DNA of 64,000 nt from Dysidea avara (lineage: Eukaryota > Porifera > Demospongiae > Dictyoceratida > Dysideidae), in assembly GCF_963678975.1 (NCBI RefSeq), contig NC_089280.1, positions 15,722,780 through 15,786,779 on the forward strand. The letters run 5' to 3'. The position numbers were made by a program, and so were the translations under genes. The notes under the pieces are model-generated. The model was not told the DNA's origin. It did not search any database and was given only the letters and a program-made list of their open reading frames with translations. The stretch's first letter is position 1. The number at the start of each line of letters is the position of its first letter. Positions 1-64,000 of this stretch are shown here, one piece after another.

Positions 1-207
1 GTAAACTTTCTGCTCCTCCTCCTGCTGTGAAGAATATCAGTTAAATATCAGTATATTGGTTATGGGAATGGGTGAATAATCGATATCGATGAATGTCAAA
101 ATATGCATATGGTCCTGATATTAGTGCCACACTAGTAAATATTTTGATCCTTGTAATACAGGTGTACATGGCAGATATTATATATGTGTATATTTTAATA
201 GGAAAAA

Positions 208-2271
208 ATGATGATAAAGACGTTATATCTACTACTGATTGTAAGCAATGTTATTGCTGCTTTATCACAACACCAATCTTTTCCATTTTCAATTGATGTT
301 AGTGAGAGCTGTGAAGCAGCAATCCGCAGACTTTCAACATTGGAAGTCACAGAACCAACCTTGATGGCTCAATACTGGGACTCCTGGGGAAAACCAAATC
401 ACGGTATAATGTATGGTCATACTGTCTTCCTTGGCTACTATGATGAGTGTATTGATTTGAAGAACACAGCAGTGGGTGAAACAAAGTACTGCATTTATAC
501 AATGGAAATGAACTCTACTACCTTGCTTGATTCCAAAGATAACATTTGCCATTCTGAGGACTGTCCCAAGCCATTGAATTTCAATGCATCAACCAGTATT
601 GAGATTGGAGTATGTTATCCTTCAGCATGTTCTCCAAATGAATTTGCAACTGTGTTATCAAGGATGGATATCTCCAGTACCACATCAGTGACTGTTGATC
701 CATTCAATAATGTTTTGGACACTCACATAACAAAACTTACCAGTACCAGTGATGTACCATCATTCTGTCCCCAAACTGATCCAGAGTATGATGGAGGCAC
801 AGTAGCAGTCATTGTAGTGCTTGCAGTCTTGGTAGGTTTAGTAGTAATTGGGACTAGTTTAGACTTCTTTTCATGGTTGCTTTCCATTTATGAAACTCAA
901 GGTGGCGATGCAAAAAATATTAAGAAGGATAAAGATGGAGAAAAGTCTGCTGATCTACCAAGTTTGAAGAACTTCATTACAGCTTTTTCCTTATGTAGCA
1001 CTGTTCCTACCCTGTTGAACACAAAGCAATCACCTTCAGTATTAAAAGCTGTCAATGCTATTAAAGTCTTAGCTCTTTTGTGCGAAATTGTGTTCCATGT
1101 TTATTTGCTAAGTAAATTTTCCCCACGTGTTAGCCAGAATATTCCACACTATATCAGTAAATTTCCCACCAAAATAGTTAGTCAACCATTCATGAACATT
1201 ACCTTTGCTGTTGATACGTTTTTTGTTGTAAGTGGTACACTGTCTTCCTATCTAACATTTAAGGACATGGAGAAGCACAAAAGGTTTAGATTTTGGTACT
1301 TTTATATCAACCGATATTTCCGTCTAGCTCCAATGTTGTACTTAGCGACATTTGTTTCCTAGTACATTTCTCACAAGGTGCTTTATGGAGTTTCCCAGAA
1401 GTTGGCTGTTCATTAACCTGGTGGCTTAATGTGTTTTTCATTAATAATTTTATCTTTCCTTTTGCCATATGTGTTGGACCAAGCTGGCATGTTAGTGCTG
1501 ATATGCAACTATTTGTGTTTTCTCCAATATTCATATTGGCGTTATACCATGGAGGATTTGCTGGAGTGATTGTATTGGCTTTGGGAATAGTTGGATCAAC
1601 TGCTACCATTGGAGTTGTTGCTGGCTTTATGGGTGCCATGTATGCCAATCCAGTAATACCGAAACTTTTTGAACAGGCACAATATTTACACATTCAGACT
1701 TTTTATAGAATTATTCCTTATCTGGTTGGTATTCTCTTGGGATACATTCTTTACAAGAAGTATAGCATAGCTAAATTAAAAATCGCCAATTCAACAAAAT
1801 GTTTTATATACATTTTATTGTGGTTTGTAGCAATATTCTTTTGTAGTAATACACTATTTGGAACAATAGGAGAATGCAATGGCACTCGTCCTTTCACTGA
1901 TTTGGAAAATATCATTTTCCTGATGTTTGGAGGATTGGCTTGGAGTATTGGTGTTGCCATCATCATCTATAATTGCAATACTGGCTATGGGGGGCATGGC
2001 GAATGCTATATTGTCTTGGCCTGGATGGGATCCACTAGTTAGGTTATCTTATGGAGTGTTCTTATTCCATTTCTTGGTGATGTTTTACATAATAGGAACT
2101 ATGCAGACAAATTTGATATTTACAAACACCGTATTTGCTATGCTCTGTGTAAATCTTGCTGTTGGAGCTTTCAGTGTATCAGCAGTGTTTGTTCTAATTG
2201 CAGAAATCCCTATATCAAAAGTAGTGTCACTTTGCTTCAAGCTAACTAGAGCAGAAATTCGTAGCAAATAA
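208..2271 (+). CDS. nrf-6-like multi-pass acyltransferase, broken by two frameshifts
   Basis: Resembles the nose-resistant-to-fluoxetine (nrf-6) family: an N-terminal extracellular NRF region followed by an acyltransferase-3 multi-helix domain, proposed to move lipids or acyl groups across membranes. The start at 208 gives a signal peptide (about residues 1-20), a cysteine-rich extracellular part, a TM helix near residue 200, and then the acyltransferase core. Family hallmarks are visible: YINRYFRLAPM, a C-x3-WW-LN-x5-NNF stretch, SWHVSADMQLFVFSP and NTGYGG. The gene is intronless but needs three frames: 208-1362, then the frame open through 1350-2042, then the frame ending at 2271. The first break lies near 1345-1353 (one base missing beside a T run) and the second in a six-G run at 1989-1994 (one G too many). 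Removing one G restores NTGYGG followed by the expected C-terminal helices. Assembly error or a young pseudogene are both possible. TTTTAATAG just before the ATG could be a 5'UTR splice acceptor. Confidence 0.75.
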
Positions 2272-3707
2272 TTAGCTGTTTTAGTAACAACATTAGTAGT
2301 GTAATTCAGTTTATAGCACTTACTGTTAGTACTATTAGATGTACTGTTTGCTAGTACTATATATAGTGTATGTTTACTCCTTCTATGTTTTAGTAATGAA
2401 AGAAAGCAGCAATGAATGTATCAAAAGTATTGCACGTTCCTACTGTAATATCAAGATATGCAGTGAAGAAGTTAATACAAATAAATGCCTTATACAGGAG
2501 CCAAAATATTCAAATTATAAGCACCTGTAACATTATATTTACCAGTATAGTATGTACTTAATATCTTACCTTATGCTTTTTTGTAGTTCCAATTAAAACG
2601 TATCACTCTCTGGTCACTTTTAATGCTAATCATTCTTGTCATCATCATTGTGCATACCAAGGCATTAAGATACTATAATAGATGCCATAATTTTGAAGAG
2701 CTTGGACTACTATAGCTATTATTATGTGTTTAATTATAAGGAACAAGAAAAGGAATGAATGGCTGCATGCACATTTAACAAGTTTGTTAAACAGGATAAG
2801 TTCAAATGATATAGCTTCCCTATAACAACAGTGAAACAATATTCTAATACAACAGTCACACTTATAATGCACCATATCAATCAAATTTCAATAAAATATT
2901 TACATACTATTGGAACCACCTAGGACTAGGTATGTAGAACATCAACAGTGCTAATAAGTGGATACATTCACCTGCTCTACAAGGAGTTATGCAATGTGAT
3001 TGGAAAGTGCTTGGTCAATTTTTAGATCCCATTCAAATCACTATTTATCTACTTATTTTTGCTAGGGAATATGACTGTATCCTGGCTTAACCTTACTTAC
3101 ATAATACATGCCAACAACAGAGTTCACCATCAAAGTCCAATGGTTCTTCAGCACTTATTTTATATCTTACCTGTCCTTTTTGGTTCTTTCATATTATACT
3201 ATTAGTACTGCATTATAGGATACGTAGGATGCTAAAAAAGTAGGACTATGCCTTAGGCTAAATAAACTGTGCATATAAGCTAGACAGTAAAGAAGGTACT
3301 CCTACTACTACATATGCGTCAATGATGTAATGGTTTATATGCTTTGTAAAATCAGCTATGTGTATGTAATTCAAAACACTGTGACATATAGGTAACCGGG
3401 TTGCCTCTGCTAAAATTGCACAAAAAAATATGAGTGCTTAAATTACTGCATAAAGGAGTTGCATATTGCAGAAGATAGCAAAACTTTATGTTATAAAGAC
3501 ATTGTTTAAAATAATAATTTTATGCATAACTGTGTGTCACTAATTATAAATCTTTGAAGGTTGCTATTAAGTTTATGATAACCTGAATGTATGTTCAAGA
3601 TGTTATCATCAAAATTTTCATGAGATTTGTCAGAAACTTAACACTAGTTACGTAATCTGAATCGTACTTACTATAAGAATATGACAGAAACTTTAATTAC
3701 AAATGGT
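2272..3707. other. no gene seen: 3' flanks
   Basis: AT-rich sequence between the convergent ends of the acyltransferase (+) and receptor (-) genes. An AATAAA at about 2889 could be a polyadenylation signal. No open frame with splice support and no recognisable repeat was found. Confidence 0.5.
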
Positions 3708-5396
3708 TTACATGTGGTCTTGTGTACATGCTTTTGTGTAACTGTTTGTTGAGTGAGAAGGAGCCGTATTGACAGCCCTGGGTAGTGTATGGACAAGAGG
3801 AATACAATCATATGTATGACCTCTATTATGTGCTGTATAATTGACTGTGACAACATATGCTGGGTTCCTGTGCATCTTTACATGTGTGCTATTGATGTTA
3901 CCACAACTAGAAGCATCAATGTTATTGTCATTTTTCTCTTGGCTACTATTGCTGTTGAAATCAACTGGTGGCACTTGTGGTACCTTGTCATAGCGTGAGT
4001 CGGTACTTTTTTCTCGGTATGTTTCTGTTTCATCTGTGCTGAATTCTACAGCTGTCCCTTGAATGTGTGTTTCTTTATGCACAGTCACTTGAGCATTATT
4101 GACTGTTGACCATGAGGCACTATGCTGCAACTTGCTGTTCACCCTTGTGTCGGATTCATGGTCATAATTATAATGCATTGGTAATGGATCTACCTGAGCA
4201 CTTCCAAAATTTGGATCCTTGCCAATTGTAGCATGCAGCTTCTGGCTTTTAGTTGTTACCACAGTGTTAAGAGCACCAAGTTTTCCTTGTGGAACAACAG
4301 CATCTGTCACAAGTGATCGCATTTCAACATATTCATCACTCTCTGGTTCTATAGCATCACTCACAACCAACAGATTTGCTTCATCAGGAACAGCTGGAGC
4401 AGTATTGGTTTGTTGCGCCTTTTTATCATTGTTGATCTCTTGGTGAGTAACCCTTATATAAAGAGGGTTTTCAACTGTCTGTACTTCAGAGCTACATGTA
4501 TATGAAATATTTGAAGTGTCCGCTGGTGTAACCATGACTGACTGTGTTGTGTTTGTTGTTTCAGCACTGAACTGAATATCACATGTATTGCCTTTGATGG
4601 TAAATTGTAGTACATCTGTTGACTGAGTATTTCCATCTCCATGACTCAACTTGGTAGTTACTTTATGGCTGGTCTCAGACATATCTTTCACTTCTTCAAT
4701 GGAGAAGTTATCTTTTGATAACTCATGTGTTTTATTTTTGTCATCGTTAGACTTAATATGCACAATAGATAAATCATTGTGTTTAAGCTCTTGACTATCA
4801 TTAGCTAGTGTTAGTTTATGCAATTCAATGGTGATTTGATTACAAGGTTTAGTCACCATTTCTTTATAAGTTGGTAAACCATTACTTGTTAGTGTTTTTA
4901 TTGTCTCTTCTTTATTCTTTTGGGTACCATTTGTCTTGCTTTCCATAATATGCTCTGATGAACTATTGGAATTAATTGATGCAATACTGGGACTCTTCTG
5001 TGTCTTTTTGCTATATCCTGGAGAATCTGTGCTATATCTGCACAGAAACTTATAATAAGGATAAACAAAGTTAAAACCTACATACTATGGAATTTTGTTT
5101 CTGCTTGTATCCTCCTTCTAATCTTCCTATTACTTTGCCGTAAGATAATCACACCACAGTACTGCATATAATAAAGACAACGAGTAGTACATCTACTGCA
5201 ATACCAATCACTATCATCATCTGGTTCACTGTGTAATGACATAAAAATAAACAGTATAGAACTCCTGTTCAGTGATAAAATACAATAGAATTATTTTTAT
5301 ACCCTTCATATGGGTCCCAGCAGGAAGTACTCCACTGTGTGTATAGTACAAGGAAATACCTTATCCAAGTTCGAATTTGAGGAGAAGGAATATTGC
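3708..5396 (-). CDS. 3' exons of a single-pass receptor with NPXY and YxxM motifs in its tail (partial)
   Basis: The last exon (5026-3708) encodes a long Ser/Thr-rich cytoplasmic tail. It holds two NPXY motifs (NPLYIRV, NPAYVVTV), typical PTB-domain or endocytosis signals, and SDEYVEM, a YxxM motif of the kind that binds PI3K SH2 domains. Upstream exons fit by phase: 5396-5360, 5334-5303, and a membrane exon 5228-5086 reading NQMMIVIGIAVDVLLVVFII. It is followed by a basic stop-transfer stretch (LRQSNRKIRRRIQ). The helix and the basic stretch are in different frames: one base appears to be missing near 5148-5153, and a single extra T there would join them. The final splice uses GTATGT at 5085 and CACAG ending at 5027. 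The extracellular part was not resolved. The receptor identity is inferred from architecture alone; no named family is claimed. Confidence 0.55.
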
Positions 5397-5399
5397 CTA

Positions 5400-8300
5400 T
5401 AGTGAATTGCCCATTTTGTATGTATCTGCTTCAGCATATCTTTAGAATTAGAATAGTCTTGCATTACCTGTTTTATCAGAGATATAAGGGTTATTTATTT
5501 TTATTTTTTATTAATGCTTTACAGCACAATTGCTGAAGGTCTTATACATATAGGCTCCTTATGTCTATGGTTTAACATGGTAAATATAATGGATTTCGTG
5601 TCGCAAATAACTTTTAGTGGGGCATACTAAAAAAGGCACAACGTACAAGGTCATTGCACATGCAGTTTCAATTTGATGATAGATCTACTATACCCACGCA
5701 GTTATTGTCCCAAGAATTTGTTATTGCTTTTGTGAAAATGAATTTCAAAGAAATTTTCTGTATAAACATGCATATAACTCACATATTTAGTTTCATAAAA
5801 ACCTTATGTATACATGAAATTTGCTTTTGTCTTACTACTGCAATTGCCGAGAACCAATTTTATATCCCAGGGTTAACAAAGTTGTTGAAATAAAGATGGT
5901 GGCTAACAGTCTTACTTTTTAACAACAGCATGCTGATGTTGTTAAAATTAAAGACCGACGATGACAACATTGCAGCCATTACTTGACTGTCAATGTTGAT
6001 ACTGATGCATGGCTTTTGTATTATGCATGGTCATGAGTAACAATTGAGCGGCTCTGTATAAGTCAGATAGCTAGTCTTGTTCAGTTCTCCTTTAGATGAA
6101 TTCTTCTACATGGTAATTGATTATGTGTAATTACCAGTTGACTTTCTGGTGCATGCAGGTACCGTGTGTTTTTCCAGGTGCTTTGCTGAGTTTTTCATCA
6201 GTGTATAAAGAACCTCGTACATTCATAATAAAAATGTTATTTAGTTAATATTTATGATACCACAACTTGTATATTTTGCTACCTAGCTGGCAATGTTACC
6301 ATTTATTATGTCCCTAAAAAAGTGGGGAGAAAATCAAAACAGCAAATTTTGCAAGCTCTATAAGTAGCAATCTTGTGTCAGTTATCAACTCTATATTGAA
6401 GAGCCTTACTCACTGTTACATGGGCTGCAATAAGATGTAGATATAACTACTTTATGACATCTTTAAACAGCTAGACACTGGTCTTAAAACACATAAACTA
6501 GACTATATAGGCCATGTGCTATGCTATTTTCCCTTAAGTACTCAGGTTGTATCTAAATATGATCTTCAGTGATTGATGTCTGTAGCTAGATAAACAGCTG
6601 CAATATTGCTAATGGTTAATAGTTTTGTCTCAAACAGCCTAAGTTTTACTAATGTGAATATATTATTGCAATAATAGTTATTTCCACAACTTTCAAACCA
6701 CTATACTACATATGCTTCTACTACACCATACAGAAAATCATGGATATGCATATGCATGCATAGATATCAGCATTTTATATGCAGTTGTAGTCACTCTTGA
6801 CTATAGCATAAAGACTGTTATCTAGACTAACCTGGTTCACTTGCTGACCCTTTTCCTAACATCATTCCTATATAAAAATACATGAGAGTACACATGCTAT
6901 AGCTATGTATATGCGTAGATAATAAATTAATGTTCTGACCTGTGATAACAAGAACAGTTAACTCCAAGTTATGCATTTTGAATTACTCTGAATATAACAA
7001 TGTAACAGTGAAGAGACTTCACACAATTATACATATTTATACAGCATGGTAAACCACAAGTTTGATGAATGGGCAAATCCATACCAAACACTATGAAATT
7101 GTATACAGTGAAAACAAATATGAGGATATATGCATAATTCAACCTTTGGATACTAGTCCTCACTTTGAACACAGTCCATACCATAGTTAAGGTCTAAACT
7201 GACCTGGAAAATTAGCAGTAAATCCCTGGCCATTCAGTCAGTATGATTATACACATTCAACCATGGCAAGATTATTGTGTGTATACATAGTTAAAAATGT
7301 CAACTCAAACTACCTATATATACTCAAAGCAAGCATAAAGGAGCACATTATATTATGCGTTTAATGTTGGCCATCTCAGCTCCTCATTATCATAGCTATA
7401 TAAGTGCCCATGAATTCCTTCAGTTACCATTCCCAACTATGTGTATATCATCCGATCCGTAAACTTAATCTCTGTTTTTGTCATTATTGTTTTCGTTTTT
7501 CTGTAGTTGTTTTTTGTTGTCCTGCTTACTTAATTGTCCTTGTAACTGCATGTGCTTTACATATCTTTTTGTTACTCCAACAAGGAAGAATAACTTTGCC
7601 GATTGTTGAAGGTTATAAAATAATAATCAAGCACATTCCATTAGCTAAGCAGTCAGTCATGCATACTCAAATAAAGAACACATAGTAGACTAGATTTGGG
7701 TAGAGTGCAGCATATAATATAGACACTTGATGGCCTTAAAAATAAAGACCAGTGCAACATCAGTTATGAAAATACACTATAAATTACAGATGATTCCTAT
7801 AGATGTGATAGTCAGCAGGAAGCCATTGATATGCTACTCATGAATCAACATCTATGTGGTAGTGGAGAAAGGAATGGGAGTCCATGATGCATGTGTTGTA
7901 GCTGCTATGGTAGGCGAATGGCACATCTTGGGAATAAGTGATATCAAATAGTGAAGAAATCGAGCCTGTAACATTAATTCAAGTTGAAGGCATCATTCAG
8001 TCTGGCAGTTAGAAAATATTTTTAAAGGCCCCATAGAAACTTGTTAAAAGTGTTTGGAGTCTCTCTGACGACACATTTGGGTTTGATATAATGTCTAATT
8101 CTGCCGCTAAGCTATGTCGTTAAGAAAAGTGAGGGTAATTTTTGGGTGATACTTTGGGTAGGAATATTCATGATCCCTGCAAAGAGATTTGCTCTTCTGA
8201 GGTTTTAATACAGCACTACAGAAAGGTTTGTTACCTTGCCTATTTGCATCATTACAATCATATTCATGTTTGCCAATTCTATTCATGTACCATATTCATT

Positions 8301-8587
8301 GCTGTATAGTATTATTATTAGGGTCTAGCACATCCTATAGTCATCCTTCTGTCTAGTGTGTCTATTATTATGGTAGCACTAGCTGTGTAGTTATGTACAA
8401 TTGAATTTAATTGATGTCCATTCTGTTGATAACTTGTATATGAATTGATAAGATCTGTGCAAATACTGGTCGCAACACAAGTATTGTACATAGTTTTAGT
8501 ACAGCCTACATACTCACACAACCAAATATGGGGTAAACACATCATCACATGTAATTCCTGTGGTGTTTATATGTATGCTTATAACAC
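5400..8587. other. no confident gene; possible further small receptor exons on the minus strand
   Basis: Short minus-strand blocks bounded by splice-like sites occur at about 6867-6832 (MMLGKGSASEP, donor G|GTTAGT), about 6955-6934 (LTVLVIT, donor CAG|GTCAGA) and about 7220-7200 (GFTANFP, donor CAG|GTCAGT). They could be upstream exons of the receptor gene, but their phases do not chain convincingly. The rest is AT-rich with no clear repeats. Confidence 0.2.
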
Positions 8588-9496
8588 ATGAATGACATTT
8601 TTCATCTCACTGTGTGTCTTATGCTGACAATGACATCAGTTGTTACAGTAGTGTTGTTAATATTTGTTGGGTGCATGCTAGTGGCTGGCTGTGACTATGG
8701 CAAATGCTTATCTTGTCCTGGTAAGTCTTGTATGGATATCTATCACAAGAATCCAAGTAGCCATGGAGTATCAGGAAAATATATTATTCAGAGTAATGGC
8801 CTCCACCTTGTTCACTGTGACATGCAACTAAGATGTGGTAGTGGAAATAAAGGTTGGATGAGGATAGCTCACACTAATGTTTCTAATGGAGATGGATGTC
8901 CCAGTGGATGGGAAAAAGTTAATACTCCTGTTTCAGCATGTAGAGCTGTTAATGACAGTGCTGGTTGCTTTTCTGCTTATTTCAACACTCAACATGTCTC
9001 ATATAGCAGAGTATGTGGAATGTTGGTAGGCTACCAAAAAGGAACTCCAGATGCATTTGCCAGTCTATTTTATTCCTCAAAATCTATCAATGGTCCATAC
9101 CTTGATGGTGTCTCTGTAACATATGGAAATCCAAGGAAACATATTTGGTCATTTGGTGCAGGTCTAAGTGATGATAGCAATGAATTTCCTCAACACAATT
9201 GTCCTTGTGCAAAGTATCAAGGACCATTACCTCCATCATTTGTTCGTGATCATTTCTACTGTGAATCAGGAGATACGGGCTCATACAGTTCACCAGCTTA
9301 CTACATCTCCGACCCTTTGTGGGATGGTAAACACTGCACCAGTGAAAACAGTTGCTGTGCCCAGCCCAACCAACCATGGTTCTATCACCAGATACCACTC
9401 ACTAGTAATGAAAATATTGAAGTGAGAATCTGCTATGATGAAGCATTTTCAAATGAAGGTGTTTTAGTAAAGGAACTTCAACTTTACGTGCAGTAA
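8588..9496 (+). CDS. secreted or signal-anchored fibrinogen-like (FReD-like) protein
   Basis: Intronless 302-codon frame. An N-terminal hydrophobic stretch (about residues 14-34) is a signal peptide or anchor, followed by a Cys-rich start (GCDYGKCLSCPGKSC). The body matches a fibrinogen-related secreted family that I recognise from sponges and cnidarians: a G-KYIIQ/HCDM start, GWMRIAHTN, YSRVCGMLVGYQ, a DGVSVTYGNPRKHIWSFGAG block, a CPC motif, then HFYCESGD and a C-terminal EVRICYDE-x5-EGVLVKELQLYVQ. The many cysteines imply disulphide bonding outside the cell. A recognition, adhesion or lectin-like role is plausible from the family but not shown here. A second start at the internal methionine within the first 20 codons would give a cleaner signal peptide. 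No frameshift is visible. Confidence 0.7.
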   Translation: MNDIFHLTVCLMLTMTSVVTVVLLIFVGCMLVAGCDYGKCLSCPGKSCMDIYHKNPSSHGVSGKYIIQSNGLHLVHCDMQLRCGSGNKGWMRIAHTNVSNGDGCPSGWEKVNTPVSACRAVNDSAGCFSAYFNTQHVSYSRVCGMLVGYQKGTPDAFASLFYSSKSINGPYLDGVSVTYGNPRKHIWSFGAGLSDDSNEFPQHNCPCAKYQGPLPPSFVRDHFYCESGDTGSYSSPAYYISDPLWDGKHCTSENSCCAQPNQPWFYHQIPLTSNENIEVRICYDEAFSNEGVLVKELQLYVQ

Positions 9497-9833
9497 TACT
9501 GTATACAATTGCAACTGCATCTTACATCCCTAAACTGATGGATTTTCCATACACATAATATTTTGAAATTCAACTTGTGTACATATGCATTTCATTACAA
9601 AGAAGGTTTTGTTTTACAAACTGTTATAAGAAATAATCCAACAGACTTGCATAATAGCTAGGGCACATGATTCTATAACATCATTGTATTGATGTTAACA
9701 TTCTGGCTCCCTGCTTTATGGTCATTTAACAGTCTTCTCTAGTATGCTTTTACAAGAACATTTGTCTGTATTATTAGAGTGGATGATTGCCTTATTAGAA
9801 TAGTATCTTGATCTTTATTAACAAAATAAGTGT

Positions 9834-9835
<2 letters not shown>

Positions 9836-9872
<37 letters not shown>

Positions 9873-9879
9873 GGGGGGA
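9836..9879. repeat. TG microsatellite ending in a G run
   Basis: About 16 TG units followed by ten Gs. The same TG-then-G structure recurs near 12217-12238 and 47870-47936. Confidence 0.9.
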
Positions 9880-10284
9880 GATCTATACCGCTCATTGAAA
9901 TTGCTACTGGAACTACATCTCTGCTACTCATGTTTAAAGAAGATCACTCAGGAAGTTAGATAGATATTTGCACATCACGCATAAAAACAACAATCAACAC
10001 CAAAAATCTAAGGTAAAATGTCTACTGCTTGATCTGGGGTAGCCACAGGTGTCTAGCCACTACCCTAGTACAGATTATTGGCAAACCCTGGATCCACCCC
10101 TGGTATAGTAGCAAGATGTTTAAGACTTACAGCTACCTACATGTGGCAATCCTAGTTTTGTACTTTATAATTATATTGTAAAATTTTATTGGAGTCATTA
10201 GAAATCACACACACATGATTAAGACTGAATACTTATACATACTGTCATGTAAGCCACGTTATTGGTCTCTATTTCCGTTATTGC
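9880..10284. other. no gene seen
   Basis: 3' flank of the FReD-like gene. A short CCCTGGATCCACCCCTGG stretch at about 10086 resembles one end of the GGATC-type TIR repeats found elsewhere in the window; no partner end was located. Confidence 0.4.
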
Positions 10285-10289
10285 TATAT

Positions 10290-10435
10290 ACCACTCCATC
10301 AGATGATCCAGATATCACTACATCGATCAAATGTCACTGTCTGTACTGTCTCATTGTGTCCCTATAGTTGATCAGTCTGTAGATAATGCATGGTAATAGC
10401 TAATCCAACAACTTGTAGTGTTGCCGGATCAGGTC
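10290..10435 (-). pseudogene. degraded copy of the last SPAG16 exon and part of its preceding intron
   Basis: Nearly the same sequence as 18105-18250, which holds the terminal WD40 exon of the SPAG16 gene and intron sequence upstream of it. The copy lacks 8 bases in the middle of the exon (ATCATCATGGCACTACG is shortened), which breaks the frame, and it carries several substitutions, including one that turns a Leu codon region into CTATAG. The normal stop context (TATTCCCATATTG) is also altered. It cannot encode the WD40 blade and no other SPAG16 exon is nearby. Confidence 0.8.
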
Positions 10436-10436
10436 C

Positions 10437-11040
10437 GGATGTAGTGTGTAGCACACAATGTGTCTAGATGTCAGAATATAATTATTACAAGTGAGATGAG
10501 TTGTTCAAATGTAACTGCATTGAATGCATTTCACTTCTAGTCTTGGGATGATTCACTAAAATAACAGGTGTACACAGTGAACATAGTGCCTGTATGCTTT
10601 AATAAACTGTTTTAATGTGCTATTTCCATACCAATTAAGTTGTGGTTTTCTTGAGGCATGCAAGTTGCATGTGTATTCTGTACTTGTGCTCTTGAAGTGT
10701 GTATTGAAAAGTAGACTCAGCATACCGTAATTTGCTTTTCTTTCGTTGTAAACTAATTTTCGTATGCAAAAAACTTGTGCGAAAAATTTTACATAGGATT
10801 GAACTACTCTAATAGAGCAGTTATTCACATAATCATACAAAAATATTTTTACATGAAAATTTTTATCATGAAAAATATTTTGCACGAAAATAAATCGAAT
10901 TACGGTAGGTTTGAAGGATTGGCAAATTCGAACCTTAGCCACACCTTATCCTGGAATTGCTCCTCATATACCACTCTTCCTATGAGAGCTTGTGTGATAA
11001 ATCTTTCACTCATTCATTAGGTCATTGGCTCTGTATGGAG
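10437..11040. repeat. second half of a mosaic duplication, copied from 23525-24000
   Basis: From GTAGCACACAATGTG onward this matches the end of an exon and the following intron of the unknown gene at 22.5-26.1 kb: shared blocks include CTTCTAGTCTTGGGATGAT, ATAGTGCCTGTATG, ATACCACTCTTCC and TTGGCTCTGTATGG. It follows directly on the SPAG16 exon copy in the same relative orientation, so about 5.3 kb separating the two sources is absent here. A MITE (10725-10905) interrupts it. Confidence 0.75.
10725..10905. mobile_element. 181-bp MITE, CCGTAATT termini, TA target duplication
   Basis: Termini TA-CCGTAATT and AATTACGG-TA form an inverted pair, and the interior is a long imperfect hairpin (CGTATGCAAAAAAC, CGAAAATAAATCG). 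The paralogous sequence at about 23835 has a single TA and no insert, giving a natural empty site. The middle carries one copy of the shared quasi-palindrome (10803-10822). A degraded relative lies at about 47190-47345. Confidence 0.8.
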
Positions 11041-12176
11041 CTGTGAAGTATGTAAGTCACTTAGTATGCATTCTGTCACTGTTGTGGTTTCCATTGATAA
11101 ATATACTTTTACATTGCCCCAGTCTATAATAATTATACCCAGTGGTATAATGGGCAATTAGGACACTAGTCCATAGTGAGCATGAAATCAATGAGGCACC
11201 TTCACAAAATCAATAATGTCATCTTTCTTAGTGAGTCAATTTAGGAATATTTACCTGAACTCTGGGTGGCAATAATACACAACTGTCAAAGGCTTTGCTG
11301 CTATTAATGATCAATACTGGCAGTCTTGGGTAGCATACCTATATAAAGGGTTAAGCATGCATACCAAATGTTACCCACATGACATGCTAACATTGGTGGT
11401 GTACATGTATAACTTCAAGCACATTAAAGGCATTAATGAACTATTCAAAATTGTCATGGTTATAACAAATTAAATCACCTAATGATCAGAAGGAATTAAA
11501 CTAACTATCTGTTTGGCTATTGATTGGACACAAGCTTCAACTACTCAGATCATCATATATCCTGTTCTCTAATTTAAACTGAGTTAATTGGAAAATGGCT
11601 TACCTGATAGTTGTACCGAGTATTCAGAGCACTTGTATGGTACTTGCAACCGTAAAGAATAGTGCATTCATGTAGTTGGTTAATCCGGTTTTGGGTGCTT
11701 AATTGTGAGCACCATATTTGACTTGCTGACTCTTGCCCTCCTAACCCACACCCATGATATTTCTTTTTTGGGGTCCAGAAGAGGTTGTACCTATATAGTG
11801 AGGACTCCTAACTTAGCATGTTTTGTTGTACATAGGGTTACCCAAAGCCTTTAGACTTTGTGTATGCATAATAGTAAAGAATGATACAATCAAGTTGAAA
11901 GTTGCAGGTTAACACAAACAACTTTGGGAACCTGTACACCTACCAAAAACAACCACCATCAGTTCATGGAGGTTGATTACTTCATATAGTTGTGGTAGAG
12001 TGAGCCACATAAACTATAATTATAAAAGTTTCATGCACAAAGTGACTTAGCATGCAGTAGTATAATTCCCTCACTTTTAGTTTTTTTAACACTACCTTTA
12101 AAGCATCGATGAAACCATTTGTCACTCCAAAATAATGTCCATTTGAAGTTTACAGAACCATGATGACATTTTTACT
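11041..12176. other. no gene seen
   Basis: AT-rich sequence with many stops in all frames. No repeat structure or splice-supported exon was recognised. Confidence 0.4.
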
Positions 12177-12902
12177 AAAACAATCATAGGCGGATCTAGG
12201 AGACACTGCTGTGGTGTGTGTGTGTGTGTGTGTGGGGGGCAGAAAGTTATGAGATAAAATCCACGAATGAAACTCTAGTACACAAGTTACATAACTTTGT
12301 TTGGTACAACTAGATGAATGAATGGCATACACTTTCTAAGACTTTAGTTGGATATCTTCTGAGAAAAACAATTAAAATAGGTTGAATTTGGGAGCATTTT
12401 TCATAGCTATTTAGCTAACAAAATGCATGCTTTGAAAACATGTAAAATTGGTTAGACAAACCTTTTTGATAGTAAAGTGTACTAAATATAAGGCAGTATT
12501 GTTATAATTTACAAATTTGTCAGTTAATGATATTAGAATAGTGACTGCTCTATTAGAGTAGAGATTTCCAACTAAATTAAATAATTAACATTCCATACAT
12601 TCATTGGTATGTACAATATTGTGCATTTTGTCAGGGTCATTTTAGTGCAAACCCCACCTCAATCAGTGGTTCCTATCAAAAGATATAAGGAAAAGAAGTG
12701 GACAGTGTGATGATTTTTGTGTACAGCATTTCAATGCTTTTTATGTATATTGCATGGCACCAAACACAATATACAAAGTGTCATAAATCTAGATAGGAAA
12801 CTAATAACGACATGAAATTTTCACCACATATCTATTTTATGAAGAACAGCATATGAAGTAAGTAAAACCTCTCAAAAGTGACCACTTCTTTGTAGACTGA
12901 CC

Positions 12903-13251
12903 CAGGGCCGCCCACAGGGGGGGGGAAACTGCGGGCCCCAGCCTGAAAGGGGCCCCAGGAGGCCCCATGAAGGGCCCCCTGAATACCTGTTTAAAAGATC
13001 GATATACTCTAATAGAGCAGTCAGATCTAAATACTCTAATAGAGCAGTCACAGTATTCTTCAGAGGAGCAGTGTAGCAAGCTTATAAATAAGGAGATATG
13101 GTTGGTGATGGGTAGTTATTGTCATTGCCAGCAGGTTGTGACCTTTTTTTTTTTTTTTTTTTTTTTTTTTTGGTCTTCACCTTACAACTTGGGTGAAGGG
13201 CCCCACTTTAACTCTTTGCCCTGGGCCCCTTAATTTCTCTGGGCGGCCCTG
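12903..13251. mobile_element. 349-bp hAT MITE, CAGGGCCGCCCA termini
   Basis: Left end CAGGGCCGCCCACAG, right end CTCTGGGCGGCCCTG, flanked by a perfect 8-bp duplication GACTGACC (12895-12902 and 13252-13259). Inside are a 29-base T run (about 13144-13172) and two tandem copies of the shared quasi-palindrome (13003-13050). A degraded copy of the same family is at about 31034-31390. Confidence 0.85.
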
Positions 13252-13449
13252 GACTGACCACTCAGAATATTACATGAATAAAGCAAGTGATGCATAAATA
13301 AAACTGTGTATTATGTAATACTAAATATATATACACAGGTACTTAATGCATTTTCAAGGATAACTAACTAGAAAAATCGGTAATATTTTATAAATGGCAA
13401 GTACTGGCATCACAAGTCGCAATTAACACGTACTTCGGAAACATGACAA

Positions 13450-14073
13450 TCAGATAACACAATGTAAGAGCAACATTATTTTTAATATAGATTTGTTTGG
13501 ACACTGCTCAGCTTTATTTGTCACATTGTAAACACTAAGGATGATAATTATTATATAACACAATGACATCACTGTACTACAAAGAGAAATTATAAATAGT
13601 TTCTGATCAAAATTACAATCACTGAAGCTGCTATAAAATGGATCAAAACAGCAGTAAATACACCAGAATATAACAACAGGTAAGTGTGAAGCCATGTAAG
13701 GTTGGTATGATATGTCAGTCTCCACTTTTGAAAAGATTATGCCGGCTCAACCTTGAACCTTATTTTGCAATTCCGCGCAAGACAACAAACTGCTCACCTT
13801 CAAACTATGCTTGCATCGATGCAGGGGGGTGCCTTGAAGCCCAGGGTGATTGTAATGCTGAATTCTGAGCAGTGTTAGATGGCGATTTACCTTTAAAAGG
13901 GCCATATTTCCATCGTAATCCAACATCAATCGTCCTCCAATCAAAAAACACATGGAAAAATCGAAATCAGCATATACGGTTTGCCCAGAACCACTTTCTT
14001 CGTCCTCATCAGCAGCAGATTCACGCGGAAACACTCGGAAACTTCGGCTATCACAGGTGCCACATTCTTCCAA
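13450..14073 (-). CDS. uncertain open frames inside the 2.4-kb element
   Basis: Two minus-strand frames, 14073-13747 (108 codons, acidic near the N end, DEDEESGSG) and 13725-13450 (91 codons, two hydrophobic stretches), lie in the extra segment of the hAT-type element. They could be a captured gene or remnant. I recognise no domain, and no hAT transposase motif (such as the C-terminal dimerisation block) is evident. Confidence 0.2.
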
Positions 14074-14597
14074 TTAGAATTACGTACGCAATTATTTGTA
14101 TGGGCTTCCTATGGAGATTTTTATTTCTCAAACTTTGATTTGCTGTATTTCAATAAATACCGCATGGATTTTAATCCAGTGAAGTGCAATACAAAGTACG
14201 AAGCATTGGCTACCATTTACTGGAACGGCAGCTTGTGAAACGTTATTGAAGGTGTATAATTTAAGTAGCAAAAATATGTGTGAAAAATTGGTAGGTTGGA
14301 AATCGCTAATTAGAGTAGTGACTGCTCTGTTAGAGTATCTCGATCTTTAGCACAAAAATTCTAACTTATTATTAGTCTCATTTTCTTCACAGTGTACAGT
14401 TTATAACTGTCAAGTGCATTTATAACTGTTGTCTTCTGTTTACCTGTTGGTTCTCTGTACTTCTGAATACAGTGTGAATGCATGATTCTTGTTTCTGGTG
14501 TACTAAATATTATAGTCCTGTAAGTTCAAGGGGGGCAAGAGAGGGGCGGGGGGCAAACCTCCCTTGGCCTTCCCTCAGATCCACCTATGAAAACAAT

Positions 14598-15076
14598 ATT
14601 GATGATCCCACATGCAACATCTGTAATATATAATCTGCAATTCTGCTGCATGCATGGTTATTCGTTATGTGCATGCATGCATGCATCTTTCTATATTATT
14701 CATAACAAGCTTTGAATGCCAACAATACACTCATGTATAGGTTTCTCACATGTTTTATGTATAGAACTGCATTTTCATGATCCTTTAAGATTATTCATGT
14801 GTCGTGCATACTTGCGTCATCTAATTTCAAATCACTTTTCATTTAGCATAGACTCAATGTACCTGTGTTTAAGTTATGCACATTGAGGCCTGTGGTATGC
14901 ACAAATAAATAATTATATAGAAAAGATATAATAGTGTGAAGTATCTAGAACACATAACAATAAAGCATACATGTGCTTATATGTATTTCAAGTTGAAGAA
15001 TGGCCATAGTATTCTTCTACATGCATCTGGATGATTTTCAACAGGCAAGTAAAAGCTGTGACCATTACACATCATT
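14598..15076. other. no gene seen
   Basis: AT-rich, with GCATGCATGCATGC-type alternations near 14670. No coding or repeat call. Confidence 0.4.
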
Positions 15077-15485
15077 CTAAGTAGCTGTACTTCCAAGTCC
15101 TTCCCAGCATTTCAAAGCATAGTGAATACAGTTATTTCTTGCTAACTGATATGGATCATTGAAGTTGGCACCATTCTCTCCTAGGCTATGAAACAATGAA
15201 TCAAGATTCACCGAATTGACATCCATTTCTAGGAGACTAGAAAATGGGTGATGCCTGTTTGTGTAACACAAGCTCCTTTATGAACAGAATCTTTCTTGTT
15301 CTTATACAAGCCACAGACTGTGTTAGTATCTATTTTCTCTTTCTATCGTACTCCACAGTTCATGTTCAGTGCCTAGATAACACTGATCTGTATGAAACCA
15401 TATATATTGATGGTGGCCACTGGGAATTCCAGGAATTACCTCTAACACTTGTCTACCATAAAATATTGCCTGCAAGCATTATAGC
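15077..15485 (-). CDS. possible exons of an unrecognised gene with an NNCIHYA motif
   Basis: Minus-strand block about 15226-15077, after an acceptor TCTCCTAG, encodes SLGENGANFNDPYQLARNNC followed by IHYALKCWEGLG and then a stop. An upstream block (about 15470-15330, after an acceptor TTGCAG) reads AIFYGRQVLEVIPGIPSGHH. A His in the upstream block and an NC motif downstream are reminiscent of small papain-like (NlpC/LRAT-type) hydrolases, but the two blocks were not joined in phase and the first runs into a stop, so this may be a remnant. Confidence 0.25.
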
Positions 15486-15500
15486 CATTAATTGGCAATA

Positions 15501-16540
15501 GGTGCAAATTCCAATAGTTTTAATACTGTTAAGCCAAGATCCATCCATCCATTCTCAATCGGCTCATGGCAGAGTTATAAAGGAATGCATTTATTCTAGA
15601 AGTTTATTGGCTTGCATGTGCTTATGCAACCATCACCCATCTATTTCACCTGCAAACAATAGTAACTGTTAGTGTAGCTGGTGTATGCATTTTAGAAAGA
15701 GGAAGCTTCACAATAGTGTACCTGTAATGGCAGAAGTTTGCACAGAAATAACAACTAACCTACAGTAAGGGAATATTCAATTACAATCATGGCAAGTAGA
15801 CCAAAATTACTCAGCCAGTGCTTTCTTGTTACATGCATGCATAGGTATCATGTCAGGATGAAAACATGCATGATGTATACAGTCGTCAATTGTGGTATGT
15901 ATGTCATGACTGTTTATTGCTAAATTGTAAAGCAGCCTTATTGGTATAAAAGTTAGGTAGTTATTCAAAATTGCTTTCACACATACATGTGTAACATGTA
16001 GTATTTATTGATTAGTTATGCATGATTAGATCAGGGAATGACATAAGCATGCATGGGTAATACCCAGGGATTATACCATCAGTCCACCATAAGACCAATA
16101 TGCACACCTCACAATTTACCACAGCCATGCAGATGTGTGCATTTTAAACCTCCATGCATAAGTTTTGATATGTAGTGCAAGTTAGGGGGTGAAAGTTAAT
16201 ATTTATTGTACAAACATGATACTATCAATTTGTGGTACAAATTGAAAAGCATTGTCCTCATATTATGTACTGTTTAGGATAGCAACCTACAATAGGGTTA
16301 ACTGGTCACAAAGCAACCTGTGATCTCGCCTTTTGTTGTTCACTCCATTGATCAAATGAAAATCAAAAACAAAAAGGTTCTACTGATAACTTACCTTTTT
16401 GTACAAGACAGGTGTCATTTACATTGGATTGGAACACCATTGTAATACTGCCATTGAGTTAAAGGGAGTAAAGCTCAATGCTAGCAAGTACAGTTTGTTT
16501 TGCCCTTTCTTCATTTATTTTACCCATAAGTTTTTGTAAC
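15501..16540. other. no gene seen
   Basis: AT-rich with CATGCATG stretches. No splice-supported exon and no clear repeat. Confidence 0.4.
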
Positions 16541-17031
16541 CAGTGTTGGGCAAGTTACTTTGTAAAAGTAACTAGTTACATATTACATGCAACTGAACTG
16601 TTTAGTTACAGTTACATATTACCCATAAAATAAAGTAACTATAATAATATTACATATTATATTACTTTGTGTCCACAGCCTTAAGCTGTCACGTGTGAAA
16701 CTACCATCTTATCACGTGACATGATTGCGTTGTTGGACAATGTGCAAATCTTAGTTATAAGTAAGAAGTTGGTGAATAAGCTTCATTCAGTGGCTAAGCG
16801 TTACTCAGTGGATTACTAACAAGATTAGTAACTTCGTTACTTGTAGTCATAATATTAGATTTGTTACAGTAACTATATTACTTAGAACACGAGTTAAATC
16901 TGTAAGTAAAGTAACTTGAGTTATATTACCTGTTTTTATAGCGTATTTTGTTATATTACTTAGTTACCACAAAAGTAATAATATTACGTAACGCGTTACG
17001 TTACATAAGTAACGAGTTACTCCCAACACTG
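16541..17031. mobile_element. 491-bp hAT MITE, CAGTGTTGGG termini
   Basis: Left end CAGTGTTGGGCAAGTTACTT, right end inverse AGTAACTCGTT...CCCAACACTG, flanked by the perfect 8-bp duplication TTTGTAAC (16533-16540 and 17032-17039). The interior is full of GTAACT/AGTTAC repeats. This terminus type is widespread in animal hAT MITEs. Confidence 0.88.
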
Positions 17032-17039
17032 TTTGTAAC

Positions 17040-18088
17040 ACACATAAAATGCACCTAGAAGGTGCAGCCTAGCTTGGTAACTGATTTGTGGCTATCCCTC
17101 ACCCACATTGTCTGCAGGTTTCCTACATGTAAGCAATTCAGAACCTGCAGGAAAGAGAAAAGCCTAATTTGAATATTGCAAACATGACAACTGAATCACA
17201 TTAAAAAAAACTTAAAAGACATCAGTATATTGTATTATTGATCACACACCATTGTGAAACCACATACAGTGGACATTTACCTGATGCTCATGTCATGCTA
17301 GACAGGGCATTCTTCTTGGATAACACCTTTATTGTATGACATAAGGTGCATAGTTTGAACTTTCCCTAATGTGGTGTGCTATTTGGCTGAGCTATATACA
17401 CCATCAAAGTAAACTATAGTCATTATTGGGTTACTGCTATTATGTGTCAGCAATTCATTGAATTTTTGATGCATAGACCACTGCAGCCTTGTGAACAAAA
17501 TTTAATTTAGCAATATTTCTGAAGCATTGGATTATTATCATATGATCATCACTGCATGCACAAGACATTTAAACATCCTTCAAACAGTCACCGTAAACAA
17601 CAAACAATCTGACAAAAATATTGATGCATATAATGCACCATCAGCAACAGTGCAAGAAATTGTATGGCAAATCCATTAGAGAAGAATGCAAGGACAAAGT
17701 GATGCTCCCATAGCCACATGTAGGGCAATACATAAGTCCGAGCACTGTACTTATATAGCATAATGCAGTGCTTGGCTTGTTGACTATCCAGATTTTGTCT
17801 TGGTTCTTAAGAGCTCCTTATTCTATTTTCCAACAGTGTGTAAGGAAATTAAGTTAGCCCAGCATTCAAATCCTGCACTGCATTTGCCAACCTTGGCGTA
17901 ATAGCCTGGACTTATGTACATATCAAGATAGTACATGTGTGTACCCACATTCATACACTAACACATTTACATATGGTATTTAAAATGACAACAAATCATG
18001 TAATTGGTAGTATAGGTCGTATATTGTTGTATACACAGAATTACAAGTGTGACTTAGACTGAATGCTGTCATTTCACTGCACTGTTGT
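17040..18088. other. no gene seen
   Basis: 3' flank of SPAG16. No open frame with splice support. Confidence 0.4.
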
Positions 18089-21000
18089 TTATTCCCATAT
18101 TGCTACCACTCCATCAGATGATCCAGATATCATCATGGCACTACGTTGATCAAATATCACCGTCTGTACTGCTTCATTGTGTCCCTCTAGTTGATCAGTC
18201 TGTAGATAATGTGAGGTAATAACCCAACGACTTGTAGTGTTGGTCTATACTGACCTTTTGGGAATCTATTGTATGCATCTTGATGGTACCATCATTACTT
18301 GCTAAAGCTAATAATGTTCCTGTGTTGAACAATTACAAAGAAAGTGGACGAATAAGTCAAACATAATTAAATTTTGGTTTGTTAGCTATTGAAATGTGGC
18401 CAAGTAAGAAAATTTCACTGAAATGGGAATAATATATCTACATACTGACTTCAACAAACACTTTAACAAAGTGTGCAAATCATATGAGGGAAATCAGTGG
18501 TTCGGCAAATTTAAAGTTAACGTTGACTAAGGGGTGTGAAATCTTTTTCCTGATCAAATCACAGTAACTGAGTGAACATTTATGGAATTTATGGACTCTA
18601 TATAAAATTATAGTATAGACTAATCACCAACCAATCAGATTATGTGATGCATTACACATAATTGACTTTTGTATTTGTTTGTTTCCTTACCACAGCCTCA
18701 TGGTAATGAATGTTCAAGATACCCGAAGGCTTTTATCCAGCAAATCATCCAAGATATACAATATAGACAGCGCTCCTTCAATTACAATATGCTCAAAGGC
18801 TAGTTTTGTGTGCAGTCTGTCTAGCAACTAAGATGCAGTTTCACAGAGTTATTTTCAAAGTTGTCAGCCATGCTGTTTACAATAGCGGTGCTCTTGCTCG
18901 CTTGCTGTGTTTGAACGCATGCTCTTGTGTCCATGATGATCTGTGGATAACTACAAAATGTGGAAAGGGCCTCGTGTAATAATTTGTTACAGGACTATAT
19001 GGCATCAGAAACTCTCTCCTCCTATACTGCCTGCACGTTTTGTTTGATTGGTGGAGAAAGGCACAGTTTGTATAAAAATCTGCAACTACAGTATTTGCTT
19101 TTGTTGTACCTTGTAACACCATTATTCAGTGGTACTGAGGCAACTAACATGGTTCCCATGGTACAAAGAGATACTGAGCTGATTTATTTATCTTAGTTAT
19201 TTTTTCTCTTTTCTCATATGGCATTTGTTGATGTGCCAATCATGAGGAATTATATTTACAGATGAAGATCTTCCATCAGAATATTAGATTGGCAAGATAG
19301 TCTTACAACCAACTAGGGTCAGCGTCTAGCTGATCATGACAGACTGTTTTACAACAACAATGCATTTATAAGATAGGACAAGTTGACTACAAAACAAGAC
19401 TCACTGTTAGGATCAAATGTTAATTGGTTCAGTGAATATGATCCAAACTGCATAGTAGTCATTGCTTCAGTTTGTCCCCTAGTATCCCATAGGTAGGCAT
19501 GTCCAAATGAGTCACCAGAAGCAATAGTGTCACCCTGTGTGATGTGATGACAATAGCAGCTTATAAAGGTTATCTGATAACTGGTAAATGTTGTGTTACT
19601 GAGGACAATATGTGCCAATTTCTACACTAGTTTGCACTTTGTAGATGAGTATATTGCTATAAGTTCCTCTCATTACAAAATCAAATGTTGAAGACTGTAT
19701 TTATCAAGTTAGGACTTGTAATGGACAAACATTATGAAGACTAAAAAACATATATGTACAGTAGACCCTCAGTTATCTGACCCTTCTTTATCCATAATTG
19801 GAATGACTGTTCTATTAGAGTATTTTGGCTTCTAGTGTACGTTCTATTAGAGTATTTCAATAGAACTCTATATAAATGTATGGGCTTCAGTTATTCAAAC
19901 AATTCATTTATCTGAACACTTTTACAATTGCCTGAGACACAAACCCTAGCACTCTAGTACCTTTATATTAACTGTGGCATAATTGCAGGAGTGTTCGTGG
20001 CCATAGAAAGTATGGCAGCATAAACCCTACAAGGAATCACACTATACACACACTTATTAATCAATGTGTAACTAACAGTTCTACAGTCCCACAATGACAC
20101 AGTCCTATCAGCAGAACAACTACACAACACACTGGAGTAAGGTAGGAACTGAACACTGTTCACTGAATCAGCATGTCCTCGTAGCGTCAGTACACAATGC
20201 TTGCTACATTATAATGATACAGTTACTGAGAGTAGATTCATACTGTAAACTACTAACCTAGTCACATCCCACACACGTATAGTCTGATCCATTGATGATG
20301 ATGCCAGTATGTTAGCAGTTGAGTGCCAAGAACATCCCCACACTACATTTTAATAGTGTATAATAAATACAAGAAAATACATAATGACTTTACCAGGTTG
20401 TATATGTTCTGATAATGTGAGCATACACTGGTTCTTAGTGAAGTCCCATATTTTAACGGTACCATCACCAGAACATGTGGCCAGATATAGTCCACTGTAT
20501 ACATTTCAGAGATATGATACCATAAAGTGTGACATACATATTTACCTATTATGAAAGTCTGCATCTCCTAGCCAATCCTTGTGTCCCTCTCCAGTCATCA
20601 ATAATTCACCACTACAACCCATTTATGTAAATATTTGACCATTAATTAACAAGGGAAATACCCTGGGATATTCCATAATTTCCATGTATGGTCATCACTA
20701 CATGAGACAGCAAGTGGCTTGGTAGGATGGTAACATAATCTACAAATAACAGAATTTAAATTTATTTTTAAGGTTATCCTTATACCTGCTGACACCACAC
20801 TCATGGGCCTGAAAGGAGTTAGTCATCTTAAATCCTCCAGTTCTTGTTAAATGAGCACACATTGGCAGTGCTGAATAAGTCAAATAAGGATTGGCTTGGT
20901 TATGTGGGAAAGAAAATTCCTACAAGCAGGTTAATACACCAGATAGCAATTATTGTGATGTGGCTACCTTCTTTGTTTTCCCAGCCATAGTAGGTAGAAC

Positions 21001-22319
21001 TTCATTAACAGGCTCAGCAGGTTTTCTAACACTATCAGTATCATGTGTAACAGGTTCTCGTGCAGGAGTCACAGGAATGGTAGCCGTGACCACAGGAACT
21101 GGTTGTGGGTTGCTAGTATTATCAGATAATGGCTGAAGACAGGCTAACGTAGACTGGAGATTATTCAACTACACAGAATACTAATAGAATATCTAGATAC
21201 ATTCATTGCAGTCACCTCAGTTATGGTCTTGTCTCGTTCAAGTCTAGCTAGCATCTTTTCTCTAGTGGCAGTCTACAAAATGATCTTATATAAACCTTGC
21301 ATAATTGTAGTATAATACCTCATATTTCTGCTTCAGTTGTTGCATAGCTGGTTCATAAGAAGCATAATGTTTCCTCAATCTATGTATATACAATTAGACA
21401 GTGTGTAAATATAGCTGTGCAGGCCCTATGTAGCCGATTGTACCTTTTAATATCAATTATAAGCCTGTTCTTTTCCTGAAGTGTCTGCCTGTGGTGCATC
21501 CTATGGTAATCCCTTTCTTTTTTCATTTTAACATATTTTTCTTTTGCTATTCTGCTAAGTAGGATGTTGGATACGATAAGAGACAGATACTAATTCAATA
21601 ACAAACTTTGCAGCTTCTTTGAAACCTTCTGTTTCAGCCTTTAACATTTCTATTTCCTTATCCAATTGACGATTCCTAAATCATCCTAAATCAACATGTA
21701 GCTAAGTATTGCATGGTCTGATTGTTGGTACAGACTCGCACAGTGACACATGCACTTACTGTGAATAAACATCAGGAAGAGATGGATTGTCTGCAGACTT
21801 CCTCAGTTTTCCAGTTTGAGCCATCTCATACCATTCAGTTTGGAAGCAGTTTAAAGTGCGTAACATCCCCATACGCAATAAAAAGTTTCTCACAAAATCA
21901 TCAACCACCTCAGAACGCTAACAATACTATCTATAAGTCTACAAGAGCTAAATATTTATTCCCAACCTGAGTCAATGTAGGTTCAATGGATGTAGTGGAA
22001 GCACGAACAGCAGGTTCTGTTATTAGGTTCTACACACAAGCATATAATCTAACTGCATCTTCATATAACATGCACGTACTATGCTACGTGATTTCTTGCT
22101 CTTCACTCGCTTCACAATAGCCTCCCAGTCTTCATCTTGGTCTGACGACGACGCACTATCCACCACCACTTCTTGATAAGCTTGCTCGTCGTCTCCATCG
22201 TCTTCTTCTAGCGTAGCCTCTGAGATGACGTATAAATCAGATCAGGTACTCATAAAACACGACACGTCACGAGTATGCTAACCTGTGATATAATACAGTG
22301 CGTCTTCTTCGACCTCCAT
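18089..22319 (-). CDS. SPAG16: SPAG16/PF20 ciliary central-apparatus WD40 protein, about 19 exons
   Basis: Ortholog of SPAG16 (Chlamydomonas PF20), a scaffold of the central pair of motile 9+2 cilia. ATG at 22319 (MEVEEDALYYIT), then an acidic exon (22219-22080), VVDDFVRNFLLRMGMLRTLN with CFQTEWYEMAQ (about 21918-21765), the coiled-coil block MKKERDYHRMHHRQTLQEKN (about 21558-21446), LRKHYASYEPAMQQLKQKYE (21377-21320) and TATREKMLARLERDKTITE (21272-21217). A Pro/Thr linker (about 21170-20969) precedes seven WD40 blades: SFQAHECGVSR, HPTKPLAVSCSDDHTWKLWN, GHKDWLGDADF, LYLATCSGDGTVKIWDF, STANILASSSMDQTIRVWDV, LRGHADSVNSVQFLPYSS and GLCCHTFYGHEHSCNYAT, continuing to IASGDSFGHAYLWDTRGQ, ASNDGTIKM, and the final LEGHNEAVQTVIFDQRSA...AIWE with TAA at 18091-18089. 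The join between about 19972 and 19535 is not certain. A 1.1-kb intron (about 18323-19403) is the longest. An X-box lies 17 bp upstream of the ATG. Confidence 0.93.
19759..19950. mobile_element. Tigger/pogo-like MITE in a SPAG16 intron
   Basis: Starts TA-CAGTAGACCCTCAGTTATC and contains TTATCTGAACACTTTTACAAT near the other end. Two copies of the shared quasi-palindrome occur inside (19803-19820, 19842-19858). Related copies: 33828-34027 and 47484-47693. The right terminus is eroded here. Confidence 0.6.
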
Positions 22320-22335
22320 TTTGTTTTATAGTGTT

Positions 22336-22349
22336 GTCGTCATAGCAAC
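22336..22349. promoter_or_regulatory. RFX X-box in the SPAG16 / divergent-gene promoter
   Basis: GTCGTCATAGCAAC fits the RFX X-box pattern (GTHNYC-AT-RRNAAC) at every position. It sits 17 bp upstream of the SPAG16 ATG and about 144 bp upstream of the candidate ATG of the divergent plus-strand gene. RFX factors drive ciliary genes across animals, so an X-box at SPAG16 is expected biologically. The site is near-symmetrical and could serve both genes. Confidence 0.65.
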
Positions 22350-22492
22350 AGAGATACAAAGTGATTCGCGAGCATTGATTGTGGCGACAGAGGTGAAAGA
22401 AATATAAAAGCATTCTGTGTTAATCTACGGCATGCTTTTCTTTCCTCTGTAGTGTTCCTTTTGAAGAAGATTTCCGGGAATATCCGCGAACA

Positions 22493-25400
22493 ATGTCCCT
22501 AAGGGCGGAGATACATGCATTCAGCTCCTGGAGCAGTGTGAAATTATCCCCAGTCATGACCACTGATAATATTCTGCATTCTATCACACAAGGGAACACT
22601 ATGAAAATATTTCTAGAAAGTAATAGAGCTATTGTAGCTAGCACTCTAGCCTAATACACCGACTCCATTGCTTAATTCACTGCAGCCAGCCATTTCTGGG
22701 GTGGTATCATAGATAATGTAAACTATGGTTGCATGTACTAATTAAAGGCAGGTATTCCCGAGCTCCAGAGAAGGATAATAATAAGTCTAAAAGCATGGCA
22801 TAGCACGTGTGAACATTAAAATTGTGTTACACATCCTTAGGTGTAACTGGTGAGTGTCCAAAGAGATTAGGATCACTTGATGGGTTAGTTGATGATATGG
22901 AAGATAGTTTTTAATCATGATATTGCAGACTTACAGAATCTCAGAAAGTAACACGGTCCGAGTGGTTTATTAGTGCACTGAAAAACAAGTTAGTGAAATA
23001 CAGTCCAAAACCAGTATTGCTTTTGCAATGCAGGGAGAAGATACCTCCAATGCTTAGGGTTAATTTGGAAATGTTTGCAAAGGGATCTAAAACACACGTA
23101 AGTCTACAACAGAGAACATGGAAGAGAATTTAACTTCTTCTCACCAAGGTACTAACTGTGCTGTGGCAACTAGTATGCAACGACATCAAGTCCATGTGGA
23201 AATTTTCTCGGGTCATGCAAAGCAATAATGATATCATAGTGTTAGCAGAGCCATTTGTGGTCAGTGTGAATCATGTGTCTATGTATGTGTCCAAGTGTTA
23301 TTTCTTGTATAGTTGGGGCCACATACAATATACAGATCTGATGAAATATCACTCTTTCATTTGGACAAAGACGGGATGTCAATTACAAGAAAGCTTAAGA
23401 AAAAGTAACTTAACATCCTTATATGTATAATAATATGTTTTATCTATATGGTCTACAGATCCACATATTCATATTCCCAGTATCTCAAGAGAATGATCAC
23501 TTCACAATTGGAGGTTACGTTGATGCATTATGTAGCACACAATATGTTAAGTGTATTGTATTATGTGTAGAGTACAGGGGAGCCAGGTTGTCAAGATATA
23601 ATACAAGTGAGATGGGTTGTGATTGTACATTGAATACTTTTCATTTCTAGTCTTGGGATGATTTACTAAATAACAGGTAATTTGTTGTGTACATAGTGAC
23701 CAATAGTGCCTGTATGTTTTAAGAGTATTTTTACTATTTTATTTATGTGTTGTTGCCAAGAAGTTGTGACTTTCATGAGACATGCAAAGTATTCTATGAT
23801 CTTGAAGTGTGTGTTGATGAAAAGGGGGCAATGATAGGGTTGAAGGGTTGGTCAATTTGTAGAATCAGATTTCCTTCTGGGGATGCAGGTGCTCTTTGTA
23901 TACCACTCTTCCCATGAGATCTCGTGAGCTTGAAAATCTTTCACTTGTACTCACTCATCAGGCTATTGGCTCTGTATGGGGTTGTGGAGTATAGTAGGGA
24001 TATACTTATAGAGCTGTGCATTTAGATTGTTATTGCTATGCGTACGTATTGATTGTCTGTAGTTGATTTATTTCATTATCCATGGTTGCAATTTATGATT
24101 CAATCTCTTTTCACCAGGATTTGGTGTGGACTGATCAATTCTTTCTTACCAGGAACTTTCACTACTGAAGTACTACTCAATGACAGGTATAATAGATTTG
24201 TTAGATGTTGGTGATATTCTGCATTCAACGGTAACTTGAAGTTTGGTATAATTTGGTAGGCAAAATTTTGTATGCCATATATCCTAATATTTGGTGCCAC
24301 TGAAATATACCTTTGCTCTACCTATGACATATAGCTGTATTAAATATGTACCTACAGTACTGGAAATGTACATCCATTTATAACCTCCTAGATGGTCAAT
24401 TAATCTTGCTCTCAAAGTTGCCACTAAAATGTTCAAGATTAACTGTTTGGTAGATTCTGAAGATCTCAGCCAGGTGGGTTCAACCATATAATAGTATGAT
24501 AACTACAAAATGTACCTTTAAAATTGCATATCATAATATCCACATATATGGGACCTCTCATATCATGTATGTAGCTTGTCAAGGTTCAGCTGATTTCATT
24601 TCTTGGCTCAAGCAGTCACAGCAAAATTAATACATCATCAGTGTGGTTGCAAGGTCCCAGCAAGAAATGCTTTATCCTTAGCTTATCTAGCTGTAAAGCC
24701 AGGAGTAATTGTGTGTATGTCAAGGCATGGCGCCGGCTTTTGTAGTAAATATTCATGTAGAAAGCACAATAGAACTCAGAACATATTGCTGGTAATGACA
24801 CAGTTTGTTTTGATTTGTTTTTAAGGGTGACTCATCAGCTATATCAGCATTTCTTACCTGGTTCTTTTTGTGTGGCTTTCAGTTACGGCAAGCCATGGCA
24901 GTTGTCAGGAGAATGGTAATACATCATTAAACACTGTGGTAGATCTGTAACAGCACATATACAATTTCAGACTTACCTGCAAGAGAAGATCACTGATTTA
25001 AAGAAGAAATATTCTGCATGGCAAGATTCTCAGGATAGTACCAAACTAGAAGTGTGTGACATCATAAAGTGAGCTACAGTAACTGTAGTAGAACACTGTA
25101 CTTTTCCTCATATTATAATAGGCGGAAGGAGTTAGAAACAAGTATGGAGTCTACAGAGAAAGGTGTTTACCTTATTTTACATATACACATCTTACATCAC
25201 TGGTTTAGTGAAGTCAATAAATCATGGTTCATACAGTAAAATGGCAAGGGGAATTGTAGGTGCATTAACTAAGTAGCATAAAAATTAAGGCATTACTTGT
25301 GCAAATATATTGTCAACTAATAGTTTGTCTATGATGTGATACTTATCTGACATCTATGTGTAAATATGTACAGAGATTGACTGGCTGTCTAGAGTATATG

Positions 25401-26128
25401 ATATTGAAGCATGTACCATATGGAAAGAAGAAGCATTGGAAGAGCAAGAAAAAGTAAACCACTTGTCACATGTATGTCAGGGTGGGTTACAGTGTGTCAC
25501 CATTTAACACTCTAATAGAACAGTGACAGTCTTACGCAGGTATGCACGTGCTACAATTTGTCTTTTGGATGGGATTCAAAGGATAAATACACATATATAC
25601 CGGTTTATCTGGGAATAGTGTTGGCAAAGTCGGTGTCAGAAGGAATGGGAACATTCAATTTACAATCACTGTATAATTTAGTGTGTAAAATTTAGTAGCA
25701 GTTTGATGTCAGCACTTCACAATAGTAATTTCTGTGATACCATCATCCACATTTCTCTGTAGGTAAGAAGAGTTATTACTCAAAAAATGAAGGACAGATT
25801 TGATATAATTACATTAACAAGGTATTTGATATTCATTGATCAGCCCTTTAAGGCCCTAGTACAATCACTTTACAGACCTAGACAATCAGATCCTGATCCG
25901 TTAATACTATATCAATCTGGCATTATACTACATTATATGCAGTTCTAGATGCTTACAGCATTAAAGCATTATGTTTGTTCACACAACATCAAGACATTTC
26001 TGCCAGTTCCAGTTTTTGTTTGGTTTCAGAGTTTGACTGGAGGGAATGGCTTCTACCTAAGCGACACCAAGGAGAGATGGTGGCCTGAAAGAAAGATAGT
26101 TATCAGGGACACTCAAACAGGTAACTGA
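22493..26128 (+). CDS. unrecognised multi-exon gene divergent from SPAG16; C-terminal coiled-coil
   Basis: No family recognised. The candidate first exon begins at ATG 22493 (MSLRAEIHAFSSWSSVKLSP), 174 bp from the SPAG16 ATG. Supported blocks: 22929-23097 (LTESQKVTRSEWFISALKNK, ends ACA CAC|GTAAGT); 23149 to about 23260 (VLTVLWQLVCNDIKSMWKFS); about 23460-23549 (IHIFIFPVSQENDHFTIGGY); 24826-24915 (GDSSAISAFLTWFFLCGFQL); 24971-25068 (TYLQEKITDLKKKYSAWQDS); 25122-25162; 25374-25453 (EIDWLSRVYDIEACTIWKEE); 25763-25821; 26032-26128, ending RDTQTGN and TGA. The last five exons total 375 nt, in frame throughout. Blocks near 24120-24190 (CGLINSFLPGTFTTEVLLND) and 24575-24652 look coding but their phases were not reconciled. 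Length is roughly 350-450 residues. Sharing a promoter with SPAG16 hints at a ciliary role; that is inference. Confidence 0.5.
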
Positions 26129-28492
26129 ACTACTTGGTTAGCCTTCTCACAGTAGTGGGATATTATTTGGATAGCCAAGTATTCTAAGTTTAGCGATATA
26201 CTGTATTTTCCTCTAGTTTGTGAGTAGTTTGGTGTTTGGTCACCTTTAGCATTACCTACTTTGTCGATCACATATACAACTGTTACAAATGGTTTGTCCC
26301 AAAAGTTAGCTAGGAGACAAATGCTTGTCAGTGGAAATATAATGCCAGAATGGTTCTTAAGCACTATGCTTTGTGCCCAGAGGATGGCATAGACTTTGAT
26401 TAAATTTCATAGTTACTGTCTTGTAAGTAGCTATTGGTAGTTTTAGTTTCCTTTAAGTAGTTTTGTAGTTTTTGTTGCTTGTAAGTAATCCCTCAGTACA
26501 GTAATGTCTTGTCATTATCCTGGCGTTCCACTGTCAGAAAATAAATTGTGGTGATATTTTAGATTACATAAGCGTTTGTTACTATATGTAGCACATAAAT
26601 TATCAAGTATACAGCACATTGTAGGAGTTATTGTATGCTCTGAGTACATTGGGAATTTTATATATTAGAGTACTTTGTACATACGTTCCCAGATTTTGAC
26701 AGTTTGGTACAAAACAAAATTAAAATCAATGTCTCCACAAGGTGACCACACAATTTTCACACCAACTACTTATGGCTCTGCTTTCTGGATCTAAACTTAG
26801 TGGCGTGTCAAAGTCTATGTTCCTGTGAAGGTATTTGAGTGACTGGACAGTGTTTGTAACTTAGCTGCGCAATCTATGCGAATGTGAATATTTGTGCTAT
26901 TACAATAAGCAATGTTCTCAGGGTTGTGTTTTAATTGTACATGAATATTAACAAGCTGGAGCCTGCTAACATCACCATCACCCTGGTCCTCCACCCCTTC
27001 AGTGTGAGTACAGCGGAACCTCGATCATCCAAACTAATTGGGGGGAAGGGGTGTTCATATAATCAAATAGTACGTAAAATCAAACATCCATACAGAGCTT
27101 TGCTCAACTACTCTAATAAAGTATACACTTGTTGACAAAATACTCTAATTGAGCAGTCAATTTGGTGTTCGGATAATTGAGAGTTCGGTTAATCGGTGTT
27201 CAGATAATCAAGGTTTCACTGTATTCATGACACAGCTTAAAATGATAGATCACGTGCTTCTTGTGCTCCAAATACTGTACTCTTAGAAAGTCTCAGCTAA
27301 CAGTAAAAACAGTCTCATTCATTTCTGCCAAAGTTGGTAAACTATTATAACGTTAAAATTTACTGACCACTACACGTATACCTGGAATGCTCATTAACAC
27401 ATGCACCTCTGTGTGGGAGGAATGCGTGGTTTAGTGTACGAGTGTTGTGTACTTGCTTACATGGATGTACGTGGTGTAAAATGCTAATTGTAGATTTTAA
27501 AATGCTCAAACTTGGCCGTGAATGCTACTACATGTAAGATCCACAACGCATGTGTATGTGTTACATGCATATACAGTGGAACCTGCTAATCAGGACACTT
27601 GAAAATGAGGAAACCTGTATAATCTGGACACTTAGTTAAGGTCTTAAAGAATCCCTTAGCAGGGGAAAATCAGGATACAGTAGTAGACAAGAAAAAGGTT
27701 CCATTCTGTTTTAACGGCTAATTGAGAAATGCGTTACAATTAACTGTTAAACACAATAGAACGGGAACTTTTTTGTCCGCTACTGTATCTTTGGTTGGTC
27801 CCAATGTGCCCTAAAACACCTACTATTTGTATAATAATCAGCATGAAAAGATGAGTAGCATTGTTTACAATGCATACATTTTATTTGAGGGTTAGCAGTT
27901 AGGAAGCTAGTAAATTTTGGTTTGATCTAATGGTCTTGTTGGCTTGTCATGTGCAAGATTATTATTAGTTACTAGCATGTAAAAGTATTGCATGATAAAA
28001 ACTTGTTCAATGATACCCAAAATTATTTGGTAATTCAAGTGCTGTAGTACTCTGGATGACTCAGGAATATCAGAAAACCATTAGATGCAGTAATAGCAAC
28101 TACTGTACATTGGTGTATGCTTTAAGTATCACATGATGATATGCATGTCACCACATAAATATGTGGTCTGCAGTGAACTTCCCGTGTTACACAAAATCCA
28201 GTTATTTAGATCCACAACTACTCTTGCAAGCTAGTGTAAAATAGTCGTGATGTTTTACATTACAAAAAGGGTAGGTACTAATGTCTGACGTTACACTGTC
28301 ACTCATAATTTTTTGGCAGAACCTGGCACAATACAATAGATTTACACATACAATACAATACCGGAATGTTTACAAGTAGACAGAATTCTAGTTATGCAAT
28401 TACACGATATAATAAATAATTAACATCTGGGATTTCTGTGACACACGATCCACACACCTTGTAGGGTATCCTCACTACATTTCTATGATTTC
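26129..28492. other. no gene seen; repeats
   Basis: Between convergent gene ends. Holds a TA-flanked MITE (27011-27221) and an unpaired CAGTGGAACCTGCTAATC end near 27572. The remainder is AT-rich without coding signal. Confidence 0.4.
27011..27221. mobile_element. 211-bp Tigger/pogo-like MITE
   Basis: Left TA-CAGCGGAACCTCGATCATC, right inverse CAGTGAAACCTTGATTATC with TA on the outer side. Two diverged copies of the shared quasi-palindrome lie in the centre (about 27104-27120 and 27141-27160). Confidence 0.75.
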
Positions 28493-28972
28493 TTACACTA
28501 CAGACTGTGCTGCTGTCTCCCCTCCTGGTAACCGGAGCACAAAATGTATTGTGGATCCACTACGTATGTTGCAGTCAATTAGTCTTTTATTATCATCCAC
28601 TTCTGATAGTGTTGTACCATGAAACAGTAGTCTTTGTTGATCCGGTGGTGTCCCTTCTCGATCATGAATCTTCGCCTTCAAACTCCTAATGGTCTCGTCC
28701 TCGTCCATCTGAATAGTGATCTGTTTATGACTGGGCAAAACTACGAACAGGGTCAGTCGCTGAACGAGGTGTAAAACGGACTCGTCCGGTATATTACACA
28801 CACTTAATGTCAAGTCGTCTTCTAAGGAATCGCCACGAAAGAGAAGCCTTTGGTCGTTTGGTGATACCCCTTCTTTGTCCTGAATCAGTGTCTTAACATT
28901 TGCAATTGTTTGTTGTCGTTCTACATCGAACGTCAGTTTTTTTCCACTGCGAACGGTTACGTGAATTAGCAT
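28493..28972 (-). CDS. tandem ubiquitin-like protein ending LRLPGG, ISG15-like
   Basis: Intronless 159-codon frame with two ubiquitin folds. Domain 1 (about residues 1-73) ends in LHLVQRL with no GG and runs straight into domain 2 (about 74-151), which ends LRLPGG followed by an 8-residue tail (ETAAQSVV), as in a precursor that a protease must trim. Domain 2 keeps the ubiquitin block AKIHDREGTPPDQQRLLFHG and an Arg at the Ub Arg72 position; K11, K27 and K29 equivalents remain, while K48 and K63 positions are not Lys and the L8-patch residue is Pro. Two fused domains with a single C-terminal GG is the plan of vertebrate ISG15 and FAT10 rather than polyubiquitin. It could act as a conjugated modifier. 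Independent origin from polyubiquitin is more likely than orthology with ISG15. Confidence 0.85.
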   Translation of the reverse strand: MLIHVTVRSGKKLTFDVERQQTIANVKTLIQDKEGVSPNDQRLLFRGDSLEDDLTLSVCNIPDESVLHLVQRLTLFVVLPSHKQITIQMDEDETIRSLKAKIHDREGTPPDQQRLLFHGTTLSEVDDNKRLIDCNIRSGSTIHFVLRLPGGETAAQSVV

Positions 28973-29282
28973 TATTGCTCTGCGTTTCTTTCAATGAACC
29001 GAACAATAAAACATTCCTCTTTCACTTTTATATCACGTAGGAGTTGTCCGGCGCTTTCCGCGTATCCTCGATTTTCTACGTAAATTTGTATGCATTGGTA
29101 GGGGCGTGTGCAAGCAGCAGGGGCATAAAGCGCCAAACAGGAAAAATACGACCAAGGCACAAATGCAGAAATGCTTGCTGCTGCATATATACAGTTGAGT
29201 GTCAGATGTACAATCAATGTATTTTAACAGGGCAGAAAATTCAATCTGGACACAACCGAAGAAAGCTATAGCTAATGATGTT

Positions 29283-29378
29283 TAGTCTAGCGTAGCCAGA
29301 CTGCTTTTTTCTTTTGTGTGGGCGTTGACTTTTCCCACCCCCACACAAAAGAAAAGTAATGGTCTGAGACTAAAATTA
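29283..29378. repeat. short inverted repeat (hairpin), TTTTCTTTTGTGTGGG arms
   Basis: Arms AGTCT...CAGACTGCTTTTTT + CTTTTGTGTGGG and the inverse ending AGTCTCAGACCATTAC enclose a small loop. Related TAGTCTCGCTTGGCCAGACG hairpins occur near 42313-42413 and 55888-55950, suggesting a small foldback repeat family. Confidence 0.55.
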
Positions 29379-29388
29379 ATGATGCTTA

Positions 29389-30847
29389 GGCCAGGCCAAG
29401 TTGATTCACAGTTTATCGTCAGGGATATTTGAAAAAGTCATGAGGGCAGGAGGTCATTTTTCATATTTCATAAAAATGGTTTATACATGGTACAGCATTT
29501 AAAGTTTGAAAACAGTTGCAACCTGACTTGAGCTTTCGCCTACCTCATGCACCAACAGTCCAACATCACCACACAGTTTACCAAATAAAGTACACACACT
29601 ATGTTATTTATACTATTAACAATTGAATTAGTAGTTACTCTTGTCCTATGTAGACTGAATTCAATACTGAAGATGAAAGCTCATCAAAATAGTTGAAAAT
29701 GCATGCTTCTGATTTTATACAATTCATTGAAGGTGCTACTGATACAACAGTCATCAACTGTTTGTCACACACACAAAGACCAGGGGTGGATCTGGAGGGG
29801 GCACCTTTCTTTAGGGAAGCTAGATGTCTTCAGCTTAACATGAAGCTTGCCAATCAAGGGGATCTGGGGGCATACCTCCAGTTTTTCAGGAAATTTGAAA
29901 ATTAGACCCTCTGAGATTGAATGTGTTAATTTTAGCAGACTTTTCTGCATTAGGGTGACTGCTCTATTAGGGTATCTCAATATTTAGGTATTTATACTAA
30001 GGGCCCAAGCGAACTCAAATGAATTTGAAGGTTTGTCCAAATCAGTTCGAACTTTAGCCACTAATTAGTTAAGCTATCCATCTTCCTGTGTTCCATAACG
30101 ATGCTAGACATATGGTATTTAGCATTTAATTAAGGTATGTGTTGATGGTTTAGTGGTGGTCACAGGCCATGCCTCTGTGAGGTTTTAAGGTATCTATGTG
30201 GTGCCAGTCACTTCTCTCAACTATAAATGTATTTAAAACCTGGTAACCACAAGTAGTTTCACTTGTGGTATTCAATTTCAAGTTTTCTCTGTAAAATTGT
30301 TGAGTCAGTACAAAACTTTTGAGACATGCATTTAACATTTAATATGCTGTGATTTATAATTTGTAAACAGGAACTAGCTCCATTTAAAAGTTTGAAAGAT
30401 TCGTGAACTTTAGTTGATAAATGTTCGAACCCTGACAATCCAAGTTCGTTTGGGCCCTAATTTATACTAAATAATTATACAGTTGACAGTCTGGGGCAAT
30501 GCCTCCTTCCTGCAGGAATTTTTGATAATAGACCCTCCAAAATTTAATCTGACTGTGATTCCAGCAGTGCAGTTTTTGCTGACTGTTTATATAAGGGTGA
30601 CTGTTCTATTAGAGTATATTGATCTTGATGCATGTTCAGTGATAGCTGGAGATAATATAGAACCCTCCATAATCTCTTTGACAGGGGTTACAGCCCTTCT
30701 TCTCTGTGCCCCTGACAAAGACATTACAATAGTTCACCATATCTACAAAAACGTATTCGGGAATCATGTCAGTGAGAATGAATTATGATTTTTTTGCTCA
30801 ATTCCTGTGGGTGGTGACGATAAACTGTGAATCAACTTGGCCTGGCC
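29389..30847. mobile_element. 1.46-kb PIF/Harbinger-like TIR element with TTA duplication
   Basis: Left GGCCAGGCCAAGTTGATTCA and its inverse at the right, with about 32 bp identical, flanked by TTA on both sides (29386-29388 and 30848-30850). GGCC-type termini with a TWA duplication fit PIF/Harbinger. No transposase is visible. The interior contains a nested hAT MITE (29999-30460) and, on either side of it, two diverged direct repeats (about 29880-29990 and 30515-30640), each with a copy of the shared quasi-palindrome. Confidence 0.75.
29999..30460. mobile_element. 462-bp hAT-like MITE nested in the Harbinger-like element
   Basis: Inverted ends AGGGCCCAAGCGAACT and AGTTCGTTTGGGCCCT lie between direct copies of TTTATACT (extended TTTATACTAA) at 29991 and 30461. 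Uninterrupted host sequence on both sides belongs to the outer element. Confidence 0.75.
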
Positions 30848-32522
30848 TTAGTTTCATTGGTACCAACACTGACTGTCTCATTAGAGTTACAGTATTGAAT
30901 AGAGTATTTCAATCTTATCACAGTTAGGTTTAATCTAAGTACTGTTTGGTTAAACGATATTGGGGCTGGAGTGAAATGGAGACCACATGTGGCAGCTGTA
31001 TATTGTCTGGCTAGACTGTGGTGATAAATTGGTCAGGGGCGGCGGAGAGGGGGGTCAAAAGGGACTGTAGCCCCTGTGAAAAAAATATGGGGGGGGGCTT
31101 AGCCCCCTAAAATTATCTGTAGCTGTAATGGAGAGCCTGTTCAATAGCATTAATAATTCGAGATACTCTAATAGAGCAGTCACAGTATTCTTAATTCTTA
31201 GAGGAGCAGTGTAGCAAGTTACGTATGTAGTTCTAAATTAGGAAGATATAGTCTATAGTTGGTGGAGGGAAACTATTGCCAGCAGGTAGTGACTTTTTTC
31301 TTTTTTTGGTCTTCAACTTACAGCTAGGCCATGCATCACCAATCTAGACCCCCGCCCCCTTTAAGTAAAGGTGTCTCCTCCACCCTTGAATTTGGTCAGA
31401 CAATTGCAGTGGCTGTGCATATTATTGACAGTTCAGTTTACTACTTTACTATGCATGTGTAGTATACCCATTGGCTCTCTGAATGCAGTGTAAGTGTGCA
31501 TGTGATTTGATTTGATTTATTGTTTTACTCCATGCAATCGGCTAGAGTCGTTCTTCCTTGCAGGAGTGACAACATACAGTAACACTAAAAATACACAGTA
31601 CAAATCTTAGCTAAACACACAATATACAAGCAAGAACAACTAACATATAATACAAAACCAAAACTCAATTACAAAACAGACAACAGATACAAACTAAATA
31701 TTACAAATTATTAAGTAGATGTGCATGATAATTGTGGTGAAATTGCTGGTAGTGGAGGTCTTTGATGGCAGGTTGGAAGTCAGATGGTATTATTCTACCA
31801 GTGAGTAGCAAAATTTCTGAGTAAATCCAAGGCGCAATCTCTGGGAATTAGCAAATAATCATTTGTTCATATTGGGAATGGCAGCGACCAAACTGAATCA
31901 GAAAAGGAATACATTTATTTGACTTGGTGGGATTGGTGAAACATTAGACAAGAAGCCTGAAATTGAATGAGTATGTACCTTTGAGGCATCTTGCCATCTC
32001 TTGGGCAGTAAATTTGCTGAAATCAAAATAAGAACTCTGACATAGAGTTTTTGACTACTTTTAGTGTGTTGATACTTACAATCAGTAAAAAAATGTGAAA
32101 GTGTGATCAAGTTGAACCTACCAGCAGAGAATAAAAGGAAGCTAAAGAGCCAAACTATAGTTCATTTGCTAAGCTAAAACAATTATGCAATTTCCCTTGT
32201 ATATATCAAACAAGGATTCCTACAGTATAGCTGTAGAGTAGATGCCAAAGCACTGAGTACTGTAAAGTGATCAAACAGCTGTTCTATCAGAGTATATGAC
32301 TTCTTTTAGAGTATGTCATAGCCAACTTTCTTCCATTGCTCATGGGAATTTTGCCAGCAGAGTTGCCATGCAGTAGTGTTTCTGTGTGTAGACTACATGA
32401 CCTGTATTAAGGCAGTAAAAGTGGGCATCCACTGTACATCCACTGTACATGTACATTAATGATATTTATGTTGTATGCATTAGGGAATAGCTCATAGTGT
32501 TATTTTGTACACAGGAGAATTT
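30848..32522. other. no gene seen; degraded repeats
   Basis: Contains a decayed copy (about 31034-31390) of the 12903-13251 hAT MITE, sharing AGATACTCTAATAGAGCAGT, GAGGAGCAGTGTAGCAAG and CAGCAGGTAGTGAC. At 31508-31700 there is TGATTTGATTTGATTTATTG followed by retrotransposon-3'-end-like sequence, similar to 40305-40440. Possible 5'UTR exons of the ankyrin gene were not identified. Confidence 0.45.
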
Positions 32523-35500
32523 ATGGATGATTTTTCAGCATCAAGCACTGATAGAGGTATAAATAACTCAATTATATATTGGGCAAAAACATTATAATAT
32601 GCTTTTTTGGTTACAGCTTTAGCTACATGCAGGGAGATATTGGGCCTCCCTGCCAATGAGTTGGTTGAAGTTATTCCTGCTAAGTATCCTCGTTATGAGG
32701 TTTTATAATAATCTAACATTAATTGTATCTACTTTTATTTGGTTTTGCACCCTGTAGCTTTACTTTGAAAGTGCCTCTAGAAATAAAACAATGAAGGGTG
32801 GATCTAAGTAAGTTTAACAAACTGTATTCATATTGTACAGTGTATATGTCATAATGTTATTATGTAGATTTTTGTACCAGGTGGTGCCTGGTACTACAGA
32901 GCAATGCCAACGACTGCTGATTCGATCAGCTAAAATTGCAGATTTAGACACCATTCAGAAACTGGTTTGTTCTTAATCTACTGTACTGTTGTGATATAAA
33001 CCTTATCTGTAACATTTAAGAATACCATGTGTTTAACTGAAGAGAAGACTTTGTTTCATCGTTTTAGAGTAGCAAATCCGTGTATTGTATTGGTGGAAGG
33101 TTATTGTCCAAGTATAAGAGTGCTGCGTCCACTTGTAATGAAAAAAATTTAAATAAACATACCGTCTGAATTAAAAGCTTAAATCATAGTCAATTTCCAT
33201 GATAAGGACAAATATTGACTGTGTTAGAGTGTCATATGTTTTGTAAAGTATAGAATACCAAGGCAACCAAATAATGATTTATACAACACTGCAATTGTTA
33301 CAGGTTGTGTTTTTCAAATCTACCCCATCGTTTATCAATTGTCAAGATCCTTCAACAGGAAACACAGCCCTCCACATTGCATCTAGATGTGGCCACTTGG
33401 TAAGTGTGCCTACACAGTACTGCTGTATGTTGACTCCTCACTACGAATTAATGGAAGAATTCTGAAATTGTAGTCACTTGTGACATTATACTAAGGCATT
33501 AGCTATTCATTAGGTCTAAATCATGTTATAACATTCAAGTTATCAATGTGATTTAGCTCAATTTGGCCACACAATCACCATTGCAGTCCACTTTATGCTT
33601 TTAAAAGACAAATTGTTGTAACCTATTTCATGAAAAATGTGACATAATTAGCCTTATCCTTTCCAGATATCCAAATTTGAATAATTGTAACTTCCCATGC
33701 CTTTAATGGATCTATAGTACATAACTTGAAACTTCAATATTTATTGTACTAGGGGCTGACCATTGCTACATATACTTTATTCATTAAACAAGTTGTCATT
33801 TGTCAATTATTGGTTGAGTCATAAGTACAGTAGACCCTCAGTTACTCATTTATCCGAAATTTGGAAATGACTGTTCTATTAGAGAATTTTGAGCACAAGT
33901 GTATGTTCTATTAGAGTATTTCAACAGAGTTTCTGTATATAAATGTATGGGCTTCAGCTATCCAAACAATTCACTTACCTGAACACTTTTACCATTGCCT
34001 GAGACACATTGGGACAGGGGTCCACTGTAGTAGTTACAATACAACTGTAAAGTTTGTATCTTTGACCCTTGGGTATCCTGATTGCAAATCCAATGCAAAC
34101 TGAATGGGTGGTATGGTGTATGAGCAGAATAAAGGTGCCCATTTTAAACATGGAAGGAGCCATAAAGCTATATGGCTACTGCTGAGTACTGTACAATCTT
34201 ACATTTATAGTATCACATGAATGAGCATGTAGAGTATCAACATCAGTTCACCCCAGCTCAGCCATTGTACATGTACTGCATGCAAAGTGAAAATATTCAT
34301 TGCTGAAAAATAGATATGTATATAAGTCTTCTTCAAATTAACCTTGTGCATTGTAATTTCCTGTGGTGGTACAATGTTTAGTTTTGATAGCTTTAAACTA
34401 GCTGATTAGTGGCCAAACTGTGAGACTGAAAGTGGTGTTCCAACCATTTGTAAACCAGCTGATTTGTAACACTGGCAGCAGCTTTTGATCCACTTATGCA
34501 CTATATTGCAAATGTAATTCCTACATACAGGAAGTGGCAGAGTATTTACTTCAGAACAATGCTGGTGTGAACAGTGTCAACATGGTCGGCTGTACTCCAC
34601 TCTTTTTAGCTGCTGAATCAATTCACAAGGATATGTGTCAGGTACTAGCTGATGGTACACTAATATCACAATACATTATCAGTGTTGTAATACTGTAGCT
34701 ATTGTTGGAGTGGAATGCTGACCTTCAGCATAGAAACAGACAGAGCAAAACAGTTATTGAAGTCACAAGGAATGTCAATCTTAGAGAACTCCTTCAATGT
34801 ATGTGACTCATGCATGCACTCATACACACCAGAAAGCTGTTGTTAGCATGTTCTTTTAATTTCTAGCTAAAGATACTGAATATTCAACATTGCGTAGAGC
34901 ATTAATCAATGGTAATGTATCAGAACTGCTAGGTCTTCTTAAAAACCATTCATCTGATAAACAATTTCTCATCAACTTACAAAGCAGGTAGTCGCACCCA
35001 TTCCAAAGCAAATTTAAATTATTGTAATGTTTTAGAGTTTGCAAAGGAAACACTGTATTTCATATTGCATCAAAATTGGGGAACTTGGAAGCTGTGAAGG
35101 TAACGTATCAGTTCTATCAATAGATGGTTTCAGTTTGTGTATCATTCACAGTTGTGTATTGATCTACACATTGATGTCAACATCTTCAATGCTCAAGGTG
35201 CTACTCCTTTACACTTGACTAGATCCCTTGATATCATCAAGGTATTAGCTGTTTGAGTCAAGCCTGAGCAAGCCCTATTAAAATGTTACATCTATTTGCA
35301 ATCATTGCATTACATTGGTATAGTGTACAGCATTCTAATCTGTATGCTAGGAAGGCATGTTTACTACCTTGATATATTTGTCACTTTCATCATTATAAAT
35401 AGTGGTGTGATATCTGGTTTGGTAGGACACATGATTAATAGCTGCTACGTACCAATCTAGGACTGCTCCCGAAAGGTTTTACAATTCTAAGAATGCAAAT

Positions 35501-38500
35501 TAAGAATCCTGGTACTGTAAATGCATAATTTTTTATATAGCTACATAAATTGTTGTACTGTTTTCAAATCGTTTCAAATACAGTACTACTGTAGTATCTG
35601 ACTGTTCTACCTCAGTCTTGCATACAGCACTTCTGGAAGGACGACAAAGTTATGTGGTGGTTGGCCCAGGCCCACCTGCCACTGCAGGTTATTATTATAC
35701 AAGCTGATATTGATTTATTCTGTCACTCAGTGAGACAAAGTACCATTCAGGGAATAGGGAGCTGAGAAGGGAGTAGAGAAGCTTGCAAGAAAATGTATTA
35801 CTAATGAACACAGCTTATATAATAAATGGGAGAATTTTTGTTTAGTGAAGTACTGTTTCTTTCTGTATCTATATTTTGTAGAAGATTACACTGTATACTA
35901 TAGATGCTGCTGGAAGCTGGTGCTGCTGTGAATGCTACTACTTCAAAAGGAAACACTGTCCTCCATTTGTTGTGCAAATTGGTTCCTTCATTAATTACCA
36001 ATAACTGCATTGAGCTACTAGTGAGTTTTTAATCAGTATGAAGGTCAACAATCATGTGTACCTTGTTGTATAGGTAAACCATGGAGCACTGCTAAATGTT
36101 AGGAATAAGGAGGTACATGTACATATTTTGTATCATAGTAGTGGACCCTTCTTAATTTATCAACCAAAAAGGTTTATATCATAGTTAAATCACTGTCAGC
36201 ACATGGGTGTGTGTCTTAAATAAAATAAATAAATAAATAAGAAGCTTATACAGCATAAGGTGATGCCAAGTGTTGTATTAGTCTCGAGAGTGCTGTTTTT
36301 GTACACATGAGCATAGGTGGTGGTTTAAGTGTTATATTGTACTTCTTCCTGGTCATCTTGCTTAGAGTGTTTGTTTTGAGTACCTGAACTGCTTCAATTT
36401 TCGGTGATCAGACTATCAGTGACTGTTTGAATAGAGTTGTTTTTTGTAACATTCCTTACATAACTGTACTGTATCTTCCACATAGCTATATTGTATTTGC
36501 CCAAGTGTACTGTATCAACCTGTAATATATTAGTTAAAGCACTACCACGAGTGCATTATGGGAAAAATAGCATGAGGGTGTGGGAGATACTAATACAACA
36601 TGAGGCAAAGCTGAGTGCTGTGTTCGGCTCGAGACTATGCCATATGAGGAGACTATGGACAGTCACTAGCCTCCTTCTGTAGCTAATAAAAATACTGCAG
36701 CATACCCCTATCATGTGACTTCTTATCCAGGTGAGCTTCCCAAACCTAAATCTCTTTAAAATAAATATTTCAAGAGACTAACATGTTAACTAGTTAGCTA
36801 GTGTATATACCTTATGTACACTGGCTAATCCATCAAACTCATAGGATTTTAATGTAGTGGAGTGGTTATTTTAAAACTTCTTGACTGCTCTATTAAAGTA
36901 TTTTAATGAACTGTATTAGAGTGTTTTAATCATTTTATTGGAAGAATACAATATGTTACCAAGACACAGTAACGTAAAATACATCCTTGTACTGACCTGT
37001 TTACCTTTTTCATTGGTCGTTCTCATCCTGTTCCATTTCCCTAGAACTCTACTTACCTTTATTACCTTGGCATTCTGTCTGCATTATGCATATATAGTCA
37101 GCAAAGAGTTATATAAAAGAAACCCTTTTGTACTGTGGACTTTGCGGACATACCCATTTCACAATATCTAAAGTACATGGTGGATTACTTTATAGATGCA
37201 ATGAGCTAATGGTGTTTGTGTAGTAGCAAGTTCATATATAATAACCTCACAGTTGTATGATTAACTTATTATTCCATAGGGATTCATGCCTGTTCACTGT
37301 ACTGCTGTAGCTGGAGATTGTGACAGATTGTTGCTTTTGTTAAGGCTTGATGCCCAAACTGGTGATAAAATGAGGGAGGCACTCAAAGAAGAGATGGTTG
37401 AGGTATGCATCAAACTCTATTCATTTTGTGCTATAACATTCCATACATTAGCCTCGTCCTCCAAGCTTGTTGTATTTATCCATTGAGAACAATCACTTGA
37501 AACTTGCTGAAATGTGAGTTTGTACTTTAGTTACTGATTATGTGTAGTGAATACTATTCTGAAAGGCTGGAAAAAGAACAATTAGAATTTAAGGAAGGTG
37601 AAGTTGATAGACTGGCAGCATTGATATTGACACTTAAGTTACCTCAGTAAGTATGTTCAGTGCAGAAATCCATCTTAACCACCTTATTGGTCACTTTGAC
37701 TTGTGGGTAGAGGCCAAATGAACTATAAGATATGATAGTACCCTCAGGAGCACCACAACACAATATAGGATCTTCAGGTTATGTATGTAAGCATAGGCGG
37801 ATCTGAGAGGGGGCCAAGGGGGCAAAGTCCCCCACCCCTGGTCCCTTCTCTTGCCCCCCTTGGACCTACAGGACTATATCGACACCAGAAACTGGAATTA
37901 TGCATTCACACTGTATTCAGAAGTACAGAAAGCCAATGGGAAAATAGAAGACAACAGTAATTAATGCACTTTATAGTTACGTATAAACTGTACACTGTGA
38001 AGAAAGTAAGATAAATAATTTTGTATTTTTGTGCCAAGATTGAGATACTCTAATAGAACAGCCGCATTCTAATGTTATTAATTTATAAAACTAAAACAAT
38101 AATTTGATTTACCATCAAACAGGTTTATCTCAGATAGGCTGACTAATTTATGCTTTTCAAAGCATACACTTTGTTAGCTAATTGCTATCAAAAATGCTCC
38201 CAAATTCAAACTTATAGGAAGTAAAATTTTCTCAGAAGATATCCAACTAGGGTCTTAGAAAGTGTATGTTTTCTATTTATCCAGCTATACCAATCAAAGT
38301 TTGCTAATGAATAATTGTATTAAGTGGTATGTGCAATACTAGAGTTCCATTCTTCTCCTATTAGTGGAATTAGACTATGTCACGCATAGTATGCTTTGAA
38401 GTTTAGTCATTAATGAGGTATTTAAAATCCAATAGATACCCACGGGTAGGTATCTAAACTGGTTAGATACCCGTGACAAAACTTCTTGTCACATGTGTCA

Positions 38501-40965
38501 CGTGCTTTGCTGGATTCCAGTCACAAAACCATCGCTAGAGTGTAAATAAAATGTGCAATAACCTATATTAAACATTTAAAACTGCTTCCGCCCCCCCCCC
38601 CCCCCCCCTCACCAGTGTCTCCTAGATCCACCTATGTATGTAAACTTTTGTTCCTGTCAACTGTTTCATGTGATGACCATTCTATTGGAGCATTTGGATG
38701 TTCTGTTAAAAATTTTCAATTTTAGTGTAAATTTGTATGTAGCTGTTTACCACTTTTGAATCTTCCCTTGTCATCTTCTCCACCTAATTTATGACATATC
38801 ACCTTTCTGATGGCCTCATAATCTAAGGGACCAACTTTGTATCTGCCGTGCAATTATATGCATTACTATGTGTTGTATAGGACCAAGGTTGTGTCAACAT
38901 ACCAGTTGTTACTCAGACATGGAGCTAGTTTTAATGACAGTGCATGCAGGTAATTATTGATCATAAATATTGACATTTCAATATCTGATATTTAGCCCAT
39001 TGTGCTTGGCAGCAATGCAACCACTGTACCCTGAATTTGTCCAGTTACTGCTTGATCAAGGGGCAGATCCCAACATGGTAGATAGTGAATTAGGAAGTCC
39101 ACTCTTCTGTGCCTGTAAAGCTAACAACCCTCATGCTGCTCTCATGTTACTAAAAGCAGGTGTGGTGTAAGCTTCATCATTCTACAATAGTTATTAGCTC
39201 TGTGTGTGTGTGTGTGTGTGTACTGATTGCTTTGTAGGGGCAAACTACACTACAGAGAATAGTCAAGGTATGTAATCTTTGTAATGTAAGATTGTTGAGT
39301 ATTTATATTATAGACTTTACATACATTTCCCACTAAAAGTATCGATAGTCTTATAACTCCTCATGGCACCTTGAAAGTATTTGTTAGCATCCTTATATGT
39401 ATACGTCTTTGAATTAACTCTACATATTTGTGAAAAATTTTAATGAAACTTGTGTTTTTATTTAACGGAATTTTGTACTAACACCACCTACGGATGCCTT
39501 CAGACAAGTGCAACTCAATAATGGCTATGCAGACTTGATTTCTTCACTGTTATATATTGTAAGCATGACGGACTTACCTTTGGTCCTGTGTCCCATTTCT
39601 TTTTACTTATATTATAACAAGCAGAAGGAAAAATTGGGAATTTAGGGATCAAAATAAGTAGGAAATAGCTAAAAAGTGATGAAACAAGGAAAGTTGCCTA
39701 TACCTGCAGATATACTACTGGACATTAAATCCCTAAACTTCAGTCTATAACCATGACTGAATTAGGGATAAAATGTCCACTAGCATATCTGCTGGTATAG
39801 GAAACTTTCCTTGCTTCACCACTGTTTAGCTATTCCCTTGTTTCACTACTTTTTTGATCCCTAATCCAACTAATTTTTCCTTCTACTTGTTTGTTTACTT
39901 TTCTATAATGTAATCACGACAAATGAACCAGTACATACCACATCAAAAGAAAGAATGGTGCCAGGAATGCCATAAAAGTAATTTCATGTCAGAACATGCA
40001 CCCAAACAATCACAACATGACCTTCAGCTTTCTGGCTGCTGTTGATCTTATTTCCATTGAGATTGGTTGTTTAGGCATGTTTGCCAAGTGACGAAGAAAA
40101 CTACAAGATCCCTGTTTGGGATTTTTAATTCTAGAGCCTCTCTGGAGGGGATCTATCGGATTACCTAAACTGGACTTTTCTGCTTGCTAATTATTATTTA
40201 TTTAATAGTGTAAGTCTTGCTAGGGGTTACTAACCACCCTGTGGGTATCAGTGTGTGTGTGTGTGCGTGTGTGGCATAGGGGAGGTTATGAGGCTAGAGC
40301 CCCTCCACTTGATTGAATGATTGATTGACTTATTATTTAAAGTCGCAGTACTCAAAGCCATTCTTCCATACAGGAGCACACCTAATAACACACACATAAC
40401 AACAATATAATATACATAAAGCTACACAGAACAAGTATTTTAGGGCTTAGCCCCTCCACTTTACAAGATAAAGATACTCTAATAGAGCAGTTAGGTACTC
40501 TAGTAAAGCATTCAAATACATTTTCAGCCAAATTGTTTCCAACTTCAAGCTAATTTCTCAAAATTTCCTGTGGGGGAATACCCCCAAACCCCCTTAGGTA
40601 CCGCACATACTTCATATTCTGAGTGTCCTTTGCACCCTACAAATTGTCACCTAATTGTCACCCTTCTTAGCCCCCTCACTTAAAATGTTGTTACACCCCC
40701 TGTATACAGATACACATTATTTACCAGTGGAAACTATGCCACATGTACAGGTCTGACTCCATTCGATGTCATACCTGAACATCATGTATGGATCAGGAGT
40801 GGATTATTTGATGAGGAAATGCAATCAGTTTTATCAGGTTCTGAAATTTTATAACAATAGTAATCATACACACTTGTTATACTTCTAGTACATAAATGGA
40901 GGAAAACAAAACACCTGGTGTCAGAAATAGAAAGGAGGTTACACACTACACGAGGACAGTATTAG
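32523..40965 (+). CDS. ankyrin-repeat protein, 19 coding exons, 555 residues
   Basis: Exons (1668 nt, in frame to TAG at 40965): 32523-32556, 32617-32699, 32758-32807, 32868-32964, 33304-33399, 34531-34641, 34699-34798, 34867-34987, 35036-35099, 35152-35241, 35904-36020, 36074-36112, 37280-37402, 37531-37646, 38881-38949, 38996-39159, 39238-39267, 40751-40837, 40889-40965. Ankyrin repeats are clear: STGNTALHIASRCGHLEVAE, GCTPLFLAAESIHKDMCQLL, GNTVFHIASKLGNLEAVKLC, GATPLHLTRSLDIIKMLLEA, GNTVLHLLCKL, SPLCLAAMQ with LLLDQGADPNMVDSELGSPL, and a final LTPFDVIPEHHVWIRSG. A non-ankyrin N-terminal region of about 75 residues starts at the ATG in the first exon; the acceptor just before it implies a noncoding upstream exon. 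No other catalytic or membrane domain is seen. Role unknown; likely a protein-binding scaffold. Confidence 0.85.
33828..34027. mobile_element. 200-bp Tigger/pogo-like MITE in an ankyrin-gene intron
   Basis: TA-CAGTAGACCCTCAGTTACT at the left and inverse CAGTGGACCCCTGTCCC at the right with TA outside. Two copies of the shared quasi-palindrome inside. Same family as 19759-19950 and 47484-47693. Confidence 0.75.
37792..38636. mobile_element. 845-bp hAT-type element, CATAGGYGGATCT termini
   Basis: Left CATAGGCGGATCTGAGAGG, right inverse CATAGGTGGATCTAGGAGAC, with near-perfect 8-bp flanks TATGTAAG / TATGTAAA. It lies in an ankyrin-gene intron. One shared quasi-palindrome is near its centre (38042-38062). 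A C run of about 18 is at 38590-38608. Shorter relative of 12185-14589. Confidence 0.75.
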
Positions 40966-42414
40966 CTTACCATATATACATGTATGTATATTTGTAAATA
41001 AACATGATCACTAATGTCAGTTGACATTTAGTTGAAAGTCCAAATAATATCAACACCATTTACTGAATTCCTGGTCTGCTCTGCTGTATACCATTGTGAC
41101 TACTAAAATGGGATGTTTGCTGCATTTCCATCAGACTTAAGTTTGGGCCTTAGTATTCAAGGTGTTGCAGCTTGCCAATGGTTGTACCTACATGTACCAA
41201 ATTTTCACATGCTACTATTTATTACCTTCCAGATCATTCACTGAATAAGTAGTGAACAGCTAAGTTACTGCCATTTTAGATAGTTTTTAAACCTTAAGCC
41301 AAATCATGGGCCATTCAGGGCTCAAAACTAGCTAAAATGAAAGGAAATTTATAGCACAGGTCATTATCCAATACCATATAAAGCTGTATAGCCACACACG
41401 AAACTATTACTATGGACACTAGTTAGCTATATTTGTGTATGATCTCCATTTTTGAAGTTTTCACAGTATTGATAAATAAATAATCTACCTAATAAATACA
41501 GTCATCTCCTGGTTGGCCAGGGCTCTATCAAGGCCCTAGACCACATGTATGAATTGCCACTGAGCTCAGAAAAAGCAGCAAGCAAACTCTGGTTGACTGT
41601 AACAGTGAAATTGAAGCTTTGCATTTTCCCAGACCCAATCTTTCATTATCAAATCAAGCTAGGTAGGACTCCTGGCGAGCTGCTAGAATACTACATCATA
41701 TGAAATCATAGAAACAAGGACTGTTACTACTGCCAAACATTTTTGGTCCATCTTTTATCATCATTCTAAACAAAAGTAGGTGATCAATGTGGCATCAGAA
41801 GTGCTGGAAGGAACTTCAGCATCATTGAGAGAATCCTGTGAAAGAAAGCACAAAAATTTTGACGCTCATCACCCAGATGGTGAGAAGTCTCAGATCCTTT
41901 CCAGACTAACAGCATAGATAGACTATGCACCCAACCTTGTCAGAATACTGTGAAGAATAGTTGGCTTTACTTGTCTTGGCTGGTAGGGGCAGCTTGAATT
42001 TGAAAAATCGTGCTTTGTTTTGTGATTATTGAAAGAAGGCAGTCCTGTGCTGGGAATCAAACAAATCATTTGCTTAATGCTGTGTGTACTTTCAACTACA
42101 ACAACCCTAGATAAGATCTGGCTAAGTAGCAAGTTTCATCTGGTCATTTGTGTGGAGCACGAAACTTAAAAAATAAATTTTACGTCTTGTAAAATTCAAT
42201 ATTTCTGTGAAGACAACAATCGTGCTTCCAGGTTTCATGGTATGCTATGATGAACATCCCACAATGGTAGGGGGATCAATTTGTAAAAGATGATTTTTTG
42301 GTTTGCAGACCCTACTGTAGTCTCGCTTGGCCAGACGACTTTTTTCTTTCTTTTTCATTTGGTTAGTAAAAAAGGCCTTTTTGGTACAAACGAAAAAGAA
42401 GAAAAGTGACCTCA
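40966..42414. other. no gene seen
   Basis: 3' flank of the ankyrin gene, then AT-rich sequence with decayed reading frames near 41560-42130 that I cannot assign. A TAGTCTCGCTTGGCCAGACG foldback occurs at 42313-42413. Confidence 0.35.
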
Positions 42415-42985
42415 ATAACAATGGTACAACCTCAGATGAAGTACGCTTCTGTTATTTGGGATCCATATTATAATAACAATAGAGATAAATTAGAATCAAT
42501 TCAGCGAAGAGCAGCTGGCTAGGTGGGTTTTAAGTGATTATAGTAGAACTAGTTCAGTATCATTACTGTTACATCAGTTATCTTGGCCTACCTTACAAAT
42601 TCGATAGAACATCTTAAGATTACAACTATTTCACAAGATTTCTCATCATCAAATATCCCTGTCAATTCCAACTTACTACTTACCTGTAACAAGAGACACA
42701 TGACACTATCACCCTTATCATTTCATTCTCCCACCTGTATCAACCACATCACATCTACAATCATTTTTTTTCAAGAACAATCAAAGAATGGAACAATTTA
42801 CCAACATCTATTTTAGACACAACTGACTATGACGCCTTTTCAAATAATTTGCAACTATTCCTAACCAATAATTAACTGCATATTAATTCTGCATGTATGC
42901 TGTTTCTTTTTTCTCTTCTTTCTCTCTTTCTTTTCCTGGGCATTTACCAGCAGTGCTGACTGCCCAGTACAATAAATAAATAAAG
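42415..42985 (+). pseudogene. 3' fragment of a non-LTR retrotransposon reverse transcriptase
   Basis: Reads MVQPQMKYASVIWDPYYNNN and DKLESIQRRAAG, the C-terminal region of CR1-like non-LTR reverse transcriptases, then, in shifting frames, SIKEWNN-like and DYDAFSNNL-like remnants. It ends in a pyrimidine-rich 3'UTR and an AATAAATAAATAAAG tail at about 42971-42985, as expected of a 5'-truncated copy. Frameshifts and stops make it dead. Confidence 0.75.
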
Positions 42986-43439
42986 CGGTCTGGTTACGCC
43001 CCTGCATGCTAGTGTACATACTGCACTTGCTATCTAGGTACAGCTACTGACTGTTCTGGTCTCAAGTCTTAGATTTAGTGACAGTGAGGGATTGTATAGC
43101 TTCGGAGCTATGCAATGCAATCTATGCTGCCACCTCCACCACAACGTGGTAATTGAACTTTAAAATGCTGTCGGACAAATTTGTCACGCGAATCTGAACT
43201 CATTGGTTAGCCTTAGCCTCGGCCTTTGCGGTATGTATGAACACCTAAATTATGCATACATCTAGACATTTACACTCACACACTGCGGTAGTTCAGCGAC
43301 TGCCGACTTGGAACTTCAAGGCGACCTGCCGAAGAAGCGTCTGAGTCTCTGGGTCGGAGTTGGACTGGATAAATTCCTATATCAACACTTCAGTCTATAT
43401 AATATACTGCTTTTCCAGCTGAACTGAAGGCTGGTCCTG

Positions 43440-43613
43440 TACGTATTACATCATTACCTTAGTAACGCATCACGTGATACAAGCGTTTGTAGACGCAAAA
43501 CCACGTTGAGCGTTGTGGCGTTCGATGAGTTGTAGCGCGTTGTGTGCGATTATAACGATTGTGTTGTAACAGAGTGCGATATTTTTGAGCGATTTATAAA
43601 CCGAAAAGCGAGA
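43440..43613 (+). promoter_or_regulatory. possible promoter and noncoding first exon
   Basis: The sequence becomes richer in CpG (GCGTTGTGGCG, GTAGCGCGTTGTGTGCG) with a CACGTG E-box at 43471-43476 and a strong donor AGAG|GTACGTATG at 43613. It could be the noncoding first exon of the plus-strand gene whose coding starts at 46866; this is inference from composition and the donor only. Confidence 0.3.
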
Positions 43614-43787
43614 GGTACGTATGTCAAGTTAATAGTTAGCTATAGCAATTAATTCACTGAACAGATCGCGTACCATGCCATAATTTGACATGATTATGAT
43701 TAAATACGGGTAAAGGCATAGCCTGTATACCCGATCAATGCAATGTATTATACAAAAATAAATCTTGAATCTAGTAGACCTAAATAA

Positions 43788-45210
43788 GGCCATACCTATT
43801 GGATCTTATGTTGCGCGGGCCCGACCGACTGTCTTTTTTCATAACCTAAAATGATAATGATAATCACGTGATTTTTGATCACGTGTTCTAATATGGCTTC
43901 TAACTCGTGCGCGTGGTTAAGCGTGATTGTAAAAGAAGGGCTGAAGCTTGTACAGCGTTCAAAAATAATCAGTTGTAATTGGGAAAACTCTTTTGGTGAT
44001 TTACTTTCGAAGTCGTACAGCACAGAAAGAAGAGTTGTAAAAGTGGAGATCTCCCAGACTGATCAATTTTTGTCTACCCACGAGGTTTGCTTATATAGCT
44101 ATATAGCTAGGGCTATATTACTATTATTATTGAATTATGTATGTATGTGAATGTTATACAGTAGAATACAGTTATTAAAAGGTATTTAATATTTATAAAT
44201 CATATAGCTACTCACTGTATTATGCCATGCGAACTTCATTTCCTGTGCCTTTCATAAAAGGTCAGCATTGATGCCCCAGTGTTTCTCTGTAATCAGTTTC
44301 ATTGCAAGTTTGTATGCTTTACATTGGAAGATAATAGAAGTGTGAGCACTTCTTTGTCCTGTACACACAGTGGAGACAAACCTAACGCCTTCCAGGTTAT
44401 GATGTCTGCAGCTCACAAGACAGTGTTACCCCGACCATATGATGAACAGCCATTGAGAGGTGATCATGCCATTTACAATAAATTACTTGAACTGTTGAAC
44501 AGCAGAAACTTAGGATGGAGTCCAGGTATTGTTGAAACCACAGGTATAAAGTTTTTGAAGGCCCTTACAGATTGCTTGTGGATGCTGGATCCACATCATG
44601 ATCAATTTTCCTCACGAGCTTACATAATCCCAGAAGTTTTTCTGGGTTTACAAATTGATTACTCGAAGCTGTATACCTGTGGTTCTGAATTATTTCCGCC
44701 AACTTCATGCCGCTATGACTTGATAGTTACACGTGCAGCTCTGATATGCAGTGATTCCATTGAAGTACAATATTACAGTGCAACGCTCGTATCGTTTCCT
44801 CTAATCTGTTACTTTTGTGGCTTACCAGATGGACTGGTCAATGATGATTCCATCAAAGAGTTACGCAAGCAATACGCTGTTGTACGGCCAATCTGTTTTT
44901 TGTGTAGATCTAGTGGCAAAAGGCCTGCCACTAGACAACCTAATAATATGAAGAAGCAAAAGAAAAACTAAAACCATACGTATAGTTACATAGGTTCATT
45001 TTTGGTAACAAATGCTTTCGTATTTGTATTGATGTACCATGCTTTATGTAGTTTGAATTTTAAAGTTTAGTAGCCATGTACTGTGATACTTTTTATGTTT
45101 ACATTAAATAATACTATTGAAAAAACTATCATTATCATTATCAAATCGACCTACCTACCCATATTTTTCAAGGTTTCGCCCGTGCAACATAAGATCCAAT
45201 AGGTATGGCC
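43788..45210 (+). mobile_element. 1423-bp PIF/Harbinger-like TIR element carrying a spliced gene
   Basis: 33-bp termini (start GGCCATACCTATTGGATCTT, 32 of 33 identical to the inverse at the right end), flanked by TAA on both sides (43785-43787 and 45211-45213). Excising the element plus one TAA restores the host reverse-transcriptase frame, so this is a precise insertion. It encodes one two-exon gene (43893-44971). GGCC ends and a TWA duplication match Harbinger, but neither a DDE transposase nor a Myb/SANT partner is recognisable. Confidence 0.88.
43893..44971 (+). CDS. two-exon protein of the TIR element, C-terminal CxxC/CxxC motif
   Basis: Exons 43893-44084 (ends CAC GAG|GTTTGC) and 44261-44971 (acceptor CATAAAAG) give 903 nt, 300 residues, no stops. 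The N-terminal part (MASNSCAWLSVIVKEGLKLV) and the middle (GWSPGIVETTGIKFLKALTD, YIIPEVFLGLQIDYSKLY) match no domain I know. Near the C-terminus CYFCGLPDG and RPICFLCRSSGK form a CxxC-x(about 27)-CxxC pair, a likely zinc site, followed by a basic tail (RPATRQPNNMKKQKKN) that could be a nuclear signal or bind nucleic acid. Similar C-terminal patterns occur in uncharacterised repeat-associated proteins of lower metazoans (recollection, unverified). The intact frame argues the element is young. It may be a transposition accessory protein or captured host gene. Confidence 0.75.
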
Positions 45211-45249
45211 TAACTGTCTAACAACGATTTAAAAGTATTAATTGAGGTA

Positions 45250-45475
45250 AGGTAAATGCGGGTATTTCCGGACAGCGCACAATTCCGGACACTTTGGCAC
45301 CTTTACCAAGCTAGCTCAGGAACGAAACAACGGATTGCCTTGAAATTTCTGGTGTGAATAGCTATTCTTATAGGGATTATAAAAATCGAAAAGTGTGTTC
45401 TAGTTGATCCATTTTTGGGTGCTATACATAAAGTGTCCGGAATTGTGCGCTGTCCGGAAATACCCGCATTTACCT
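45250..45475. mobile_element. 226-bp MITE, long inverted repeats, TA target
   Basis: About 48-bp inverted arms beginning AGGTAAATGCGGGTATTTCC, with TCCGGACAGCGCACAATTCC inside. Flanking TA at 45248 and 45476. Removing it and one TA rejoins the host reading frame (VVNS-T-SINTFK). Mariner-type target. Confidence 0.85.
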
Positions 45476-46048
45476 TACTATTTACTACGTAAGTAGGTAA
45501 GCTATTCCAATCATTGGTGATCCTATTAATAAAGTAATTTGATCTACACAACAATCTTGACCGTTCCTTAAACAACTTGAACTGATGCCCCCTGGTGGTA
45601 GTATTTGAGAAAGTATATAAATTAGCAAAATCTGTGCCGAAGTAGTTATTAAGAATTAGTATAAAGGAAAATTAGGTCACCTCTCAGACGTCTGTGTTGG
45701 AGTGATGGTAATGATAATAATATCAACCTCTCAGAATAGGATTTATCCTGTAGTTGTGGGAGAAGACAGGTAGCTCTTCGTTGCACCTTCTCTATCTTTC
45801 TCTGATCAAGAGTGTAATGAGGTCCCCAAATAGCATTGTTATATTCTAAGATGGGATGAACTAACGTACTGAACAATTGTGTTAGCATGATAGGGTCAAG
45901 ATAATCAAAAGATTTTTTAATCAATCCAAGTACTCGGTTAGCTTTGGTGGTGACTTGAGCAGTGTGGTCATGAAATTTTAATTGGCAGTCAAAAAGAATA
46001 CCAAGGTCACTGTGTGATGTATCGAGTTCAATTAGTGTTCCATTGAGA

Positions 46049-46435
46049 TATAGTATGTTCATGTTGAGCTGAATCCTGAATAACAGCTAAAAATTAAAAG
46101 TAGACTTTTTCTCAACAGAGGTAACATTTCAGCCAACCAGATGATTTTTGGTAACAGTAAAGGTGTCAACAACAGACACATACGGTTTGGCTACATTACA
46201 AGTTCAGGAAAGGGCTGTAATGGACACTGTACTTATATGGCTTCCCCATAGCAAATGTATTGTGAAAATTTTGATTGGCCGTAAATATTAAGTCAAACAT
46301 TTGAACAAAAAGATTTTGAAATATTTTTAGCGGATCAAGCAGTACTACAAATGAGCCAATTTCAAGATCATGTGTAATTGCATCCATGAGTTATTAAATG
46401 TTTTTGAGGATTCAGCTCAACGTGAACATACTATA
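46049..46435. mobile_element. 387-bp MITE, TATAGTATGTTCA termini
   Basis: Inverted ends TATAGTATGTTCAYGTTGAG continuing to CTGAATCCT (about 29 bp, one mismatch) split the reverse-transcriptase frame between PTI and YLNGT. Removal of 387 bp keeps the frame. The target duplication is not clear. Confidence 0.75.
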
Positions 46436-46865
46436 GTAGGGCCATGGTGGTGAGCTGGGCCAAAGTGACGATGCTTGCATTTGGAAACATTAAATTTCAA
46501 TTGCCACTGTTGTGACCATCTGTGGAGTATGTCCAAGTCATTCTGAAACATGATGTAGTCATCCTTATTTCTAATGACACGAAAAATTTTCATGTCATCA
46601 GCTAACATTAGGACAGGGCTTGACACAATTGATGGTATCTCATTCACAAGCATTGTAAATAGTAGAGGCCCCAGCACAGAGCCTTGGGGCATACCACTAG
46701 TAACTGGTATGGAACAAGACTGATGACCATTTAGTACAACTCGTTGTTTTCTATTAGACAAAAAGCTTTCAATCCACATGTATAATGTACACTACAGCGT
46801 GTATACTATTTGTTGTTTTAGGTTGAGCTTACTACAAAGAGATAGTCAGCTACCTGTGCTTTTCA

Positions 46866-49800
46866 ATGGAAGGAAGTGGTCCAGGTATACCGACTGTATA
46901 GCTCAGCTATAATTGTGCTATAGCGTACATGTTGTGTGTATCCACGTGTGTTAGACATGTACTACATTATTCTTTTGAGTAGCGCTCAAAGAATACACTA
47001 TTATACTTACCAAAATTATGACATCTTTATATATAATAGGCAAATGATGTAACTTTATTGTCATTTACAGTGATGTTTCAGTTTCAAATGATCTTGTACT
47101 CTTTTAACTGGTTGCTCAGAGTATTTCATTTCATAAATATTTGTTGTGACTGGTTTATCATACTATCATACGTACTGTATACTATAATTCACTTTTTTTT
47201 ATTGTTTTTCGTATGCAAAAATTGGACAATTTTTTTTGCACAAGAACCTTTGGAAAGATTGAGATACTCTAATAGAGCAGTCATTCACGGAAATCATACG
47301 AAAATATTTTACATGAAAATTTTAATCTTGAGAATTGTTTGCATGATGAATAATGGAAGTAAGAGTCATGAAGGCTTGGACTTTCCTGCTCAAAAATGTC
47401 ACCCAGAAACCTGCCTCACTTTTCCTTCACAAACAACTAGCTTGGCAGTACACTGGTTATGTGGCATAAATAAAACCCAGGTATAGTAGACCCTCAGTTA
47501 TCCAACCTTCATTTAGGAAATGACTGTTCAGTATTTTAAGTGCAGGTGTATGTTCTATTAGAGTGTTTCAGCAGAGCTTTGTATATAAATGTATGGGATT
47601 CAGTTATCTGAACAATCCACTTATCTAAACACTTTTTATCATTGTCTGAAAACAAAGAGGTTCAGATAACCAAGGGTTCACTGTATGCCTCCTGAAAGGA
47701 CTCCAAAAAACTCTTCTTTGTTTAGCATTGTTTCAACTTGAGACGTATATACCCTCAGATGTGCCTTGCAGTACCCTACAGTACATGCGTCATAAACTTA
47801 CTGATGTCCTCCCATTTCTTTCCTAACTATACCACATTAGATGTCGATTCATGATAACTGAACATGTGTGTGTGTGTGTGTACACATATTTTTGTAGTGT
47901 GTGTGTGTGTGTGTGTGGGGGGGGGGGGGAGGGGGGACGTAGCCAAGTGGTTAGGGCATTGGGCTGGTAATCGAAAGGTTCCAGGTTCAATTCTCAGTTG
48001 AGCCACCTTGGTGTTGTTGTTGTTTCCTTGAGCAAGAAACTTTACTCAGATTGCTTCAGTCCACCCAGCTGTTAAAATGGGGACCTGGTGGCCTGGTGCC
48101 AACTGTGGAAGCAGCCCACCCAGCTGTAACAAAAATGGGTACCTGGGAAGCAAATGCTCAATTGTCCATGTCTCAAATAGCAATTGAAGGTACAGGTTGG
48201 ACTTTGGGTGCCCACACCCTCACCTGTGAGACATGGTACAGCCTCATGCAGGTTACCAGTCCTGCTCCAGGAAGGCATTCCTGCACTGACCCATAGCACT
48301 CAAGTAGTGCCCCAATGCTGGCCACTGGGGAATGTGACCACATAGCGGCAGCTGAAGGCTTTTGCTTTTTTGCTGTGTGTGAGTATGTGTGTGCATAAAC
48401 ATGCTTATGTACACTGTGTACGTATGTAAGTTGCAAAAGTTTGTCTGTGGACACCCAAACAGCACCTCCCCGTTCACTTGATTGTTCAATTTTTAGGTCA
48501 ATTACTGGACCATGATAGTCCTGTACTAGATATCATTATTTGGTGCACAATTAACATCTTTATTTGGGGTAAGTTTTATATCCCTTTTATACAATGTTAA
48601 TACTCTTGAAACATCAACAGGTATTTTAATACTACTCCATTACACTGCTCGGTGTCAGAAGTTAGTACCACGTGATGTAGTTGTTGAGGATGATGGTACC
48701 ACTGTAGATACCAAGGATGACATTGGTGAGATCATACTAAATTTTGAGGTGATTATTTGTTTCTTGTTTAGATGAATGTGATGAGGAAATGGTGCAATGG
48801 AAATCAAGCATTAGTGCACTTGATGTACCACCAGATCCATGGCTAATGACGGATTATCGTTTGCAGTACAAAAATGCCTGTAAACTACCGACAATTTTGG
48901 AACTGCCAATGTTCGAGCGATTAGTGGAATTACATGATGCTAAGAATTATCAATATGGCCAATTAATTACACTTGACGACCACACAACAAATGATGATAG
49001 TATTTCTAGTGATGATGATTATTTCACTGGTAAGACTGTATAGCACTTCTGTTATCTATGCTGTATGCAGGCTTCAACTATAGAGTGTACTTTAGTGTAT
49101 GAATATATTCATGAAAGGCTTCATTGGCCAAAACAGTAACCTATACAGTAGCATACATGACAAATAATAACTTTTAATACTAACCATCTAAAAAACAATA
49201 AACAATAGCTTTCATGAATTGAACTGTATATAATGTGGTACTCACTGAGTCATAACCATGCATACTACCTTATATACAGTAGACTGTATACTGCTATTGT
49301 AATTGTAAATTCTGTATACAGCTTGTGACTGCACTGATGAAGACAATGAGCTAGAGGATGGTGATGTAGTAGAAGATGATTCTACCAAACCTGAAGACAT
49401 CACTGCAGATTCAGCAATAGAGGTAGTGTAAAGATGGTACACAGTCATGAATGAATTGTAATGCAGTGTGATGACAATCCTACACTAACGAATATGTAAA
49501 ACTCAATTTTATGATTCACTATTGCAGTATAGCTTGTAGGGAAGCTTGAAAAGTGAGCAGTATTTCAAGAAGCTAAATTCCTCCATTAGTAATTTGCTAT
49601 TTTTAAAATCTTTTCATCTTTTGCAAATTTGCTAACATAGCTATCCCCTGCCAAACCTGACAGATATACACATGATATACTAGATCATAATTATTACAGG
49701 GTATTAAAGGCTAGAACTTTGTACAAATACATTTGTCTGGTACACAGGTGGATTTGACAGCTAGCAGCAACATAGCATCAAATCATGGATTACGTTTTGT

Positions 49801-50738
49801 TTATTCCATTGGACCAAGAGATGAGGGATACAATTCCATGATGAACTGTGCTGTGAAACAAGGTCAAGAACCATTGCAGCAGTTAAAAGATGGTAAGAGA
49901 ACAATTAATACAATCCTAGTATATATTACTTATGATATACAGATTTCAAAGAAACTGTCATTAATCAAACGGCACAACTCAATGAGACAGTTGGGGAGGT
50001 GGTTGATACTTCAGATGAAGAATGTTGCTTGATGGATCAAAGCAAAAGTTTTATGAAAGATGCTGAAGTGAACTGGGAAGATCAACTTGGTGCACCACAA
50101 AAACAGTTACAGGCAGGCAAGTATCACTTGAATTTTATAACCCATATATACATATCTATTGTTCTACAGAAGTCAAGAAAACTACTTTTAAACATGCATT
50201 ACTGCTAAATGAGAAGTATAAGATATTTGCAAAAATGGCTGACAATTCAGAGAAAAGGCACCAAGCAATTTGTATGGAAGAGAGGGAGGAGTATGAAGAA
50301 ATATCGATGGTTCAAATACAAGAACACAAAAATGAAACAAAAATGCATTACGAAATCAAGATGGAAGGTGAAGGGAAAAGACTTAATGATGAGTTGACAG
50401 GAAAGCTTGAGAATCATCAGAGACAAATAGAAGGAATACAAGAGATAAAGAATAACCTGAGTACACGTTACCAGCTGACATCAAAACAACAATCTGGTGT
50501 GAATAAGATAGAAAAGAATTATAACAAGAAGATAAAGAAAGTAGAAAAAAACTGTGCTATTAAAATGAAAAAGAAACTGACAAAGAATAAGCCGAATTTG
50601 GATGTGAAGCTTCAACAGTTGATGGAAGAGAAGAAGTATATAATACGCAAGAATGAGAGGGAATGCAACAAGAAATTATATCAATTGGAAGACAAATGGA
50701 TAAAGAAAAACAAGCTTAAAGTGGCACCCACAGAATAG
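46866..50738 (+). CDS. orphan one-TM protein with a long Lys/Glu-rich coiled-coil, 480 residues
   Basis: Exons 46866-46884, 48497-48568, 48621-48725, 48772-49029, 49322-49422, 49748-49892, 49943-50116 and 50170-50738 total 1443 nt, in frame to TAG. The ATG (MEGSGPG) lies in a small exon after acceptor TGTTTTAG. Residues about 16-40 (SPVLDIIIWCTINIFIWGIL) form the only TM helix, so the rest is probably cytosolic (or luminal if reversed). A mid region with PPDPWLMTDYRLQYKNACKL is followed by acidic stretches (DDSISSDDDYF, DEDNELEDGDVVEDD) and, in the last exon, about 170 residues of Lys/Glu-rich coiled-coil (KRLNDELTGKLENHQRQIEG, KKIKKVEKNCAIKMKKKLTK). The seventh intron has a GC donor (AG|GCAAGT at 50117). 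I recognise no family. Introns of 46-53 bp alternate with larger ones; the longest (1.6 kb) contains a SINE and MITEs. Confidence 0.8.
47190..47345. mobile_element. degraded MITE related to 10725-10905
   Basis: Shares TTTTCGTATGCAAAAA, a central AGATACTCTAATAGAGCAGT and ATACGAAAATATTTTACATG, but the CCGTAATT ends are lost. Confidence 0.6.
47484..47693. mobile_element. 210-bp Tigger/pogo-like MITE
   Basis: Left TAGTAGACCCTCAGTTATCC, right inverse CAGTGAACCCTTGGTTATCT. One good shared quasi-palindrome copy (about 47551-47567) and one decayed. Confidence 0.75.
47862..47936. repeat. TG microsatellites with a G run
   Basis: Two TG tracts followed by ten or more Gs, immediately upstream of the SINE head. 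Confidence 0.85.
47936..48375 (+). repeat. tRNA-derived SINE
   Basis: The head is tRNA-like: a box-A region GTAGCCAAGTGGTTAGGGCA, an anticodon-loop-like CTGGTAA (GGT, threonine-type) and box B GGTTCCAGGTTCAATTC. The body has CTTGAGCAAGAAACTTTACT and CCACCCAGCTGT repeats, a core found in many invertebrate SINEs, and it ends near a TG-rich tail (48376 onward). A second copy is at 61884-62285 (-). The tRNA part lacks paired acceptor stems, so this is not a functional tRNA gene. Confidence 0.75.
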
Positions 50739-51599
50739 CAGCAGCAAGGATCATTGAAAGTAAACAACTAACCAAAATAAAAAATTCAAAACTTTAAAAA
50801 ACAAAATAAAAAATTCAAAACTTTCAAAAACAAAATAAAAAAATTAAAACTAAATAAAGCAAAATAAAAAAAATTAAAACATTGTACTAAAAACACTAAA
50901 AAATATTTTGTAATGTGCTGTATAAAGTGCATTTTAATATTACAAAAATGTTTACTTTCTGTGTTTAAAATACATTTGCTTTATAGACACCTGTATTGAT
51001 CCAACAGTATGACACGTAAACTTAGCAATAGTGCACAGCATATTAGTGTGTTTGAGTAAATATAAGAGGTAATTCAAAAGGTACACATTCTTCACTTAGT
51101 TTACATGTAAAATTGCAGTGGTGATAACATTTGTTCATGTTTTGGCATACCGTGATTGTTGCTATTATAGTACACAGTATGCTAAAGTCTACTAGTACTG
51201 CTATATCACAAGGACAATAGGTATATCTACAGCTCATCCACAATCACAGTCAACTGGTACAAACAGCTTGCTTTAAAATAAGTAGCTACTTCAGGATTAA
51301 ATTCTATTTGCACACCACTTGTGTGGATAACAGATTATGGTAAGCTTTATTCCTGTAATTATGCATGGGTCAGTGAAGCAGGCCAAACAGTAGATGGCCA
51401 ACTTTGGCAATATAACTTACGCAGTGGAGCTTGAAGTATGCAACAAGATGTGGATGTCATTCTGCAAAAGCTGGTGTCATTCCCTGGGAAAAATTTTCAG
51501 ATTTAAGAGCTCTGAAGTACTATTTGAGGTTATTGTCATTGTGCTGTTACAGGTACTGTAAATTGTGTAACTACTGACAGTATATGAGAGACATATAAA
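50739..51599. other. 3'UTR and flank with an A-rich minisatellite
   Basis: 50775-50885 repeats AACAAAATAAAAAATTCAAA about five times with drift, inside the probable 3'UTR of the coiled-coil gene. The rest shows no gene or clear repeat. Confidence 0.55.
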
Positions 51600-51650
51600 T
51601 GTGACTGTTCTATCAGAGTAGTTGACTGCTCTATTAGAGTATCTTGACTA
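51600..51650. repeat. two tandem copies of the shared quasi-palindrome
   Basis: GTGACTGTTCTATCAGAGTA directly followed by GTTGACTGCTCTATTAGAGT. No terminal inverted repeats of a surrounding MITE were found. Confidence 0.7.
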
Positions 51651-51834
51651 ATAAAAGTTGGGGGCATGCTTTCCCTTTATTTTCACCACCCATACCTGGA
51701 AATTATGCTACATTGAAACAATGACATAAGTAAATACTTAACTTCATACTCAAGGAAATAACAACAACTGGGTATCACTGAGTATTGAACCTGAAAATTT
51801 GGAATTATCAGGCCAGTGCTGTACCACTGGGATG

Positions 51835-52693
<859 letters not shown>

Positions 52694-52696
52694 AGG

Positions 52697-54200
52697 CTAG
52701 TTGTAATTGTAATTGTAATTAATTACTAATCATTAGCAATTTTCAAGTAATTGTAATTGTAATTAGCTGTTCAGTCAATAATCATTATGTAATTAAATGT
52801 AAGGAATCAAAGTTATGGTATATAAAAGTACTACTCCATAACTTGACTATACTATGTACACAATCCCATGTGTATGACATGTGGCCCATGCAGCTGCAGT
52901 AAATTATTGAAATTATAGGCATATATTTGTTGACTACATAGTTTAACATTTTATGTACAGTATGGGATACCCATGGGGTACATAATGCTCGATAGTAGAG
53001 AAAGAATTTAAACGTATCTAGATGACACAGAGTTTACAAAGGATGAAAACCCTTTAAAATTTTGGAAAATAAAGGTAAATAAATATCCCATTTCAGGGGC
53101 GGATCTAGGATTTATAAAAGGGGGGGGCTAAGTCAAGGTACTAATCTCTTGGGTAGAGGTGTGCAAAGCATGCTAGAACTAGGGGGGTCTGGGGGCATGC
53201 CTCCCCAGGAAATTTTGAAAAATTGATGCTAAAATACTGCAATTTGGAGACATTTCCACATAAAATCCCTAATATTTTCTGCCTGTAGATATTTTATATA
53301 CTGCCTTTAGATTATAGGTATGGCTCTCTGAAGCATTTTGCTAATGGAAAAGTTTGGGTAGGTACAGACAACCAAGAATAGGTGCATGTTAGAATAATAA
53401 TGTTGAAAGTGGAAAATTTTGAAATTTGAACAATACAAGATTGAATTAGAGAGCATTTTCAATGGTAATTGTGTACCTGAATTAAGTATTGCCATACATA
53501 TTAACTACACAAGTAGATGAATGAAGCCCTTTAAACAGACCAATGCACTTCATTGTATGTATAGGTGCAGGCAGATTTGGAAAAATTCCATAACAGAACC
53601 AACTACATGTTTCCAGTGAATGTTCTATTAGAGTAGTTAGCTGACTGCTCTATTAGAGTATCTCGATCTTGTACACCTCCAATGCTGATCTAGGTCCTTG
53701 TTGCATAAACTTTAGCATAAATCCACTGATAATACCTTGGAAAGATGTTTATAAGGTGGTTTTATGAGTATTTGTATTATTAGTGATCATATAATTATGC
53801 TAAGACAAAATTTCATTATAATACTCAGCATATTGATCAAGTAAAGTCTAAATATGAAGGGGGGGGGGGGGGGGCTTCAGCCCCCAAAGCGCCCCCCCCC
53901 CCCTAGATCCGCCCCTGCATTTTAAGTACAATAGAAAAGAATAGCTGAGAGTTCCAGCAACATTTGCACCACAGTGGCAATGTTCTCAGACCAAATAGAT
54001 GTAGACTATATAACCAAAAAAGTTTGAACAGTTAATATACCTTAATATAAGATTAATGCTGGAGAATTGTAAGTTATTCTTGTGCCACAATGTACAGTAT
54101 ATAGTAATTGAAAAGTAATTGTAATTATTAATCATTATTCTACATACTGAAGTAATTGTAATTGTAATTATTAGATTGGCTTCAAAATGTAATTGTAATT
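52697..54200. repeat. GTAATT-rich repeat, split by the 53094-53917 element
   Basis: TTGTAATTGTAATTGTAATT blocks at 52700-52800 and again at 54100-54200 resemble one repeat interrupted in the middle. Clear termini were not found. Confidence 0.4.
53094..53917. mobile_element. 824-bp TIR element, CAGGGGCGGATCTAGG termini
   Basis: Perfect 16-bp inverted ends CAGGGGCGGATCTAGG, with CATTT duplicated on both sides (53089-53093 and 53918-53922). G runs lie next to both ends. Two tandem copies of the shared quasi-palindrome at 53622-53672. No open frame. Confidence 0.85.
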
Positions 54201-55690
54201 CACCATGCAAAACATTTGAAATACATAGGTGTATAACTGATGTATTATTATGATATACACCAAGGATACACATGTGTGGCACATCTGTTATACACCATGG
54301 TTGTACCTGTGTATAGATACCATTTACACTACTATGTATAATATATGATTATAATTGACTTATACACTACTGGTTAACCACGTGTATAACCTCTGTTTAC
54401 ATAAGTATAATATGTGCATATGTAAGAAATACATATTTGATATACTCACCAATGTATAATTGTGGTGTAACTCAATGTAGTATATCTGATGTGAATATCT
54501 TTACTATTATAAGATTAGAGGTTTCATATTAAAAAATTTAAAATTGTACAACATTGAGTAAACAACATGAAATGTGTCCAGTAGTGTTCACTTTGATAAA
54601 AGTAGCAGGTACATCATTCTTCTTCTATATAGGTCTCATCATCAAACGACGTCTACAGACAAAAGAAATCACTTAACAATGATTCAAATGCTCTTTTGTG
54701 GCCTTACCAATGAAACGAAGCTGATAAATTCACCAGATGTACATGTGTGGACATAATTCTTCTTCCTAGTTCACATCTCCTAAACTCCACACACTGTTCT
54801 ACAATAGAAAAGGTGTATTCTCCAATAGACAACTATGAAAAGCTATTATACCTGTTCACTGCATAAACACAGTTAACTCAATCATGATCATGTGCCTGGC
54901 ATCTACACAATGAAGTATCAGTAGCATGTGATTCTACAATTCAGCCCTACAAAATGAATACTTTAAAATAGTTAGTCAGTAATACGACAACAGACATACC
55001 TGTAACTATTGAAATGCTGTGCAATCATAATAAGCAGCAGCAGTTCCATTGCCACTATCATTGAAAAGAAAAATTAAAGCTGGCAAGAAAGAAGCACTAC
55101 TGCTTACCAAGCTATTATTATGTCAGTGCATGATGCAACAAACTATGCCGCCAAAGCAACTTCCATACAATACCTGCATTGAATCATCAGCCCGTAAAAC
55201 AGTATAGACAACAAGTAAACTAACAAACCTTTTAAATGTGCTTTTGTACCTAAAGACAAAACTACATAAACAGAAACTTTAATGAACCACACGCACAATT
55301 CATGTACGCTTACCGTGATACTAGTGGAGCACGACGCCTTGACCTAGTCTTGAGAGCGATACAACTACGCGCGTCTAGCTAACACCTAAAAGATTAATAT
55401 TTAGTACACCACGGCAATAAGAAGTAGCTACACTGACTCACCTCTGGAGGCGGTGCTCACATAAAAGTGCCTCTGACCCGACAGAACAGTGCGCAATGAA
55501 ACAAAGTATCATCGATAAAAACTCGGATGAAAAGAACTGCGCTGACTTCACACACTGCTAGTCTGAGCTCTCGGCAAAAGAGGTCTAACCGCATCCGGTT
55601 GTAAAACTAGTGTTGCTTATAAATTCGAACACTTACGAATCACGTGATTTGATACTCTGGAAGAGCTCATCGTCCTAGACCACCGCGCAA
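54201..55690. other. no gene seen; GTATAYAC-rich stretch then a CpG-richer flank
   Basis: 54230-54490 is dense in TGTATAA/TTATACAC pieces on both strands, resembling 61565-61700, perhaps a decayed palindromic repeat. 55300-55690 is richer in CpG (ACTACGCGCGTCTAGC, CACCGCGCAAATTCC) with splice-like sites on the minus strand, so a noncoding transcript start or bidirectional promoter is possible. Confidence 0.35.
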
Positions 55691-56012
55691 ATTCCTACAG
55701 TTATGTGGCAAACTGGACAGACAGTAACTAGTTAGTTATTAGTGTTGATTCCGCTGTGAATACTACCTTCACTACTACATTCCTCTTGGTGAGTGGATAC
55801 GTTCATAGATCCTTAGAGTGTAAAGGATCTATGATATGTTTGTATTGTCCTTTACAGATTACTTAAGCATGTTATACTTTATGTACTAGTCTCACCTGGC
55901 TAGACCACTTTATCTTTGTAGGGAGAAAAATGGGTGTGGTCCAGTTTGAATAGTCGCACTCATTCTGGACACACCTCTAAGCATGACATCACTGCTTTTG
56001 CACGTGTTAGTC

Positions 56013-56102
56013 CCACTGTGTCATATTATGTGTCTCACTGTGTCATAATATTGTATGTCTCACTGTGTCATTTTGTATCTCCCACTGTGTCATATTGTAT
56101 AG
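56013..56102. repeat. minisatellite, CACTGTGTCATATTGTAT unit
   Basis: Four drifting copies of a unit of about 20-29 bp containing CACTGTGTCATA. It lies in an open frame (55934-56329) of doubtful meaning. Confidence 0.7.
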
Positions 56103-56635
56103 CCGGTCACCATCATTGGTACGACGCTTTGATAGACCACCACCATCCGAAGTGTAGGTTAAGAGTGATGTATCAAGTATTATGTACAGATGATTTAGTT
56201 TGTATGTATGTTCAGGAGTCCAACAAATCTCGCATAGCCAGACTGACTAAGCCTTTTGCTATTGAGCAACATGCTTGTTTTGTATCCTGTTGTGTTCAAG
56301 CAAACACTGTGCCACATTTTAAAGTATAATAGTCTCAGAACCTAAACAGTAAGAAGATAATGGCTTTGCCAATTTGCACCAAGCAGTGGAACTTCCCCTG
56401 AAAAAGTTGGTCTAGCTATGTGAGATAGGAGGGTGTCCTGATATTCAAAATGAAATATAAATTCATTACAGTGGAACCTGTGTATTAAAGACACCTTGGG
56501 ATCAACCAAAAATGTCCTGATTATTAAGATGTCCTGATTTTCCAGGTCAGTTTACATGTAAAAGCTGGTACTTTGGGGCCTCAACTAAGTGTCCAGGTTA
56601 TGCAGGTGTCCTCTGTAAAACAGTAATTGTATATT

Positions 56636-57093
56636 CAGTCGAACCTCTCTAATCCAACACCTGCATAATCCAGAATCCGACTGAAATGTCATTTACCAAC
56701 ATTTTTGTATAGAAAACAACCTCTGTAATCTGACAACTCTGTACCCCATAATCCGACACAAACTGTGATTCTCTAGACTTGGAAATGCATTGTTTTTGAC
56801 CTTTGTAATCTGACAGAGAATAATAGCGGCATTAGAATAATCACAGAAAATAATTTTTAAGCAACCAAAGTATTTAATTGGTTGACAGTAATAGAAAAAA
56901 GCTGTAATACTTACAAATTCTAAAATTAATTCATGTTTAAAACATTGTGTGATCTGTTTTACCTGTTATTTACTGCATAATCTGACATATTGTATAATGT
57001 CGGATTACAGAGGTGACTTGATAATCCAACAACCTCCTTTATTCAGCAAAATCTATGGCTCCCATTGAGCGTCGCATTAGAGAGGTTTGACTG
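56636..57093. mobile_element. 458-bp Tigger/pogo-like MITE
   Basis: Left CAGTCGAACCTCTCTAATCC, right inverse CAGTCAAACCTCTCTAATGC. Internal AATCCGACA / TGTCGGATTA repeats. Unlike the others it lacks a good quasi-palindrome copy. Confidence 0.75.
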
Positions 57094-57362
57094 TATACTG
57101 TAAAACAATCATTGTACAAACTGTTTGCTCATGGCTAAAATGACAGCTAAGAAGTATGTGCAATATGTTTCTGTAAAATTAATTATTGTGTACAGCCTAC
57201 TTTGTGTCTGGTAACTTTTCAGGTGTGATATGTGTAGAGCAACCCTCTATGAGCACAATGATCTAATTCATGGAAATTTTGGCACCACAATGACCCAATC
57301 AACCTGGTGTAACAAATTTTGTATTGCAAAATGCAATAAAAGACATATCTCATGACACATAA

Positions 57363-57441
57363 TAGATACCTCAGATTTTGTTGGAAAAGTAGTGCATGGC
57401 AAATAGATACCTCAGATTTTGTTGGAAAAGTAGTGCATGGC
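57363..57441. repeat. two tandem copies of a 40-bp unit
   Basis: TAGATACCTCAGATTTTGTT followed by GGAAAAGTAGTGCATGGCAA occurs twice in a row without change. Confidence 0.9.
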
Positions 57442-57689
57442 AATTTAAATGAGCTATAGAAGAAGGAAATTGGAGAAAATTTTAGTGCATCGATTTTTTT
57501 AAATTCCACGTAGGGCTACTACAGTAACTGAGTGTCATATGTTTGTACAGGTATGTGTGAAGGTCATCCTAGTTGATTACAGTGTTTATAGGGATTAGTG
57601 TACTGCAAGGATTCCATGTATATATGTATTCCTATTCATAGTGTGGGTGGCTACTGAAAGTTTTATGGTGTGTACTCCTGTTTCTACAG

Positions 57690-57793
57690 TACCTACACGA
57701 TGTGATGGAGAAGGCTACACTGCAGGAGAAAACTGTGGTCTCCCCTGGAACTTACATCAGTGATCAAGCTTATCCTTTTTATGAACGAGATAA
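57690..57793 (+). CDS. isolated exon of an unrecognised gene
   Basis: After acceptor TTTCTACAG the block reads YLHDVMEKATLQEKTVVSPG then TYISDQAYPFYERDK and ends AA|GTGAGC (104 nt). Clean splice sites and amino-acid-like composition support a real exon. No partner exons or family were found; neighbours may lie among the repeats or be lost. Confidence 0.45.
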
Positions 57794-57862
57794 GTGAGCC
57801 TACATGTGTGTATAGGTAGGCTACAGTACATTACACATGCACACACACATATGCATAATAAA

Positions 57863-58320
57863 TAGGGACCTGCCGATTATGCTGATAATTTTACCTATTA
57901 TGCTATGCTGCACTGCTCAAAAAATTCACCTATTATGCTTAAATTAATGCTCAATATTTACCTATTATGCTCGATTATGCTCAATGTTCATGCCTTAGTT
58001 CATATGCTTTGCTACTAGTTTAACACTATATAGAAAGAAAAAAATGAGTGGCTGGAACACAAATAATAAATTCTTGCTGCATGCCTGCATGTAAGAGACA
58101 AGATCGATATACTCTAATAGAACAGTCAGTTTGATGATTGTTCTATTAGAGTTACTGACTGCTCTATTAGAGTATATCCATCTTATTTTGCAATTGTCAT
58201 TTTCCCAGCAAGAGTTTACACTATCGTACAAATATTTAACCTATTATGCTGGCATTATGCTCAATGCTTTTAGGTACCTATTATGCTCAAAATTATGCTA
58301 ACATAATCGGCAGGTCCCTA
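57863..58320. mobile_element. 458-bp hAT MITE, TAGGGACCTGCCGATTATG termini
   Basis: Inverted ends TAGGGACCTGCCGATTATG on both sides, perfect 8-bp duplication ATAATAAA (57855-57862 and 58321-58328). It inserted into the 55-57-bp tandem array that continues on its right. The interior carries many CCTATTATGCT pieces and three copies of the shared quasi-palindrome. Confidence 0.9.
58101..58192. repeat. triple copy of the shared quasi-palindrome
   Basis: Reference site for the motif GACTGCTCTATTAGAGTATC (inverse GATACTCTAATAGAGCAGTC), whose centre CTCTAATAGAG is a perfect inverted repeat around one base. Copies here at about 58107, 58138 and 58163. Other copies (approximate starts): 10805, 12542, 13008, 13031, 14311, 19803, 19841, 25507, 27106, 27143, 29957, 30599, 31163, 32282, 33867, 33906, 36889, 38045, 40476, 47266, 47553, 51603, 51624, 53626, 53643. 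Confidence 0.85.
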
Positions 58321-58328
58321 ATAATAAA

Positions 58329-58475
58329 TATTAATGCTACACAGTACACACATGCAAATGCACACACACATATGCATAATAAATATTAATGCTACACAGT
58401 ACACACATGCAAATGCACACACACATATGCATAATAAATATTAATGCTACACAGTACACACATGCAAATGCACAC

Positions 58476-58545
<70 letters not shown>
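58329..58545. repeat. three 55-57-bp tandem units ending in a CA microsatellite
   Basis: Units contain CTACACAGTACACACATGCA and ATATGCATAATAAATATTAA. One partial unit lies left of the hAT MITE (57835-57862). The array ends in about 30 CA units (58484-58543). Confidence 0.85.
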
Positions 58546-58653
58546 TTTTTACACTATGATGACTAAAATACTTGAATTGGCATTTTCTGGTTATACTCTG
58601 GTGGCTAAATGAAACCAGACCAGTGAGTGATATGAGATCAGCCATAATTTGAG

Positions 58654-59703
58654 ACAATTATGATAAATTACTGAAATTCCTCTATAATCCATCCTCAGAG
58701 GATCTACGAAATTTTCTTGGAGGAAGCAACAGCAGCCTGTATGTACCTCATAGATTGTCAAGTTTCACTTTGTCATGCTTCACGTTCCAGTGGTGGTCTG
58801 GTAAAATGGCAATCATTGCTGTAAACTGGCATTACAATGGATGTTCATGACTGTACACAAACAAAGAATGTTGGGTGTAATCACATACATATAGTTAAAG
58901 AATCTGTGAATAATTCTACACTGTGCGTAGTAAGTGACCAATCTACAATGAATCATTTTTATTATAGACTAAAGTCTCCATCACACTATACGAAAGTATG
59001 CAGCTTACTTTTTGGTCTCTTGTATGACTTAACTGAAATCATACCCATAGTGCTAAACATTATAGAGTTATGAAGGCGTCAGCAGAAAATTTGGCTAAAT
59101 AGAAAATTCCATAGTAACGAGTTTGGTCTGGGATGTGCAGACATGTGGTCGCGCCTACCCAGTGAATCAGCATTTGAGAAAATTATGATAAATTACTGAA
59201 ATTTCTCTATAATTCATCCTCAGAGGATCTATATATGAAATTTTCTTGGAGGAAGCAACAGCAGCCTGTATGTACCTCATAGATTGTCAAGTTTCACTTT
59301 GTCATGCTTCATGTTCCAGTGGTGGTCTGGTAAATTGGCAATCATTGCTGTAAACTGGCATTACAATGGATGTTCATGACTGTACACAAACAAAGAATGT
59401 TGGGTGTAATCACATACATATAGTTAAAGAATCTGTGAATAATTCTACACTGTGTGTAGTAAGTGACCAATCTACAATGAATCATTTTTATTATAGACTA
59501 AAGTCTCTATCACACTATACGAAAGTATGCAGCTTACTTTTTGGTCTCTTGTATGACTTAACTGAAATCATACCCATAGTGCTAAACATTATAGAGTTAT
59601 GAAGGCGTCAGCAGAAAATTTGGCTAAATAGAAAATTCCATACAAACGAGTTTGGTCTGGGATGTGCAGACATGTGGTCGCGCCTACCCAGTGAATCAGC
59701 ACT
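58654..59703. repeat. 529-bp direct tandem duplication, about 98-99 percent identical
   Basis: Copy 1 is about 58654-59171 and copy 2 about 59183-59700. They differ by a few substitutions and a short ATAT insertion. Each has a 78-codon frame (58837 and 59366) differing at one residue (Pro/Leu); with no signal, splice or family evidence I do not call it a gene. Confidence 0.9.
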
Positions 59704-60509
59704 GCGGTGCACCATTACTCATGGAAAACAACAGCACTTGCATGTGTCCAGCTCATTAAAATTTTCATTAGAGATAGGTACTATAACCAATCATATCAAA
59801 GAGGTGAGCATATGCTCGCTTCCAGTGGTTTTACACGTTTCTCTACGCCTGAATAGTCCATACTAAATATATATTATGTAAGGCCTACTTGTTCTTTCAG
59901 TGTGTGCTATCAAACGTTTGGGTAGCTGGCCTTTGTAACAAAATTTATTAAGGAAGAACAAGTAGCCAGGTGACTATAGTGTTACTACAGGTGACTATAT
60001 TAATATCACAGTCTTGGCCAAATGTATGTATGCATGTTGCTAGTTACCACTGTGGCTTACATACTGTTCTTAAAAGTTAAATTGACTACCTACCTTATAT
60101 AGGACTTAATAATAATTTTCAAGTATACAGATCCTCCTAATACTTTGTGTATGATATGACGATGAAGCCAATGTTCCCGGTACTGCAGCGGTATAAATGT
60201 GGTGTACGACATTACCCAAAAGCATAGATGTTATGTACGCCAACAGTCATGTTCCACCAGCAACTGTTAAGTATGCCTAAATACTGTATAATTAAAAAAG
60301 CATCGATGAAATGACAACAAATGCTAGAAATTTTTGAGGGATGAAATTCTTGCAAATTTGTGAATATTGACAGTTTTCTATATAATTTTATATTGATGAA
60401 ATCATTGAGTGATTACCTTAGTGAAGTAATGTATAATGATGCTCTCTAGATTTTGTGAATTTAAAGGCATGTTTTACACAGTTTTGCACAGTTTTGTCCC
60501 TCATAACCT
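59704..60509. other. no gene seen
   Basis: AT-rich sequence with no supported feature. Confidence 0.4.
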
Positions 60510-61090
60510 ATAGCCTGTGTGCACTTACTACTGATATTCTTGGTATGATAGATTCAACCAGTAAAGTGTGCCAGATTCACTCAGTAGGGAGTACTCAAGT
60601 TGTACGATGACCTTTGTGCACTAACAACCGATATCCTTGGCAGATTCGGTCAGCAAAGAGTACTGAAGTTATAATGACAGACAATCGGTAAGTATGATCA
60701 TGGCCTTTGCATACTAATAACAGCTTATATTCTTGACAGATTCAGTCAGCAAAGTATACTCAAGTTATTCAATGGACAATAATGACCATGGTCTTTGTAT
60801 GATGGACAACTTGCAATAGCCTTTTGTGCACTAACAATCAATATCATTCGGCCATCAAGGAGTACCCAAGTTTACGGCAGACAACTGCTAAGTATGACCA
60901 CGGCCTTTGTATAATAATGACCGATATCCTTGGCAGATTCACTCAACAGAGAGTACCCATGTGTACGATGGACAGCTGGTAAGTTTTCACTAGCATTTGT
61001 TCACTAACAACTGATATCCTTTGCAGATTCAGTCAGCGAAGAGAACTGAAGCTGTATGACATACAACTGGTAAGTACTGTATGTCTGAGC
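60510..61090 (+). repeat. degenerate tandem array of exon-like units
   Basis: About six units starting near 60512, 60610, 60706, 60821, 60903 and 60992. Most contain CCTTGGCAG, then ATTCAGTCAGCAAAGAGTAC and a tail ending CTG|GTAAGT, i.e. an acceptor, a 42-44-nt body and a donor. One body (60951-60992) is exactly 14 codons (IHSTESTHVYDGQL); others carry indels or stops. A more diverged seventh unit may lie near 61200-61255. Confidence 0.65.
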
Positions 61091-61796
61091 ATTCACAACT
61101 TTACAACTGTTCTGAGCATTTACAACTTTACAACTGTTCTTTTGCAGTTTCTTTCAGTCAGTTATAAAGTTGTACCATAAATTTTATACTGGTAATTGTA
61201 GCCTATGTGCTCTTTAAAATAACTATGTCTTGGCAGATGCAGCCTGGTGAAAATAGTACTACATGTATGGCTTGAATTGATGTACAGCAACCACCAACTG
61301 GGTCAGGCCTGGTGTAGATGAAGAAAAGCCACCATGACAGAGAACATCTTAATGTTTTTTTCTATACAAATGTAATTCTACATAAAGGCAAGCTTAGATT
61401 AATGCCACTTGGGATGACAATGGAGCTGTTGTTGTGTGTGTTACAGTTTATTGAATTACATTTTTATACATAAATTCTTTAAAAATAGCACAGAATACAT
61501 AAGAATTTAATAATAAGTTAGCTGTATGTACTGTGCCCACGTAGCCATGCCAACAAGCTGTGGTAAGCTATACTACATTGTGTATATCTATTACATATGT
61601 ACACATGATGTATACACACCAGTGTATAGCAGCCAATTTGTAATACACAGGATATACAATTATAGTATATCATATTCATACATACCTGTGTAAATTGAAT
61701 GTATAATTGAGTTATGCCTACTAGTGTGCACCTGAGTATATCAAACTTTTTGCACAGTGATTGTACTGATTACTTTCGGTGGGTAATTACAACAAG

Positions 61797-61797
<1 letters not shown>

Positions 61798-61866
<69 letters not shown>

Positions 61867-61883
61867 ATGCACACACACACACA
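61798..61883. repeat. CA microsatellite
   Basis: CA tract with a few interruptions (CG, TA), forming the tail of the adjacent minus-strand SINE. Confidence 0.9.
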
Positions 61884-62285
61884 AAGCAAGCAAAGTCTAT
61901 GGCAATCATACGAAACACAGCCATTGCTGCCCAGCAAACCAGCACTGGGATGCCTGTGCACCACTCAAACCCTCCTGCTAGTAACACGCAGGAGGACTGT
62001 CAAGGTCTCACTGAAAGAGGTTGTGGAACCTGAATTCCACAATGACCCCAACACCACTAAGCGAGATAAGGACAGCCTGCATTTGCTTCTCCAGTAAACA
62101 CCAGTTACCCATTGATGTTACAGCTGGGTTGGCTGCTTCCCCTGATGACACCAGGGCACCAATACACAGCTGGGTATACTGGAGCAATATGAGAAATAAC
62201 AACACCAAGTTGGCATAATTGGGCATCAAACCTGGAACCTTTCGATTGCTAGCCGTTGCTTGATATTTTATGGTAACTATGTGGC
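61884..62285 (-). repeat. tRNA-derived SINE, second copy, TG tail
   Basis: On the minus strand: AGCAATCGAAAGGTTCCAGG, the CCAGCTGTAACATCAATGGG core, GGGGAAGCAGCCAACCCAGC and a GTTTGAGTGGTGCACAGGCA region, ending in the TG tract. The tRNA-like head is more decayed than in the copy at 47936. Confidence 0.7.
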
Positions 62286-63040
62286 AAAATCCTAGACAGA
62301 ATTCTTGCAGTAAAAGAAATTGATGAACGGTTGAAGCTGTGTCAAACATGCCAATATTAATTTCCTGCCAAAATTTTATGTGTAACATTTTATTTGAAAT
62401 TTACAAAATGTTTAGTGAATATGAAGCGCGTTTCTTTAGTTAGAATATCTTGATATGTGTCATCTATAGCTTGCCAATTTTCAGCACACATGAACAGTTG
62501 CAGTTGGTTCACAGACACATTCATTCTTATCATGACAATGTTTATTATGTTGCTTGATGCTATATCCTGGCTTCACAGTGACTAATAGTAGGGTCAAAAA
62601 CTGTGGTTTCGTGACCAACTTCTGGCTAACAAAGTTTGATGGTTTAATATTGTACTTTAGGGCATTTTAAACAAAATGAGCTCCCACGCCGCTTTTTAAA
62701 GTCTGGGGAAAGATCAGTAGAACCAAAAGTCTAAAGTGGCTACTAGCTGACATATGCAAAAATAAAATAATGATAAAAATTCAAACAAAGGTTCTTTTTA
62801 GACTAATTTGGGGTCAAGGAATCCATTTCTGATGTTAATTTTGTGATTGGATGTTCTTATAACCAAGAAATTTAAGTTTGGTAGCTACCGGAACAAACAA
62901 CTAGCTAGCTGTTTACAGTGATTAAGCCTTGTTCTTTCAGCTCCACAGTCAGTAGTACCTTTCTTGATAGTGAACAACCCCCTTTACAGAGTTAGCTGAC
63001 TAAAGCTAGCTGACTCAATTCTTTGCAATGAGAAGCAATT
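62286..63040. other. no gene seen
   Basis: AT-rich sequence without supported features. Confidence 0.35.
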
Positions 63041-64000
63041 AATGGCTGATACCAAAAATTGTCAACAACATTGATCGAATTCAAGCTGCTCAGGTGAATA
63101 GAAAGCTCTCTCAAAAGCACGAGGAATATACTCCAGCACATATGCGCAGAGATGGGCAAGCTGTACAAGATCTAACGACATGCTTCAACATTGCTATCCA
63201 TTTGATCCAGCACCACCTGCTCTAAGACCCTTACAATTAGCTATTCCAGCTACACCTGAGCTCATTTAGACTTCAAGAAGGCCAAGCAAGATGGGGGACC
63301 CAGCCAATAAAAATTTTCATGGATGAGCGCATCTATTCTAAAGAAAAATCCATCCATGACCGCATAAAACATAATTCGCATCTCACCTTTGCAGGGATTC
63401 CATCAAGAAAAGTCTCTGAAACGACACTAAAAATAAAACGAGGAAAAATGGATAACAGGACAATAGCATCCGTGTTAATGTCAGTGGTCTACTATCTCTA
63501 CCTGAGCTCATGAAACATGAAGAATACCTAACACTGTTTAATCCCAATGGTACTTTCAGAAAGACTCAAAAGAACAAACTTCATGCATTACAGCCCCTTG
63601 ATGTCTACTCCTACACAGCATTAGTGGACATGATGTAGTGCCTAGCATCACCTACAAGTCAAGAGTGATGAGTCTCCATACACTTGGGGTGACTACACCA
63701 AGGGTCTGTGATCCTGGCACAGCATGTCAGTGCTACCACCATCATCTGCATCATTGATCCCCATGACTATGCTGAGTCCACCAAAGATGATGAGCATGAA
63801 TTGCGCATTCAGGGTCAAGGTCCCATACCCAATGTGTATATGAAGCCAGTTGATCTGTTTCCCATGGCCCCATTCAAGACAATTCTCTGCACTGCTGGTA
63901 ATAAGAAATGCCTCCAGGCTCTAATCAAAACTCATCAGCTCTCAGAACTGTCTAAGTCTATCAATCAGGAACTAGTCTACTCAGTGGATGAGGACTGTGT
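63041..64000 (+). pseudogene. frameshifted coding remnant running off the right edge
   Basis: Coding-like stretches in changing frames: about 63073-63185 (IDRIQAAQVNRKLSQKHEEY, TPAHMRRDGQAVQDLTTC), 63195-63265 (YPFDPAPPALRPLQLAIPAT), 63319-63465 (RIYSKEKSIHDRIKHNSHLT), about 63500-63640 (LMKHEEYLTLFNPNGTFRKT) and 63717-64000, open to the edge (DDEHELRIQGQGPIPNVYMK, LSKSINQELVYSVDEDC). Base composition is markedly less AT-rich than around it. At least three frameshifts and several stops separate the blocks, so it looks dead or badly assembled. I recognise no family. The repeat-rich setting favours a transposon protein, but this is a guess. Confidence 0.5.

Follow-up and report, generated by a model that had tools for sequence, protein, structure and literature searches.

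A quasi-palindromic motif of about 20 bp recurs inside apparently unrelated DNA transposons within one stretch of 64,000 nucleotides from the sponge Dysidea avara (hereafter the window), where some 30 units rise above the noise. We regard its fullest form, a cis cassette of about 50 bp, as a putative binding platform for a sequence-specific host protein, kept by several unrelated DNA transposon families; this is a tentative reading to which we give slightly less than an even chance.

Motif and cassette architecture

The search suggested by an earlier note on this DNA, with the 20-mer at up to 3 mismatches, finds 19 matches within the window and none in 100 shuffles. A weight matrix built from those 19 matches and applied at a cut-off score of at least 10 gives 32 matches, one of them the same site on the opposite strand, where simulation of 20 windows yields 0.7 matches apiece; this agrees with the nearly 30 sites that the note had counted. 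The core CTCTAATAGAG at up to 1 mismatch has 37 matches against 1.17 expected, many of these being one site on both strands. With two simple-repeat or tandem-array stretches left out, every one of the 18 non-simple 13-mers that recur at 4 or more places, spaced by no less than 500 bp, is part of the motif. The motif is real.

The best-kept copies are two-unit cassettes, in which a first unit (u1, GACTGTTCTATTAGAGTAGT) is followed 21 to 27 bp on by a second (u2, GACTGCTCTATTAGAGTATC) and then by a tail, YRATCTT, which in the 53.1 kb CAGGGGCGGATCTAGG element reads TCGATCTT. The conserved block has sharp edges, starting at T(-1) and ending near +27 in an alignment of 10 sites, all of which have the identical left edge and a much alike right edge, and the flank columns outside it agree in only 3 to 7 of the 10. 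The asymmetric GACTG is kept (G, A, C, T and G in 26, 24, 23, 29 and 29 of 30 units), as are the loop positions (29, 29 and 28 of 30). Since GACTG and the loop are as conserved as the palindromic arms, the pattern fits recognition of a sequence rather than of a shape. A strong second unit lies within 40 bp of 8 of the 22 primary units (p < 0.01 against random positions), so that paired short motifs inside MITEs are found here, and the 2 to 3 local copies described earlier occur often and not always. Unit spacings vary (21, 21, 21, 25, 27, and 32 bp), with a u1-type and a u2-type unit at 21 bp in the 51.6 and 58.1 kb copies and, less well preserved, at 40.5 kb. The motif had also been placed often in the element center, which is exactly so only in the 10.7 kb element, while arithmetic on the element coordinates puts it at about 0.2 to 0.9 of the length in the other bounded elements.

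Host elements

The hosts and unbounded copies are listed in Table 1. The ends and duplications that had been noted at 10.7, 12.2, 12.9, 37.8, 53.1, and 57.9 kb all check out. Short terminal inverted repeats with an 8-bp duplication, as in hAT elements, are found in both forms of hAT-A, in hAT-B, hAT-C, and hAT-D, and in the 57.9 kb element; the duplication matches in 8 of 8 bases in hAT-A long, hAT-B, hAT-C, and the 57.9 kb element and in 7 of 8 in the other two, and the terminal match covers only the first 6 bases in hAT-C and 12 of 16, by eye, in hAT-D. The element at 12.2 kb reaches 14589, so the 12.2 and 14.3 kb sites belong to one hAT, with the 12.9 kb element nested inside it. Another element (about 29999-30459) is nested between the two units of hAT-C. 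The duplication of the 53.1 kb host is 5 bp rather than the 8 bp of a typical hAT, and hAT groups with 5-bp duplications exist.

Table 1. Elements and unbounded copies that carry the motif, in window coordinates
Feature	Position	Strand	Ends and duplication	Units and remarks
CCGTAATT MITE	10725..10905		TA duplication	10803-10822 (minus), one unit, central
hAT-A long form	12185..14589	+	CATAGGCGGATCT ends; AAAACAAT	12543, 14320, direct repeats
hAT-B, nested in hAT-A	12903..13251	-	CAGGGCCGCCCA ends; GACTGACC	13003, 13030, spacing 27 bp
Tigger-like MITE	19758..19945	+	ends approximate	19805, 19837, spacing 32 bp
hAT-C	29781..30714	+	ACAAAGAC	29957, 30599, direct repeats
hAT-D, hAT-B relative	31034..31388	-	AAATTGGT/AATTTGGT (7/8)	31162-31181, one unit
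Unit and weaker second unit	36883..36930	+	unbounded host	second unit 23 bp downstream; no residual similarity to other hosts
hAT-A short form	37792..38636	-	TATGTAAG/TATGTAAA (7/8)	38044-38063, single unit
Two-unit cassette, remnant	40465..40513	-		40473 (u2), 40494 (u1); residual similarity to 53.1 kb element and hAT-C
Two-unit cassette	51603..51651	+	unbounded host	u1 and u2, spacing 21 bp
CAGGGGCGGATCTAGG element	53094..53917	+	CATTT (5 bp); terminal bases 16/16	53618 (u1), 53643 (u2)
TAGGGACCTGCC hAT (hAT58)	57863..58320	+	ATAATAAA	58108 (minus), 58136 (u1, plus), 58157 (u2, plus)

The CCGTAATT MITE has a diverged relative at about 47190-47375 (unit 47263-47282). The proposed Tigger-like family holds together as a set of related copies at 19.8, 27.1, 33.8, and 47.5 kb, its three further copies lying at about 33825-34010, 47482-47660, and 27080-27230 (reverse), with approximate ends; the four align mutually over the unit pair, a blind scan of their ends gave no clean TA-bounded ends, and the name, here putative, follows the end sequences of Tigger elements. 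A Harbinger-like host had been claimed at 29.4 kb, and such an element is there (29389-30847, with a TTA duplication), but hAT-C lies inside it and both motifs sit in that nested hAT-C, so Harbinger is dropped as a separate host. None of the 30 units falls in the second Harbinger-like element, at 43788-45210. Six of the 21 motif places (2.8, 25.5, 32.3, 36.9, 40.5, and 51.6 kb) have no host element that could be bounded.

Relatedness of the hosts

Host pairs were compared with the motif masked, and 81 of 91 have no similarity at z > 3.5, as judged from 30 simple shuffles per pair of short sequences. Seven hAT-type hosts or remnants (hAT-A, hAT-B, hAT-C, hAT-D, and those at 53.1, 40.5, and 51.6 kb) are linked outside the motif, some weakly (z of 4.2 to 5.3) and others strongly, up to 16.9 for hAT-B with hAT-D. 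No link joins this hAT cluster, hAT58, the CCGTAATT MITE, Tigger, and the 36.9 kb site to one another. The hAT cluster, the 57.9 kb hAT, the CCGTAATT MITE, and the Tigger family thus make up at least four host lineages without detectable mutual similarity, and part of the sharing needs an explanation other than the common descent of whole hosts. The earlier note held that shared ancestry cannot explain it; that finds support in these four lineages and is too strong as a general statement, because most hAT hosts are linked outside the motif and the Harbinger case is a nesting artifact. Shared ancestry accounts for part of the sharing, most hAT hosts being linked.

One can go further and suppose a single ancestor for all hosts, with ends since exchanged and all other similarity lost. 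The links among the seven hosts count in its favor. We consider it quite unlikely as a full account, as hAT58, CCGTAATT, and Tigger are unlinked and the ends and duplications differ (8 bp against TA), with the proviso that simple shuffles of short sequences could miss a very old link.

Slow cores and an apparent rearrangement joint

Between lineages the cores have a mean identity of 93.7%, and the flanks of relatives within a family are 60% to 90% identical. Between relatives, the cores have 9 mismatches in 126 positions against 21.9 (SD 4.9) in random flank windows, with a fraction of 0.0029 at or below the observed value, units having been picked by motif similarity, which favors well-kept cores. 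The exception among 6 comparisons is the right side of hAT-A, with 3 core mismatches against a flank mean of 2.46. The core diverges more slowly than its flanks.

The two forms of hAT-A differ by a segment of about 1.76 kb, present in the long one, that fills precisely the space between two directly repeated cassettes. The short form matches the long form on the left up to the first core and on the right from the second core, and just inside the two cassettes similarity drops to the shuffled level (scores of 18 and 25). In this one hAT family the motif behaves like a joint for rearrangement, which supports the earlier reading in part. Six of the 12 open pieces between the hAT-A cassettes were scanned against Pfam for a transposase, with none above the curated cut-off. 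No target-site duplication surrounds the unit, the best of 3,564 boundary and length combinations over 19 sites reaching z = 3.2. Of an insertion or conversion hotspot, as had been suggested, the joint behavior in the hAT-A family survives and insertion with a target duplication does not; a self-inserting parasitic unit has no such duplication in its favor.

A somewhat doubtful alternative is that the unit is a short repeat that passes from element to element as a passive or selfish passenger, through template switching, gene conversion, or gap repair, and gives the element nothing in return. Spread would be helped by the unit's own abundance, and the places where it sits would then become joints for deletion and exchange. 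The segment lying exactly between direct cassettes in hAT-A speaks for it, as do the two direct units in hAT-C and the minisatellite-like change in unit number between sisters, two in hAT-B and one in hAT-D. Copying by recombination should, however, leave ragged ends, and the 10 aligned sites share the left edge and nearly the right one; the missing target duplication also counts against it. If the unit is such a passenger, it offers a clear example of a very short sequence that moves from one transposon family to another and influences the positions of internal deletions. Nonautonomous transposons can hold internal minisatellites and nested repeats, which resemble the present case in tandem units and in unit-number change inside a MITE (hAT-B vs. 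hAT-D), but here one unit recurs in unrelated element families.

A possible hairpin

A hairpin had also been proposed. Transcripts of the GACTG strand could fold a short hairpin (UGCUCU-AUU-AGAGUA), to be read by an RNA-binding protein or the small-RNA machinery. With G-U allowed, positions 6 and 16 pair in 30 of 30 units, position 6 varying between C (16) and T (14), and positions 5 and 17 in 29 of 30, against only 17 of 30 and 1 of 30 by strict DNA pairing. The inverted units of the 57.9 kb hAT make a strong hairpin, the triple at 58.1 kb folding far better than shuffles (z of -9.2 and -11.8), but the remaining ten folds have z of -2.7 to +0.8, and the loop and GACTG are conserved more than pairing requires. 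Hence the hairpin idea keeps a weak, strand-asymmetric signal, and an RNA signal is very unlikely to be what maintains the motif. Known structured RNA families, as candidates, had no Rfam match at the gathering score in the window.

The cassette as a proposed host-protein site

Returning to the host-protein platform, we infer that a protein binds the cassette, that the element gains from carrying it, and that recombination or gap repair has passed it between families. A host DNA-binding protein, possibly derived from a transposase, would recognize the cassette, and the mobile (master) copies of unrelated families would carry and retain it, perhaps because it helps them to be expressed or to reach open chromatin in the germline; the cassette may serve as a recombination joint as well. 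If a protein does bind it, transposons of unrelated families have either arrived independently at one host signal or exchanged it, and what lets a MITE family expand becomes directly testable.

The Caenorhabditis MITEs CERP2 and CELE2 offer a precedent: both carry the m1m2 motif pair, to which HIM-17 binds (PMC9757741). There too, short paired motifs lie within MITEs, in tandem in CELE2, their spacing varies between species, and what matters is the motif pair and not the remainder of the element (PMC9757741). By contrast, the worm MITEs are two related ones that have the pair within their inverted repeats, and its promoter activity was established by transgenes (PMC9757741), whereas here one quasi-palindromic unit of putative function is repeated, mostly internally, in several unrelated lineages. 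Bacterial REP sequences, which are 20 to 40 bp palindromes (PMC3733652), are likewise short, abundant, imperfectly palindromic, and dispersed, but the present units lie mostly within DNA transposons of an animal genome.

The sharp edges, the conserved loop and GACTG, the separate host lineages, the slow core, the recurring 21-bp pairs, and the m1m2 precedent are counted for the host-protein site, and the variable spacing, the unit-number change between hAT-B and hAT-D, the lack of a fixed core-promoter element, the right side of hAT-A, and the bias toward well-kept cores in the choice of units are counted against it. By eye, no fixed core-promoter element is seen downstream across the hosts. 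A promoter with a fixed TATA box was rejected, a TATA-like stretch being visible, again by eye, in the Tigger copies only.

Relatives outside the window

No published description of this motif was recognized among titles and abstract openings, and a literature search by the motif letters returned only papers on other subjects. In the viral_contigs set, neither the 18-mer nor the unit-plus-tail pattern has a match, and the 53.6 kb cassette is unmatched in phages and plasmids. The tandem-pair pattern has 4 viral_contigs matches, without the GACTG flank, that look like chance.

In genome_contigs, the 18-mer has 4 matches (L001 to L004), and the surroundings look eukaryotic in L001 alone, L002 to L004 being judged bacterial on their base composition and context. 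The 12-nt inverted repeat next to the L001 unit shows no duplication on visual inspection and could have arisen by chance. It is an unlikely but wider possibility that the 50-bp cassette travels as a unit between DNA transposon superfamilies, as a regulatory parasite or a shared license, possibly through site-specific recombination or conversion at the quasi-palindromic cores, and is conserved between distant sponges. L001 belongs to a metagenome-assembled genome that is named in a Lamellodysidea sponge study (PMC7313196). Its unit lies in a low-G+C tail (0.32 to 0.44, against 0.50 to 0.65 in the preceding 400 bp) with short open frames, and this tail is probably sponge DNA on a chimeric contig.

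The repeated cassette

The window contains a real and well-bounded cassette that is found in several apparently unrelated transposon lineages. Its unit, a quasi-palindrome of about 20 bp, had been noted at nearly 30 sites, a figure that held up. The 20-mer allowing up to 3 mismatches, run within the window, gave 19 matches against 0 in 100 shuffles, and a weight matrix trained on those 19 gave 32 matches at a score of 10 or more, representing 31 distinct sites, against 0.7 in each simulated window. As a control, we tallied the non-simple 13-mers, apart from those of a tandem array and a CA repeat, by how many sites spaced 500 bp or more from each other they occupy; the 18 with four or more such sites were all part of the motif, which is therefore the window's most dispersed non-simple word of that length.

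Ten cores from different or differently dated hosts, not all independent because several are hATs, align with agreement at T(-1), through GACTGYTCTATTAGAGTAT, and at T(+20), with weaker agreement (6 to 9 of 10 sites) over RATCTT to about +27; in the flank columns beyond, 3 to 7 sites agree. Of 22 primary units, 8 are accompanied on the same strand by a strong second unit, at spacings of 21, 21, 21, 25, and 27 bp, and 32 bp in three Tigger copies. Four further primary units have a weak one (p 0.01 to 0.05). In the best copies (51.6, 53.6, and 58.1 kb), position 6 is T in the first unit and C in the second; the two are therefore distinguishable, and the pair seems to have been passed down together as one cassette, about 50 bp long.

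Host elements and their kinship

A blind scan for terminal repeats paired with target duplications found 22 in the window, where three simulated windows gave 3, 1, and 1, and the motif is present in all 5 clean hAT-type elements. The outer elements, 7.1% of the window, hold 10 of 30 units (binomial p 2.5 × 10−5) or, counted by motif place, 6 of 21 (p 0.0027). With hosts added by eye or alignment, 15 of the 21 places are inside elements totalling 7.0 kb, a set located by looking beside motifs and hence no test of enrichment. The Harbinger-like element at 29.4 kb, proposed as a separate host, was discarded, as its motifs belong to the hAT-C nested inside it.

Features located in the window and in one outside contig
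Position	Feature	Details
12185-14589	hAT-A, long copy	Clean hAT-type with motif (blind scan)
12903-13251	hAT-B	Clean hAT-type with motif (blind scan)
27211-27584	8-bp duplication	Poor, without unit, chance level
29389-30847	Three-level nest	Harbinger-like (TTA) containing hAT-C (ACAAAGAC) containing AGGGCCCAA element with 9-bp duplication ATTTATACT
37792-38636	hAT-A, short copy	Clean hAT-type with motif (blind scan)
43788-45210	Harbinger-like	Ends match, TAA duplication; zero motif units
44258-44971	Open frame in the preceding element	237 aa, no Pfam match
45247-45478	Inverted repeat	49 bp, perfect
46417-46791	Reverse transcriptase fragment	Pfam RVT_1
51837-52692	CA repeat	Very long, about 850 bp
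53094-53917	53.1 kb element	Clean hAT-type with motif (blind scan)
57863-58320	57.9 kb hAT	Clean hAT-type with motif (blind scan)
58095-58190	Hairpin from inverted unit copies	z −9.2 on one strand and −11.8 on the other
58647-59701	Tandem duplication	About 526 bp, 97% identity
61369-61462	8-bp duplication	Poor, without unit, chance level
L001:4200-5370	Contig JACOMT010000094.1, filed under a bacterial genome	Appears chimeric with eukaryotic DNA

The hosts had been called unrelated, which appears to be so between groups and not within the largest one. Once cassettes and nested inserts were masked, similarity at z > 3.5 was left in 10 of the 91 pairs. hAT-A, B, C, and D and the 53.1, 40.5, and 51.6 kb sites form one linked cluster, some links being weak, and here descent would suffice to explain the sharing. 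The two CCGTAATT copies are linked to each other, as are both Tigger copies tested. The 57.9 kb hAT, the CCGTAATT MITE, Tigger, and the 36.9 kb site have no link at this cut-off to one another or to the hAT cluster, and the cassette is therefore common to at least 4 host lineages.

Conservation, possible recombination, and folding

Mean identity between groups is 93.7% for the cores, and flanks of within-family relatives are 60% to 90% identical. Over six comparisons of relatives, mismatches fall at 9 of 126 core positions, versus 21.9 (sd 4.9) in ungapped windows drawn at random from the flanks, and a count this low came up in 0.29% of 20,000 draws; locating sites through the motif biases this comparison toward kept cores. 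One of the six, the hAT-A right side, goes in the opposite direction (3 versus 2.46). Because dead copies should escape selection, we read the slower core change as constraint on mobile masters or as homogenisation. The loop and GACTG are as well conserved as the arms, which favours recognition of the sequence by a protein. The leading reading, offered tentatively, is that mobile copies retain the cassette as a putative binding site for a host protein.

Next in weight, and rather doubtful, is a passenger spread by recombination. The left side of the short hAT-A copy aligns with the long one as far as the end of the first core (76% of 196 columns matching), and its right side does so starting with the second core (85% of 227 columns); just inward of both cores similarity is at the shuffled level. 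Hence 1.76 kb, including the nested hAT-B, lies between two direct cassettes in one copy and is lacking in the other; its loss through recombination between the cassettes is the simplest reading, and its gain by insertion in the long copy a possible alternative. Unit number also changes in place, since hAT-B has two units, 27 bp apart, and its relative hAT-D has one. Spread of the unit by its own insertion had been suggested too, and was abandoned: target duplications were looked for around the unit and none was found.

The idea of a hairpin fared unevenly. G-U pairing in the unit is strand-specific, which is suggestive, but among twelve folds the one outstanding case is the inverted triple at 58.1 kb, on both strands. 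This hairpin is possibly a small-RNA source.

Matches beyond the window

Prokaryote contigs totalling 257 billion bases contain 4 matches to an 18-mer of the motif; by our estimate several, about 15, are expected there by chance. The L001 match sits in the eukaryote-like tail of a contig placed in a Rhodobacteraceae genome, which comes from a study of Lamellodysidea sponges. A chance match is unlikely to have landed in the very small eukaryotic fraction of the collection. From this we infer a sponge, or a relative, as the source of the window. Similarity of L001 to the window covers the motif only, at best 25 of 26 bases.
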